This document shows positions 1 to 64,000 of a stretch of DNA of 64,000 nucleotides, piece after piece. The first letter of the stretch is position 1. Each line of letters begins with the position of its first letter. The DNA comes from Thunnus maccoyii. Taxonomy: Eukaryota > Chordata > Actinopteri > Scombriformes > Scombridae. The notes below the pieces were generated by a model, which had not been told where the DNA came from, did no database searches, and worked only from the letters and a program-made list of their open reading frames with translations. The stretch is from the NCBI RefSeq assembly GCF_910596095.1, contig NC_056539.1, positions 22,001,001 through 22,065,000 on the forward strand, written 5' to 3'. Made by a program: the position numbers and the translations under genes.

Positions 1-159
1 TATAACAGGTTGTGTTTTTTAGGCTCTTGAAGACAAGCTTCTTGTGGTTCATGTGTTGCAGCTGCATCCGTGTGTAGGAAAAGAAACTGGACTGCATGCA
101 ACATAAACGACTAATGTAAACCAATTACTGCGTTATTAAAAACGCTGCACTTGACTCAC

Positions 160-969
160 CACTAGCGGGGCTGAGCAGGCCAGAACCACCGCGGAGGTCA
201 TCACCAGCACCGTCATCATCTGCGTCTCCGCGGCGGAGGACAGCGCCCTCCACCGCTCCCGGACGCTGGATCTGGCGACGGGCAGCTGCACGGTCCTCTG
301 CCGCATCAGCAGCAGCGATCCGCACACCGCCAGGTTCAGCACGATGGTGCCCAGGATGAGCAGCACGCTGACGACGCCGTACAGGACGGTGTAGGTTGCG
401 GCCACAGGCTTACCCGCCCTCCAGTCGATGAAGCACCAGGTTCTGGACGGCTGCAGCTCGCTCCCTGCCATGCCCATCATCGGGAGGCAGCAGAAGAAGA
501 TGTGACTGATATAAATGCATAAAAGAAACTTTTGCGCAAAGCGTCGGTCCACCCCCCACCGCTGGTAGGTGTAGGGGCAGCATATAGCCAGGTACCGCTC
601 GGCAGCCATGGCGCATATGATGCTGAGTCCGGTTAAACCGAAAAACAGCAACAAAAAGGAGTCAAACTCGCAGAGATGTCTGTCAGTCAGCACATTCGGG
701 TTTAGGTAGTTGGCTATGGTGAGCGGGCTGGCCAGACATGTGCCCAGCAGGTCCGTCACTGCCAGACCGCACACCAGAGTGAAGAAAGCTGAAGATTTCC
801 TCTCCTGTCTTGATACTGAAAGAACGATTATCGCAATTATATTCCCAATAGCACCTCCAGCAAACATAAAAATCGGTAAAGCCATTCTGTTCTCAGTGGT
901 ACCCTGCGAGGACTGAACCGGCGTCTCGTTTGTGGAAACAGGAACGTGCGTAAAGTTTATGCTTTCCAT
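160..969 (-). CDS. ptger4: Prostaglandin E2 receptor EP4-like GPCR, large first coding exon (gene partial at window edge)
   Basis: This is a class A GPCR of the prostanoid receptor family, which binds PGE2 at the plasma membrane and in the EP4 subtype signals mainly through Gs/cAMP. The exon encodes an N-terminus with N-glycosylation sequons (NFT, NET) and TM1 to TM6. Prostanoid/EP4 hallmarks are visible: TLVCGLAVTDLLGT in TM2, GLSIICAM followed by the ERY version of DRY after TM3, and TWCFIDW in extracellular loop 2, with the ECL1 cysteine (LCEF) available for the disulfide. The coding part ends at 160 after the PLV of TM6, where a perfect GTGAGT donor (154-159) begins in phase 0. Prostanoid receptor genes are known to have an intron at the end of TM6, so TM7 and the tail lie beyond the left edge. 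I prefer the ATG at 967-969 because it has G at -3 and G at +4 and gives a short N-terminus. In-frame ATGs at 1003-1005 and 1102-1104 would add 12 or 45 residues. Intracellular loop 3 is much shorter than in human EP4. The paralogue (4a, 4b or 4c type) is not decided by the sequence alone; the gene context favours an extra EP4 paralogue. Confidence 0.88.
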
Positions 970-1181
970 TGCCAAATACACCCACGGGCTGGCGTTTGTG
1001 AGCATTACTTTCTTTGGTCTGTTGTGGACTTCGGAGTTGATTTCGTCTTGAACCTGCTGGAGAGTATGCGTACTTAGTGGAGTAATCTTTTCTGTAAGTA
1101 TCATCCCTCTGCTTCCCAGTAATCCAGATGTAGTGAACCACAGAGGTCGATACGCACAGCTGAGCTGTGAGGCGGGTTGTC

Positions 1182-1188
1182 TCTATAT
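1182..1188 (-). promoter_or_regulatory. Possible TATA box of the EP4-like receptor gene
   Basis: On the minus strand a TATATAG-type element lies about 80 bases upstream of the most distal in-frame ATG and about 210 upstream of the preferred one. A start some 25-30 bases downstream would give a short 5' leader. The assignment rests on position and motif only; an upstream non-coding exon is equally possible. Confidence 0.25.
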
Positions 1189-1319
1189 ACAGTAGTGAAC
1201 CTCCCAGCAGCCTGGCAGGATGGATGCTCTGAGCGATAGACATACAGGAAAATCGACCCTTTTTTTCTCTTTCGTGCATTTCCGCTCCATGTCTCATCTG
1301 TCAGTGTTGGCGTCATCAC

Positions 1320-2849
1320 ACCGCTGCGTAATGTTTGTGGTGGCCCGTCAGGAGGTCAAATTCACTGGCTGGTGAGTAAAGATAGAAGACAAATAGAAGA
1401 TGCTTCAGCAGACTTCTCACCCAGTTATTAGACGGTTTGTGGCAAATGAAATACTAATAGCAACTCAGCTCACTAGACTTTTGAGCCTTGATGGAGACTT
1501 TTTCTAATAAGGAACTAACTAACTAATAGCTTTATTAATTCATATTTTACTGAAGCTTTATTGATCAGTAAAAGGCCATTAATAAGGACAAGTGTTTCCC
1601 AGGTCAGAAAATCTAACTTTCTGGAAAATGACTGCAGAGGATCTGGACCAAAATCCATTTATTACAACCCAAAAGTTGTTCCTATTAATGGTCTACAACT
1701 GATATATAACACATGAATAAATTATTCATTAGCCATTAATAAAGCTATTCCTGACAAACCATTAATAAAGGATACCTCTTTAAAAAGTAGTAACAAAACT
1801 AATCAAATTATAATGAATAAAGTGAACTGTACATAATTATTTATTGCAAAATGTACACTTTCATCATGCTATAAACAAGGTTTATTACTGTATATTTTTG
1901 GAGATGAAAGTCTTTCATTCAACAACTGTGTTACTCTACTCGTTGTAAGGTGCTGTGTTGTTGGTGCTTGTGAATCTTGCAACACTTGTGGTTTCATTGA
2001 GCCAGTACGGATTAGGGGGGGAATTTTGTTTCTTGCTCAAAGAAATTTCATTGATGTGGATTCTTGCTGTCAAAGCCTCAGAAGTAGATATTTATTTACA
2101 CCTCCTCTTCCTCCACAGCTGAGTTCATGCAGTTTTTAATCAATTCTAAAGTTTGTGATCAATTATTCTTTTCAGCGATGCACAAAACTCAGTTGAAGTT
2201 GTCCAATAAGTAACTGAATGGTTTGTTTTAATCCCTGAAAATCATCAATAAGTATAATATAATAAATATAGTATAATAGTATGTAAGTATAGTATAATAA
2301 ATATCACTGTTTACAAACCAATAGCACTGACCCAACAGGACTGTCATTTTAATATATTTGAACAAACTGGCAAAGAGGGAGTCCATACAAGAGTATTCTT
2401 AAGACAAATTTAATTTATTATAACTAAAGCCAGTACAAAGCAAACAATAAGGTTTTTAGAACAAGGTGTAAAACCAAAAAGAAGCAGATGCAGATTGGAT
2501 GTCAGCAGGAGGAAGGAAGGGAAAGAGTGACCACATGGACCAGCTTTTATAGCCTGGCAGGCCCAGTTGGATTAAATCACCCGACAACTCTCCACTGTCA
2601 GCTTATTGCCAGGGCGGCCTCCCAGACAGTGGGAGGGGTGTAACAATACATATTTAAAATAGACGTGTAACAAGCTAATTGTTAAGACACATGCATCAAA
2701 TTGAGCATGTGTGTTTGAATTGGATAAAGTGAATCAAATCAAGGAATCTAATAGGTCTCTCTTTTCTTGTGAGTGTCTCTTAAAACTGCAAACCGTCACA
2801 TCATCTGTGGCAGTTACCAGGAATATGAGTCTCATATTTCACATGTAGT
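1320..2849. other. Intergenic, no gene seen
   Basis: This is AT-rich sequence without a convincing coding region. Around 1440-1830 there are several degenerate copies of a 'cattaataa' phrase, typical of fish dispersed repeats. Around 2480-2650 is a more GC-rich patch that I could not assign to a gene or a named repeat. Confidence 0.4.
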
Positions 2850-3250
2850 TTAAAGGTCTAGTGTGCAGGATTAGTGGCATCTGGTGGTGAGGTTGCAGAT
2901 TGCAACCAACTGAATCCTCATCTCCTCACCCTCCCCTTCCAAGTGTGTAGAAGAACCTTGGGTGGCCGTGAAACTCATGAAAAACACGAAAAGCCCTCTC
3001 TAGAGCCAGTGTTTGGTTTGTCAGTTCTGAGCTACTGTAGAGACATGGAGGTACAACACAGGCAGGCTCTGTGGAAGAGGACCTGCTCTCTATGTAGATA
3101 TAAAGGGCTCATTCTAAAGTAACAAAAACATAATGATTCTTCATTTCAGGTGATTATACACTAATTAAAACATAATTATCATAATTATTTTCCATTTCTG
3201 CCAAGTCCGCTTCACTAGATGCCACTAAATTCTATACAGTGGTCCTTTAA
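2850..3250 (+). mobile_element. TTAA-bordered MITE, family A, copy 1
   Basis: This element of about 400 bp starts TTAAAGGTCTAGTGTGCAGG and ends with GTGGTCCTTTAA, so the ends are imperfect inverted repeats and both borders carry TTAA. Homologous copies are at 41066-42814 (split by a LINE) and 43058-43459 (opposite strand). The TTAA borders suggest piggyBac-type mobilisation, but the element encodes no transposase. An open frame inside it is incidental. Confidence 0.7.
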
Positions 3251-5049
3251 TTCATTCCAGTGTCTGTGACAGTGGAAATGGGGATTTTGTCAGCAATGTT
3301 GGCACATAAAACTGGAATAAAAACAGCATGGACTGCAGCTAAAACTCCAAATCTAAAATAAATGAACAAGGAGTTTGCTCAGAAATTTTTCATTACCTGT
3401 TTTTGAAAATTCGAGTCTCCCTGTTTAGCATTTATAAGCAGTAAACAAACATTTAATAAATGATTTACAACACACTATATAATGTAGTTATAAGCAGATA
3501 AAAGGACATTATGTATAGTATTTGCCTGCAATTATAATATCTCTTATGAGATATTATATTTCATGTTATTACAACTGTGTTTTACTATATTGTTGTATTT
3601 AATATTTGTATTCTGCTTACAAATATTAAATATGATAGGTTAATGGTGTCAGAAAACTGCAGATAACAAATGCTGGAAAAAAGAGATATAACACAGCAGT
3701 CTTCAAATGTGTTGTGGGCGATATTTTCCCATTGACAAACGCCTGTGTCCAAAGTGCAGCAGAAAGCTTTGTCCCAAACAGAGATGACTGTAAATGGTTG
3801 TGAGGAACAACAGAGAGCTGATGGACAGCAAGAACACACGGGACGTCAGTGCACTTAGTCTGCTCCGACTCTCTAGCCATCACACATTAATTACAGCCTG
3901 ACTTATGTTTACAGTGAGGAGCTGCGGCGAGGGGTCTCTGTCTGCAGCCGACCTTAAAAGACAAAACACAACACCTCTCCGAGAGGTAAACCGCTGCTCG
4001 TCTCTGCTGTGGGGAGCTGGCAGACTCTAAAAACAACAAACCACTTAAGTGATGCCAAGGCTCGGAAAGTCCAATCCCGACTGGAATGTCCTCAAGTCCA
4101 CAGTGAATCATGGGATGTACAAGCCATCCTTGCACGGTTTATAGTTTTCTTTAATGTCGTAAAGGTATTTTATGTATTGCAACTGCACTTAAAATGTATC
4201 ATCTCAATCTGAGATCTCTGCAGTGGGCTAGAGCTACAAAAGTGTACGTAGATTTTACTGTATGACTAAGCTGCAAAACAGAACGTTTCTAATTATACCA
4301 CTAAAAAGGTCATTATAAAGGTATTTGTCTGTCTATAAACCTATCTCTTACGCTTGACAAATGAGCCAACTATTCTCAAAACAATGAAAACACTAAGGAC
4401 ATATTTATTTTATCTGGTTTCATATAACATCATTTCATTTACTTCCAGGAAAATACTGAATCTTGAGTGATTGCTTCAGCTCTACTCCCACTTTGGTGAC
4501 GTCAAACAAAAATGTACTGAGGGTACACTGCAATCCATTGCTAAAGACGTTCAGTCATGTGACCAGGGCTGCAGGTAAAGATGCTTTTCATTATCTAGTA
4601 GTTGTTTAGTCTGAAAAATGTCAGAAGGTAGTGCGGAATTTCCATCAGAGTTTCCCACAGCCCATGGTGACTTCAAATAGTCTGTTTTGTCCAATCAGCA
4701 ATCCAAGATCCAAAGGTATTAAAAGGCCACCTGCGGTCAGAATTCAGCAGCTTTGGCTTTTTTTGGTCTCTAATCCAGGATCCCATTTGGCCACATTTTT
4801 ACCAAATTGCAACATGAGATCATTTCCTTTCGCAAATAATCTTTAACACATTTAACTATATGTTACATGTACTGACTGTGCTCCTTTCAGTCGAACATCT
4901 CAAAATGGATTTAAAGTGATTTAAAATAAAGAAAAGTTGGAACCAGCAAATGGTTGGTCTTTTTTTGCTTGATAAATTACCTAAACACCATATGGTGTTT
5001 TTTGTGAAAAGGCTACTTCCCTCCCATTTCACTGTTCCCTAACGTTAAC
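3251..5049. other. Intergenic, no gene seen
   Basis: No coding region is supported. A phrase near 3430-3500 (tttataagcagtaaaca) recurs in degenerate form near 51235-51350 inside the pram1-like gene, so part of this stretch is an old dispersed repeat. Confidence 0.35.
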
Positions 5050-5480
5050 AGCAGAGCTGGAAAGTGACTAAGTACATTTACTTAAGTACTACACTTAAGT
5101 GTAATTTTGATGTACTTGTACTTTACTTGAGTATTTCACACTCCACCACATTTCAGAGGGAAATATTGTACTTTCTACTCCACTACATTTATTCGACAGC
5201 TTTAGTTACTTTTCAGATGAACATTTGACACATTATTAAAGATGAAACCAGTGGTTTCCAACCTTTTTGGCTTTTGACGTCTTACTAAAAGCAGTGTGTA
5301 GTCGGGGTCCCATTTCAGATGTCTATGAGTTGTTCACAGCTCCACCAAATAGTGATTTTTCCATCTAAACTTCTCACATGGTTTCATTTCAAAAGATGTT
5401 CAATGATTCAATATTTCACAAAAAAAAACAAAGATTAGAGTAAAAATCCAAAAACTGAAAACAGATTTGTATATCAGAAC
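5050..5480 (+). repeat. Dispersed fish repeat ('aagtacatttact' family), copy 1
   Basis: The stretch opens with alternating AAGTACATTTACTTAAGTAC phrases, runs through CTCCACTACATTTATT and continues into 'ccagtggtttccaacc'. The same modules recur, mostly reversed, at 44000-44800, 47180-47690 and 57100-57540. It looks like a non-autonomous DNA transposon; I cannot name the family. Confidence 0.6.
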
Positions 5481-6074
5481 TTTGTTCACAAATGGAGACA
5501 AGATGTGTGTTAGATATCAACAATACAGAACAAAACAGAGATCAGAAACCTTCAGTCGCTGCAGAATAACAGAAATACAACTATACAACTATTACCCCAT
5601 GGCTGCAGAGAAGAAACAATGTTTAAAAATACATAAACATATAAAATATCACTAAGCTATTATCACATTCTCCCTGGTAAAATACTCTCTGGCATTTCAA
5701 AACACACAAAACAAAAACAAAACTTGTGACCACAGTAGCATGAAAATAAATTCCTCCATGACCACACTGACGGACCATCTATCAATTAAACACTGTAATG
5801 ATTGTGTTGCCCAAAAGAATAGTTGATGATTTGCGCACGTCAAATAGGCTAGAAAATGACATACAGGTCAGCGTTACAATCCTCTTATGTGGTTTTTGTT
5901 CTGTTTAGCAGCAGTCGCAGTTGTGTGACTCAGAATGTGAGAACGGAAGTCCAATCACAACTGAGTTATTTCAGACATGTTTGGCTTCATTAACCAAATC
6001 GTAGAAACAAAATGGAAATAAATAAATCCCATAAGATATTTTTGTTTTTTTCCACACACAGATTGTTGGGTTTT

Positions 6075-6110
6075 TTTGGAGTGAAAGGAGTGAAAGGAGT
6101 GAAAGGAACT
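6075..6110 (+). repeat. Short tandem repeat, 9-bp unit GAGTGAAAG
   Basis: About three to four tandem copies of a GAGTGAAAG unit are directly visible. No function is suggested. Confidence 0.6.
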
Positions 6111-6265
6111 AAGGGACTTTTGAGACGAGGGAAATAGAACTCTGCCCTTTCCGGGATGTGAGTCAAGATGATGTGATCAAAATAACGAGGAAATCCAAAA
6201 TCCAGTGGGGAGTTACACAAGCTGGTAAGTCAGAGGTTAGTAACAGCTATAAAAGAGCCCACTCA

Positions 6266-6320
6266 ACTATATATATATATATATAGTTGTGTTTTTTATA
6301 TATATATACACACACACATA
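6266..6320. repeat. (TA)n/(CA)n microsatellite
   Basis: Two (TA)n blocks separated by a short T-rich spacer run into (CA)n. This is simple sequence in an intergenic region. Confidence 0.9.
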
Positions 6321-8084
6321 TGAGCATAGGATTCATGTTTAAGGGCAGATTTCTACAGTGCAGATTATTTAATTATTTTCTAAAAGTTCAAATCTCTCAC
6401 CACATATGATCTTATCAAGGCAATACCATGAAAAGTGTAGGACGACAAACTGAAGAGCAACTCATAGCAACCATGTATGAACTAATGTACCAGTGCAAGT
6501 CGATTTCCTGCAGACAGGAGGTCAGTTTGTCTCCTGAGGCTAAATGTAAAATTATTACTGTAAGACTGATTCCCACCGCATTTTTTAATGTGAGCCAATA
6601 TATTTAGCAGATTACTGATATGAGAGTAGATTGTAAGGAGAAATAGTTATTATTAAAGGGAAAATGTTGTAATAAATTATTTCAATTAGATATATTAAAA
6701 TGTATTTTTGTGGTAATCAAAAGTGCAGCTGGCGCATAAAGAAAAACACAAAAACAGTCAAAATCTTTCCTTGGGTGTTAATGATAGTTGGAAAAAATCA
6801 AAAATATGAAAGCTGAAACCAATTTCCTTAATTATCCTCTAAATCATCTGTGTGGGACTGAGTTTAACTTTCATCTACATCCTGCAGATTAGCTTTGGTT
6901 CAGATGAACCTCTGCATGTTTTTAGCCCCATCTGTGACCTCAGCACTCTGTACATTACTTCAGTCACATAGCAGTCCCTATAAACACTTAAATAAGAAAG
7001 TATTTTTTCTCTTCTTCTCTTTTGTGTGGTGTAAAAGATAGTTTATGATGTATTTTATGTTTCGTATTAAACTGAGGAAAATCTGAAACAAAACTCTGAA
7101 TAGTTTTCTTCATGATTTCACGGATGTCAACTGTCTGCCCAGAGTGTTTGCCCAGGGCTGAACCAATGTTTACAACAACCAACTGAGTCACAGATTAATA
7201 TAAGGAGTGTTGCAGTCACAAATGAGGTGTTTTCACAAAGCCATCAGGTTCACTTTAAAAAAAAAAGGTTCTCTATAGATTTAGTATTGCACTCCTGTGG
7301 CATTGTCAGTGCAACCAATGCAGCAGAGCCAGAGATACTGTGTTTTTTATTCAGTTCAGTCCAGACTTCACACAGCTTCCTCTGGAGCCACAAAAATACT
7401 TGATACAACTGTTTTCACTCACCCAAGACCTGTTATCACATTTTGATGTGTAAACTCAGTGGAGTGCTCCTAACATGCAACTGTTTTAAATAGTTTAGTG
7501 GAGCCCATTCTAAACTGCAGCTAAGCCAAGTTATAGTCAGATAGATATAGTCACAGCGAACCATTAACCTTTAGTACAATGTGCTGCAATATTTCATCTC
7601 ATTTTGCAGCATAAACAAACAATAACATGCCTAAATATTACTGATGAGTTGTTTTGGACAAAAACAACTATGACATGTAGCTACACTACCATCATCCAAT
7701 CTTTAATTAAAGGAAGAATACACAGCACATTATCAGCTGATAATTAAGGGTGGACCAACTACTGTATTTTACTTTACTTGTGGTACATATAATGTTTTTA
7801 TTTTAGGAACAAGTGCTGGCCGAGTGTGAGGAGTTCATTCTTCTCCAGTCAGGTTTAACATTTAGCTAACTGGAGAAAAAACTGACTGACTGCAGCCCAG
7901 GTTTAATTTAATTGATCAATCAGATAAAGTTATGATTCAGAGCAGGTCATGTTAAAGATTTTTAAAGTCTGGGTACTAGTCCCTCGAGGTGTATGGATTA
8001 CCAGAAAGTAGACGAAGGGGAAGATGCTAAAATATCTTGTCTTCCTGTAACATGCAGGTATTATGTCAAACAGGTCATTTAAAT

Positions 8085-8315
8085 TTGACGTTAGGGGATT
8101 TAGCCTTCGCTCTTATCCTTACCGTATTCTCTTACCCTTCACATACGAGAATAATTTGCAATTTCTTTGCAATTCATGCTCCGAGCTGCGTGGAAGTTAG
8201 AAAGGAGCTTTCATTTTTTTAAAAAACAGCATGAGATTAGAGAGCAATGTAGGGGAGAAGGGTCACTGAGAACGAGAAGCAGCAACATTTCTCAAAAGTG
8301 TGATATTTCAGGTTC
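8085..8315 (+). repeat. Unnamed dispersed repeat, copy 1 (inverted partner at 11235-11525)
   Basis: Two segments match the reverse complement of 11235-11525: the phrase AGAATAATTTGCAATT with its left flank, and the phrase GAGATTAGAGAGC followed by GTAGGGGAGAAGGG. The two copies are about 3 kb apart in inverted orientation and differ by small indels. Neither has a credible coding frame. Confidence 0.6.
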
Positions 8316-8871
8316 CAGATTCAGCTGAAACGAGAGCAGACCTCCCCTTTTTTTTTACAAACAGTGCCAAGAAATTCACACTCGAGGGATACAGCATTGT
8401 TTGTTTTGGTGCTCCATGCATATACATCAGTACCCTGACAGGCCTTGACTAATTGCGTCAAATTCTTTGGAGACCCATTAATATTTGAGAATTGATAACA
8501 GACTCAGCGTGTTTTTGCTGCAATAAAACATAAACAGCACTCCAATTTGGCTGCCGAGTTTTCACCCTCTGGTAAACTGAACAACTTCTAAACTGATGAC
8601 TTCACAAATTTTCAAAAATGAATCATGTATTTCTTCACAGTTACATCTGTTTATTGCAGCTGGAATTTGAGGATAATGTGTGACCTATTTAAACCAGTTC
8701 ACAGTGACCTCCAGGGATCTCAAGGAAACTCCTTTTATCATGTTTCACTCTCTCTTAAATGCTCTTAATTACCTTTGTTGTGTTAACAGCAGTGTGAGTT
8801 ATGGATAAGGCCATAAACCAGTATGATGTGAATGAACTTATAAATTATTAGAGCTTCAGAATTTCCCTATT

Positions 8872-9080
8872 TAAAGCTGGAGTGCAGGACTTTGGTCTCC
8901 CCCGTCTGGCAGTGAGAGTAATTACAAAAACACTGTCAACACATGCTTACAACATAGGCTCCACTGTAGCCTACTGCGTCGCTACTGGTTATAAAACCAT
9001 GCATGAATAAATTGTTTTGAGTGTCAGACAACCCTTGTGAAATGACTCATTTCACTATCAGAATTTGATCTATTCAGTCC
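8872..9080 (+). mobile_element. TTAA-type MITE, family B, copy 1 (right end unclear)
   Basis: It starts TTTAAAGCTGGAGTGCAGGA and matches the better preserved copy at 27315-27528, including the shared phrase AGTAATTACAAAAACACTG. The right border is not clear here. No protein is encoded. Confidence 0.6.
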
Positions 9081-9550
9081 GATAACATTTGGAACGTCTC
9101 AAGAGCCGCACAATTAAATTCTTTTATCCCCATTCAAGTTAACAGAGAGCTAACTGGAAGTTAGCCAGCTCAAGTCTCTAGTCGATCACTCTGCCCATAG
9201 AGCATGCACAGTATGCATTCATCCAGCCAGCGTGGAAATGTGAAACCCGATTGTCTGACAGTCATAGGTTTAATAAGCATTGTGCAAACTCATTTGGCAA
9301 AGGCTTGAATTTAATGGATGTTCACATGAGTGCAAGAGCTCCATCTACACATGGACTTCCATCAAAAGTGAATTATTTGTTCTATCATAGCCTTTTTATT
9401 TTTACCACTGGTGCAAAAAAGATTTTACTCTGCCACCTTATTTCTGCTTTTTGATTGTATATGATTAAACAGCACAGGAAAGAGACGCTCGTTGTTCCAA
9501 ACATCAACACTTGTTCCAGCTTCCCACGGTTGTATATGTACTGATGTATT

Positions 9551-9864
9551 GAGCTGTGGTTCAGGAGGTAGAGCGGGTCGTCCACTAATCAGTAGGTCGG
9601 CGGTTCGATTCCCGGCTCCTCCAGTCCACATGTCGATGTGTCCTTGGGCAAGATACTTAACCCCAAATTGCTCCTGATGGCTGTGCCATCAGTGTATGAA
9701 TGTGTGTGAATGGTTAGTTTCCTCTGATGGGCAGGTTGGGACCTTGCATGGTAGCCCCTGTACCCATTCAGCGTATGAATGTGTGTGAATGTGATTCGTA
9801 GTGTACAAATGCTTTGAGTGGTCGGAAGACTAGAAAGGTGCTATACAAGTACAGTCCATTTATA
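9551..9864 (+). mobile_element. tRNA-derived SINE
   Basis: The head (9551-9625) resembles a tRNA with both internal Pol III promoter boxes: an A box like TGGTTCAGGAGG and a B box GGTTCGATTCC. It is followed by an unrelated body and a tail ending near TACAGTCCATTTAT. The head cannot be a functional tRNA in this context because a 3' body of about 240 bp follows directly. The element is about 314 bp long. Confidence 0.8.
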
Positions 9865-9983
9865 TGTCTTATTTTCTCCAAAATAATCAAAGGTATGGCA
9901 GTTTTATTTAATGTGCACTTATTTCTCTGTAGGGATGGAGGACAGAGGACAGGATGAAGGACTGTTACTGACTGATGTCTAAA

Positions 9984-10006
9984 CTTTCTTCTTTCTTTCT
10001 TTCTAA
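9984..10006 (+). repeat. (CTTT)n microsatellite
   Basis: A short run of CTTT units is directly visible. Confidence 0.7.
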
Positions 10007-10180
10007 ACTTCACACAGTATTGTGATGTCTTGAATATTATTTATTTTATCGACCTTTTATATTTGTTTCCAGTGAGATATTGTTGAGTTGATATAGTGAC
10101 TTTGCTGTTGTAACATTACTGTTGCTGCTTTAGAAACAATTAGTTATATTTAAAATATAAATAAATTCTAATCCTGTTCC

Positions 10181-10687
10181 TGTCATGGTTCTATCATTGA
10201 ATCTAGATACTCTTGTGAGTCTGTCTTTGAATTCCTTGGTTGCCATTATCCTCCAGATGCCATCAGACTTTTTCTGTTTTGTGAATATTGGACTGTTTGG
10301 GAGAGGACTTACTTTGAGTTGGACTTCTTGAAGGACTATCCGATGTATATTGCTTTGGTTGCCTTTTGGTCATGTGGTTTTGCTCATTGATATGCTGGGT
10401 TGTATTAGGAGTGTTGTGTTTTCTGGGTATTGGTTTTCTGTTGCTCTGTGTTTCCCTTGTGTGTTCCTTCACTCCTCCTGTGTTCATGTGCTCCTCCTCT
10501 CACCTGCCCTGCATCGCCCTACTCTGTGTCTTCTCCACACCTGCCCTGTATCAGTCTCGTCATCCCTGCCCTGCTCCCTGTGTTTCCCTGCTTTGCCAGA
10601 TATATTGTCTGGAATAAAGAGTATTCTTGAGTACCTGCTGCCTCCAGTGCTCTGCATTTATATCCACCTCCTGCTACTTCCATGACA
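10181..10687 (+). mobile_element. Probable solo LTR
   Basis: The 507-bp segment begins TGTCATGG and ends CCATGACA, an 8-bp perfect terminal inverted repeat with the canonical TG...CA of LTRs. It is flanked by GTTCC (10176-10180) and GTTCT (10688-10692), a near-perfect 5-bp target duplication. An AATAAA lies near its right side (about 10613). There are no gag or pol sequences on either side, so it is best read as a solo LTR left by recombination. Long open frames inside it are Cys/Leu-rich and incidental. Confidence 0.65.
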
Positions 10688-11234
10688 GTTCTGAATTTAT
10701 TCTTTTTAAAAAAATAATATATTTTAAAAAGCAATTATTTATTAATGAAAAAGAACTGATAAGGAGTATCGACAGGAGTAGTGATTGTCAGTGTGCAGTC
10801 ACGTATGTTAATATGAAAGTGACAAGAATTTTAACTTTTTTCTTTTAATGCCTGATGTAGATTGTCGTAGATAAAGATTATAAGTACAGATATTTGTGTT
10901 TTTATTATATAGTTGGATAGTTAAAATAAGTAGACCTACAAGTTTTTTGTTAAGTAGTAAGGAGAGAAATAAGACCCCTTCATCATTAGTAGCATACTTT
11001 TTGAAGCTAAAATGTTTTATTTTATACTTTTCATGCATAAATAGGTTATAGGGAGGGATATCGGAGGGATAAAAATCATGACCAGAATGCACCAAATTGT
11101 TGCAGTATCAGAATCAGAATCAAGTCTGTTCTCTCTAAGTGGATCTTCAAAGAATTTGACTGCAGCTGCCAGAGCCTCTCGGGGAACTTGTGGAAATGCA
11201 TGAGAACAAACAAACGATTCTGTAGCCCTCTAGA

Positions 11235-11525
11235 GCTGCAAGGGGAGAAGCCTGTGATCATATCACACTTTTAAGAAATTTTGTCTCTCTGCCTTTTCTG
11301 GGCCCTTCTCCCCTACGTGGCTCTCTAATCTCACGCTGTTCTACGAAGCTCATATTTCTTTCAGCTTCTTTATGAGCCACAGATATTTCATTTTGTTTGA
11401 TGAAAGCAAGTTTTGTAAAGTAAGCTCTTTGACCATATGAAGGTATTCATAGAGGAATTGCAAATTATTCTCATATGTGATAAGACAATAAGGTAAAGAT
11501 AAGAGCAAAGGCTCTCACTGTGGTG
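11235..11525 (-). repeat. Unnamed dispersed repeat, copy 2 (inverted partner of 8085-8315)
   Basis: On the minus strand this matches the 8085-8315 copy: AGAATAATTTGCAATT and the segment GAGATTAGAGAGC...GTAGGGGAGAAGGG are shared, with an extra insertion between them here. No coding frame is supported. Confidence 0.6.
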
Positions 11526-13370
11526 GTTTGGCTGCATTTCCCAAAGATGATATGTAAACAAACACTGGGGGCGGTACTGTGATTTCATTTTTCCAGTGGA
11601 TTTCTGTTGAAGCCATCTGAGTTATTGTAACATAGTCAGGGCCATTTCCCTTCTCAACTGCCTTTCAGCTGACGTTTGACACAGTGATCGTTCAGGAAAT
11701 AGGCATTATCATCTATCTGATGACCTGGAACTTTACTTGAACTAATAGATTGTATATAATCTAGCAACCCCATCAGGCTGTCATACACAGAAAACAAAAT
11801 TACTGGATCTTTACCACTACAGAGATTACACATTGGCCATTTTGGGACTTTCACTTTGCATTTACTTCCTGTCACAAATTCATCTCACCTTGTTTACTTT
11901 GAATCCAAACAGAAATTTGACCTTCATAAAAGAGACTCTCTAGCCTGATTCCAGACCCCTGAATCTCTCTCAATATTAAAAATTAAATGAATAAAGAAAT
12001 GAAAACAAAATGGTAATTCAATCTGATTATAAGGCAATATCACGCCAACGTGACAGAGAGTGTGAGTTTGACATCTCATTTTGATTGATTGTATTCCCAT
12101 TTGTATAACTGTATACTCTACTTTACATATTTTCAGATTCAAATATTGTATTTTCAAAATTTTCTAAAAAAGGTGTATCGTCAATTTGCAGGATGCTATT
12201 TTTGTTCCTCCTGCTTTTCACCACAGCATGCAAGTCAGTGTCATGTGACCACTTTTAGACTGACTGCAGCATCAACTTCATTTCATCAGTCTCACTGTTG
12301 GATGATATGTTCATGCTCACGATGGCTGCTGATAAGAATTAGGTCATCACTTTCAGAGGCATCCTGTGATAACATGGTGTGTTGGTCAAGAGGATATTTT
12401 GACTAGTCAGTGGTGTGCGATGAGTCACCGAAGTCGTTCAAATTCTCTGGGGACCATTTGTCACAGTTTGTTACAAAGTGTTTGACCAACAAACGGGGCC
12501 AATGTTTGAATCTTTAAAACCTCCCTAAAATGTTGTCAAAACAAATTAAATTAAGAGAAAAAACTCTACGACTCAAGTGGAAAGCTAGTTTTGTGCACAA
12601 ACAGGACAGTTCTGTCACCAAGCTGCACTTTATGTTATCACAGATAAAACTTTTTCATATAGCCCTTTTCCTCACTCTCACTCTGTTTTGTCCTTCCTTT
12701 AAGGAAAAAATAGCCCCAAAAATTCACAAAAAAAGGACTTGACTGTGCCAAGAGGAAGAACATAACAACTATTTTAGGAGTCTTTATCTTTGCACAAATA
12801 TGAACTATTCCTGCATTTTGTTTTGAATTTAAACAAGACTTGCTTCAGGGGGACACAACCATGTGTCCACAGCATTGACTGTACTCTGACTATCCTGCCT
12901 GTAAATTTAAACTTTAAATGGCACCTATGTTAGTCTTGCTTAGTCATATTTAGGAATTTGGCTTGACAGCAGACTTTCATTCAAGATTCAAATTCAACAT
13001 TTTACTCAAAAATTAAAAAACAAACTGGGCTTCTTGTATAGAATCAAATGATGCCTGTCTTCTTCCAATTGTAAAGCTATTGTGCAGCCAACCTTCATGT
13101 CCTTGACTATGGAGATATCCTGTATTGTCATGCTGCCCCACCAACACTTCAGCAGAAACGCTGTGTATCACAGTGTATTATGCTTTATCACAAATGACGA
13201 ATTTTGTACTCATCATTGTTCTCTGTATCACATAGTTGGTTGGGCTTCCTTACAGTCAAGAGGAAAAAACCATTGTACTTGTATTTTTTTGTTTTGCCAT
13301 TAATTAGAGCAAATGGAGAAGCTTCAGTGCCAGTGCGTGATGTATCTCAGGCTGAGAGAGGACCCTAAGA
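11526..13370. other. Intergenic, no gene seen
   Basis: AT-rich sequence with only short, low-quality open frames. I found no exon with convincing splice sites or a recognisable domain. Confidence 0.35.
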
Positions 13371-13375
13371 GAGGA

Positions 13376-13480
13376 GGCTAACCCTAACCCCTAACCCTAA
13401 CCCTAACACTAACCCTAACCATTTATGGCTAATGTCATTTAACTTTGACAATATAATTTCATATTTAAATAACCCTAACC
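13376..13480 (+). repeat. Interstitial telomere-type repeat, (CCCTAA)n
   Basis: About six to seven CCCTAA units, slightly degenerate (one CCCCTAA, one ACTAA), occupy 13376-13421. Two more units follow at 13471-13480 after a 50-bp spacer. This is the vertebrate telomere motif in an internal position, about 40 bp before the Harbinger-like transposase remnant. Confidence 0.85.
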
Positions 13481-13523
13481 TTACTTTATTATTAAAAAAA
13501 TGTCTTGTCATTAATCAGAATGA

Positions 13524-14582
13524 GTGTTGGACAGGTTTTTTAACCAGCAGGACACACGGTCTGATTTTCGGCTGAGCATGGTAGCAATGCTGCTGGGCCT
13601 TCTCAACCTGGAACAGAGACACAGATGGGATGCCACAGTTGAGAGCCTGGTGTTTCTCTTCTGGCTGGCAAGTGGGGCATCATACAAGGTGGTCTCCAGA
13701 GTGTTTGGAATACCTTGTTCCACTGTCTACCGCATCGTCCATAGAGTCACTGAGGAGGTGGTGGCCATTCACCACATGGTCATCCACCTCCTGAAGACCC
13801 AGGAAGACCTGGAAGCAGTATCCCGTGGGTTTGCAGGGCTAGCAAGACACAGAGCCTTCATGAAAGCAGCTGGAGGAATCAATGGCTGTCATGTCCACAT
13901 CAAGCTCCCGAGTGGCCCTGATGGTCAGTGCTACAGGAACAGGAAATTGTGCCCTTCAATCATCCTGCAGGCTGTTTGTGATCATCAGGGCCACTTCCAT
14001 GACACCTACGTGGACTGGCCTGGGTCAGTCGATGACACAAGAGTGCTCTGCCACAGCCTACTGTACAGGAGCTCACTCTATCATCTTCCAGGGCACTTGA
14101 TCCTCACAGATGGATGGTACCCATGCCTCCAACACCCACTCCCCCTCATTCCCTACAAGAGGCCAGTACAAGGTGGTTGAGCCCAGCGCTTCAACGCCCC
14201 AATATAGACCATGCTTTTAGGATGATGAAGACCAGGTTCCAGGCCATCTTCCTGCAAGTACTGGAGGTGCACCACACCTTTGTATAAGTAATCACTCAAC
14301 AGGATTTTTTAGAATACAGAACAAGAGTAAATCAAACAGGATGAATTATTTTTTCAGGAGGCATAATTTCTTTTTTTCCCATTTTTCCCCATTTCAGGTC
14401 ATAACAGCATGCACCCTCCTCCATAACATCAGCAATGGGGCTGGTGCCATTGTGGCCCTAAAGGATGAACCTGAGGAGGATGTGGCAGAGGATGAGGGGG
14501 AGAATGGTTTGGAGACAGTTCCTGGTGTGACCAGCTGTCTGCAGAGGTGTTTTCCCTCAAAGAGGTACCACGACTATTTTTA
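13524..14582 (+). pseudogene. Broken PIF/Harbinger (HARBI1-like) transposase
   Basis: The 13524-14180 frame reads like the DDE transposase of Harbinger elements: a helix-turn-helix-like segment (YKVVSRVFGIPCSTVYRIVH), then a GINGCHVHI block, YVDWPGSVDDTRV and a final TDGWYPCLQHPL. The frame is broken at 14180. The continuation, with RFN, then AFRMMKTRF and LQVLEVHHTF, lies in another frame up to about 14285. A last piece (VITACTLLHNISNG, 14398-14582) follows a TTTCAG and could have been a second exon. The block usually read as GAIDGCH carries N in place of the first catalytic D, and the usual E before the MMKTR motif appears as D. No ATG begins the frame. It is a dead copy; domestication is unlikely given the frameshift. 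Confidence 0.8.
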
Positions 14583-14899
14583 ACAGGCAAGTAAAAGAAC
14601 TGTAAAGCACAGCTGTAGAGTACAGCTGAGGTTGCAATGTCATTTGTTTTTTAAGGTATTCAGTCATAAACCAACATATTGATGAATAATGGATTTAGAA
14701 GTCAGGGGATCACCAATTTTACATTTGATTTGATTTATTTTTAATATTGTGTCATGCATTTACAAATGCCCAGCCTCTATGGCTTTACATGACATCATTA
14801 AACAAAAAAGATCCTGCATCCCATATGATTTACAATACCACTATTAAACAAAGAAACTATCCTGTCTTTTTTCCAGGCTTCAGAAACTAAACTTGCCAT

Positions 14900-15190
14900 C
14901 TTAAAGACACTAAAATTAAACATCCCTTCCATCTTTCTTCATCAGTGCTCTAAAATATTCTTGAATTTCAATCATACGTTTCGCTTAATATTGGTGTTCT
15001 TAAATTCTCATAAGAGGGACTGTACAAAAGAAAATGTAATTCATTCTCAACGTCTCCCAGTTCACACAGCTCACAAAACCTGTCCTCCTCCTACATGTCT
15101 TTAAACCTGCCAACTTCTGGAGCCACTGGGAGGGTATCTGCTCTCAACTGGGCGACTAATGATCTTTGACTTCTTGATGAATGTGATTTA
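14900..15190 (-). pseudogene. LINE ORF2 C-terminal fragment
   Basis: Read on the minus strand, 15190 down to about 15000 gives a degenerate peptide with SLVAQLRADTLPV, then DRFCELCELGD and NELHFLLYSP. This is the Cys-x2-Cys...His zinc-knuckle-like tail common at the end of LINE reverse transcriptase polyproteins. Stops and frame changes show that it is fossil. The clade cannot be set from this piece. Confidence 0.6.
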
Positions 15191-15589
15191 ACATGAGGTT
15201 CAGTACCATAGGAGTGCTTAATTTAAATATGTAATTTTGGTTTTAACAGAATATCTTTTAACCATTTTTCTTTACTTAGTGAGTAGCTGCATCCTAATTG
15301 TATCAATGTTGCACCTTAGATTATTTCTAAAGATATATTGTAGCCCACGTACCTTCATATTGAGCTCTGTAGTCCATTGTGCTATTTACTCCAAAAACAA
15401 ACTTTTTTAGTTATCTTGTCGTCTTCAATATCAACCAAACGATTCCACAGTTTTATCATTTTCCATTTTCATTTCACTGATTCAGGTATTACCAATTTCT
15501 TCTTGAACAGCCAAGAGACAAAAAAAACTGTATACACAGAGAAAACATCTTATGGCTCTGTTCTTAATGGGACATGAATATCTGTTTCA

Positions 15590-15800
15590 TAGCAATCCAT
15601 CTGAGAGTTGTTGAGATATTTCACTTCAAATCAAAAACCCGTCAACCTCATAGCGGCACTAGTTGAAAAGTCAGGGGATTACCAAAGTTAGTACGATTCA
15701 TCCTCTGAGAACCATGAATGTCTGTGCAAAATTTAAAGACAACCCATCCAATAGTTGTTGAAATATTTCAGTCTTTACCAAATGGACCAACCTATACCAT
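15590..15800 (+). repeat. Dispersed fish repeat ('ttgttgaaatattt' family), copy 1
   Basis: It carries phrases such as CATCCAATAGTTGTTGAAAT and 'gacattcatg/ccatgaatgt' that recur at 21840-21934 plus 22720-23040 and around 36955-37100 and 37360-37480. It is probably a non-autonomous DNA transposon; no protein is encoded. Confidence 0.5.
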
Positions 15801-16942
15801 CCATTACCTTCCATAGAGTCACACAGACAGCATGACAAAAATAATAAACATACATGTATTTGCTCTGCTAAATCTCAGTCACAGTGAATCGTTTTAATGT
15901 CCTGTACACAGATCATTTTAATCACACCAGCACCCTGCTCTGTTTTACACACACTTCTCTCATCCATCTAGATAACAGATGCAGGGTGCTAATGCGTGTT
16001 TGTGTTTTCGTCCACAGAAAAGAATTAACTCTGACAGTGGAAACTCAACAGTTATTATTTTGAAGATAATAAAAAGTGTATTACGTGAGAAGACATGGTG
16101 TTACAGATTCCTATTGGCTTTGTGTACATTTGCTACTGTAGTGTGAATGTAAACTGCACAAAGTTAAACAAACGCTCCTACAGTGTTTGTACATTGTTCC
16201 CATTAGCAACTAATGATTCAAGGAATTAGGCAATGCTTTTATTCACAGTAAGCAGGCAGTGCCAGCGTCAAACACACTTTGATAGTACGTGGTTTTAAAG
16301 GGCCCTCAGCCTGCAACCTTACTGGAGTTCAAATACTGTGCTGTGGTCAGCATAAATTTAATCAAGGCCAAAAGAAAGAGTGCTGTCAAATCCAGATCCG
16401 ATATCTGGTCCCTCCATTAGACACAGTACCTCTGACATCACTAATCAGACATCAGTGCTGAGACCCTGAATTTTTTAAAATATACTTCGGCCAAATGGAG
16501 GCACTAAAAGTTTGATATATTGTCTTTTTTGCCACTGCACATCTGATTTACGGGAAACTTGAGAGAATGGCATCTTTGCTCTGTTTTTAACATTTTAGTT
16601 AAATTATAACAGTTCTGAATTTTACTGCCCACAGTATAAGTATGTTTTTACTGTATTTTTGCAAGTCTTGGAATATTGTATTTCATTCCCCAATCCTTAA
16701 GTTGTACCAGCTGTAACTGTCATCAGGTTACAAAAAAATGTCTAGAATATAAAAACAGTAAATGGTTCCTTGTTTTTCTTCTCTCTGCTGCATGAAACTA
16801 AAAAACATGAGGCAATTATTTTCTACTTATTAACCGCATCATTTGTGCAGACTGATATTTTGTTTGAAAAGGTGACAGTAAATCAAACCACATGTAAACC
16901 AGCCTCTTATGTTCTATAATATCAAGATACTGTAGCTTGGTA

Positions 16943-17310
16943 GGACTGAAACAATTAGCCAACTAATCGATTAGCTGATTGACAAATATGAATCGATGAC
17001 TATTTGGATAACCAATTCATCATTTTAGGAAAAATGCCAAATTTTAAAAATGTTGAAAATGTGAGGATTTGCTGCTTTTCTCAATTTTATATAATATAAT
17101 TTATCAATTTATATAATTTCATATAATTGTTTATTTAAAAATTAGGGGTCAGATAAAACAAGCAATTTGGGGACATGACCTTCAGCTCTGGGAAATTGTA
17201 ATGGCCATTTTTCACTTTTTTGGACATTTTATACACTATTGATTGGATTATAGATTATCGACTATATTATAGTTTAATTTACAATGAAAAAAAGGATTAG
17301 CTGCATCTCT
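16943..17310 (+). repeat. Dispersed fish repeat with 'aatcgattag' ends, copy 1
   Basis: The element begins with a run of overlapping AATCGATTAG-type palindromes, contains 'gaaaatgtgaggatttgctgc' and ends near 'attatcgactat'. Related copies are at 35753-35960, 54395-54615, 59033-59330 and 59960-60290. It is a widespread non-coding repeat of spiny-rayed fish. Confidence 0.6.
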
Positions 17311-20300
17311 GAGACTGCCATTTATAAGGGAGGAATATACAAATGTTTCTTATCTACAGCAAATGATTGGTGCCAGGTATAAAAACTCACTCTCTGTCTC
17401 GTACTGTATTTTGGACACTACTACGAAGTTTCTCCACTGTTAGTCTCAGTTTCAGGCTGAGAAATGAATAATTTATCTTACTAAAATCATTTGAAATTTG
17501 TTAGATTCATCACCTTGAAGGGCCAGTTTAGTCCCACATGCCGCTCTATACAGTATAACGTCTCCCCATGTAAGGCTTTGTTTATGGCTGTGTGAGGACA
17601 CAGTTTGGCACTCAGCCACTCCGTTGCACTACAGGCCAACTTCTTCCACTGTGGTATTTTTACACATGAAAATGATAATCACTCAGAGTCTGTTAGCTCT
17701 TTGTTCATGTCATGTAACTGCAACTATAACCAGAGGCTAAAATATATTCCTATTAAATCACATTCAGGTAACTCTCACAGTAAATGTCTCTGTGGAATTA
17801 GCACAGGGACAAATAAAATATACAGCAAATACATGAACATAACAGCAACAGCAAAAGCCATTAAATTCCAAAATTCAGACCTACAAAGCCAGACTTCTTG
17901 TTCAGTTTGATTAAATAACATTTTTTAGTGTTAAACTGTTTCATCTGCTCAAGAGGTCATGTTGTTTCCACAACACACAGGAGAACATGTAATCCATCAG
18001 TTTAAGTTTGAGCATGAAACACGCCACAGCACTAGATTTGCTGTTCTTCCTCATAGGATGTTGGATGTGGGAAACACTTGACCGCATTTAGTAATCTTAG
18101 TGAGACTCAGTCGGCTCAACATGCTGGCAAGCAGCTAATGTACTTGATGTCATCATTTACGTGTTCACATGGGCGTAAGAGGCATTGAAAATGTGGGTGG
18201 GACAATCCAACAGGGCATCTGGGGGTCCTTCATCACAAATATTTAACAGAGTACAAGTCATTTCCTGCATTCCGGTGCCTATTAACAGGTGGTTTGATAC
18301 TTTTATCTGGCAATGCTAGCGTGAGAAAAATTATGGGTACATTTTTTAATTTTATCCAGAGGAAGTGGTTGGCCACAGATCACATATTTGAAGATATTAA
18401 AAAGCTAAAAGTACAGATATTGACTCAATGAGTAATTCAGAGCAGTCTTTAATAACAACCACTCATTGTTTATTTAAACTTGAAGAGCTCTTTATGCTTG
18501 CGTGCAACTGCAAGTTCTGTTTAATGAATTTTTTTAATGTTATCAAATTTATGAGTAATATGGATAGGACAACCGTAGTCTAAGTGCTCCTAAGTGCCCC
18601 ATTCATCCTCTGATCATTTCTAGTACCATGAAGCGACCACCCGGAACTGAGGCCTGTGTCTTAAAGCTAGATTATGTTGTTAGCCCGTTATCTTGTTGGC
18701 TTGTTTACACACATTTTTTCATGCGTAATACTGCTACTGAGAAGCACTCCACATAAATATTTAGGGCAACATTTCATGACAAAAGGCATCAATATAACAA
18801 CCATCTGCCACCTTTCATGAAAAGCGAAGTGAAATCGTAAGTGGCAAAGGTTTGAGAAGTGTGTGTGTGAGCAAATCCATCAAGTTAGCTGAATAACATC
18901 ATAAAAGCTTTGTGGCACAGGCCCCTGATATATACTTTTTTTGGCTAAGAACACATATTTGCTAACATTTCAAATAGCAAATAACTTAAAATCCAACACA
19001 TAGGACCCAAAAATCTCATGAAATATTGAAATGAATGCGACACATTTAATCACCAACAATGGCTTACAGGGGTTGATGCTTTTTGCTGTTTTTTTATTTA
19101 ATAAATTTCATAACCTCAAACAATTATCAGGTGCCCAGTTGTATCAACTAATGTAATTGTGGCACTGCAATAATGTTTACTTCCCTTGTTCCTTCTTTAC
19201 CTCTTCATTTCATCCCTTTCTTTCTCTCCTTCTCTTTTAGTCTCATTTGCCATCTTGCTCTCTTCTTTCCTGTCCCGTTTCCCTTCTTCCTACCAAACAT
19301 TAGCGTGTAAATGTGCACACGTGCTATGTGATAATCTGCCTAGATGCAAAGTAGCAGTGAAAACGTGGTATGATGGTATAATGATCTGGGTATTCTCTCA
19401 ATAAGCAAGCAGAATAGCTTTGATAATGAAGCGCTGACACAGTGGATAGATCGATGCACTGATTTTCGACATAGTAAAAACATGGTAGAAGTGGTGGGGG
19501 GTCTACACTAATAATTTTAAAAAGTAACTGCAATGCTTGTGTGTTTAGCTGACATCCCAAAGTAACTGCGACATGCAACATGACGAGGGAAACAAGTTGA
19601 AAAAATCAGCTGGTGTGTGCAAAAACAAATTTGGGGATTTCGATGAAATGAAAATTGCACAAAACAGTTGAGTCAGGGCAACCGTGTCTGTTTGTGGGTG
19701 CGATACATGGCTATTAGATCTTAAAGTGGTTGGTTTTGTGTTGCTTTTCCAAGGATCGGATGTCTAAGTAACACATTGCTGAGTGTAGATAGAATAGGAA
19801 TAAAATGGTAATCTTTTTACAAAACAAAAAATTTCCCATTATAAACATTACATCTACCACAAAATCAATCTTAAGGTATTTGCATATAAAATATGTTATA
19901 ATATATTTAACAGAAAGTTTAAAGTTATGTTTATGTGGGAAATTAAACAACTTAAGTCTGACCAAAATTTGGCTGTAAGGCTGCAATTAAAAAAAAGTGT
20001 GAGTGATTAATTTTCTTTTCTACAAAAAGTTGATTTAATATCGACTTTAGCAAAACATGGAACAAAAACATTTGTGGGGTTTATGTTACGTAGGATTTTT
20101 GTGTATTCCTAGTCTTATTGGGTATACAGAATTAATATGGTAATGACCCGTCAATTATTCAATTCAATTATTATTCTCTCATTGTTTATCATTTCTAAAA
20201 GTCCTTGCCGATGTACCCACAGAAGTGAAATGGTGGTTACTGCTACCGCGAGTACTTGGAACTGGATTTAGTACCACCTACTGAAGGGTAACAAAATGTA

Positions 20301-21680
20301 GCTCCAGGAATTTGTCTCCAAAGCAGGCAGAGGACAGTAGAAACAAAAGCATTACCCAGGACGATGGGTTCTAGTTCAGGTACGAGTAGGTAAGTTCCTG
20401 TAGTGGAAAAGGCCTATTAGACTCAATATGTTTGACATCTTTTAGACCAACAAAGGCTTCTATGATTTCTCCCACAGAAATGTATCCCAGGCAGCATTAA
20501 GAAGCACCATTTAAACCTTCATGTTGTGAATCAATAAAATTTGATTTTTTAAATTTATTTTCAGAGACGCTTTTTTGATTTCTTGATCTGCGAGGCAGCG
20601 TGCACATCTGAGGTGCAACTATATGTGTTTTCCACTTTCCTGTCTTATTTATTCTCTAAACAGTTTTGGGTCTGTCAAGGCTGTAGCTCATGAATTATAG
20701 TTAGTAGTTCGATCCTTTGCTCCTCGTGTCCACAAGACACAGATGAATGAGTGTTCGGAAAAAATGGCAGTATTATTTTGAACGAGAGTGCCTGCTAAGT
20801 GAATGTAATGTACTGCATTCAATAAAACTGTGCTGAAAATGTTAATGAACTCTAAGGATGGCTTATCTTCCAATGAGGTTTATATCAAGCTCAGTGGAGT
20901 CATGGAGGAAACTGGCTCCAAACTCAAAGTGACCAACACACAACAATCAGGGTGATGGCTACTGCCAAAGCTCTGCTATGTGTGTTTGTGCGTGTGTGTC
21001 TGTGAGACATATTTCACTGTCACTGTTGGGAAATGTGACTAACATTTATCCCACTCTTGTTGTTCTTGTTAAAAGGAAACTTGAAACCCCCTCAAGCTGT
21101 GATGACATTAATCTACATGATCTTTTCCTGTCTGTGATGTTTTCTGCAGGTTGGTTGGTGAAACTGATTCAATCTGGTGTTTCATGTCCTCAGGTTACTA
21201 AAGTCTCAGCCTTTCTGCCAGCTGATCTAAGTATTCTGGCTTTGCATATTATTTTAATTCTGAAAGAATCTTTCTCATTTAGAGGAGATTTTTTTGGAAA
21301 GCCGTGGCTAATCTGACATAAAACTCTTCCTGTTTCTGGGGGTTTTGAGCAAATTAGCTTCGCTTCCTGAGAAAATGTGTCTACTTCTTTGCTAACCTAA
21401 ATATTTTAAATGATCTGGGACATAAATATTTGGGACATAAATATTTATTCAAGTGCATTGCTTACATTTTGATCTCTTTCACCAAGTGGCTGGATTTCTT
21501 AACTTACTAACTATACATGTCATATAAATAAAGTGAAGTAGGAGTATACAGTTGCATAAAACAGAAAAACTTTAGTAAAGGTTTTGATTGTGAAGAATGT
21601 TCCATGCTTGGTACGAGGGGCTAAAAGTCAAGATAGTTCAGTTGTGACTCTAGGACACAAATGTCTGATGACAATTCTTT
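17311..21680. other. Intergenic, no gene seen
   Basis: About 4.4 kb without a credible exon. Parts look repetitive: 18170-18260, and 20210-20420, which contains 'gagtacttggaactgg' and 'agtggaaaaggcc' phrases typical of a fish MITE. I could not delimit them. Confidence 0.35.
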
Positions 21681-21685
21681 TGATA

Positions 21686-21800
21686 TCTTTGTCTTTATTC
21701 AACAGCACAAAGTGCAGAGAGACAGGAAACAGGAAACGGTGTAGGAGGAGGGGCATGAAATGTGACAAAGGTCTGTGGCTGGAATTGAACTGCAGACTTT
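21686..21800 (+). repeat. Short interspersed repeat, reverse tRNA-like, copy 1
   Basis: It has 'ctttattcaac', then GAGACAGGAAAC, then 'ggctggaattgaactgcag', the same order as the copy at 22350-22521. On the opposite strand the last part resembles a tRNA B box, which suggests a tRNA-derived SINE lying in reverse. Confidence 0.5.
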
Positions 21801-21934
21801 ATAGTGAGTTACCGGAGCACCTGAAAACCTTTCCTTGTTGAGTGAAACCTCTCTATCTACAAGATGGATTTGCACAAAATTTTCCACAGACATTCATGAT
21901 TCCTAGAAAATATATTCTAATGACTTTGGTGAGG

Positions 21935-22719
21935 TTAAAGGATGGGTTCACAATTTTTCCAAGTCTGTCTTAAAACAATAGTCAGGTGACCAAATGAACA
22001 TTAAGATTTTTCTTGCCATAATCATTCCTCCTGTTCATACTGACCATTAGAAGATCCCTTTATAATGCTCTTACAATTTAAGTGATGGGGGCCAAAATTC
22101 ACAGTCCTCCTTCTGTGTAAAAATGTATTTAAAAGTTTATCTGAAGCTGATATGAAGCTTCGGTCATCCAAATGAGTCAAATCAAGCCAATATCTGTCAA
22201 CGTTACAGCCTTTTTAGTGCCAAAGTCCCTCTTTTTGTTACTATATTTCCAACACGGCTCAACAGGGAAACACTGTCGGATGATGCTAAAAAGACTATAA
22301 ATGTAGTAGATATCCACTTGATATGACTGACTCAGACTGCTGACACCTCTTTTTTAAAGATTTTTGGCATTTTGCCTTTATTTGAGAGTCAGAGTAGAGA
22401 GGCAGGAAACAAGGGAGGAGAGAGAAGGTGTGACGTGCAACAAGGGCCCCCCGGCCGGGAATCAGGCCATGGACATTGCAGTTATATGGTATCATTATCA
22501 TTAGGCCACCTGGGACGCTTAAATGCATTTCTTCATAAAATGACACAGTGTGGGTTTTGGCCCCATCATTTACACTAAAAGCACGTGGGAAGGAGATCTA
22601 TTAATAGCCAGTATGAACAGGAGGAATGATTACAGCGAGGAAAACCTCTTTCAGTGTTCATGTGGACACCTGAGTGTTGTTTTAGGACAGACTTGAAAAA
22701 TTGTGAATCTGTCTTTTAA
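21935..22719. mobile_element. MITE with long terminal inverted repeats, TTAA borders, split by a SINE
   Basis: The left arm (from 21935, ...GGGTTCACAATTTTTCCAAG...) and the right arm (to 22719, read in reverse) match through 'cacaatttttcaagtctgtc', 'aaaacaa' and 'caggtg', and further in at 'atcattcctcctgttcatact'. TTAA is present at both borders. A one-armed relative is at 31680-31910. A reverse-tRNA-type SINE sits in the middle at 22350-22521. No transposase is encoded. Confidence 0.65.
22350..22521 (-). mobile_element. Reverse-oriented tRNA-like SINE inside the MITE, copy 2
   Basis: It starts 'tttgcctttatttgagag', contains GAGAGGCAGGAAACAAGGGA and ends after 'ggccacctgggacgc'. On the minus strand it begins with a tRNA-like head having a B-box-like TGATTCCCGGCC. 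It interrupts the inverted-repeat element around it and is therefore younger. Confidence 0.55.
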
Positions 22720-23040
22720 TATTTGTGGTTTTAAGTGAAATGTCTCAACAACTATTGGATGGATTGTTAAGATATTTGGTTCAGACACTCATGTTTTCCA
22801 TAGGATAAATCGTAATAACCTTGGTGATCCCTTCACTTTTCCTTTCGTGTCATCATCAGGTCAAAATTTAAGTTTGTCCAATACTTGGTAAACAACAATG
22901 GTAAACATTATATTATACCTGCTTAACATCAGCATGTTAGCATTTTGCTCAAAGCCTAAGTATAGCCTCATGGAGCCGCTAGCATGGCTGAATGCTGAGT
23001 CCCCCAACTTAATAGAAATGCAGTACTACCCTGTGACTAA
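22720..23040 (+). repeat. Dispersed fish repeat ('ttgttgaaatattt' family), copy 2, right part
   Basis: It contains 'aactattggatggatt' and the phrases 'atcagcatgttagcatttt' and 'cctcatggagccgctagcat', the latter widespread in fish genomes. The left part of the same copy seems to be 21840-21934, separated by the inserted MITE. Confidence 0.5.
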
Positions 23041-23708
23041 CAATTGTATTTAATGTGATATTCATGAGGCATTACATAACATCATAAGTGATTTCTGTAG
23101 CAAGATGTTCTTTTTCTCTCTGATTGCCTTATAAACATTATTCATCAAAATTCTGTTACCTAAAGATTTAATTGTTTTAGTTTTCTTTAAAATGCTCCTT
23201 TCAGCATTTGTTCTGGTTCCTCCTTCCTGGTTTTCATAGAGATTCATATTTTTCTGGCACTTCGACACATTTAGTTGAGATGATATTTCAGAAAATACCA
23301 CCCAAAGCATGTCCTTGGGGGAAACACTCACATCCCCTGAGAGGGAAAGCACCATATGCTGACTGTCTTTCCAATTACAGCGTCTTCAGCCTTCTACCAG
23401 AGTTCCCATGTCTTGTATTTGTACTTGGACGTCCCAGCGGATGTTAATATATCACTAGTGAGTCTGCGGCTTAACCTTTGACTCTGAGAAGCTTCGGCTG
23501 CCAACTGAGCTTAAGCAGCAGGGTTAGAGCAGACACATACTCCAAAGGTGAGACAGCTCAAATGTTTCCTCTTGTGCTTTTTAGGAAACAAAATTACAAA
23601 TTCAACTTATAACTTCTTTAAACCTGGAAATCTTATTTCTTTGCACTTTGACATGAAGAAATGTCTGACATGATTTGATTTTCTCTTTTTCTCAAGCTGC
23701 TCTTTTTC

Positions 23709-23787
23709 AGCCAATAAGTGTGACAGCCACATTGTTTTCGCATCATCCTGCGCACCCCCTGCCTTGAATTTCTAAACAGACCTCAAC
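23709..23787 (+). other. 5' leader of the dab-like gene, possible splice acceptor
   Basis: CTCTTTTTCAG ends at 23710 and would make a good acceptor 77 bases before the first ATG. A non-coding upstream exon is therefore likely, as in many Dab genes, but I cannot locate it. The following CCAAT could also be read as a promoter element. Confidence 0.3.
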
Positions 23788-26700
23788 ATGATGGATATGG
23801 AGCAAGCAGCTGGGAGTTGTCCTGCCCCAGACCAAGCTGCTGTCAGTACCTGGCTGTCCTCCAGCACCAAAGGTATGAGTGCTCAGCTGCTGTTTGGGTT
23901 CACTCTCAGAAAAAAAACAAAAATAAAGCTCATAGATTTTATTTTTTATGAGAGGGGCTTTGACATTTTACTTATGGAAAATTTAATCAAAACCTGCTAA
24001 ATGCAGGAGAGGTCTGTCTAAAACTTCCTCTGACAAGGCTGGGCTGAGTCTCCCATTATAAAACTGTAACCAGCAGTATAATTGAAAGGAATATTTTAGG
24101 CTTTGCCATATTTAAGGTATAAATGTACAGAACTCCACCCAGATAAAACTACATAATGGCAATATTGTATGTATTTAGGGTATCTGGGGGACAGATTTAC
24201 CATTCTCACACTTTATCAATTTCCTCAGTCTTGGTGATGAAGTGACAAACTGGCAGCATGTTGAAATTAAACTTAACCCTAATTCATATCTTTTAATTAA
24301 CACAAACAATTACCTTCAATCTGTCAGCATTTTTAACGACACAGATGATCCACCATTTTGCCAAGCAAGCATGTAGAATACCTGAACTCCTTTACAGTGG
24401 ACCATCATTTGTTTCAGTTTTGTGACGACACTTTGTGAGATTACAGGTGACATGTAAAATATAGTATGTCCTCTGGTCTGATTTGAGACAAGGAGTTTAT
24501 ATTAGATCTGATGGGAAATAAGGGTGTTTCAGGTAAAACTCTTGATTTTGTTCCTCTTCCATGTTCATCCTGCACCACTGGATGGTGTCCAGCAGCTCCA
24601 GCTGTTTGAGAAACACATTATTGATGTCACTTATAGAGTTACACAGTAGTGTCTTACTGGAACTCGTTTAAGACATTTCCAGCCTTGCGGAAAAGTGTTC
24701 AAGTGAAGAAGATGTGTGTTTATCTGGTTTGATTTACAGCTCATGTGATGCCAAAAAACACTATCTTCTCAAGTACAGTGTTTCTGTTTACACATACAGC
24801 TGTGGTGTCAAGAGAGTAAAAAATTCCAGAGAGACTTTAACAAATATAGATCTTACATAATCCTTAGACAAGTTAACCATTAGCCATCATGAGAAATGAT
24901 GATTTTATAACAATATGATTACTTTGAGTGAGACTATATTCCAGTTCTGTGCCAATAAAATCAACAGGTCACCTGCAGTTGTCATTAACTCATCATAAAA
25001 TACTGAAGCAAGGATTGTAAAAGCTAATAAAGCCTCCTAGAAGCTGATACTGTGTTCTCATGTTACTTTGGCTGGCTTTTTATTTTAGAGTGATATTAGA
25101 TGAGTAATAAACACAACAGGAGAAAAGTAACTCCAGCAGGAGCCAAGTCTCCAAAGGTATGACCTGCTTTAGTTTCAAGTCTGTAGCGAGGTCTCATCAA
25201 TAAACCCCAATGACTGGACATGCAGAGTCCTAAAAGGGATCATGATGTTCTTGAACTGGTTTCTGCATTTATCATATACTGTAAAGCCGGAGTAAATAAA
25301 TCAAAAGAGGTGTCACATGAGACCTTTCGAAAGGCATTTAGAGGCATACTTGACAACTCAGCAGGGATCCAGCGATGTCTTACTGAACCAAGTGAACTTA
25401 TGACTTTATCCAACTCTTTGTTGTTTTTTTTCAACTGTGCCGCCCGCTGCTCCACAGTGAATTCATGGTATTTTCCCATACGTATCAGTATCAGTGTAAT
25501 ATTTTACAAACTGTTTTTGGTTCTAGAGTTTTTATAAAATACAACATATCAAACTTCATCTGCAATAGAACGATAACAATGTTGTTTGCCCTGGCATTTT
25601 TACAGACACACCAACCTTTATCAAGATGGAGACAAGCATTTCCAGTCTGACTGAAGAAATTATGAAAAATAAACACTCAAAACTCAAAACATAAACAATA
25701 AAAGCAACAGAAAAAAAAAATCTTTAAAACGGTGACAAAGAAGATATCCTAGACACAAAAACACATCATAAAAGACAAGGATTATATAATTTTACGCTAT
25801 TGAAGGTGCCAACATTAGTGAATTAAAGTGTCAAACATAAAACAATGCACTGCGATGTCCATGTTCTGTGTAGGACTGCTGTCTAGCAGCCATTGTTTGA
25901 ATTGTATCATGGATCTTTCAGGCATTTGGATGAAGTTGAATATTGTCACTAGAATATATATGATGCATCCACATCAGATATGTCACACCCAACAAAACAG
26001 TAATGAATGGGCATAATGGGGAATTGGTTCATGCTTGAGTGCAAACATGGTGCTAGTATATCACTGTTAAACTGGCTGTTTGTATATGTTTCCTGGAAAA
26101 AAAAAACTGTTAATTTTAGAGGTTATTTATCTTGTGACAATCACCAGCTCAGGTCATTTATTAGGTGTATTTTGTATTGAACTGTGTAATGCAAACATGC
26201 ACTTGAGTCGGTATTTGTGCTGATGTTGAACACCAAACTAACTACACAGCACATGTGAAGCTGTTATAGAGTCGACCTTTGTTACAGCAACACATACTGA
26301 CATTTCTATAGTCACAAGATTACTGTTTTCATTCGAGGAGATAAGATGAACCATTGACCAAGGATGAGTCAAACACTCGCTGAGCAATTTGCTTACATAC
26401 GCAAAAACTGAAACACTTCTAGAACATATAAACACCCACAGACTTGTACTGTTTATCCATATATATACAAATAGACACGAAAACATACATGCTAGACTCA
26501 CAAATGTGGGAACACGGTATGTGTGACATAGAAACACACACAAACACAGGCATTACGGTAAAAGACTAAGAGGAGCAAACATACTAAAAACACAAATAAG
26601 CATCTACTTTCATTAAATCATGACAAAAATAATTAATAAATAAAAGATAATTAACACAATTATACACAGACTTGCATATTTTTGCTCTCATACAGACTTG

Positions 26701-29700
26701 TCCTCATAGTTTGACCCCTTTTTTTTTCTACCGTGCCTCTTCATGTTTCCCAGGAGCCACCAGAACACCCAGTGACGTCCTCTACCGTTTCCATGGTGAC
26801 GGCGTTCGCTATAAAGCCAAGCTGATTGGTGTGGACCCAGTGCCCACTGCCCATGGAGAGAAGACGTGCTGGGACTCCATGATGAAACTAAAGGTGTCCT
26901 CCTCCTCCCAAAATAAATTTATCTCATGTTTTCTCTTGATTAAATCTGGTTAATTGATGCTGAGTTGATCCTCTCGTCCTCTACAAGTCACACACAACCA
27001 TTCTATCTGAGAGAAAATTAAAAATAAACACCAGATGTCTGAGTGATTTTCAGAGGCCCACATTAAGTGAAACCAGATAAGTGTTATCTTCTGTCTCACA
27101 ATAGATGAAAAATGGCAGTTGCAATAATGAAGGCTACATTTGCCTAATCAGTCCAATTACATCCAAATACAGTGCCTATAAAAAGCATTCACTCCCCTTG
27201 GTTGTTTTCACGTTTGCTTGTTTTTACAACATTGAATCAAAGAAGGTAATCAACTGAAAAACATCCTTTAAAGATTAAATGAAAACAGATCTTTTCAGGA
27301 ATGGCTTAAAAAGAACATTAAAGCTGGAATGCGGGACTTTTGTCTCCCCCTTCTGGCAGTAAGAGTAATTACAAAAACACTGTCAACAGCTGCCTACGTC
27401 ACAGGCTCCAGTGTAGCCTACTCTGTCGCTACTGTTGCGGCTGTAAAACCGTGGATAAATTGTTTTGAGCATCAGTTGTTTCACTATCAGAATTTGATCC
27501 ATCCAAAAATTGTGAACCTGTCCTTTAATGTCCTGGAGTGGCCGAGTCAGAAAGAGTCCAGGCTGGAATCTTTCTCAATCTCCATGCAACCTGACAGAGT
27601 TTTGCAAAGAAGAACATGGAAAAATGGCAGTGTCCGGATATGTAATGCTAATAGAGACCGGTCCAAAAGTGCATATACTAAAAATGTGCTTGGAGGGGGT
27701 GAATACTTATTTAAATAAGTATTTTGTATTCTATATTTGTAATTAATTTAGATTACTTTGTGCACATATAGTTCTTGGCTCAATGAAAAGTTCCTCCTCA
27801 GTCATAGGTATTTTTCTTGCGAGTATAAACTATGGTGAACGTACTGGGGTCATCTGATGGAAAAGCAGTTGTGGGAAAGTTCCTGCAGAGGACAAAGTGC
27901 TGGTATATCTGACATCCCACTGAGACCTAACATGTCAATAATTTCAGGCCCTCTCATCTCACATGACTTTGTACTTTGCACTCCCCAGTGGGAATTTATA
28001 TCGAGTCAAGATTTTTCAGACATGGGTCACAAGCCTGAACTATCTCCAGTTAGCTATTCAGCCATAAAATAATGTTATAATAAGTCATATTTATCTTCTT
28101 CTACATATTTATATATTTTTCTTATATATAGTCTAACTTACTAACTTACAACTCCCAAATTACTGTCCCAACACCAAATCCGTTATGTGTAAAATTTGAA
28201 TAATTCTGATTTTGGCGCCTCCATTTGTAGTATAAAAAAGATCATATGTGGCAGACAGTGATGCATGCCAATATTGGACCAATTTTCAATGAGATTGTCT
28301 AAACAAGAACTTGTAAGATCAGATTTGAAAGATGTATAAATGACTGTTCGCTAACCCCCACTTAGCAAGTGTCAATACATCTGTCAGTTGCTTTTCATCC
28401 ATACACGGCACTTATGCACTTTACACTGATAATAGTGGCAAATTTAACACTCAAAATGTATAATGATTTTTAAAACAATGGGTCCTTGATTTCAGACAGA
28501 AGTGGACAAAAGCAGGTGATCAATTCTAAGCAATAGCTAGCTAATATATGCTAACGTTAGCTCCATCAGTTGGTTTAAAACGCTGTTTCTAGCTGATGTT
28601 TAATGCTTCCAGCCAACTCGTTTTGTAATAAAAACTCTGTGAAGGGATTCAAATATGTGCTTGATTCATGAGCGAGTTAGTACTTGAAGGAAAAATGTAA
28701 GATCAAACTGTTATTTTGTTCTAATATTTTTGTTGCTTAGATTGAATTCATTCCTATTTTTAAACCCTTTTAACATTAGGAGAGACAAGACTTTTAGGAT
28801 GAGGACTAATAGATGTGTTTGGCAAACGTAAAGCTATCTCGGATAAGGTGGGTTTGCTTGAGTGTAAACTTCCCCAAATCCAATAAAGAGCTGCTAACGT
28901 TATGTACCTAAATTCTCCATACAGAGCCAGCTTTCACACATCCAGGAAATACAACACACACAGTGGATGTGCTGTGTTTTTTTCTTTCTTTTTAACATAA
29001 CCTGTAAACCTACAAACTAATGTAGTTAGTTAATGATGGGCTAACTCTTGGCCTTAGAGGTAACGCTGAGATAGTAAGCTAATTAGCCAGACATGCTACA
29101 AATTACAAATTCATCAGACATACACAGTGTTTAATCCACTCATTACAATTTTTTCTTGTGTTTTTGGTTTAAGAAAGGCTAAAAAAGAGGCCACCACCCT
29201 GCATACTCTTTAAATAGCCTACAGAACATCTCTGCTACTAGAGCGCCATGTACACCGTTTTGGTAGTTTGACAGGCCTGCTGTGCCTAGTTACAGTTGCT
29301 AAGCTGTGATTGAACATCATTATTTGGGGAAAGGGTTCACCAAATTGTCAATTACATAAAAAACCTCTACATAGTGGCTTTTATTTAAATTATAATTACT
29401 ATAAATCATAGACTGTAAAAAAAAATATAAACGTAGCCAACGTGACACCACCCATTGGTTTCTGAAAGTGAGCAGATCAAGCCGTTGCCATCTTGGCAGC
29501 GCCTGACTCCGCCTAACTCCTAGCTAATCCAGATTGGTCACAGAGGTGGAGCTGAGATGGGCCGAAAGAAGTCTGGCTGCTTAAACAAGCCACCAAGCGG
29601 CTAGCAACCTGTCACTCAAAGCAGCCATGTCCTTAGTTATGCATAACTTTAATCAAATTTAAATGGGTGAGTTATAAAAAAATTCACCCCCCATACAATT

Positions 29701-30113
29701 GTCATGAAAGGGGAAATTGGCTATAGAGACCAAAACTGTTTTTTTGTACCAGGCTGTAAACATGTTTATTTCTGCTGTAAAATTTGGCATTTCAACATGG
29801 GGGTCTATGGGGATTGACCCGCTTTTGGAGCCAAACTCAAGTGGCCATTCGAAGAACTGCAGTTTTTGGTTTCTCTACATTGGCTTCATTGGTTCTTCTC
29901 TCTCCCTTGGATATGGTTGCTCTGCTCCATCTCACTCTAAAATCAGATTCTGCTGCTATTTTAAACCACTCAAACTTTTTTACCCAGTTTGTTCCCACAG
30001 GAGCAGCCAGGCTTTGGTACAAACAGTCAGGATTTATCTTTTTCATTATGATGAGAAATCCATATAGATTAGTTTCAGTCTCATTGGAACCTGTATTTCA
30101 TATTCACATTTAC

Positions 30114-30162
<49 letters not shown>

Positions 30163-33100
30163 TGTGTGTGTGTGAGTCTGTGTGTGTGTGTGTGTGTATG
30201 TGTGTGTGTGTTGAAGGGCATTGAGGCAACAGCGAGGAAACAGGGGAAACACAAGCAGAGAATTTGGTTGAAAATTTCATTCAGTGGCCTTAAAATCATC
30301 GATGAGAGGACCGGGGTGAGTCCCATCAACTCTCTCTCTCTTTCTCTCTCTCTCTCTTTCTCTCTTTTTCTCTCTCTCTCTCTTTCTCTCTTTCTCTCTC
30401 TCACTCTCTCCTTGTAGTTGTAGCGCCTCCCTCAGGTTGATTGTTAATCTTCAAACTTTTCTGTTTAGTGTGTGCAACCACAACAACCACAGTGGGTTAT
30501 ACAAGCTGCTTTCTTTCCAAAATTGGACAATTCTCAGGATTGCTCAGGAATGGAGCGGCTGATTATTTATATCCTACAAACTGTCGTGGATCAGTACCAT
30601 AAAACTGCTCCCCAGTGCTTTGCTGATACTGTAAATGAACCTACCTGAGGCTCAGTTAGAAGTTAAAGTTCCTGTTTTAATTCCCTGAAAAGCATCACAT
30701 GTGTTTTCTTATTATAGTAACCAGTTAAACAAAGTTGTGAAAGTAATACTGCAGTTTACGTGGAAGTTGGTCTTTTGAGATGATTAAGGTTTTGCTTCCA
30801 CATCTGCAAACCCGTGTCGGTGCAAGTGTTGGTTTCTGTGATACCAAGAAGGCACAAACTGCTGCCTATAAAGAAAAAGTATCCCTGCCAACATGCAAAA
30901 AGCTAAATTTTAACAAATTGCTCCTCTTTGGAATTCAGTTCTTATCTCAGATATTTACACGGCAAAAAATCAATAATCAGGTTAATGGTGAAGTTAGCAG
31001 AAAGTGTTTGAAATGAGAAATATATAAATAACTTCAGAGCTACATTTTATGGTTATATCATATTGCCCTTTTTTCTTTCAGCTAATTGTACATTTCTATT
31101 CCCTTTTCTACCTTGGTGTTTTATTGCTGAATGTTTGTGAAGTGGTTACATATGTTGTAACATAACTTAATGCTCAAATCCTCTTTATTTTTTATGTTTT
31201 CCAGGCTGTACTCCATGACCACGAAAGGAGCAGGATCAGCTCTTTAACAAAAGATCAGTCCGACCTCAGAGCTCTGGCATACATCTACCAACAAGAAGAC
31301 ACTTACACCCTCTTCTACATCAAGATGGCTAACCTGGTAACAACACAGGATAGAAAAAGGAGGAAGAGAGAAACATAGGGAACTCTTAATGACATTTAAA
31401 TTCCTAAACTGGGCCATGTTCTTCATAAATATCAGATATGTTTATGAAAAGCCTAAGAAAACTGTGCACAGCGAACCACAAATTCATCACAACAGTAATT
31501 ATGTGTGAGCGTATCCTTGGACCAGATTGAACACAGAAGTACAATACATCATCCTCTCAAATTTAATGAAAATCTGATTAGTGGTGTTTTAGGTGTCACC
31601 TGAAAAAATAGACAAATAGTTGCAGTAAATGCAAAATCTTTAATCACTGACTACGGGTTAAATCAATATTATTTAGAGCATTCGTTCAAAATTTTTGGAG
31701 TTTGTTTTAAAACAATAGTCAGGTGCCCATATAAACACTGAAACATGTGAATCATTCCTCTTGTTTGTAGGAAATCTTTTCCTAATGTGTTTTTAATGTA
31801 AGTGATGAGGGACAAAATCCACAGTCTTCATGACCACAGTCTTCATGCATCCTTTGTGCAAGAGTGTATTCCAAAGTTTATCTGAAGCCAATAGGAAGCT
31901 AGCAAGCAAGTGGTTATGTTCAACAGCAACAGTCTTCTCAGTTCAAAGTTTCTGTGGACAGTGTTCAGGCTACTTGGTTAAGGTTGGTGAAAGATTGTGG
32001 TTTTGGTTCAGTGATAAACATGTGCTTGAAGTCACTACAGACTTTTTTTCTGTATTTAACCAAAACCATGATCTTTCCCTGACCTTAACCAAGTGCTGCC
32101 AGTGCCTAAACATAACCATAAAAAAAGTTAAATATGTAAAGCTGTAAAGTGGCTGAAATTAACAGCAACATTTCACCACATTTAGCTCCAAACAACGTTT
32201 AAAAAAGTGGTGTGAATTTTTTAAAGTCACTTTTTTACCAGATTTACAGCAATATTTGTGAACTTTGTCAATGCTAAATCAAAATGTTAAATGTTAAATC
32301 TAAATATTAAATCTAAATCTAAATGTTGTGGCAGAAAAAGTAATGAAAAATGTTGTTGTTGTCATTATTATTATGATTATTATTATGATTATTTTTATGA
32401 TTATGATTATTATTATGTGTTCATCAGGCAGATCCGGTCATGGTCGACATAAAGGAGGTCTGTGAGAGAGTGGACCCAGAGACACCAGAGGATGCTACAG
32501 AGACACAAGTCAGAGAAAATCTTTAATCTTCATCAGTAGACTTTTTTTTTGTCAATACCATGTTTTTATTTTTATTTTATTTTCTGTTCTTTTTACCAGA
32601 ATAGTGTCTTATTGGTTCTAGATGAGAGCTCAGACCATCCACCTGAGGTAAATGCAATAAATAAAATGTTACACATCCTTTCAAAGACCCAAAATACTTT
32701 CCTGAGGTTCATAATTGAACATCTTTAGACAGAAGTGGATCCAGTGGTTGCAGTAAAACTCTTTGTCTTTGAATGTGATGACTGAGTCGCTGTTATTTTC
32801 AGGCTAATGAGCATGTGTTCAGTCCACGACCGGACTCTCCATCCAGACAAACTAAACAGGTAACATTAAGAAGAAGAACACAATCCAGCATGGAGTGATT
32901 TTATCCGAGGCACTCCACAGCACCTGAATATTTTCTCAAAACATGGTCCAACCAAACCCTTAACACAGCCAAACAATCATAAATCAGTTTTTTAATGTTG
33001 TTAGCGCAAATGACAATGGACACATTTGTCTCTGTGGAAAAACTACTAAGAGAAACTCAGAAATACATCATTACTCTAAAGAGATGAGAGGGTTCCATTT

Positions 33101-36100
33101 TATTTAGATTTGTATTTTATTCATGATGTATAACTCATATCCAATAATGTTCGCCAGTTAGCAATCATGTACCTGTTTGGCTCAGCCGTCTCTCAACAAC
33201 AAGATAACTACAGCTAAAACTACGACTCAAAGAACAGTCTGCCTGATGCTATTGAAATCTATTTGTTTTTTATTGTTCCTAAATTAAAAACACAGACCAA
33301 ATCTTCTCTGTGTCTCTGTCTGCAGCCTTCTTCCAGTAATGAGTTGATGGAAATCTTCTCCATCCAGATGGAGGAGCCGCTGATGCCCAGCCAGAGCGTA
33401 TGTAGCATTGAGCCAGGTCAGTTACAACAAGAGAGGAACTGATACTGTATGAGATGTTTTTACTCTGTTAAGAGCAGATTTTCCTCTTGAAAACAAGAAT
33501 AACTCTTGAGTCTAACCACAGCCATCTATAATCTTTGGATGAAACATTTAACTTTAAAGTCAGTTGGGTCAGTACACGGGATTCATTCCTGTTTTCTATA
33601 TGTTTTTTGTCTTTAAATATCAACAACTAAAGCCTCAAATGTATACTTTCACAGTTCACTTTCACTTTCAGCAGTCATTTAAAAATACATTACACCAAAA
33701 AAAAGGGATTTTTCAGAGGGTTTTCAAGATTATTACAGCCAGAAATTACTAAATTAATTTACATACGCTTTTCAGAAAAAATTGGGATACAATTTGCATC
33801 ATTTTTCAATAAACTGCTATACATCCGGCTTCTAAAGTTTATTTCCTGTTTTTAAAAATTTGTTGTAATTTGTTGACTTTTACTGATTGCTGATTTGAGA
33901 GTTTAGCTCTGTTTTGTCTGTGGATTTACCTGACTTGTATTTAAAGGGGACAGCAGAAGAAAATGAACATAAGACAGCATGTATGAAGGCACAACATAAA
34001 TCAAATCGAATCAAATCAAGTTTATTTATAAAGCACATTTAAAAACAACCAGAGTTGACCAAAGTGCTGTACAATAAAGTAACATAAGTAAATTAAAACA
34101 ACATATCAAGGTAACAGCAAAAAAAAAAAAGGAGTAGAGATGACATAACAATACTATCCCATATGCAAACAAAAATAAACAAATAATAGTAAAACATAAA
34201 ACTTTAAGGACACTCAAAGGCCCAAGAGAACATGTGGGTCTTAAATTTAGCCTTAAAAGTGTCTACAGAAGAGGAACACTTAATTTCGAAAGGTAAACTG
34301 CTCCAAAGTTTTGGGGCAGCTACAGCAAACACACGTAGTACAACATAAAGTATGTAGTTACAATCCCTGATGCCATCACATCAAGGCCAGCATTCATACA
34401 GATGTAATGTGCAATCATGCAAATAAATGCCTTGAAAACCATTATAAAACTACAGCACCATAAAACAAGCAAACACCGCCTCCCTCCTCAGGGTGAGTCA
34501 CTGTTAGCATCTTTATCGTGTCTTATTGAATAAGAGCTTTGACACTTCTGCAGTGTGTTATATCACACATCACACTGTGGTGGAAAAACTGTGGTTGAAT
34601 AGAAATAAGATGATTGTAATGCAGTAGCGCCGAAACCTCAAAGCTCCGTTTACATCTTCATTAAACATCAATTGACAACAAATAAATCTTAATCAGGTCA
34701 AAACTAAACACTTTGTCCTCACTCAGATACACTATATATTAAATCGTTGAATATCTGCAGTCATTAAACTCATAAGAATTTGAATTTCATTACAATTACA
34801 CATAATCAGTAGGCTAAATTACTGCAAACCCCACATTATACATAATATACTGTATATTATTATAATATACATACTGGTGTTTGCGTGACTTATTCATATT
34901 TGACATTTAGGGTGATGTGCGTCATGAGTGGTGCGTCATGAGTGTTTGTCCTCAAAATGACACTGGAGTGAGTGAGGATGTCCCATTTGATAAACTAAAT
35001 TCCTCCGTCCTCACGTCTCCTCTCTCACTCTCTCATCCTTGCTGGGAGGAACTAAGACGCGAGGAAGAGAGGCAAGTGAGTGACCTTTGACCTTTGACCT
35101 GGAGGAGCAAGAGAAAAGAAAGGTTTCCCTGAATGTACATAGTATTTTCCCATCGTCAGTCTGTGTATGTTTTCTGTGACATGCACGCTTATTGTGGATA
35201 TTGTAATTCCCATGATACAGCTGGTATAGAGCCAAGTTTCAGTCATGTTTTAAAATTATATACAGTAAGACAAAGGAAGAACAGATGATCTCGCAGATAT
35301 TCAGCCTTTTTCAGCACATGCTCAGTTCCCACACTGGAAGATTAGATGATCCTCTGTCCCTCTTTTTGAGAAAAATAATGAATCATGAAATGCAGAAGAA
35401 ACACTGATACAGAATCTTTTAGATTTTAGATATTTTGTCGAAGGTCTTCTGTGTTAACATGAGAGAAGGCAGCAGTGTGATGTTCATGTAGTGCAGTGAA
35501 AATTCAGAGTGTGGAGGTCGGGATAGAGGGTAGTAATATCTTCAAGGCCTGAGTTTACGTCTTTTTAATAGTTAACAATTACAACAATTTTTCCCAAACC
35601 TTAACCAAATGGTCGTATTTCCCTCAATGAATCACACATTTTCAATACAGATGAAATGCATTAATCAAATAGTAATCAAAAGTTGGCAAATAACCTTCAA
35701 AAATGTTTCATTAAAGGAAGTTGGGATTTGGCAAAATTGTCCAATATCACCTAGAGTTCAAGTTAACAATTATTTCCATTATTAGTTTATCTGTTGATTA
35801 TTTTTTCAATTAATCGCTTAAACTTTTAGTATTTAAAAGTTTAAAATGTGAGAAACCAAAAGATATTATATTCAAAATTATGTAAAACAGAGAAAATGAA
35901 CGAATCCTCATGTTTGAGAAGCTGGAATTAATGTTTATTTGGCATTTCTGCTTGATAAATGACTTAAAGGGAAAGTTTGACATTTTAAGAAAACACACTT
36001 ATTTACTTTCTGGTCGAGAGATCTCATGTCTGTGTAGTAAATATGAAGCAAGAGCCAGAAGTGGATTAGCTTAGTTTAGCATTAAGAGACTGGAAACAGC

Positions 36101-36704
36101 TAATCTAGCTCTGTCCAAAGGTAAAAATCCACCTACCAGCACTTCCAAAATTCAATAATTCACACATTATATTTAATTTGTTTAATCCATAAAACAGTAT
36201 AAACAGACAATAATGTGTAACTGTACAATTAAAGCAGATCTGAGTTTCAAAGACTAACTTAATTTCTCTTCTTTATTTCTTCCAGAATCTCCGAAGCAAG
36301 TGTTGTCCAACCCTCAGATCCTCTCCATGTTCCCCACACAGCCAGTAGGGGGCTCTCCATACTCCTCTCCCCCATACTCTCCTACCGCCATGCCCTGGGG
36401 CCAGCAGGGGCCACTGAGAACCCAGAGGGCAGGTCCCATGGGTGCAGCTCCCTGGCCCACCATGAATGGTGGCATGGTAGCGTGGGCAGCGACAGGCATC
36501 ACTGCTCTCCCTACAGGCAGCCAGATTCAGGCTCACAGCTCTCAGCCCGGGGTCATGATGGGAGGAAACACAATCGATTACCCGGCTGCGCCCTCTGCCG
36601 TTAACGGGTACCCCACCCCTCTAAACTCCCCCTACAACCCCCCTGGAGCGACAGCAACACTGCAGTCGATGTCCCCCTCCATGGAGCATAATCCCTTCCT
36701 GTGA
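23788..36704 (+). CDS. dab2: Disabled-family (Dab) PTB-domain adaptor, 9 coding exons, complete
   Basis: Dab proteins are cytosolic endocytic and signalling adaptors whose PTB domain binds FxNPxY tails of LDL-receptor-family proteins and phosphoinositides. Exons joined in phase: 23788-23872, 26754-26893, 30217-30315, 31205-31336, 32428-32508, 32600-32647, 32803-32859, 33326-33416, 36286-36704. All have AG/GT borders, total 1152 nt, 383 residues. The PTB domain spans about residues 36-165 and shows [23 protein letters not shown] and [12 protein letters not shown], as in DAB1/DAB2. The strand where both human proteins read RAFGYV is RALAYIY here. The tail is rich in Pro, Gly, Ser and Met, with a single NPF near the end and a short LMEIFSIQ segment possibly matching LFGDMS of DAB2. 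I see no DPF motif and no PPVPxR SH3 ligand, and the protein is roughly half the length of human DAB2 (770 residues). The ATG at 23788 is followed at once by a second one. Symbol dab2 is the nearest family label; the context suggests a third Dab paralogue. Confidence 0.85.
25240..25479 (-). other. Unidentified 79-codon open frame in dab-like intron 1
   Basis: The minus-strand frame encodes an ordinary, non-repetitive composition beginning [19 protein letters not shown] and predicted to be partly helical. I do not recognise the family. It may be a remnant of a transposon protein or chance. No splice sites or promoter could be tied to it. Confidence 0.25.
27172..27725 (+). pseudogene. Decayed, internally deleted Tc1/mariner-like transposon
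   Basis: The left end reads CAGTGCCTATAAAAAGCATT, a phrase typical of fish Tc1-like inverted repeat ends. The right part (27529-27720) is a decayed transposase 3' region, with GTCCTGGAGTGGCC, 'ttttgcaaagaagaacatgg' and finally 'gggggtgaatacttatt'. Most of the transposase gene is missing and the rest has lost its frame. A TTAA MITE (27315-27528) is inserted in it. Confidence 0.65.
27315..27528 (+). mobile_element. TTAA-bordered MITE, family B, copy 2, nested in the Tc1 remnant
   Basis: Starts TTAAAGCTGGAATGCGGGAC and ends CTGTCCTTTAA. Homologous to 8872-9080, sharing 'agtaattacaaaaacactg' and 'caggctcca'. TTAA on both sides fits a piggyBac-type target site. No protein is encoded. Confidence 0.65.
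29405..29870 (+). repeat. Dispersed fish repeat in dab-like intron 2
   Basis: It begins with 'catagactgtaaaaaaa' and 'gacaccacccattggtttctg' and carries 'tggagctgagatggg', 'caacatgggggtctatggggattgac' split into short blocks, a phrase set common in spiny-rayed fish. The limits are approximate and no protein is supported. Confidence 0.5.
30117..30211 (+). repeat. (TG)n microsatellite ending at the dab-like exon 3 acceptor
   Basis: About 95 bp of TG repeats with a few C/A interruptions run to within 6 bases of the exon 3 start (AG at 30215-30216). The usual pyrimidine tract is therefore replaced by a UG repeat in the transcript. Confidence 0.95.
30331..30411 (+). repeat. (TC)n microsatellite just after the dab-like exon 3 donor
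   Basis: About 80 bp of TC/TTTC repeats begin 15 bases after the GTGAGT donor at 30316. In the transcript this is a CU-rich tract. Confidence 0.95.
31680..31910 (+). repeat. One-armed relative of the 21935-22719 MITE
   Basis: It shares 'ttttaaaacaatagtcaggtg', 'aatcattcctc', 'taagtgatg' and 'gtttatctgaagc' with the left arm of the 21935-22719 element. The opposite arm is not present. It lies in dab-like intron 4. Confidence 0.55.
34010..34360 (-). pseudogene. LINE 3' fragment (L2/CR1-like) in dab-like intron 8
   Basis: It starts with 'caaatcaagtttatttataa', a typical 3' end of L2-like fish LINEs seen in reverse. It continues with 'ctgctccaaagttttgggg', the reverse of the conserved '...P.LWN.LP' coding end that is better preserved at 41320-41500. 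Frames are broken. Confidence 0.55.
35753..35960 (+). repeat. Dispersed 'aatcgattag' repeat, copy 2
   Basis: Contains 'attatttccattattagttt', 'caattaatcgctta', 'aaaatgtgagaaacc' and 'gagaagctggaat', matching the family at 16943-17310 and 59033-59330. Located in dab-like intron 8. Confidence 0.5.
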
Positions 36705-36926
36705 TGAACTGGTTAGACTGGCAAAATTGGTTAGTGTGATTTGGATTAGGAAAAAATAATAATTAAAATGGCTTGATTGCTTTTGCTTTGTTTTTGTGTT
36801 ATCACCGATTTTCATTTTCTTTTGTTTGAAGAGAATTTAGCTGCAATGATTTTAGAGGTGCAGTGTCAGTCTGTCGGGTGGTCCACTGCTTTGGTCCAGA
36901 CTGACAACAGTGATTTAAATGATTGA

Positions 36927-36932
36927 AATAAA
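36927..36932 (+). terminator. Possible polyadenylation signal of the dab-like gene
   Basis: AATAAA lies 223 bases after the stop codon. A second AATAAA at 37206-37211 is an alternative. Confidence 0.4.
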
Positions 36933-37211
36933 TTTGAATTTTATACATTTAGACAGTCATGATCCCCTGAGGATGATTCCCGCTGAACTTTTGTCTAGCG
37001 CCAAGAGCAGGTCAAAATTTTCACTCATATTGTGAAATGTCTCAACGTCTACACGATGGATTGGGACAAATGTTTGTACAGACATTCATGTTTCTCAGAC
37101 AATGAATCTAACCATGAAGTTGAAACAAACAAAACACCATTGATCATGATTACACTGATGATGGCTTCTTGCTGAAACGTGTCTGTTTCTGTAGAATCTG
37201 TCCACAATAAA

Positions 37212-39727
37212 AAAAACAATAAGAAGATAGAGCCATGAGTGTCAGTGTTTTGTTTGTTTCATCTTCACCACAACCATACACCCAATACTCTGTTTAAGTT
37301 TTGGAGCTGTGTGCACGGCTGCTTTGTACCAGATCTAACCATGAGGTTAACATTTGGGGGTTTTAGTGAAATGTTTATTGTTTGGATTTCTATGAAGTTT
37401 GGTACAGAAATGTAAGTGTATGCATTAGTAGTAAATATTAAGTAAGCAACTGTAATAATTTTGTGATCCCTTCACCATCATCTGGTTTATATTCTATGTT
37501 TCTTGCAAACTTATGACACCAGTCTCAGCTGTACTCTGTGTTTAGTGCTAACTTGCAAATGTTAGCATGCCTATAAACATAGGCATGCTGCTAAACATAG
37601 ATTGTGAAACCCGCAGAAGGTCAGCACAGATGCATTGTCATCATGATCATTTTAACATGATGACATTACCATTTACAGTAGTAGAGCCTCTCTCAGTGTT
37701 TCTACTCAAGTTGACTGGAAGATTAAAACACTGAAACAAGTCAAGTTATGAGGAAATTTGCTTAAACTGAAAAATATGGAAGATCTGAAAGGACAGTTTT
37801 CCTGCTCTTGTTTCTCAAAAATTGTATGGAAAGTTACACACTTTGATTCTCCTGCATATTTACAGTTCTTGTACCTGAACGTATCTAATACCTTAAATTA
37901 CTTTTCCTTTCTTTCTTTGATTTCTAAATCTTTCTTTTTTTGCTAAATTGTCATATTTTACATAAAAGATAAAATACAGAACATATAAAGAAGCCTAAAA
38001 CCTACTTTTACTTTACTTTACTTTACTTGGTTTCATTTTAATTTTTTTTTCGCAGACAAAAAATGTCACATTGTCTTGTATCTTCTAGTTTATAATTAAA
38101 TTCAGTTTTGCTTCTTCTTTTTTTCTCGCTTTCCTTTATATTTTGCACACATATTAAAAAAAACATAAAAAGAGGATATACAATTAATAAACACACTTTG
38201 CCAGAGACACAAAAAACTCATTTTACTTTGCTTTAATTAAAATATCCTTTTAACCCAAAATACATAGTCTGTACATTACAAGACACATGTTCAAAAAAGT
38301 CTGACCTTTTAAGAGGAACTGAAACACTAAAAATTAAAAACACACTGAAACTGTAATCTCATGTCATCTCATGGTGCTGTCAGTCACCTTGTGGCTGAAT
38401 TACGAAGCATTTCCTCATTTGCAGTAAGTGTAGATCAGCGTGGGTCATGCAGTCTGTACAGTAGCATCAGCCTGGATACACAGCCTAACTCACAATCTCA
38501 GCTGGACATGTAGCACTTTATTATCAGCTAACTCTGGCAGAATAACATCACTAAAGGCAAATATGGTAAGAAACAGTTACTTAGTTTTGTTATTTAGAAA
38601 GATTTGTGTGTTTTTTTCATGTGTACCAATTCATTCAGTGATTACCAGCTATTTCACAGCACACCTCTCTTCGTGTGTTTGCTGTTTAATTTTGGCTATT
38701 TCCTCCTGACCATCAAAGTCTCTATGAATAACCTGACTGGTACAGAAAGGCCAGCAAATTATCGTATCACTCTAAGTAAAACTTCTGTTAAGTGTCTCTT
38801 TGATCTGGTTTACAGTCTTTTTTAGACACTTCAAAACAGTGTATTCTGAACTTCTACCCAGCGTTTCACTTGACATGTTCAGTTACAGTTCTCTGAAGTA
38901 ATTACATCATTTTCACAGTATAAGGGGAAGTTGTATTCTGAAACCAAAGAAATGGTCATTGTGCTGCTAATGAAAGAAAGCTTTCACTGTTATCAATAGT
39001 TAATGATTGACACCGGTACTAACAGCACTCTTAACACAACTGCACTTCTACTTTTCTATTTACATATCTATCAGTTGTGGGAAGAGAAGATATGATACTT
39101 ATAAGTTCTTTTGAAGACTTTTTCTGTCAGGAAAAGGCGATTGATTGGTGATATTTAGTCTTTAAATTGTAAAAAAAAAAATTTATGCTTTAAAGGATTC
39201 TGTGCTTCCTCCTGGATTTTCTCCATATTAGGATACATACCTGTATAAATTTGAGTCTGTTGTGACTGTTGTGAAAACTCTGCGCTGAACGCTGCGTTCA
39301 GATATGAAACCTGCCATATCAGAGCTCTGTAACACTCACTGGCTGGTGGCTAATATTTGATAGAAGATTAATATTACCTTCCTATTTTGGTGTAGTCTTA
39401 AAGCAGATGAAAACTTCAGCGAAATTCCCAAAAGCTGACGTTCAAACACCTGCAAATATTTTAAAGCACAATTGCCTCCTGAGTCAAGGAGTAATATTTT
39501 GTTTGACAGACTTTATTTTGTTACTCTGCTGTAAAAAGAGTTTTTTCTGACTCTTGTTAGGTTTTCTCTTCAGCCCACCTGCACAGCTACAAACTGTGGC
39601 AAGACCGTTTTAAAAAAAACATCTGAGATAGTTTGTCAGTGCCAAAGGGAGCAACACACACACACACACTTTCTTTATTCTGCAGGCCCTTGCTGACTGA
39701 AAGTGGGACTCTGTGTGTGTGTGCGTG

Positions 39728-39758
<31 letters not shown>

Positions 39759-41065
39759 TTTGTGGTATAGAAAGGAGGTTTTTGTCTGTTTCCTTTGCTC
39801 ATTGAAGTAAAAGAGACGACTGTGAGAAAAACTTGCAGCTTATTGGTGCAGGGGTAACAGTGGAGGGCGTTTCTATGGCAACCGGTGCAGGATGATGGCT
39901 GAGGTGCAGAGATGTGTGGTTGCATACACTTCCTGCTCCTCTTCACACCCTCTAATTGTCTTAGCAAAGGTTACAACATTAAGTGTTCAGACAATAGATG
40001 GTTTGATTCCTTTACTATCATCATGTTTTCTTTTTGTCAACATAATAGAATACAAGAAATAGTCATTCATAAAGTTTCACTTCTCTCACCAAGTTTGCTC
40101 TTTCATTTTGCTGACGATGTTGGTCAGTTAGCCAACCAGCACTGTTACAACAGTTTCCTGACTCCACCTGCTGAGGTTTAACTCAGCCAATGGGATTATT
40201 TCTGTCTCTTTGTTAAACTGTTCTGAGCGCTTTATTTGAACTCTCTTCCCTCTTTTAATTTGGTTATTTTTCTGGGTGAGGATAACGTTGAAATAACATC
40301 ATAGACACACCTAAAAATGAGAGCCTCAGTCCTCATGTTCACGATAATATTGAGAAATGTTTTTCTGTTTTAAACTTCCATATAAACAAAAACACAAACA
40401 TGGTTACAGTGAAGAAAACAGAGAGAAAACAAGAATGAAAAGATTGACATCAATCCACCAGCAGTTCCTCATTTTTAGCAAGCAAATGACTTCATAAAAA
40501 GCCAGGATACCAAACCCTCTACAAAAAAGATGCTCATCTGCAATTCATGTGACTTTTGTTTATGAACTGTTGTTTGTACGGTTCTGTCACTTTGACAATT
40601 TATGACATATTACAAAAAACTTCTCCATTTAAAGAAAACCTTATTGACACATGACTTCCATTTGAAAGTCTGTCATGAAATCTTTCTCAACAGTTCCGTC
40701 ATTCGTTGAGTGTTCCCATGAAAAAAAATCTATAGCACAAACATCATCTTGGAACAAAAAATGCAAAAGTCCTCAACAAATTGTAAACAACATATAGAAG
40801 AGTAAAAATCTAATGGCAGGTGCAGCCCAAAGACATATGAAGATACACACACACACACACACAAACACATCCATCTTTCCACATGTAGCACATTTTATGC
40901 AACTCATATTTCCTAAGAAGGAGAGGAAGTGACAGGAGACCAAAAGATACAATAAACAAACATAACACAAAATAAGGCTGAACAGCATATCTCAAGGAGT
41001 TATTGATTCATAACCATGTCGTAAACCACGACATGCTAACTGGACAAAGGAAAATAAGTTTTCTT
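37212..41065. other. Intergenic between dab-like and pram1-like genes, no gene seen
   Basis: No credible exon. The start (37360-37660) carries the 'ttagcatgcc' and 'aaatgtttattgtttgg' phrases of dispersed repeats. There are simple repeats at 38004-38028 (CTTTA)n, 39711-39758 (TG/CG)n and 40846-40864 (CA)n. No complement-type (C9/C8) gene is seen here, although such genes adjoin DAB2/FYB1 and DAB1 in human. Confidence 0.4.
39711..39758 (+). repeat. (TG)n microsatellite with CG interruptions
   Basis: Directly visible run of TG with several GCGTG interruptions. Confidence 0.9.
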
Positions 41066-42814
41066 TTGACCAGCGTGCAGGATTTAGTAGCATCTAGTAG
41101 TGAGGTTGCAGACTGTAGCAAAATTCAGTTAATCAATCAATTTTACTTTAAGTGCAGAATCAGCATACAGCATGGTCCCAATATACTTTACAGTTAAAAA
41201 GAATACATAGGACAAACATACAGCAATCAATGTGCAATAATAAAAATTAAAAGTGACACAACCACATTAAAATCATCAATGGTAAAAGGATGTTAAAAGG
41301 TGATGGGCCCAGCTAAGTTTTAGGGGAGGCTGTATTGTAGTGAGTAAAGGTAGGTTTTCAGTCTTGATTTAAAGATTTCAACTGAACGTGTTTCTTTAAC
41401 ATGTACAGGAAGGCCATTCCAGAGATAAGGGGTATGGTATGCAAATGCTCTGAAGCCAACTGATTTTTTGTTAACTGAAGGAATGACCAGGAGACCAGCA
41501 TCTAGAGAGCGAAGATGGCGTGCTGGTGTATATTGTGTAATTAGCTCAGATAGGTAGGGTGGTGCAAGTACATGCAAGACCTTGCAAGTTAAAAGAGGAA
41601 CCTTAAAATCAGCTCTAGCTTGCACTGGGAGCCAGTGAAGAGAGGCCAGAATGGGTCTTATATGGTCAAATTTTCTGGTTTTTGTCAAGACAAGCTGCAG
41701 ACTTCTAGTAAGACAACTAGGAAGACCAGAAAAAAAGAAATTACAATAATCAAGCCTGGAAGATACAAATGCATGGATTAAAGTTTCAGCATCACGCAGT
41801 CATAGAATAGGTCGGATTTTGGCAATATTACTAAGATGAAAAAATGCTGTCTTGGTAATAGCCTTGATATGAGACCAGAATGTCAGACGGGAATCAAAAA
41901 TCAAGGTTTTTGACGGTCAAGCTTTCAGAGATAACACAGTCATCAATATTGACACTCAGATTCTCATACTGATGCTCATACTTTGCTGGTTTTACAACTA
42001 TTAACTCTGTTTTATCAGCATTTAACAGCATAAAGTTCATATCCATCCATTTTTTTTATTTCTGATAGACATGCCTCTAAATTTAGGAGCTGGGGAAGGT
42101 CATTTGGCTTTACAGGTACATATAGCTGCGTATCGTCAGCGTAGCAATGAAAATTAATACCATATTTGCAAATGATGTCACAAAGGGGAAGCATGTAGAT
42201 AGCAAAAAGCATAGGGCCAAGAGCCGATCCCTGGGGTTCACCAAGCTTTACTTCAGAAAATTCAGAGATTGTATTGTTGTAAATTACACGTTGCGTTCTA
42301 TTTGATAAATATGAATGAAACCATGAAAGCATTGTCCCCTGGCTACCAATATGTTTCTCCAAGTGGCCTAGATGTATGCTGTGATCCACGGTCAAAAGTT
42401 GCACTCGAGAAGCAGCAGCAATGATGTTAAGTCAGAATCAACAGTAATTAATAGATCATTTACTACTCTGCTCAAGGCAGTTTCAGTAGAATGGGAAGTA
42501 GAAAGAGGAAAGAGGAAATTAGAAATGAATACACCCCTCCCCTTCCAAGCGTGTAGGAGAATGTACGATGGCCGTAAAACTGGCAAAAAACATGAAAAGC
42601 CCTCTCTAGAGCCAGTGTTTGGTTTGTATGTTTGGGGCTACTGTAGAAACATGGCAGCCTCCGTGGAAGAGGACCCGCTCCCTATATAGATATGAAGGAC
42701 TCATTCTAAGGTAGCGAAAACACAAAGATTCTTATTTTCAGGTGATTATACACTAATTAAAACATACTTATGAATATTATTAGATGCCACTATTCTACAC
42801 ACTGTACGTTTAAA
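41066..42814 (+). mobile_element. TTAA-type MITE, family A, copy 2, split by a LINE
   Basis: The left part (41066-41118) has 'cagcgtgcaggatttagtag' through 'gaggttgcagactg'. The right part resumes at about 42524 with 'gaatacacccctccccttcc' and runs to 42814 (...CTGTACGTTTAA). Joined, they give the same layout as copies 2850-3250 and 43058-43459. The roughly 1.4 kb in between is a LINE on the minus strand. Confidence 0.65.
41119..42523 (-). pseudogene. Degenerate 5'-truncated LINE (L2/CR1-like reverse transcriptase)
   Basis: On the minus strand, 42404-42015 encodes reverse transcriptase blocks: WFHSYLSNRTQRV, then GEPQGSALGPMLFAIYMLPL and the catalytic YADDTQLY. After a frame break, 41688-41320 encodes the typical end: ILASLHWLPV, YLSELI, LWNGLPVHV and FKSRLKTYLY. 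Only the second half of the polyprotein is left, as expected for 5' truncation on target-primed insertion. The 3' end lies at the low-coordinate side. Frames are disrupted, so it is not active. Confidence 0.8.
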
Positions 42815-43057
42815 CAATTATTTAGTGTCAGTATCAGTTATTTTACACTCAGGCCTTTAACAACAAGTGAAAGAACAAAAGTGACATTATCACTTGACTC
42901 CCATAGTTTCAGAACCACAAATTTAAAGAAATGCAAGCTACGACTTATTAGTAAGACATGGCCAGTCCACCATACAAAATATTAAATGAAGCCTGACATA
43001 AAAGCTATCCTGTTTTTCATGTAATACACTAAGATAATCTTTCCTATTGATACATAT

Positions 43058-43459
43058 TTAAAGGACCAGTGTGTAAAATTTAGTGGCATATAGCAGAACA
43101 TACTTGGCAGAAATGAAATATAATATTCATAAATACATTTTAATCAGTGTATAATCACCTGAAAATGAGAATTGTTGCGTTTTTGTTACCTTAGAATGAG
43201 CCATTTATATCAACATAGGGAGTGGGTCCTCTTCCACGGAGCCCACCATGTTGTACTGCCATCTTTCTACAGTAGCCCAGAACGGACAAACCAAACACTG
43301 GCTCTAGAGAGGGCCTTTTGTGTTCTTCATGAGTTTCGCGGTCCCCGTAGTTTCTCCTACATGCTTGGAAGGGGAGGATTTAGGGGAGGTGTATTCAGTT
43401 GGTTGCGATCTGCAACCTCACCGCTAAGTGCTAGTAATTCCTGCACACTGGACCTTTAA
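43058..43459 (-). mobile_element. TTAA-bordered MITE, family A, copy 3
   Basis: Reverse orientation relative to 2850-3250. Borders are TTTAAAGGACCAGTGTG and, on the right, CACACTGGACCTTTAA. It is complete and about 400 bp. The open frame in it is incidental. Confidence 0.7.
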
Positions 43460-43999
43460 AACATCTGTCCATAAGAAAGTTGAGGTTCTGTTTGATGTAT
43501 TCACACTTGAGGGATGGCTTATCATGCTGCAAACAACAGCACCTGGAGAAGGTTTTTCTTTTGTAGCACTGCAATGTGGCATCCAGGGAGTGGAAACACT
43601 AAAGTGTACTTAAGACTTAAAGAAGTGACCCAGAACATACAAAAATGGAAATATTTCCCAAAAAATAATTTTTGTGCATCTGGTATACATTTTTGTACAT
43701 GAATTTGACCCATATTTATTCCAAGGAATTTTAAAGTCATCAGAAGGGGTCAAATCATGGTAAAGAGTGGTTATGGGGAAACACGAAACTATAAATTGGC
43801 ATGTCTGTGTATATTAGTCATTGGGACAGTGGTGACGAAGTCTACCCAACACGTTACAAGAACTGCCACAGTTGGCACTGAGGCAGGATCCTGTAGACCT
43901 TTGAGGTTTTATGGGGGACTTTTGAAACTGTGAAAAATAAAATTGTGCAAAGGCATCATCATATACCACGTACACAGGTTCGTACTTATCCCCATTTCA

Positions 44000-44800
44000 T
44001 TGGTGGAAGAAGTATTCAGATCCTTTACTCAAGTAAAAGTACCAATACAGCAATGTAAAAAATGCTCCATTACAAGTACAAGTCCTGCATCAAAAATCCT
44101 ACTTAATTAAAAGTACATAAGTATTAGCAGCAAATTGTACTTATTGTATTGTAGTAAAAGGAGTGGTTTCGTCCCTCTGACTGATATATTACTATATATG
44201 ACATCATTAGATCATTAATACTGAAGCATCAGTGTGTAAGCAGCAGGTTACTGTTGTAGCTGCTGGAGGTGGAGCTAGTTTGAACTACTTTAAATACAGT
44301 TAGCTAGTTTAGTCCAGTGGCTCCCAACCTATAGGTCAGGCCCCTCCAAAGGGTCACCAGATAAATCTGAGGGGTCATGAGATGATTAATGGGAGAGGAA
44401 AGAAGAAAAAAACAAAGTTCTGATACACAAATCTGTTTTCAGCTTTTGGACTTTTACTCTAATCGTTGTTTCTTGGTGAAATATTGGGTGATTTGAATTT
44501 ATTGAAATGAAACCATGTGAGAAGTTTAGAGGGAAAAATCACTATTTGGTAGAGCTGTTAACAACTCATAGACATCTGAAATGTGACCCTGACTACTCAC
44601 TGCTTTTTGTAAGACATCAAAAGCCAAAAAAGTTGGAAACCACTGGTTTCATCTTTATCAGTGTGTTGTATTTTAAAAACTTGTTATATTATCCATTGTG
44701 TCAAATCTTCATCTGAAAAATAACTAAAGCTGTCAGATAAATGTATTGGAGTAGAAAGTACAATATTTCCTTCTGAAATGTAGTGGAGTGGAAGTATAAC
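44000..44800. repeat. Composite of two dispersed fish repeats
   Basis: The first part begins TTGGTGGAAGAAGTATTCAG and has 'actcaagtaaaagtaccaat'. From about 44320 it passes into the reverse of the 5050-5480 family ('ccagtggctcccaacc', 'gaaaccatgtgagaagttta', 'atgtagtggagtgg'). Limits approximate. Confidence 0.6.
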
Positions 44801-45123
44801 GTTTTTGAGAGCAATACTCCAGTGGAAACCAGGATAGTGTGGCACGTAAACACCTGATCCAGGTTTCTGAACGTTCTCTGTTGATAGAGAAAGGAGATGC
44901 TGAGATGTTGAGGAATCAAGACAAAACTGGACACAGATGAATAGAATTCTGGATGCTGTTTGAATCATGTAAACATGGAGATGAATAACCAAGTTTCTCA
45001 CATTCCATGTAAATACCGTATCCAGAATATGATCAAAACCAGAAAAAGACTAAAAACCGGGATAATGATGTAAAAACGCTTAAGAGTGAGTGATGAATGA
45101 TTTGGTGCATCTGTTATTCCAAG

Positions 45124-45138
45124 ATGAGCAAGGAGACA
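45124..45138 (+). CDS. pram1: Candidate first coding exon (MSKET) of the pram1-like gene
   Basis: ATG with A at -3 opens five codons followed directly by GTGAGT (45139-45144), an ideal donor in phase 0, which fits the phase-0 acceptor at 46172. The joined start would read MSKET-GESVDVKALRARF, and a short lead before a 'VKALRARF'-type segment is usual in this family. It is inferred from splice phase only; another upstream exon could be used instead. Confidence 0.45.
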
Positions 45139-46172
45139 GTGAGTTAGAAGAGAAAGTATCGGAGCATGTCTGCAGGCAGGAGGATGTTACACGAATGACT
45201 TCAAGACCTACATGACTGTATCGACTGAGCGGTTTGAAAAAAAAGTGCATATATTTTTATCATATAGCAATGAGAGCAGTGTTGACTGATGGTTTTCACA
45301 GTTTTAAAACCTATCATTCAAAAATGATGTTGCATTCTTCACATTCAACCGAATTAATTGAAATCTTTATTGTGGCTGTTACGTTATCATGTTTTAGGAA
45401 ACAGGAGACCATAATGTAGTCTGATTGTGTTTTTTCTCTTTAAACAAACAGTGTAAAACCTAAAAAATACACTCTTTCTGCTCTCTTAAATTGATTAATT
45501 ACCCATTTATTAATGCCTTTTTTAGTGATAAGGTATTGATAAATGCCAAATACATTTGTGGTTCAAAATTTGGTATAGAGACTAATTATGAGGGAATACT
45601 GATTGGGCCGGGTTCATACTGTGAAGAGTCAGAATATGAACAGTATGTAAAGTTAATGCAATTACAACAATTGTCCTTCTAAGAAAAGGCTTTAATAGCT
45701 ACAACAATTAAACATAGCTGCAAAATTATTTAAATATGGTTTAATTTTGTTTAATTAGCTTGGTTAAAGTAACTTTATAGAGTGGCCTTGAAAATACCTT
45801 CAAAATCAAAAAATTTAGAGGGGCTTGTTATGACAAAATGGTTTATATTGTATCATATGTGATATTTTTTGTGAACATAATCTCTGACAGGATTTATAAT
45901 CACTAATTGCTGCTTTCAGTACTTTGCTGTTTAGACTACACAGGTTTTTTTGTCTGCTGCACAGACTTATCAGCTTTTTGAAGATCAAAACAACCAGGAA
46001 ACTGTGTTGTTGCAGGGTGCATTCTCGCCTTGTAAAGAAAGCGTAGGGGTTTGTCGGCTGGTGTGTGATTGTGTGCGTAGGGGGCATGCCTTGCTCTGTG
46101 CTGCACTGCTAACTTCCTGCTTCTAAAGCACAGCGGCTTCATTTTGACTTTCTGCTCCTGTGTTGTTGTCAG

Positions 46173-49100
46173 GGGGAGAGCGTTGATGTCAAGGCTCTGA
46201 GGGCCAGGTTCAACAGCAAGGCCAGCACTTCAGACACCAGCAGCCGAGACAGCGGCTCCCCAAAATCTCCACGACCTGGATTTGGGAGAGGAATCTTACC
46301 AGCACTAGAGAACAACCTGGCCCAGCACAGATTGTCCCCCACGGTCCCTCCTCCAATGGCTGGCCCTGGCCTGATGAGGTTCCCACGGGCAGAGCCGATG
46401 ATGGCAGCTCCCATCCCCTCCAGACCTGTTTCTTTCCCTCGACCGCCTCCCAATCTAGGCATCAGAGCATCCAGCCAGCCGGCAGACCCTATCAAAGTCA
46501 AGCAGACGGGAGAGATGCTACAGAACATGATGCTGAAGCACCACAGACCTGCGGGCATCAAGCCAGCTCCACCCTCAGCTCCAGGTCAGTCTCCTGCACC
46601 AGGTCACGCCTCCACCCCTCTCCCGCTCCGACAGCAGCCCAGACAGAGGAGCGCAGGAGATGTGACCCCGCTGAGGAAACCCCTTCCCCCTGAAGGACCC
46701 CTGCCCTTAAAACCCAAACGGCCTCCACACGTCAACCTGGAGCCCTTCATGAGGTTGACTCGGGGAGCTCCGGCACTCCCTAGTCCAAGGAAGAGTGATG
46801 GTGAGTCTGTTAACAGCAGAAAACTTGAAGTGCTTTTCTGTTTTTGGGGTTGGTGGGTAGTGGCAGTGCTTGGTGGATTTAGATATAGCTCAAGGACAAA
46901 CGGTTTCCTGCTCTGACATCTTGTATTTTGATTTGACAAAGCATGTTACCATTTAATTTTTCCATAAAAAATATATTATTATTTTTTACTGACTCAAAAT
47001 ACTTTTTAAGTTGTATCAGTAGCACCTGTTGTCTTCAGGATTTTTGTAGTTTATGCTGTTGTTTGTTTGTCGTACTGGTGATCCAGGAGTTTAAACTTAT
47101 ACTGTTGTTACTGATGTCAAGTCACATTCAATTGAAAGTTACTGTAAGTCAGTTGACTGGATAGATTTAAAATCTAAATACAGTGGTGGGAAAAGTATTC
47201 TGTTCTTCGCTAAAAGGAAATTAGAGATACTGAACTTTAAAAATGTATGTTGTAAACACTGTGTCGTCAAACATTTGCTTAAGTAAAAACAGAGTATTTG
47301 CACTTAAATTATCAAAGTTGCCACCATGCAGAATGCTACAGTGAGTTTCAGACTGTGCAGTATTAGATATATATTATTGTATTAGTATTGGTGATGCATT
47401 AAAGTGTATGCACCTTTTTAATGTTGTAGTTGGTCAAATTTTAAATACTGTTGGGTAGTTAAATCGACTGTAACTGCATCGTCATCTGCATCATCCATGT
47501 ATTTTGTAAGCCCGTTGAATGCTTTGTATGTTCGATCTTACCAAAGTAACCTGCAACGATTGCGGTCAGATAAATGAAGTGGAGTAAAAAATAAAGTATA
47601 AAATGGAAGAAAATGTAAAAGCTAAAGTAAAGTACAAGTGACTCTAAATTGTACTTAAGTACAGTACTTGAGTAAAACTTTTTTTTTAATATACCATTGT
47701 TTAAATATTGCTGAGAAAGCATCGATCACCAGAAGAGTCTTCAGCCCGAAAGTGCTTCCATCAACATTTCCAAAATGCAGATTATTCTGTCTTTAGTGAT
47801 TGTTTCATTCTTTAAGACAAGCAACAACTCTGGCAAACCACAGTACGCTTCATCTCTGTGTGAAAACATGCTAATTAGAGAGAAAAGAAGCAAAAAATGA
47901 CTTTTTGTTAACTGAGTCGGTGTGACTGTTATTAATGCAATGTTATCCATCTCATTTTGCAAGAGACTTCTTCACATATGGATGTTCTCTCTGGTTCCCC
48001 CCACCAGCAGGTTCCCCAAGCACAGGAGGCAGGAAAATGTCTTCACCTGCAGTGATCAGTCCTCCCCAACCTCCACAACGATTCAACAAACCCCGGCTGC
48101 CACACCAGGTCGCCTCTGTGTGAGTATTTCGCAAAATTTCATAACATACTGCTGTTATTACACCAACTGCAGGGTGAGTGCACACAGAGAAACCTGCTTT
48201 AGGTATTTATTTCATATCATATACATTCTGCAATAATAAAATCAGGGAGTGTACCAGAATAAAAAAAGAGTCTTATTTCAATCACAACTGCCATGATGGC
48301 AGGCAGGAAATAGTGTGAGTTTTTAAAAATCCGCTACACTCATAATCAGAATACACAAATGCAGTACACTTAAAGCAAAATAAATCATATCAGAGGCTGC
48401 AATTTAGAATTAGACAAATAGAGGTTTAAATAGAATATCAGCAATATGTGGGAACATCACACCGTTTAGGGGACATTTTTCAAAACTGAGTCTCCAAGTG
48501 CCATCACGCTTTCTCCACCCCTTTCCTGTCAGGCTTTATTTTAATCGTTCTAACAAAGGTGAAATGACGCCATTTTACACATAACAATCAAATAGCTGCT
48601 TTTTGTTTTCCTTTCTATCTAAATGACGTTAAATATATAGACTATATATTTATGGTGTGTTACATTTGCAGAAAAATACCTTTCTTGGTAAGTAATACTC
48701 ATCAGTTCACAAGTAGAGATTAACACTGTCGCTTGTTCTCAGTCAGTGAAAAGTAAAGGTGTTAAGTGAAGAAGTTGCTGCAATGATGTAGTGATATTTT
48801 AGAGTGACATTGTAATATTGTACTGTCTTTCTTTCTTTCTTTCTTCTACAAGTTCTAACTTCTACAAGTTATTGCTGTATAGGGAGCACACAAACAATGT
48901 TTGTTTATGTATTTACTGCAGTGACATTGAGGATGACCAGGACACCTATGATGACATTGCAAGCTTTGAGAAGAACGGTAAACAGAAAAACTGTATTTTT
49001 TGAATGATTCATGACTGTAAATCCTTTGGTTCGTAAAAATCTACAATGTGCAGAATAGTATAATGTGAGCTTATTCTTATATTTTTCAGTTCAGAGTTAA

Positions 49101-52100
49101 GTTTGAAAATGACATTTATCACTTTCTGGTAGAAAATGATTACCTAGTTATTCTTTTAATACCTTATCAACTAATGACTTCAATCATATTTCATAGGCTC
49201 CATATTCTCCTCATATTGTTATGATAATAAAGCGTTTATATATGAGAATGTGCCTCTTTTTAGAAGGAAAGAGTGCCTTTCATCTCTTTTTTATTGTGTA
49301 ATTTCACAGAGTCCTGGAGTGACAACAGTTCTCATTGTATGGACGGGGTAAGGACAGAAAACTGAAACTAAACCTACTGTAAATACAAATGTCGTTCTGA
49401 GAATTCTAAACTAGGTGGCTCCTCTTGTAGAACATGTTGCACTCTTCCCTAAAACTACAAACTAAAGATAAAATTAAGTTTAAATACTAATTTACACCTG
49501 CTGAAATATCAACTTTATTTTGTTGTGACGAATAACAAATAAACTTCATTCATTGTCAATGAAGCACGCGATTTGTTTGATTTCTAGCTTCGGGAAGTGC
49601 ACATGTTCATACACATTGATGCACAAATGCAATCTGTTCTAGGGCATAAAAAAGACAGCAGGTGTCATTGCCCTTTAATCTAAAAATCTTTGTATATGCC
49701 TGTTTTTCTTTGTTCTTTAAAAGTGTAAATAAATCCTTTCTCTTGTAGGACATTGATGACGTGTATGAGTTTATTGACGAGTGAGTATAAACTTTCAGTT
49801 TTTACAATTGAATCAAATTGTAGTGTGTGAATTTAATAAGGACCCTACTCACCTAAAATGGAGTGTGTCTGCAGCTGCATGAACGTGTTTTTATTATTTC
49901 TGGCACTGCTACTTTTATTTTTGCATCTGCTGCTACCACAGCTGCGGTAGCTATTATTGTGAGAACAACTGTCATAGCAGTACGCCTCTCAATTAAAGGT
50001 GTTATTTCTGCAAATGATCATAATCTGAAATGTTATTTGCTCCATTCGTCACAAGGTAACAACATTTTAATTGAGTGTGTGTTCAGCCAAAATGTTGGTG
50101 TGCATTTATATTAAATGTGCAAGTGTGCAATGATATTTCTTTCATTTATGGTTATGTGTTGTTTCTGTGATTCAACATTACTTCCTGCAAAATCAGGATA
50201 ATGTCACAAAACAAATGGACAAACTGTTGAAATAATCACATAATTGGAACACACTGAAAAAGTGAAAGGGGAAGAAGTTTGTTGGATACTGCTGCTATTA
50301 ACTGTGAAATGCTCAGTGTGTGAATGAATTCTGTCTGATTGTTGTTTTTGGTCAGGTGAATTTTTATGTGCCAGTAAAGATACATCTGTTTTCACCAGAA
50401 CTGAAAGTGTTGAGAATATTTTACATGTAGGAGGTGTATGTTGTGATGCGGGGAATTGTCTAAAAAGGTGAAAAGTCATTTTTCATTTTGATTGTGTATT
50501 TATAGGGACCAAATAGAAGTGAACCTGGTTAATGCTGAGAAGAAAAACAAAAAAGAAGCCAAGAAGCAACAGGAGCAGGAGAGGAAAGAGCAGCTAGAGC
50601 GTCAGAAAAGAGAGAATGAGTTGAGGAAAAACTTTCAGGTACGACCCCAACAACATCCTAAATGCCATTAACATGAACTAATTAAAAAGTCTTTTTTAAA
50701 TCTATTTTTTATTCCTTCTTTGACATTCAGATGGACCATTTAGTTTACGTGCATCCCGAAACATTGAGGCTCTTTGTTTCCATCCACCCCATCTTCATCC
50801 AAATCTAATTCATATCTGTCAACTTTCACACCTTTGCTCTCTGCCCCTTTGTAGGTGCAAGGGGAGTTGGATGTTATCCATACAGCGAGAGTCCGGCACG
50901 ACTGGTACGGAGGAGGAAGACTGGACCTCAGTGTGCAACAAGGCGAGAGCGTGGAGATCATGCGAGTGAACAATAACCCAGGAGGCAAATGGCTGGCTCG
51001 CTCCCTGAACGGAAACTGTGAGTTTCATTTTAAATCTCACTGCAAATCAAGAGCAGGAAACCTTCCTATCTGAGCCCACATCACAAAGTTAGGCTGATGG
51101 TAATATGCTCTTAAACTTTGTGCTTGATTTTTTTAAAGATGGTGAGCAAGTTTATGAATTCCAGATTGAAAGTGCTGTGTAGTCCAGTTTTCTGTAAATA
51201 TCCAACAATACTCAACTTTATGTCCTTCTATTTAGCATTCATAAGCAGTATATAAACAGTTATATCTGTTGTATTTGTTTATAACTACAATATAGCATAT
51301 TATAAACCATTCATTAACTTATGCTTATTAATGATAAATGGGGGGGCATATTAGTATGCTATAGCATAGTGCTTTGGAAAACAGTTTGTGCACCTGTGTG
51401 TGTATGTTCTTGTGCTTATGAGGACCAATTTAGTTTAGATATATCATGTTATGCAGACAATGCTCAACTCTGCCTGTGAAACCAAAGAGGCCTGCTAACC
51501 GTATCCCTCTCAACCACTCAGCCTCTGTCTAATGGCAAACATTTTCCTCAACCTTTCTAGTAATTAATATAAAATATGCAAGCAATTATAAAGGACAAGA
51601 TGTCCCATGTAAGACAATAACGGAATAAAGTTGGAGACAAAGAATGTCACAAAGCAAAGCAGAGCGATATTTTTTCCATTGAGAAAATAAGGTTGTGGAA
51701 AGTAATGAGATCATCATCTTGTCTTTGTGTTACCTTGCAGACGGATACATCAGTAACACATGTGTGGACATTGACTATGAGGCAGTGAAGCGCAAAGCGC
51801 TCCAGTCCAGAAAAGTAGACACATCAACGTTACCTCCACCACCTCCAGACCCCCCTCACATGTTAAACATGGAGTCCAATAATAGAGACAGGTGCAGTAG
51901 ATCCTGTTCATCCTGCTATGACAAAACACTTTAAAAAATTGTTGTACTATATTGTGAGAAACATTTATCTGCTCCTAACATATGATGTTGCTATTCTGTC
52001 AACTTTTTCCAATGGTTTTAAGTTCATGCACAGTCAACACTTAACTGTTTAGCTGCATTGCTTTCTTAGTTTCACCCACGTCTGTTCCAACTAACTTGCT

Positions 52101-55100
52101 GTTTGTGTTTTTCATCTGCTCTGCAGCATGCTTCAGGATGACGGTAAGTGACAGTACAGCACACATGAACATCACTGGCAGATTAGGATTCATGCCATAT
52201 AAGATATTGCCATATTTATTTACTTCACTCACTGGACAAAAAACAACATATCCATAACTCTTTATTAATCCTAAAGAACAGAAAATATGGTTTGAATGTG
52301 GATTTAATGTGGGTGAAAACACATCACCAACTATTACTACAATGAACCTACCAAAGATAATAAGTCCTGGAAAACTATTCTCATGTTTTACTAGAAAATT
52401 TTATCATAATATCATTAAACATTTTACTATATGAGTTTATTGTTTTGTTTTGTTTTCTTAGCTGTGTCAAGTATGAATCTGTTGATTTATTTTGTTTCAG
52501 CTCTAATTTTTGTATTTTTGGTATAATGCTCAATGTTTCAAACTTGTATACATTTGCAACAGGAACTTTATAATTCAAACAGTGACTTGGATTATTTTAT
52601 AATTTGCCTAAAATTTTTAATATCACTCATTTAAAGTTGAGGCTGCTTTCCTAAAACATATTTTTTTTAAAAATCTGAAATAGAGTATTTCACCTTTTTT
52701 ACAAGATGACAAGATATTTTTAGTTTTACAGTTATTTCTCGGTACTCTCCTCAGATGACTACGATGACGTTCAACCATTAACTGAGGATTTTCCCCCACC
52801 ACCGCCTGAAATCAGGTATCTATCCACATCTGGTTCACTGAAAAAACAGGAAATAGTTGGTGAGATACTGACAGCTACATGTAGCTGCAGTATTATTTTA
52901 GTATAAAATCTTGATGTTGAGCTGATAATTGAGGTGATGGTCAAATAAGAACAGAATTAGAAAAGGAAAAAACAAAAAATCTGGGAAATGCATTACTTTA
53001 TTGTTGTTGTCTTCTGTTATCAAACTGTAAAACCATCTTTGTTTGCAGCATAGATCCCAAAGTGGAAAAGGAACTAAGAAAAAAATTTAAGGTAAGTATT
53101 TTTCACACTTTCACATCAGATTATTTGATTTTAATGGTAAATAAAGTAGAGTGTCATCAGCATAGCAGTGAATGGAAATGTTTTTCTGAATTATTTTTCC
53201 AAGAGGAAGCATACAGGGAGAAAAAGGGGGCCCAGGATGGATCCTTGAGGAACTCCACATACAATCCACAATAATGAAATGCATCATATCCACATAATAC
53301 AACATGTTATAGTGGCCCCGTTAAAAATTGCAAAACTGAATCATGTCATTCTCAAGTTTACTCATCTAATTGACAGTTTCTGAGATACAGTGTGTGCTAT
53401 GAAGGATGAATTTGTTAGTAAGTGTAAGGCTCGTCCAATTGGTGACATTTTAAAACCACCTGAACACAAAAAAGTGTGTTGAAATTTGATCACTGGACAA
53501 GTCAACCAATGATGATCTATACTTTTTTTGTGTTGACAATGATTGTAATCAAACATGATGGAGAATTGTGCTTTCACAAGAGTAGGTATAATTTTCTTCA
53601 AAGATCAAATATCTTGATCTTTTAATCCAATCAAAAAAGTCATATTACTGATCCTTGCAACAGTCAGTACTAACTTGTATCAACATCACACCCATCACAC
53701 CTCTTTGTACTATACAAGTGTATTTGACCAAGGCAGTGAAAATATAAAAATGTTGGTTAAATAATGAAAAACTCAAACTATGACTCTTGTTTCTCAGTAT
53801 GATGGGCCTCTCAGTGTGCTGCACACCATGATGGTGGATCCTAACAGCATCATAAAGAAGCCAGGGGGGAAGGATTTGTCTGTGACTCATGGAGAGGTCC
53901 TGGACGTCATCCAGCTCACCAGCAGCAAGAAAGCTCTGTGCCGCAACCGGTTTGGAAAATGTACGTAAACACAACAAATCCTGCTGTGATCGTATGTTAA
54001 TTTAATCTGCACTGTGACATGTGAGCAGTTGGTCAAAGTGACTGGTTTTAGAAATAAGAGTTGATGGTTTGTGTAAAGGTTACCTGAGGTGATCAGGGAG
54101 ATTTTTGCATAACCAGGAGGAGGTCAGATGTATGTGTCCAGAAGTAGACATATGTTCTCTCAGAGTGTCAGTGAGCAGAACTCTCAGATTTACTAAATGA
54201 CTCATTTGCATTTGCAAGAACAATATACTGCGGGCATTAGTGTCTCCGCACTTTGAACTAAAAGGGAAGTTCTTATCCTTATCACATCACTCCACAAAAT
54301 CTTTATGATCATGGCTATGTGATAAAAATTTTTTTGCAACAACACCTGTAATAACTCCATGAATAAACACTGTCAAACATAATAGTAATGGAAACTAGGA
54401 CGACATCAAACGATTATTTTCATTATCGACGAAATGATTTTCTAGACATTGAATAATTTCTTGTTGATTTTTGAGAAACTGAAAGTTGCCATTGTTTGAC
54501 ACTTTTGTTTTATAAAAATAACTAAATGATTATATAATTATCACAACAGTTGCTGATTAATTTTCTGTCAATCAACAAATTGATTAATTGACTAATCATA
54601 TCAGCTTTAATGGAAATATACTAAGCCATTTTGGTGCACAAATTCTTGCCCGTGCTTATAATATTGCACCTGCTCAGTGTTTCATTACTATCAGATCCCA
54701 GTAGCTCTTCTTTTGTTTTTCTGTGACTTGCATAGTAGTGGCTTGTTAATAATAATAATGATAATAACTAAACACAAAAATAGAGTCATAAAGTTCCAAA
54801 ACAAATGTGTATTGTTCGTATTTTATAGCTGATGCACAACCTCTGCGTGATTGGTTCCTGCTGGTGGCACAGCACCATGCTGTGGGAAATATACTGTACA
54901 ATGATTAGTGTTTGTCTGATGGTTATGAAATGAATATTGCAATAAATAAAATACAGATGATAATATAATAAATTCAGTAAGAGCTGTATTTCACATATTC
55001 AAAGTGACTGTTTTACATAAAACATGTTTTGTCTCACTCTTCACAGATGGTTATGTGTCCAGATCTCTTCTTCTTCCAATGTAAGTGAATCCTCCTCAGT

Positions 55101-55890
55101 TCATATTTGACGCTGCCAGTTTTAGTGTTACTTTCATGTCTTTTTATACTGTGAGTAAATTATGAAATATCTTTTTGTAAATGCGTTTTATAGTTGTGGT
55201 AACAGCTCATCTTTGACTTTGATTTTCATCTTATTATTATTATTATAAATGATTTTTGTTGTTGTTTTTGACAGGATGGATGAAAAGAGTAATTTAGTGA
55301 CACAACAAAATAAATAGATCATCACATATGAATATAGTCATACATATATACATTACAGACACACATGCAGCATATATTGTTTATTATAATAATAGAAATG
55401 GGTACATATACATATTCTATGTATGGACCCATTTTTACAAATCTAAACATATAGTATACATTTTTATCCATGTTTACATAAATGCTTTTCTCATTCTTCA
55501 TATCATATCATATCATATCATATTATATCATATCATATCATATCATATCATATCATATCATATCATATCATATCATATCATATCATATCATATCATGTTA
55601 ACAAGTTTTGGATATAGATTTTAAACAGAAATATCAATAAAAAACAACTTTCTGCTGTCAGTTTAACATCAATCTTCATTCACAGGGAAGGAGACATCTA
55701 CGACGATGTTGACTATGGAGGCGGTGAGTTTTGTTTTAGATCCTATTAATGTAATTTCTTGTTAAATTGAAATATTCACTTATGGCAGCTAATGTGTTTG
55801 ACTTTTTAATATATGTATCTCCTAAACTGTTTTTATTTCTTTCTTCTTTCAGACGTCTATGACAACGACTCTCTGCAGACTGATTATTAA
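46173..55890 (+). CDS. pram1: ADAP/PRAM1-family immune adaptor with two hSH3 domains
   Basis: These adaptors (FYB1/ADAP, PRAM1) link Src kinases and SLP-76 to integrin activation in blood cells. Exons in phase: 46173-46800, 48011-48119, 48922-48977, 49310-49347, 49749-49780, 50506-50638, 50855-51017, 51741-51891, 52127-52143, 52755-52815, 53049-53091, 53798-53960, 55047-55080, 55686-55723, 55853-55890. They total 1704 nt; with the candidate start exon the protein has 572 residues. Order: proline-rich disordered half; TYDDI near 260; a charged helix (about 293-337); first hSH3 (about 338-415, VQGELDVIHTARV, GKWLARSLNGNYGYI); YDDV at 450 and FPPPPP at 460, an EVH1-type ligand; second hSH3 (about 483-547, MMVDPN, GGKDL, GKYGYV); IYDDVDY and VYDND at the end. 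The second hSH3 resembles PRAM1 (MMIDPN, GGGKHL, LLPLE) more than FYB1, while the first is FYB1-like. The alternative name is fyb1. The 5' end is the least certain part. Confidence 0.85.
47180..47700. repeat. Degenerate 'aagtacttgagtaaaa' repeat in pram1-like intron
   Basis: Starts 'agtggtgggaaaagtattctg' and ends 'cttaagtacagtacttgag'. These are end phrases of the families at 44000 and 5050. Confidence 0.45.
52127..52143 (+). other. 17-nt microexon of the pram1-like gene
   Basis: TCTGCAG precedes and GTAAGTG follows 17 bases that encode SMLQDD and change phase from 2 to 1. Both flanking exons need it to stay in frame. It lies just before the exon with the YDDV and FPPPP motifs. Confidence 0.7.
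53111..53290 (-). pseudogene. LINE reverse transcriptase fragment in pram1-like intron
   Basis: On the minus strand a short frame reads LPLGKIIQKN then CYADDTLLYLPL, the catalytic YADD block of a non-LTR reverse transcriptase, like the one at 42015-42404. Surrounding sequence is too decayed to define the ends. Confidence 0.65.
54395..54615 (+). repeat. Dispersed 'aatcgattag' repeat, copy 3
   Basis: Contains 'cgattattttcattatcgac', 'gttgctgattaattttctgt' and 'attgattaattgactaatc'. Same family as 16943-17310. Located in a pram1-like intron. Confidence 0.5.
55498..55596 (+). repeat. (ATCAT)n pentanucleotide microsatellite
   Basis: About 20 near-perfect copies of a TATCA/ATCAT unit in a row, with one TTATATCA variant, inside the pram1-like intron before the penultimate exon. 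Confidence 0.95.
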
Positions 55891-56361
55891 AACATGTCAA
55901 ACTAAACACACACAAACTCACACAGTAAGAAAGAGAGAAACAAACTATATAAAATATTCAAACTAAAGCTATATAAAACTATATAACTGTATAAAACTGA
56001 GAAGAGAAGACACATTTTGCTTTATGTGATGGCATCAGTTGTGTTCAGTTACACAGGATTCACTGTCAGGCTGGCTGTAACAGTTGAGACAAAACGGAAT
56101 ATATCTGTCTGGCTCACAAACAAACAAACTTATTCCTATGTAAAACTAAAACTATATTTTTAAAAAACTATATCAAACTGAGTGACAAAAACAGAACATA
56201 GAGTGAAAACAGAGCTCAGTCTGGACACTCACACATGTTTCTTGTGCTGAGAATAACAGACATGTCACCATTGCATTGTTTGTCAAACTGCTTGTATAGA
56301 AAATGAACACACTATTACTGTAGCTTTGTGTATTGCTCGACTTTTTAGATAATTTAAAACA

Positions 56362-56367
56362 AATAAA
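56362..56367 (+). terminator. Possible polyadenylation signal of the pram1-like gene
   Basis: AATAAA about 470 bases after the stop codon, in an AT-rich 3' region. Confidence 0.4.
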
Positions 56368-57099
56368 ATAACTTTTTGACTGATATCTATGTCTCTGTTT
56401 GAATCAAAGCCCTGCATTATCTTAAGAAGTGTCTGTGCAAAACAGCTGAAAAAAGTTACGAAGTTCATCTCAGGGAAGTGTTATGATCAGTATAGGAAGA
56501 GAGTATACACTCCTTGTATTTGCAGATGATGGAACACTATGGAAATGGGAGCGAATCCAAGAAGCACTCGGTCAGTAATAGAGAAATTAACTGTGTACAA
56601 CAGAATATCTCCGAGAAGCATAAAAAACATCTGTGAACTGAACTGAACTGTCAATAAACAAATCAGAACTCAAGAAAACTGCAAAATATATTAACCAATC
56701 ATAAGAAATAATGCTCCAGAATATAAATTTACATCGTAATATGAAGTCTGGAAATGCATAAAGAATGACAAAACACATTAGTTACTACAAAATGCACTTT
56801 AGAATTATTGGACTATCTATGTAACTTACACTACTAGTCCAAAAACACCCCAATTTTTACAGTTGTTATTGAAATTTAAGCAGTTCAAGGTAAACTACCA
56901 GAGGTTAGAAAAAAATAGAATTAAAAAACCCCTTCGATTACCAAACACTGAAAAATAATGTAAATTTCAGAGTCATAATAAAAGCCTTTTTCAGGGATCA
57001 AGTAATGGGTTAACAACTCATAGTTTTTCTGCAGCAAGTAAATTAAACCTTGAAAGTTGATGCAAACAATTCCTACAGGTGTCCCAACTTCCGTTGATT

Positions 57100-57540
57100 A
57101 GTTACAAACCTGCTGACTCTATAATATTTGAATATTTGATATTTGGTATTTGATTTTTGGTGAAATATTGGATCATTTAAATATTTATTGAAATGAAACC
57201 ATGTGAGAAGTTTAGAGGGAAAAATCACTATTTGGTGGAGCAGTGAACAACTCATAGACATCTGAAATGTGACTCCGACTACACACTGCTTTTTGAAAGA
57301 CATCAAAAGCAAAAAAGGTTGGAAACCACTGGTTTCATCTTTATCAATGTGTTGTATTTTAAAAGGTTGTTATATTATCCATTGTGTCAAATCTTCATCT
57401 GAAAAGTAAAGCTGTTAAATAAATGTAGTGGAGTAGAAAGTACAATATTTCCCTCTAAAACGAGGTGGAGTGAAAGTATAAAGCTGTACTTAATCACAGT
57501 ACTTGAGTGAATGTACTTGGTTACTTTCCACCACTGCACT
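57100..57540 (-). repeat. Dispersed 'aagtacatttact' repeat, copy in reverse
   Basis: Shares with 44480-44790 and the reverse of 5050-5480 the phrases GAAACCATGTGAGAAGTTTA, 'aaccactggtttcatcttta' and the end 'tacttgagtgaatgtac'. Confidence 0.65.
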
Positions 57541-57689
57541 TAGTTAGTCTGGGGTTCATCCTACAGCAAGATAATGACAAACCTCTAGGCTGTAAGAACT
57601 ACATTAGAGGAAAAGAACAAGGTTGGTTTGTTCTATACTTTGAATTCAGAGTACATTGCAACATCAAACTACATAAAATTTAACAAAAA

Positions 57690-58090
57690 AAAGGAAAACT
57701 TTTGATCCATCGTATATTGTAGATTGTCACCAAGCATTGTCGGAAAAAGAAATTTGGCAGAATACATGGGAAAAAGACAAGAAGGGGAGGTCTCGATACA
57801 GAAAACAGTGGAAAAAGGTTGAGACTTTGGCATTGTCGGCTTAGGTGTGGACAGGCTCTGACTGGGAAACCCCCGGATGGCAAATGTGAGTGTGGAGGAT
57901 CAGAGACAGTAAAACACATCCTCATCCAGTGCAAGAATTACTCACTTCAAAGGAAGAAGCTGTTCAGAGACCTGGGAGTGGTCGGGGAATTACTCTGCGT
58001 AATTTACTCAGCCCGGATATCTGGACTAAAATGAAGAAACCGCTGGAACATCTGTACAGTATTGGACTATATAATAAAATATAAATAACT
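57690..58090 (+). pseudogene. LINE 3' end with C-terminal Cys/His segment
   Basis: The frame at 57819-58034 gives LRCGQALTGKPPDGKCECGG, then ETVKHILIQCKNY and FRDLG, the pattern of the last part of LINE polyproteins (RNase H side and a CxC...H...C knuckle). It ends shortly before 'tataataaaatataaataa'. Upstream parts are missing, so this is a 5'-truncated copy lying between pram1-like and pex11g. Confidence 0.6.
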
Positions 58091-58669
58091 GTAAAAAGGA
58101 ATATCAATAACAAACAGTAGAAGGCAGCAATTCACTATTGTAGTGTCTAGTCTGTCTAATCTAAAGAAGAAGAAGCATTGTTGAATCAGAAATTATAAGG
58201 CCAAAATTATTTTTGAATGTAGAGTTTAACAACAGTGAAATCAATAACTTGATAAAATTGCTGTGTCTTTTGGGCAAACATATTCACAAAGCCAGATTTC
58301 TTCAGTTTCTTTTTGACAAAAACTTGTTTTATGTTGAACTCTAGTCACTCTCTATTTAAGTATTAAAAACAAAAAAAAGCTTTAAAGATATCTCATCTTT
58401 TGAGAAACATTGCGGACAGAATTGCCAGTTGGTTTGCAGTATTGCTTATTCATTTTTTTAAAGTTGTATTTATTTATTTGTCTCTCTTAATTTCTGTATT
58501 ATGTATCTTTTTACATTGTACACTTTTATTTCTGCTTGTGTTTAGTGTAGTTTAGTTTTTCTCAAACACTCCCTGTACTTTTATTTGTATTGTATTGTTT
58601 TTTATTGTATTGTACTGTATTTGTATATTACTGTGTTGTTAATAAAGTTTTACAGCCCAGACTGAGGAG

Positions 58670-58893
58670 GGCGTCATTGCGTCATCGCTGCGTCGCGTCT
58701 ACCAAAGCTACGGAAGAAGAAGAAGTTCGATTGACTCGGTGCTTCCTGTTCAAAGTCCAGCAGAGGAAATATGCAGTATTAATCCGTAAAACTATAACCT
58801 GAGGATGTCGAGCATGAATGAGGCTCATCACAGAGTTTCATCGATCAGTTTTGATTTATTTTACAGCTCTGTGTGTGTGTGAGAGCTGCAGAC
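58670..58893 (+). promoter_or_regulatory. CpG-rich start region and leader of pex11g
   Basis: Around 58670-58740 there are several CG dinucleotides and CGTCA/GCGTC motifs in otherwise AT-rich surroundings, a plausible housekeeping-type promoter. A small upstream frame (58805-58882, 25 codons plus stop) precedes the real start unless TTTTACAG at about 58859-58866 is used as an acceptor and removes it. Confidence 0.35.
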
Positions 58894-61325
58894 ATGCAGC
58901 AGTCTCTGGAGTCTCTGGTCCGCCTGCTGGAGTCCTACAGAGGAAGAGATAAAGTTGTGAGTAACGTGATTCAGCTGATGATGAAGGCTGTAAATAAACT
59001 GTTAGGGGATTATACATAAGTGTTATGTTAATTGGGACTGCAACTAACGATTATTTTTATTATCGATTAGTCTGTCGATTATTTTCTCTATTAATCGATT
59101 TGTTGTTTGGTATATAAAATGTCAGAAAATGGTGAAAAATGTCAATCACTGTTTCTAAAAGCCTAAAGTGATGTCTTCAGATGTCTTAAATGTCATGTTT
59201 TGATTCTCAGTTTACTGTCATAGAAGACTAAAGAAATCAGAAAATAATCACATTTGAGAAGCTGGAATCAGAGAACTTGGACTTTTTTTCTTTAAAAAAA
59301 TTACTCAAAACAATTTTACTGTGTGATATTGTGATATTACCTCAGAAACGTTGAAATACTGCATTAATACTGTATGTCGAAAATATACAAACAACAAAAA
59401 GAATATGTTGCGCATCAATGTGCTTTCATCAAAAGAGAATTAAAAATAAACATTATACATATCCTACAGATTTCAAGATTTAGTTTATTGTCATTTTCTT
59501 GTGTACTTGCATTCACAAAAAACTGAAATGCTGTTCCTCCAAACCTACAGCAGTGCAACAACAACAGAACGGATAAAGATAACATGTAAATCCCATATAG
59601 AACAACAAAACAAACAAACAAAAAAAAAGCGTATAAAAACAAGTGCATAAAACATGTTATAGCGTCCTCTTATAACTCTCCCTGTCTCCTACTCAGAGTT
59701 TTCTCTCTCTCGTTTGCCCTTGCAGATCAGGACGGTGTGTTATGGCTCCCAGCTGGTCGGAGGAGTTCTTACCCGTAAGGCAGAAGCAGACGTTTCATCC
59801 CGCCAGCTCGGGAAAAGTCTGCTGCTGTTTTCTGCTCAGCTCAGCCACTGCAGGACGGTGCTCAGGCTGTTCGATGATCTGTCCATGCTGGCTTACTCAC
59901 AAAGCTACGGGTTTGGAGCCGAGGTGTGCCACACAACTCCCCTCTAATCAGTTTGCTCTATCAGGGCTGCAACTAATGATTATTTTCAGTATCAGTTAAT
60001 CTGCTGACTAGGGCTGGGTGCTATCACCTAAAATAAACAGATAACCCCGGATAGTCATTTTAATGCACCATATTCAGTAGTAAAGAACACTTTTAGTTAT
60101 TTGTTTGCTAAAACAGGAAATTCAAAGTAAAATATGGTTCTGTTGAGCATTAAATCCTCACATTAGAGAACCCGGAAGTTGCAAATTTTTTTTGTTTTTT
60201 TCTTTAAAAATTACTGAACAATTATTCACTTATCACAGTAGTTGCTGATTAATTTTCTGTCGATCAATTAATTGTTGCAGCGCTACATGGGATATGTTGT
60301 TAATGAGTTAAGACTAATAAAATAATAGTTATCTGTTAAAATGATGAGCATGTACAGCCATATATGTCCTAATTCATCTTAGATCTTCATGTTTGTAATA
60401 TATATACAGCTTCACAATGTGGCAGTTAAATGCAAGATTAACGCATGCATGTCTTCTAAAGGAAGAGGACTCAGCCGTGCGCTGGATATCGGTGTTGACC
60501 AACGTGGCCGACCAGCTCTACTACCCCTGTGAACACATTGCCTGGGCTGCTGATGTCGAACTCATCAAACTGAAGTCTGATAAATGGTGGCTGTTTAGCA
60601 CGGTACTGTGGGGAACGTCGCTGCTGCTGGGAATACTCAGGTGAGGTCATCTTTCCACAGATTTCACATCATCAGGACACGGTGATGAGAAATGTATGGA
60701 GTCCCAGAAATGACAAATATCACTTTAAGACAAGGGTGTAATTTACGCTGTCATATTTTTATACCCCTCACTTTTCAGTGTCAGTTTTAGTAATTTACTA
60801 AAATAACTCTAAACATAGTCATCTAACTATCCAATCACCAAAATCCAGACCAGATGAGCTCTGATATGATCAAAATGTTAATATTCTCATCTGAGTCATC
60901 TTCATTTATTACTGTGTGTTACAGGAATTAAACTTTAAATAAGTACAAAGGGATTTTTGCCCTGGATTCCATGTCTCACATCTAATGTTTGGTTGCATGT
61001 TATTGGTGTTTATGCAGCCTGCAGACACTACTCATGGCTGAAAAAAATACTTTGCCTCTACATTGTAAATAACACAATAATTTTATCTTCTTTTATGTAC
61101 AGATAATTATCTTAAAAAGACACCAGAACAGATAAAAAACAAGACAATGCAGTAAAAGACAGTGCTCTTTACAGTAGAAATTGAAATTATGTTCAATAAT
61201 ATCATTATTTATGGTCTTTAAAGATTTGAAATAGTGGTTTGATTTTAGGGGTAGTGCATCATAATGCAGCAATTTAAGTGGAATGTTTTTGTCTACCATT
61301 ATAGATTTACACATGAATGTTATCC

Positions 61326-61370
<45 letters not shown>

Positions 61371-62187
61371 CTTTAGGCTACCTGATGATTCAAAAGTGTA
61401 ATTTTATAAAAAAAAAAAAAAAAAATTAAAGACTAATGAATGAAGTAAGTCAAACAGTAATGCACTGTAATGTATTGGGAAAAAGGGATAGATTAGTATC
61501 AATATGTATTAAATTGATCTTTTATATTTATGGTACTTTGTGTATTTTTTCTTATTTAAAAGATGGTTTTATTAGTATGCTGTGTTGAAAGGTATCTTGT
61601 CTGACCGTCACTATGACCTCACTTAGACAAGTGGATTAATTTAACTAACTAAATATTTGAAATCCTCACTTGCAAAGTGAAGATCATGTTCAAAAGTTTA
61701 ATTGTAACCTTGAGTACTCGTTAATCTCTTCCTTTACCTGCTCAATATGGAGCATGAAGACCATCAGTCATGTGAGTCCTTTGTTCTGCAGGTCACTCCG
61801 AGTTCTGCTGTTACTGAAGAAGAAGCTGAAGAGATGTGAGAGAGACGGAGCCGGCAGCAGGTGGTCTTTCAAATATTTGATGTCTTTGCAATAATATAGA
61901 CATAGACATGATGAGATCTTTCCGTCTGAAACTACGTGTCCTGATTAACTTTCTGTTTTTTCTTTTCTCGCAGTCGCTCTCGGCTCCGCAGGCAGATGCA
62001 AGGAGAGCTGCTGTCTGTCCTCAGCAGCATGGCTGACCTCAGTAATGCTATTCACTGGATGCCGCCCGGCTTCTTGTGGGCAGGACGATTCCCCAGCTGG
62101 CTGGTCGGACTGATGGGCACCATCTCGTCTCTGATTGGTTTGATCCAGATGAGCGCTGGCGACAGTGAACAATCTGAAAGTGCCTAG
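58894..62187 (+). CDS. pex11g: Peroxisomal membrane protein 11 gamma (Pex11g), complete, 5 exons
   Basis: Pex11 proteins sit in the peroxisomal membrane and drive elongation and division of peroxisomes. Exons joined in phase: 58894-58956, 59726-59923, 60462-60640, 61792-61860, 61974-62187. Total 723 nt, 240 residues, practically the length of human PEX11G. Family features: LESYRGRDKV near the N-terminus (about 12-21), QLSHCRTVLRLFDDL in exon 2, DQLYYPCEHIAWAAD at about 104-118, a hydrophobic segment 129-146 (WWLFSTVLWGTSLLLGIL), a basic stretch (LLKKKLKR), then MADLSNAIHW, WAGRFPSWLVGLMGTISS and a second hydrophobic segment near the C-terminus. The start ATG has G at -3. All borders are AG/GT. 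Introns 2 and 3 contain repeats and a (TG)n tract. Confidence 0.95.
59033..59330 (+). repeat. Dispersed 'aatcgattag' repeat, copy 4
   Basis: In pex11g intron 1. Opens 'gggactgcaactaacgatta', has 'tgtcagaaaatggtgaaaaat' and 'tttgagaagctggaatcaga'. It is the best preserved left half of the family in the window. Confidence 0.6.
59960..60290 (+). repeat. Dispersed 'aatcgattag' repeat, copy 5, interrupted
   Basis: In pex11g intron 2. The left end 'gggctgcaactaatgattat' and the right end 'gatcaattaattgttgcagc' are present; the middle is replaced in part by other sequence from about 60010. Confidence 0.5.
61328..61366 (+). repeat. (TG)n microsatellite in pex11g intron 3
   Basis: About 19 uninterrupted TG units, followed some 40 bases later by a run of about 18 A residues (61408-61425). 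Confidence 0.95.
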
Positions 62188-64000
62188 TCTTCACCATGTT
62201 TTATCATCACTGCAGGAAAGACACGTATCTGTGGAAAAAGCTGAGTGAAAGGATGTAAAGCCGGTCTGTAATATGACCAGACTGTCTGGGGAGATTCATT
62301 GCAGTTTTCTAGCAAGTAAGATCCAAAAAACATATTGAATCAACATCCTATAGACTCATAATTAAATTGTAATAAGTGAATATCATCAAAGAGATTTCTT
62401 CAGTTGTGAAAAAGAAGCAAAACATTTAATTTCACTGGATTTTTTACACATATTTGGAGATTTTAGTCTGTCATTAGACAGTGGAAAATGTGATTTGATG
62501 ATGAGATCAATCAATTAAATTTTCATTCATTTATCCCTCTTATCTCTCAGCTACCTGTTGTAGCAACACAATCAAACAAATGTGAAATGGATTTAGAATG
62601 TATGTGTCGTTATTTACAGATAAAAGCATTTAAACAGCTTATTACTGCAGTGTAGACGTTGTCAGAAAGTATTGGGCAGGTAATACCTCCTACTTTTTGT
62701 TGTCTGAGACTGTTTCAGTGCAACCAAGTGTCCAAATATTTGCCTTGGACAACAGCTCCTTCCCCTGAGGGATACGCATCTCCTCAGTTGTTTTTCAACA
62801 TGCAAAGTCGTCCAAGACTCAGGTCCCAGGTTTATTCTTGCAACAGCCAGTATGTGTATCAGTAGGTGCAAAGTGCAGAGAAGAGGCACAATTGTCGCTA
62901 CTTGTTCAGTCAATCACCCTAGAAGGTCAGTGCACAATTAGCTAAAATAATGAACATAATGATTGTTTTTAGAAAATAAATATGTGAGGTGAATCCAAGA
63001 GGATTAAAACGACAGTGTGGATGCTTGCCTGATAATGTTGCCTTAGAAACGCACTACATGCACCTGTTTTTTAAAATCTCACATTTATTCATATACAATG
63101 AAACCTGTGAATTAATTATTATATCTCTGTGATTTTTACGAGTTGGCTGCTGCAGCAAATGAAAAAGATATTCTGTGACACTATCTTAAAGTCCAATTTT
63201 GTGTTTGTTTAAAGCATGCAATGTCCTCTAGTTACACTACAGCGACCAGTTTCTGAGGCTGATGTGGTTGTGATAACTTAGAAATTAGCTGCAGAATTAT
63301 GATTTGCATTAAAGAATCAATAGAAGAAAACTGTAGTGCAAAGTAATTTGACAACATCGGTGAGGTTTTGTATGGAAACAGACTTTGTAATTAGTCAAAT
63401 GACACAGCAGTTGCTTGAGTAATATTTGATCATGTAAAATAATGAACTTTTTAAATAAATTGTTTGTCTTTTCGTTCTCCTGATCACTTGTATCGATGTT
63501 TGATTGAGCGGGACTGGACGCTTCAACGGTGACGTTTGGGCACCGAGCAACCGTTGCGTTCACTGACTAAGGGGCAGGTCGTAATTGAGATCAGAGCCAA
63601 ATAATCAACCTCTTAAAGAGATTGAAAAAGGCTAATTACTTGTCAGAAGCCCCATTTCAGTCTGCTGCAGTAGAAGGGTCGACAACGTGCTCTTTACTCC
63701 ATCAATAATACAAGATATATCACACCAGAATTATCGATATATACATTACACATCGGATCATTAAGTTGTAAATCCTTAAATTGTTACAAGTAATTATTTC
63801 CCAAAAAGTACAAGGTGTTTTTGTGCTATATGCGCTATAAGTGTATGCTTAACTCTTGTGTAGCCCTTAGATATGTACTGTATAGCTTCAGGAAAGGAGA
63901 AAGATGGTGATCATTTGGATTACAGGAGCACTTGAACGTAGCACAAGTATAGAGTCAGCGAATAAATAAAATCTGTCGAGTCTCTACTTCAGGAGGAACA
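62188..64000. other. 3' region of pex11g and intergenic, no further gene seen
   Basis: Several AATAAA motifs occur (for example near 62977 and 63960) and any could end the pex11g transcript. The segment 63500-63560 has more CG than its surroundings and could be the edge of another gene's control region, but I see no supported exon. Confidence 0.35.

Follow-up and report, generated by a model that had tools for sequence, protein, structure and literature searches.

A gene block beside pex11g in Thunnus maccoyii, with an EP4-like receptor, a third Disabled-like gene and a PRAM1/FYB-type adaptor, is probably the 19p13 member of an ohnologous set

We analyzed a stretch of 64,000 nucleotides of the 782-Mb Thunnus maccoyii genome (C7:22001001-22065000, hereafter the window; positions given without a C number are counted from its first letter) and searched the same genome for relatives of its genes. 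An EP4-like receptor is represented on the minus strand by its main exon. To its right, on the plus strand, come a Disabled-like gene, a two-hSH3 adaptor, and pex11g. These families and their order, as named in the original prediction, were borne out by PDB and Pfam scores and by the exon models, and the match scores of the window genes are far beyond chance. Exon borders were chosen by hand from the genomic letters alone to keep the frame, and the inner borders are AG and GT in all three multi-exon models (Disabled-like, adaptor, and pex11g). The features are as follows.

160-969, minus strand: EP4-like prostaglandin receptor, main coding exon (TM1-TM6), from homology and donor
26754-36704, plus strand: third Disabled-like gene, 8 exons, 354 aa in one frame to the stop, from Pfam, PDB, and trees
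26754-26893, 30217-30315, 31205-31336, 32428-32508, plus strand: exons 1-4 of the Disabled-like model
32600-32647, 32803-32859, 33326-33416, 36286-36704 (stop), plus strand: exons 5-8 of the Disabled-like model
46173-55890, plus strand: PRAM1/FYB-type adaptor, 15 exons, 567 aa, stop at 55890, from Pfam, PDB, and trees
50506-51891, plus strand: N-terminal hSH3 exons of the adaptor (basic helix 50506-50638, core 50855-51017, end 51741-51891)
53049-55080, plus strand: C-terminal, PRAM1-like hSH3 exons of the adaptor (53049-53091, 53798-53960, 55047-55080)
58894-62187, plus strand: pex11g, five exons, 240 aa to the stop, from Pfam PEX11
58894-58956, 59726-59923, 60462-60640, 61792-61860, 61974-62187, plus strand: exons of pex11g

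The open frame of the receptor covers 136-1182 on the minus strand. Its start Met is likely at 969 (the ATGs at 1005 and 1104 are in frame too), and a GTGAGT donor at 160 closes the coding exon. The final exon is outside the window, to its left at about C7:21999979-22000335, so only part of the gene is included. The best solved relative was human EP4 with 212.7 bits, compared with 102.5 bits for the best chain of the next receptor, prostacyclin. The binding residues and signature of EP4 are present: T69, S73, T76, Y80, L99, T168, and W169 are kept, S103 is replaced by Gly, and TM7 IRIASVNPILDPW is kept as well. These positions have ligand roles in EP4. For the ECL2 threonine of EP4 a ligand role has been described (PMC4726814). 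Over TM1-6 the window receptor is 50% identical to human EP4, whereas the related genes on C19 and C9 reach 72% and 77%, and its tail past the end of TM7 has 69 residues compared with 144 in the C9 gene. With its ligand-side residues retained, it is likely to be a PGE2 receptor of the EP4 type with a short tail. Extra EP4 receptors of fish are already published; subtypes beyond PTGER4, including PTGER4C and PTGER4D, are described for fish, gar, and coelacanth in one paper (PMC6504862), and zebrafish EP4c is termed the most divergent EP4 in another (PMC4383505).

When the receptor exon was used as a query against its own genome, 4 of 43 matches had at least 45% identity: the window itself and loci on C19 (48%), C9 (49%), and C12 (47%). 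Those at C19:20.78 Mb and C9:13.81 Mb are ptger4 loci, and their receptors are 75% identical to each other. The same exon had no relative in the genome-contig and viral-contig collections, where 18 and 8 pattern stretches, respectively, were found and none was confirmed.

The Disabled-like protein carries the Disabled-type sulfatide motif (Pfam DAB2_SBM, 45.4 bits with a cut-off of 27) and a PTB domain (PID, 23.3 bits with a cut-off of 20.9), and in the PDB it matched DAB2 with 145.2 bits and DAB1 with 138.5 bits. A PTB with a DAB2-type sulfatide motif is common to DAB2, DAB1, and the window gene. In the PTB, the positions K45, R76, and K82 (Dab1 numbering) are kept. The column of F158, a residue of the NPxY groove, holds Cys, and the C-terminal helix is interrupted by D-P; judged by its sequence, the protein would lack an NPxY-binding groove. 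Among otherwise invariant PTB positions, 6 of 42 are changed in the lipid-facing half and 19 of 34 in the peptide-groove half (p = 1.8e-4), a comparison of residues by which the domain has kept the former and lost much of the latter. PTB identity is 48.9% to mammalian DAB1 and 51.1% to mammalian DAB2, whereas the fish dab2 and two dab1 copies are 91.0, 89.3, and 81.5% identical to their own mammalian counterparts. The protein ends in an NPF motif, its only one, and has no DPF or DPW. A C-terminal NPF is of the kind that binds EH domains and is present in DAB2 and absent from DAB1 according to PMC4389405, so that in this the window gene resembles DAB2 and not DAB1. Given the sulfatide motif and the lipid-facing PTB half, the protein is likely an adaptor bound to membranes and still able to recognize acidic lipids, and its last NPF likely recruits EH-domain proteins. 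Binding of NPxY cargo would probably have been given up, with Cys in the F158 column and the D-P break in the helix.

A first coding exon of this gene was sought and not found, and this, together with a PID score just above the cut-off, would also suit a decaying pseudogene whose odd PTB half is the product of drift, which is compatible with either origin of the block. We consider this improbable; the 8 exons with AG/GT borders keep a frame of 354 aa open, and the changes in the PTB are uneven, a pattern that drift alone would not give.

The adaptor has a proline-rich front, YDDV-type motifs, and hSH3 domains in common with FYB1 (ADAP) and PRAM1. Pfam hSH3 scored 156.7 bits over two stretches, and against FYB1 the N-terminal and C-terminal hSH3 scored 90.6 and 72.7 bits. 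A first coding exon was sought and none was identified with confidence. In FYB1, phosphorylated YDDV/YDDI motifs are recognized by SLP-76-type SH2 domains. By analogy with FYB1 and PRAM1, the motifs of the window adaptor, once phosphorylated, likely bind SLP-76-type SH2 domains, its proline-rich part is likely to bind the SKAP SH3, and its two hSH3 domains likely sit on acidic lipids. The last domain had been called PRAM1-like, and it did pair best with human PRAM1 (79/79, with a provisional PRAM1 sequence), but trees with PRAM1 outside were not rejected (AU 0.216). According to a review, PRAM-1 has a single hSH3 (PMC8152464); the adaptor, with two stretches, is unlike PRAM-1 in this and like FYB1. 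In our reading, the two hSH3 domains are an ancestral state that was kept.

The product of pex11g scored 170.3 bits with Pfam PEX11; the version scored departs from the model around the exon 4/5 junction. Its stop, at 62187, is also the end coordinate given in the original prediction. Among the genes recognized in a non-exhaustive reading of the flanks are thrombospondin/comp-, tmem38a-, med26-, and slc35e1-like genes on the left and apba- and abca-like genes on the right. The comp-like gene scored 224.6 bits with COMP and 130.6 with THBS1 (its four PDB hits included neither THBS3 nor THBS4, so it may also be one of these), and the tmem38a-like gene scored 138.9 with TRIC-A and 65.9 with TRIC-B. 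The med26 gene has three MED26 Pfam domains, and the slc35e1-like exon is single copy in the genome. For the right-flank genes, ABCA1 and APBA1 scored above ABCA7 and APBA3 in the PDB. Because closer abca1 and apba1 loci sit elsewhere in the genome, the two are likely the 19p13 paralogues abca7 and apba3, by exclusion only. Human ABCA1 and APBA1 are on 9q, and by human map positions the recognized neighbors fit 19p13. The idea of a 19p13 counterpart, put forward with pex11g as the neighbor, therefore gains further 19p13-type genes on both flanks, with med26, slc35e1-, tmem38a-, and comp-like genes joining pex11g by profile or PDB score. C5, which holds a second apba-like gene, was considered as the duplication partner of the window and dropped, since that gene may be an apba2 copy.

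In humans, PTGER4, DAB2, and FYB1 are on 5p13, DAB1 and FYB2 on 1p32, and PRAM1 and PEX11G on 19p13. Separate loci of the first two kinds, which the original prediction proposed to look for in the same fish, were both located. On C19, fyb1 (13.33 Mb), ptger4 (20.78 Mb), and dab2 (22.58 Mb) are 1.8-9.2 Mb apart, and dab1 lies beside a fyb2-like match at C7:9.6 Mb and C12:8.9 Mb. The hSH3 profile matched only C19:13329430 (minus strand) and the window, unchanged at E<=10. The N-terminal hSH3 of FYB1 gave seven matches at E<=10, led by fyb1 on C19 (52%) and the window (44%); the third and fourth, C7:9581893 (minus strand, 42%, E 3.6e-5) and C12:8865349 (minus strand, 39%, E 3.1e-4), are the weak fyb2-like matches, with dab1 exons 31 and 30 kb away. 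The DAB2 PTB gave 11 exon matches at four loci: C19:22578562 (dab2, 79-91%), C7:9613456, C12:8895521, and the window, and the PTB exons on C7 and C12 scored higher with DAB1 than with DAB2. Three candidate dab loci with PTB helix exons (C10:16.19, C19:18.03, and C7:14.26 Mb) had no Disabled homology at E 1 when compared with the Disabled sequences of the PDB. At three loci (the window, C7:9.6 Mb, and C12:8.9 Mb), the dab and fyb-type genes are arranged head to tail. A MACPF search gave 45 matches. Two are on C12 (8.873-8.879 Mb), where the fyb2-like match and dab1 flank them, and another is on C19 (22.5646 Mb), with dab2 only 14 kb away; none was near the window, the two on C7 being at 29.2 and 29.5 Mb. 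The fyb2-like and MACPF loci were assigned from match and position alone. PRKAA2-DAB1-C8A (1p32) and PRKAA1-DAB2-C6 (5p13) are named 2R-ohnologues in PMC4995730, and MACPF matches beside dab1 and dab2 fit the pairs DAB2/DAB1 and C6/C8A. The window shares with this paralogon its gene families in blocks and differs in having no MACPF match nearby.

In the best trees, fish fyb1 joined human FYB1, fish dab2 joined mammalian DAB2, and the window genes fell outside these clades. Of the two outcomes that the original prediction named as refuting it, neither was seen. The node uniting DAB1 and DAB2 to the exclusion of the window gene was weak (71/57). The trees also bear on whether the block could be a fast-evolving teleost copy of the 5p13 block, made by the third round of genome duplication or by subsequent segmental duplication and then moved beside 19p13-type genes. 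The gene order and strands match those of human 5p13. Pairing the window with C19 was borderline and not rejected in a joint four-row test (AU 0.0512), the window receptor as sister of the C19 receptor had AU 0.244-0.267, and the window PTB with fish dab2 was nearly rejected (AU 0.058). Against such a copy, the joint site patterns were 17:1:2, although long-branch attraction could feed these patterns, the rows of the window and of C12 both being long; the window C-terminal hSH3 with fish fyb1 was rejected (AU 0.001, in the set including the provisional PRAM1 sequence); the 5p13 branch of the receptor already holds two copies, on C19 and C9; and 19p13-type neighbors lie on both flanks, five by profile or score (comp against part of its paralogues) and two by exclusion. 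We regard a teleost copy as very improbable. The best trees and the site patterns favor an origin before the fish-tetrapod split, with a borderline joint AU for the teleost copy.

C12 has a second copy of med26, at a distance of 0.39 Mb from its receptor. That receptor may for this reason be the teleost-duplication sister of the window receptor; most tests reject the pair (AU 0.007, 0.006, and 0.005, with 0.078 when one outgroup was used). With med26 nearby, the C12 receptor need not be the 1p32 receptor.

An origin from another pre-teleost branch, either the fourth or a C7 remnant of 1p32, joined to pex11g and its neighbors by rearrangement, is very unlikely: a dab1/fyb2-like locus is also on C7 and the ABCA and APBA neighbors score best with 9q paralogues, but four left-flank genes and pex11g on the right fit 19p13, PRAM1 is the best partner of the C-terminal hSH3 of the adaptor within the limit given above, and a position of the window PTB within fish dab1 was rejected (AU 0.0055 and 0.0035).

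These data support the idea that the block belongs, as the 19p13 member, to an ohnologous set from the two early vertebrate genome duplications (2R), which we hold to be highly probable. With favorable site patterns and borderline AU values, this support comes chiefly from synteny. The C19 block, together with the additional receptor on C9, would be the 5p13 sister, and C7:9.6 Mb and C12:8.9 Mb, taken as a teleost-duplication pair, would be the 1p32 sister. The split of the blocks would date to 2R, and the receptor and Disabled members would have been lost from mammalian 19p13. As to the marks of 2R-ohnologues given in PMC4995730, we found blocks with kept content and order on different chromosomes, one 1p32-type copy being on C7 like the window, and similar protein architecture (hSH3 twice, PTB with NPF, and 7TM). 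Three branches of the predicted 2R quartet were seen and the fourth was not.

On balance, we favor the view that the Disabled-like gene is a Dab3, a bony-fish 2R ohnologue of DAB1 and DAB2 that was lost from mammalian 19p13 and has a PTB for lipids only, without NPxY cargo, and that the adjoining PRAM1 retains the two hSH3 domains of a common FYB ancestor. Among the CC-licensed papers listed in our searches, there was no report of a third Disabled, of fish pram1 evolution, or of such synteny. If this is true, the linkage of DAB, complement, and FYB genes, with two branches on human chromosomes 1 and 5, would become one of three branches within a single genome, the origin of mammalian PRAM1 and its losses would be explained, and one extra fish EP4 receptor would be given a place in the 2R scheme. 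The Disabled family would also gain a third paralogue, whose PTB seems to have uncoupled lipid binding from cargo binding.

The window (C7:22001001-22065000 of the G000 genome, with 782 Mb in 54 contigs) carries genes of a bony fish, which we modelled manually from open reading frames and splice borders, using no transcripts. The four genes and the mobile-element fragments between them are listed below from left to right, in window coordinates.

160-969, minus strand: EP4-like receptor, main exon
13524-14180: Harbinger-type transposase fragment (Pfam DDE_Tnp_4, 49.9 bits), between receptor and Disabled-like gene
26754-36704, plus strand: Disabled-like gene
41320-42431, minus strand: LINE reverse transcriptase fragment between Disabled-like gene and adaptor (frame 42015-42428 matches RVT_1 with 42.3 bits)
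46173-55890, plus strand: PRAM1/FYB-type adaptor with two hSH3 domains
58894-62187, plus strand: pex11g

A dispersed 227-nt repeat occurs at 44497-44723 and 57183-57409 (94% identical), flanking the last exons of the adaptor gene, and a TCATA tandem array of 19.8 copies (55498-55596) lies in an intron near these exons.

The original prediction was that this block would be the 19p13 ohnologue, sister to the 5p13 (PTGER4-DAB2-FYB1) and 1p32 (DAB1-FYB2) blocks, and relatives were sought at separate loci of the same genome. Such relatives were found: fyb1, dab2, two dab1-like genes and EP4-grade receptors. The hSH3 profile matched two places genome-wide, the window and C19:13329430-13329603 (minus strand), with the same result at E up to 10; the C19 locus codes for N- and C-terminal hSH3 domains of FYB1 type. 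A FYB1 N-hSH3 query gave seven genome matches at E ≤ 10, the best four being fyb1 on C19, the window, C7:9581893 (minus strand, 42%) and C12:8865349 (minus strand, 39%), and the remaining three being weak (E 0.35–3.5). The C7 and C12 matches, which the profile search missed, lie 31 and 30 kb, respectively, from dab1 exons on the same strand, and from match and position are taken for putative fyb2. Across the whole genome, a DAB2 PTB query returned 11 exon matches in four loci, the window and the following three.

C19:22578562-22579339: dab2
C7:9613456-9621519: dab1-type exons, closer to DAB1 than to DAB2
C12:8895521-8901097: dab1-type exons, closer to DAB1 than to DAB2

The fyb2-like and dab1 exons occupy one strand over 36–40 kb at both C7:9581893-9621519 and C12:8865349-8901097. 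Among 45 MACPF exon matches, two (C12:8873188 and 8878327) lie between the fyb2-like match and dab1, one (C19:22564587) is 14 kb from dab2, and two are on C7, at 29.2 and 29.5 Mb. By position, the C12 pair is taken for c8a/c8b and the C19 match for c9. For human chromosomes 5 and 1, the pairs DAB2/DAB1, C6/C8A and PRKAA1/PRKAA2 are described as 2R ohnologues (PMC4995730).

The receptor exon query gave 43 genome matches. Identity was at least 45% in four of these (window, C19:20778368, C9:13810602 and C12:10947899) and 38% or less in the other 39. The fourth EP4-grade receptor, at C12:10947899-10948645, lies 2 Mb from the dab1, fyb2-like and MACPF matches of C12, and a second med26 is 0.39 Mb away; this receptor may be the EP4 that belongs to the 1p32 branch, or else a sister of the window receptor from the teleost duplication. 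A prostanoid-receptor-like match at C24:15910389-15911273 shows one TAA within the match; the open frame read at this locus is 305 aa.

The flanks (60 kb left and 40 kb right, open frames of at least 75 and 60 aa, respectively) were inspected by eye, so further genes may be missed. On the left we recognised the last receptor exon, a TPT-domain gene of slc35e1-like type, med26 with three Pfam Med26 domains, tmem38a (TRIC-A 138.9 vs TRIC-B 65.9 bits) and one thrombospondin gene, which scores best with COMP (224.6 vs 130.6 for THBS1, among four PDB matches without THBS3 and THBS4). The slc35e1-like exon is single-copy in the genome, as is pex11g (eight PEX11 matches in three loci, on C5, C15 and in the window); med26 has two copies, the second at C12:11.34 Mb (51% and 70%). 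On the right are one apba-like gene (PDB scores of 266 bits for APBA1 and 252 for APBA2; single domains 126 and 109 for APBA3 vs 128 and 124 for APBA1) and one abca-like gene (ABCA1 778, ABCA7 709, ABCA4 647). Identity to human APBA1 by exon is 83–94% on C9, 78–93% on C19 and 61–89% for the window-side C7 gene; identity to human ABCA1 is 65–94% on C2 vs 53–83% on C7, with C2 higher in four of four pieces, and 75–93% on C8. Since other loci of this genome are nearer to APBA1 and ABCA1, the right-flank genes are likely APBA3 and ABCA7. Human COMP, TMEM38A, MED26, SLC35E1, PRAM1, PEX11G, APBA3 and ABCA7 are, we presume, all on 19p13.

In the Disabled PTB tree, fish dab2 groups with DAB2 (88/83) and the dab1 copies with DAB1 (98/84), and the window gene falls weakly outside both (71/57). 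Its placement inside the dab1 group was rejected (AU 0.0055 and 0.0035). Placement with fish dab2 gave AU 0.058, and a sister position to all of DAB2 or to all of DAB1 gave 0.434 or 0.258. Both hSH3 trees join fish fyb1 to human FYB1 and exclude the window (N 84/82, C 89/84). When a provisional human PRAM1 sequence was added to the C-hSH3 tree, the window paired with PRAM1 (79/79; PRAM1 outside window plus FYB1 not rejected, AU 0.216) and pairing with fish fyb1 was rejected (AU 0.001). In the EP4 tree the C19 and C9 genes join human EP4, and those of the window and C12 fall outside this group; AU was 0.012 for the window with C9, 0.027 with C9 and C19 together, 0.007 with C12 and 0.034 for the window outermost. 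Once the TM7 exon was included and outgroups were removed stepwise, AU was 0.006, 0.005 and 0.078 for window plus C12, 0.024, 0.020 and 0.121 for the window outermost, and 0.25–0.27 for window plus C19. The best trees put the window genes outside the DAB2, FYB1 and EP4 groups; pairing of the window and C19 receptors was not rejected (AU 0.244 in the first series). A joint test of four rows (C19, mammal, window, C12) with receptor, PTB and both hSH3 domains concatenated best split C19 and mammal from window and C12 (window plus C19, AU 0.0512; window plus mammal, 0.017). Two-against-two site patterns were 17:1:2 (receptor 12:1:0, PTB 5:0:2), hSH3 adding none because C12 has no row there; given the long rows of both window and C12, part of this signal may be long-branch attraction. 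The trees lean toward a 19p13 ohnologue without closing the case alone, and synteny carries the reading.

Together, these data support the predicted origin, with synteny carrying the case and the trees leaning the same way: the window block is probably the 19p13 ohnologue. Extra fish EP4 subtypes are already published, with PTGER4C described from gar, coelacanth and 11 fishes (lamprey at the root) and PTGER4D from seven fishes, gar and coelacanth (PMC6504862); zebrafish EP4c is described as the most divergent (PMC4383505). Neither a third Disabled gene nor the three-branch linkage appeared among the papers listed in searches of openly licensed literature.

The window receptor retains EP4 positions T69, S73, T76, Y80, L99, T168 and W169, with S103 changed to Gly, and its TM7 retains AIRIASVNPILDPW. 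Its C-tail has 69 residues, compared with 144 in the C9 EP4 gene. A study of ayu describes an ECL2 threonine as probably essential for PGE2 (PMC4726814). From its residues, the window receptor would be expected to be a PGE2 receptor. The adaptor carries three motifs of this kind: YDDI once and YDDV twice. A single hSH3 domain is described for PRAM-1, whereas the window adaptor has two; the hSH3 domains of ADAP and PRAM-1 are reported to bind acidic lipids (PMC8152464), and SKAP SH3 domains to bind PRAM1, FYB1 and FYB2 (PMC10939263).

Five further Disabled PTBs (one without its last exon) were used to define invariant columns. The first half of the domain has 42 of these, 6 of them changed in the window PTB, and the second half has 34, of which 19 are changed (Fisher 1.8e-4); the equivalent count for each of the five shows no comparable asymmetry (p 0.63–1). 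In what we take to be the Disabled PTB numbering, K45, R76 and K82 are retained and F158 is Cys. The final PTB helix is interrupted by D-P, and the protein has a C-terminal NPF and no DPF or DPW. Dab PTB domains bind NPXY motifs and phospholipids, and EH-binding sites are described as present in DAB2 and absent from DAB1 (PMC4389405). We infer that the window Disabled-like protein would be an adaptor that is anchored to lipids and recruits EH-domain proteins but carries no NPXY cargo.
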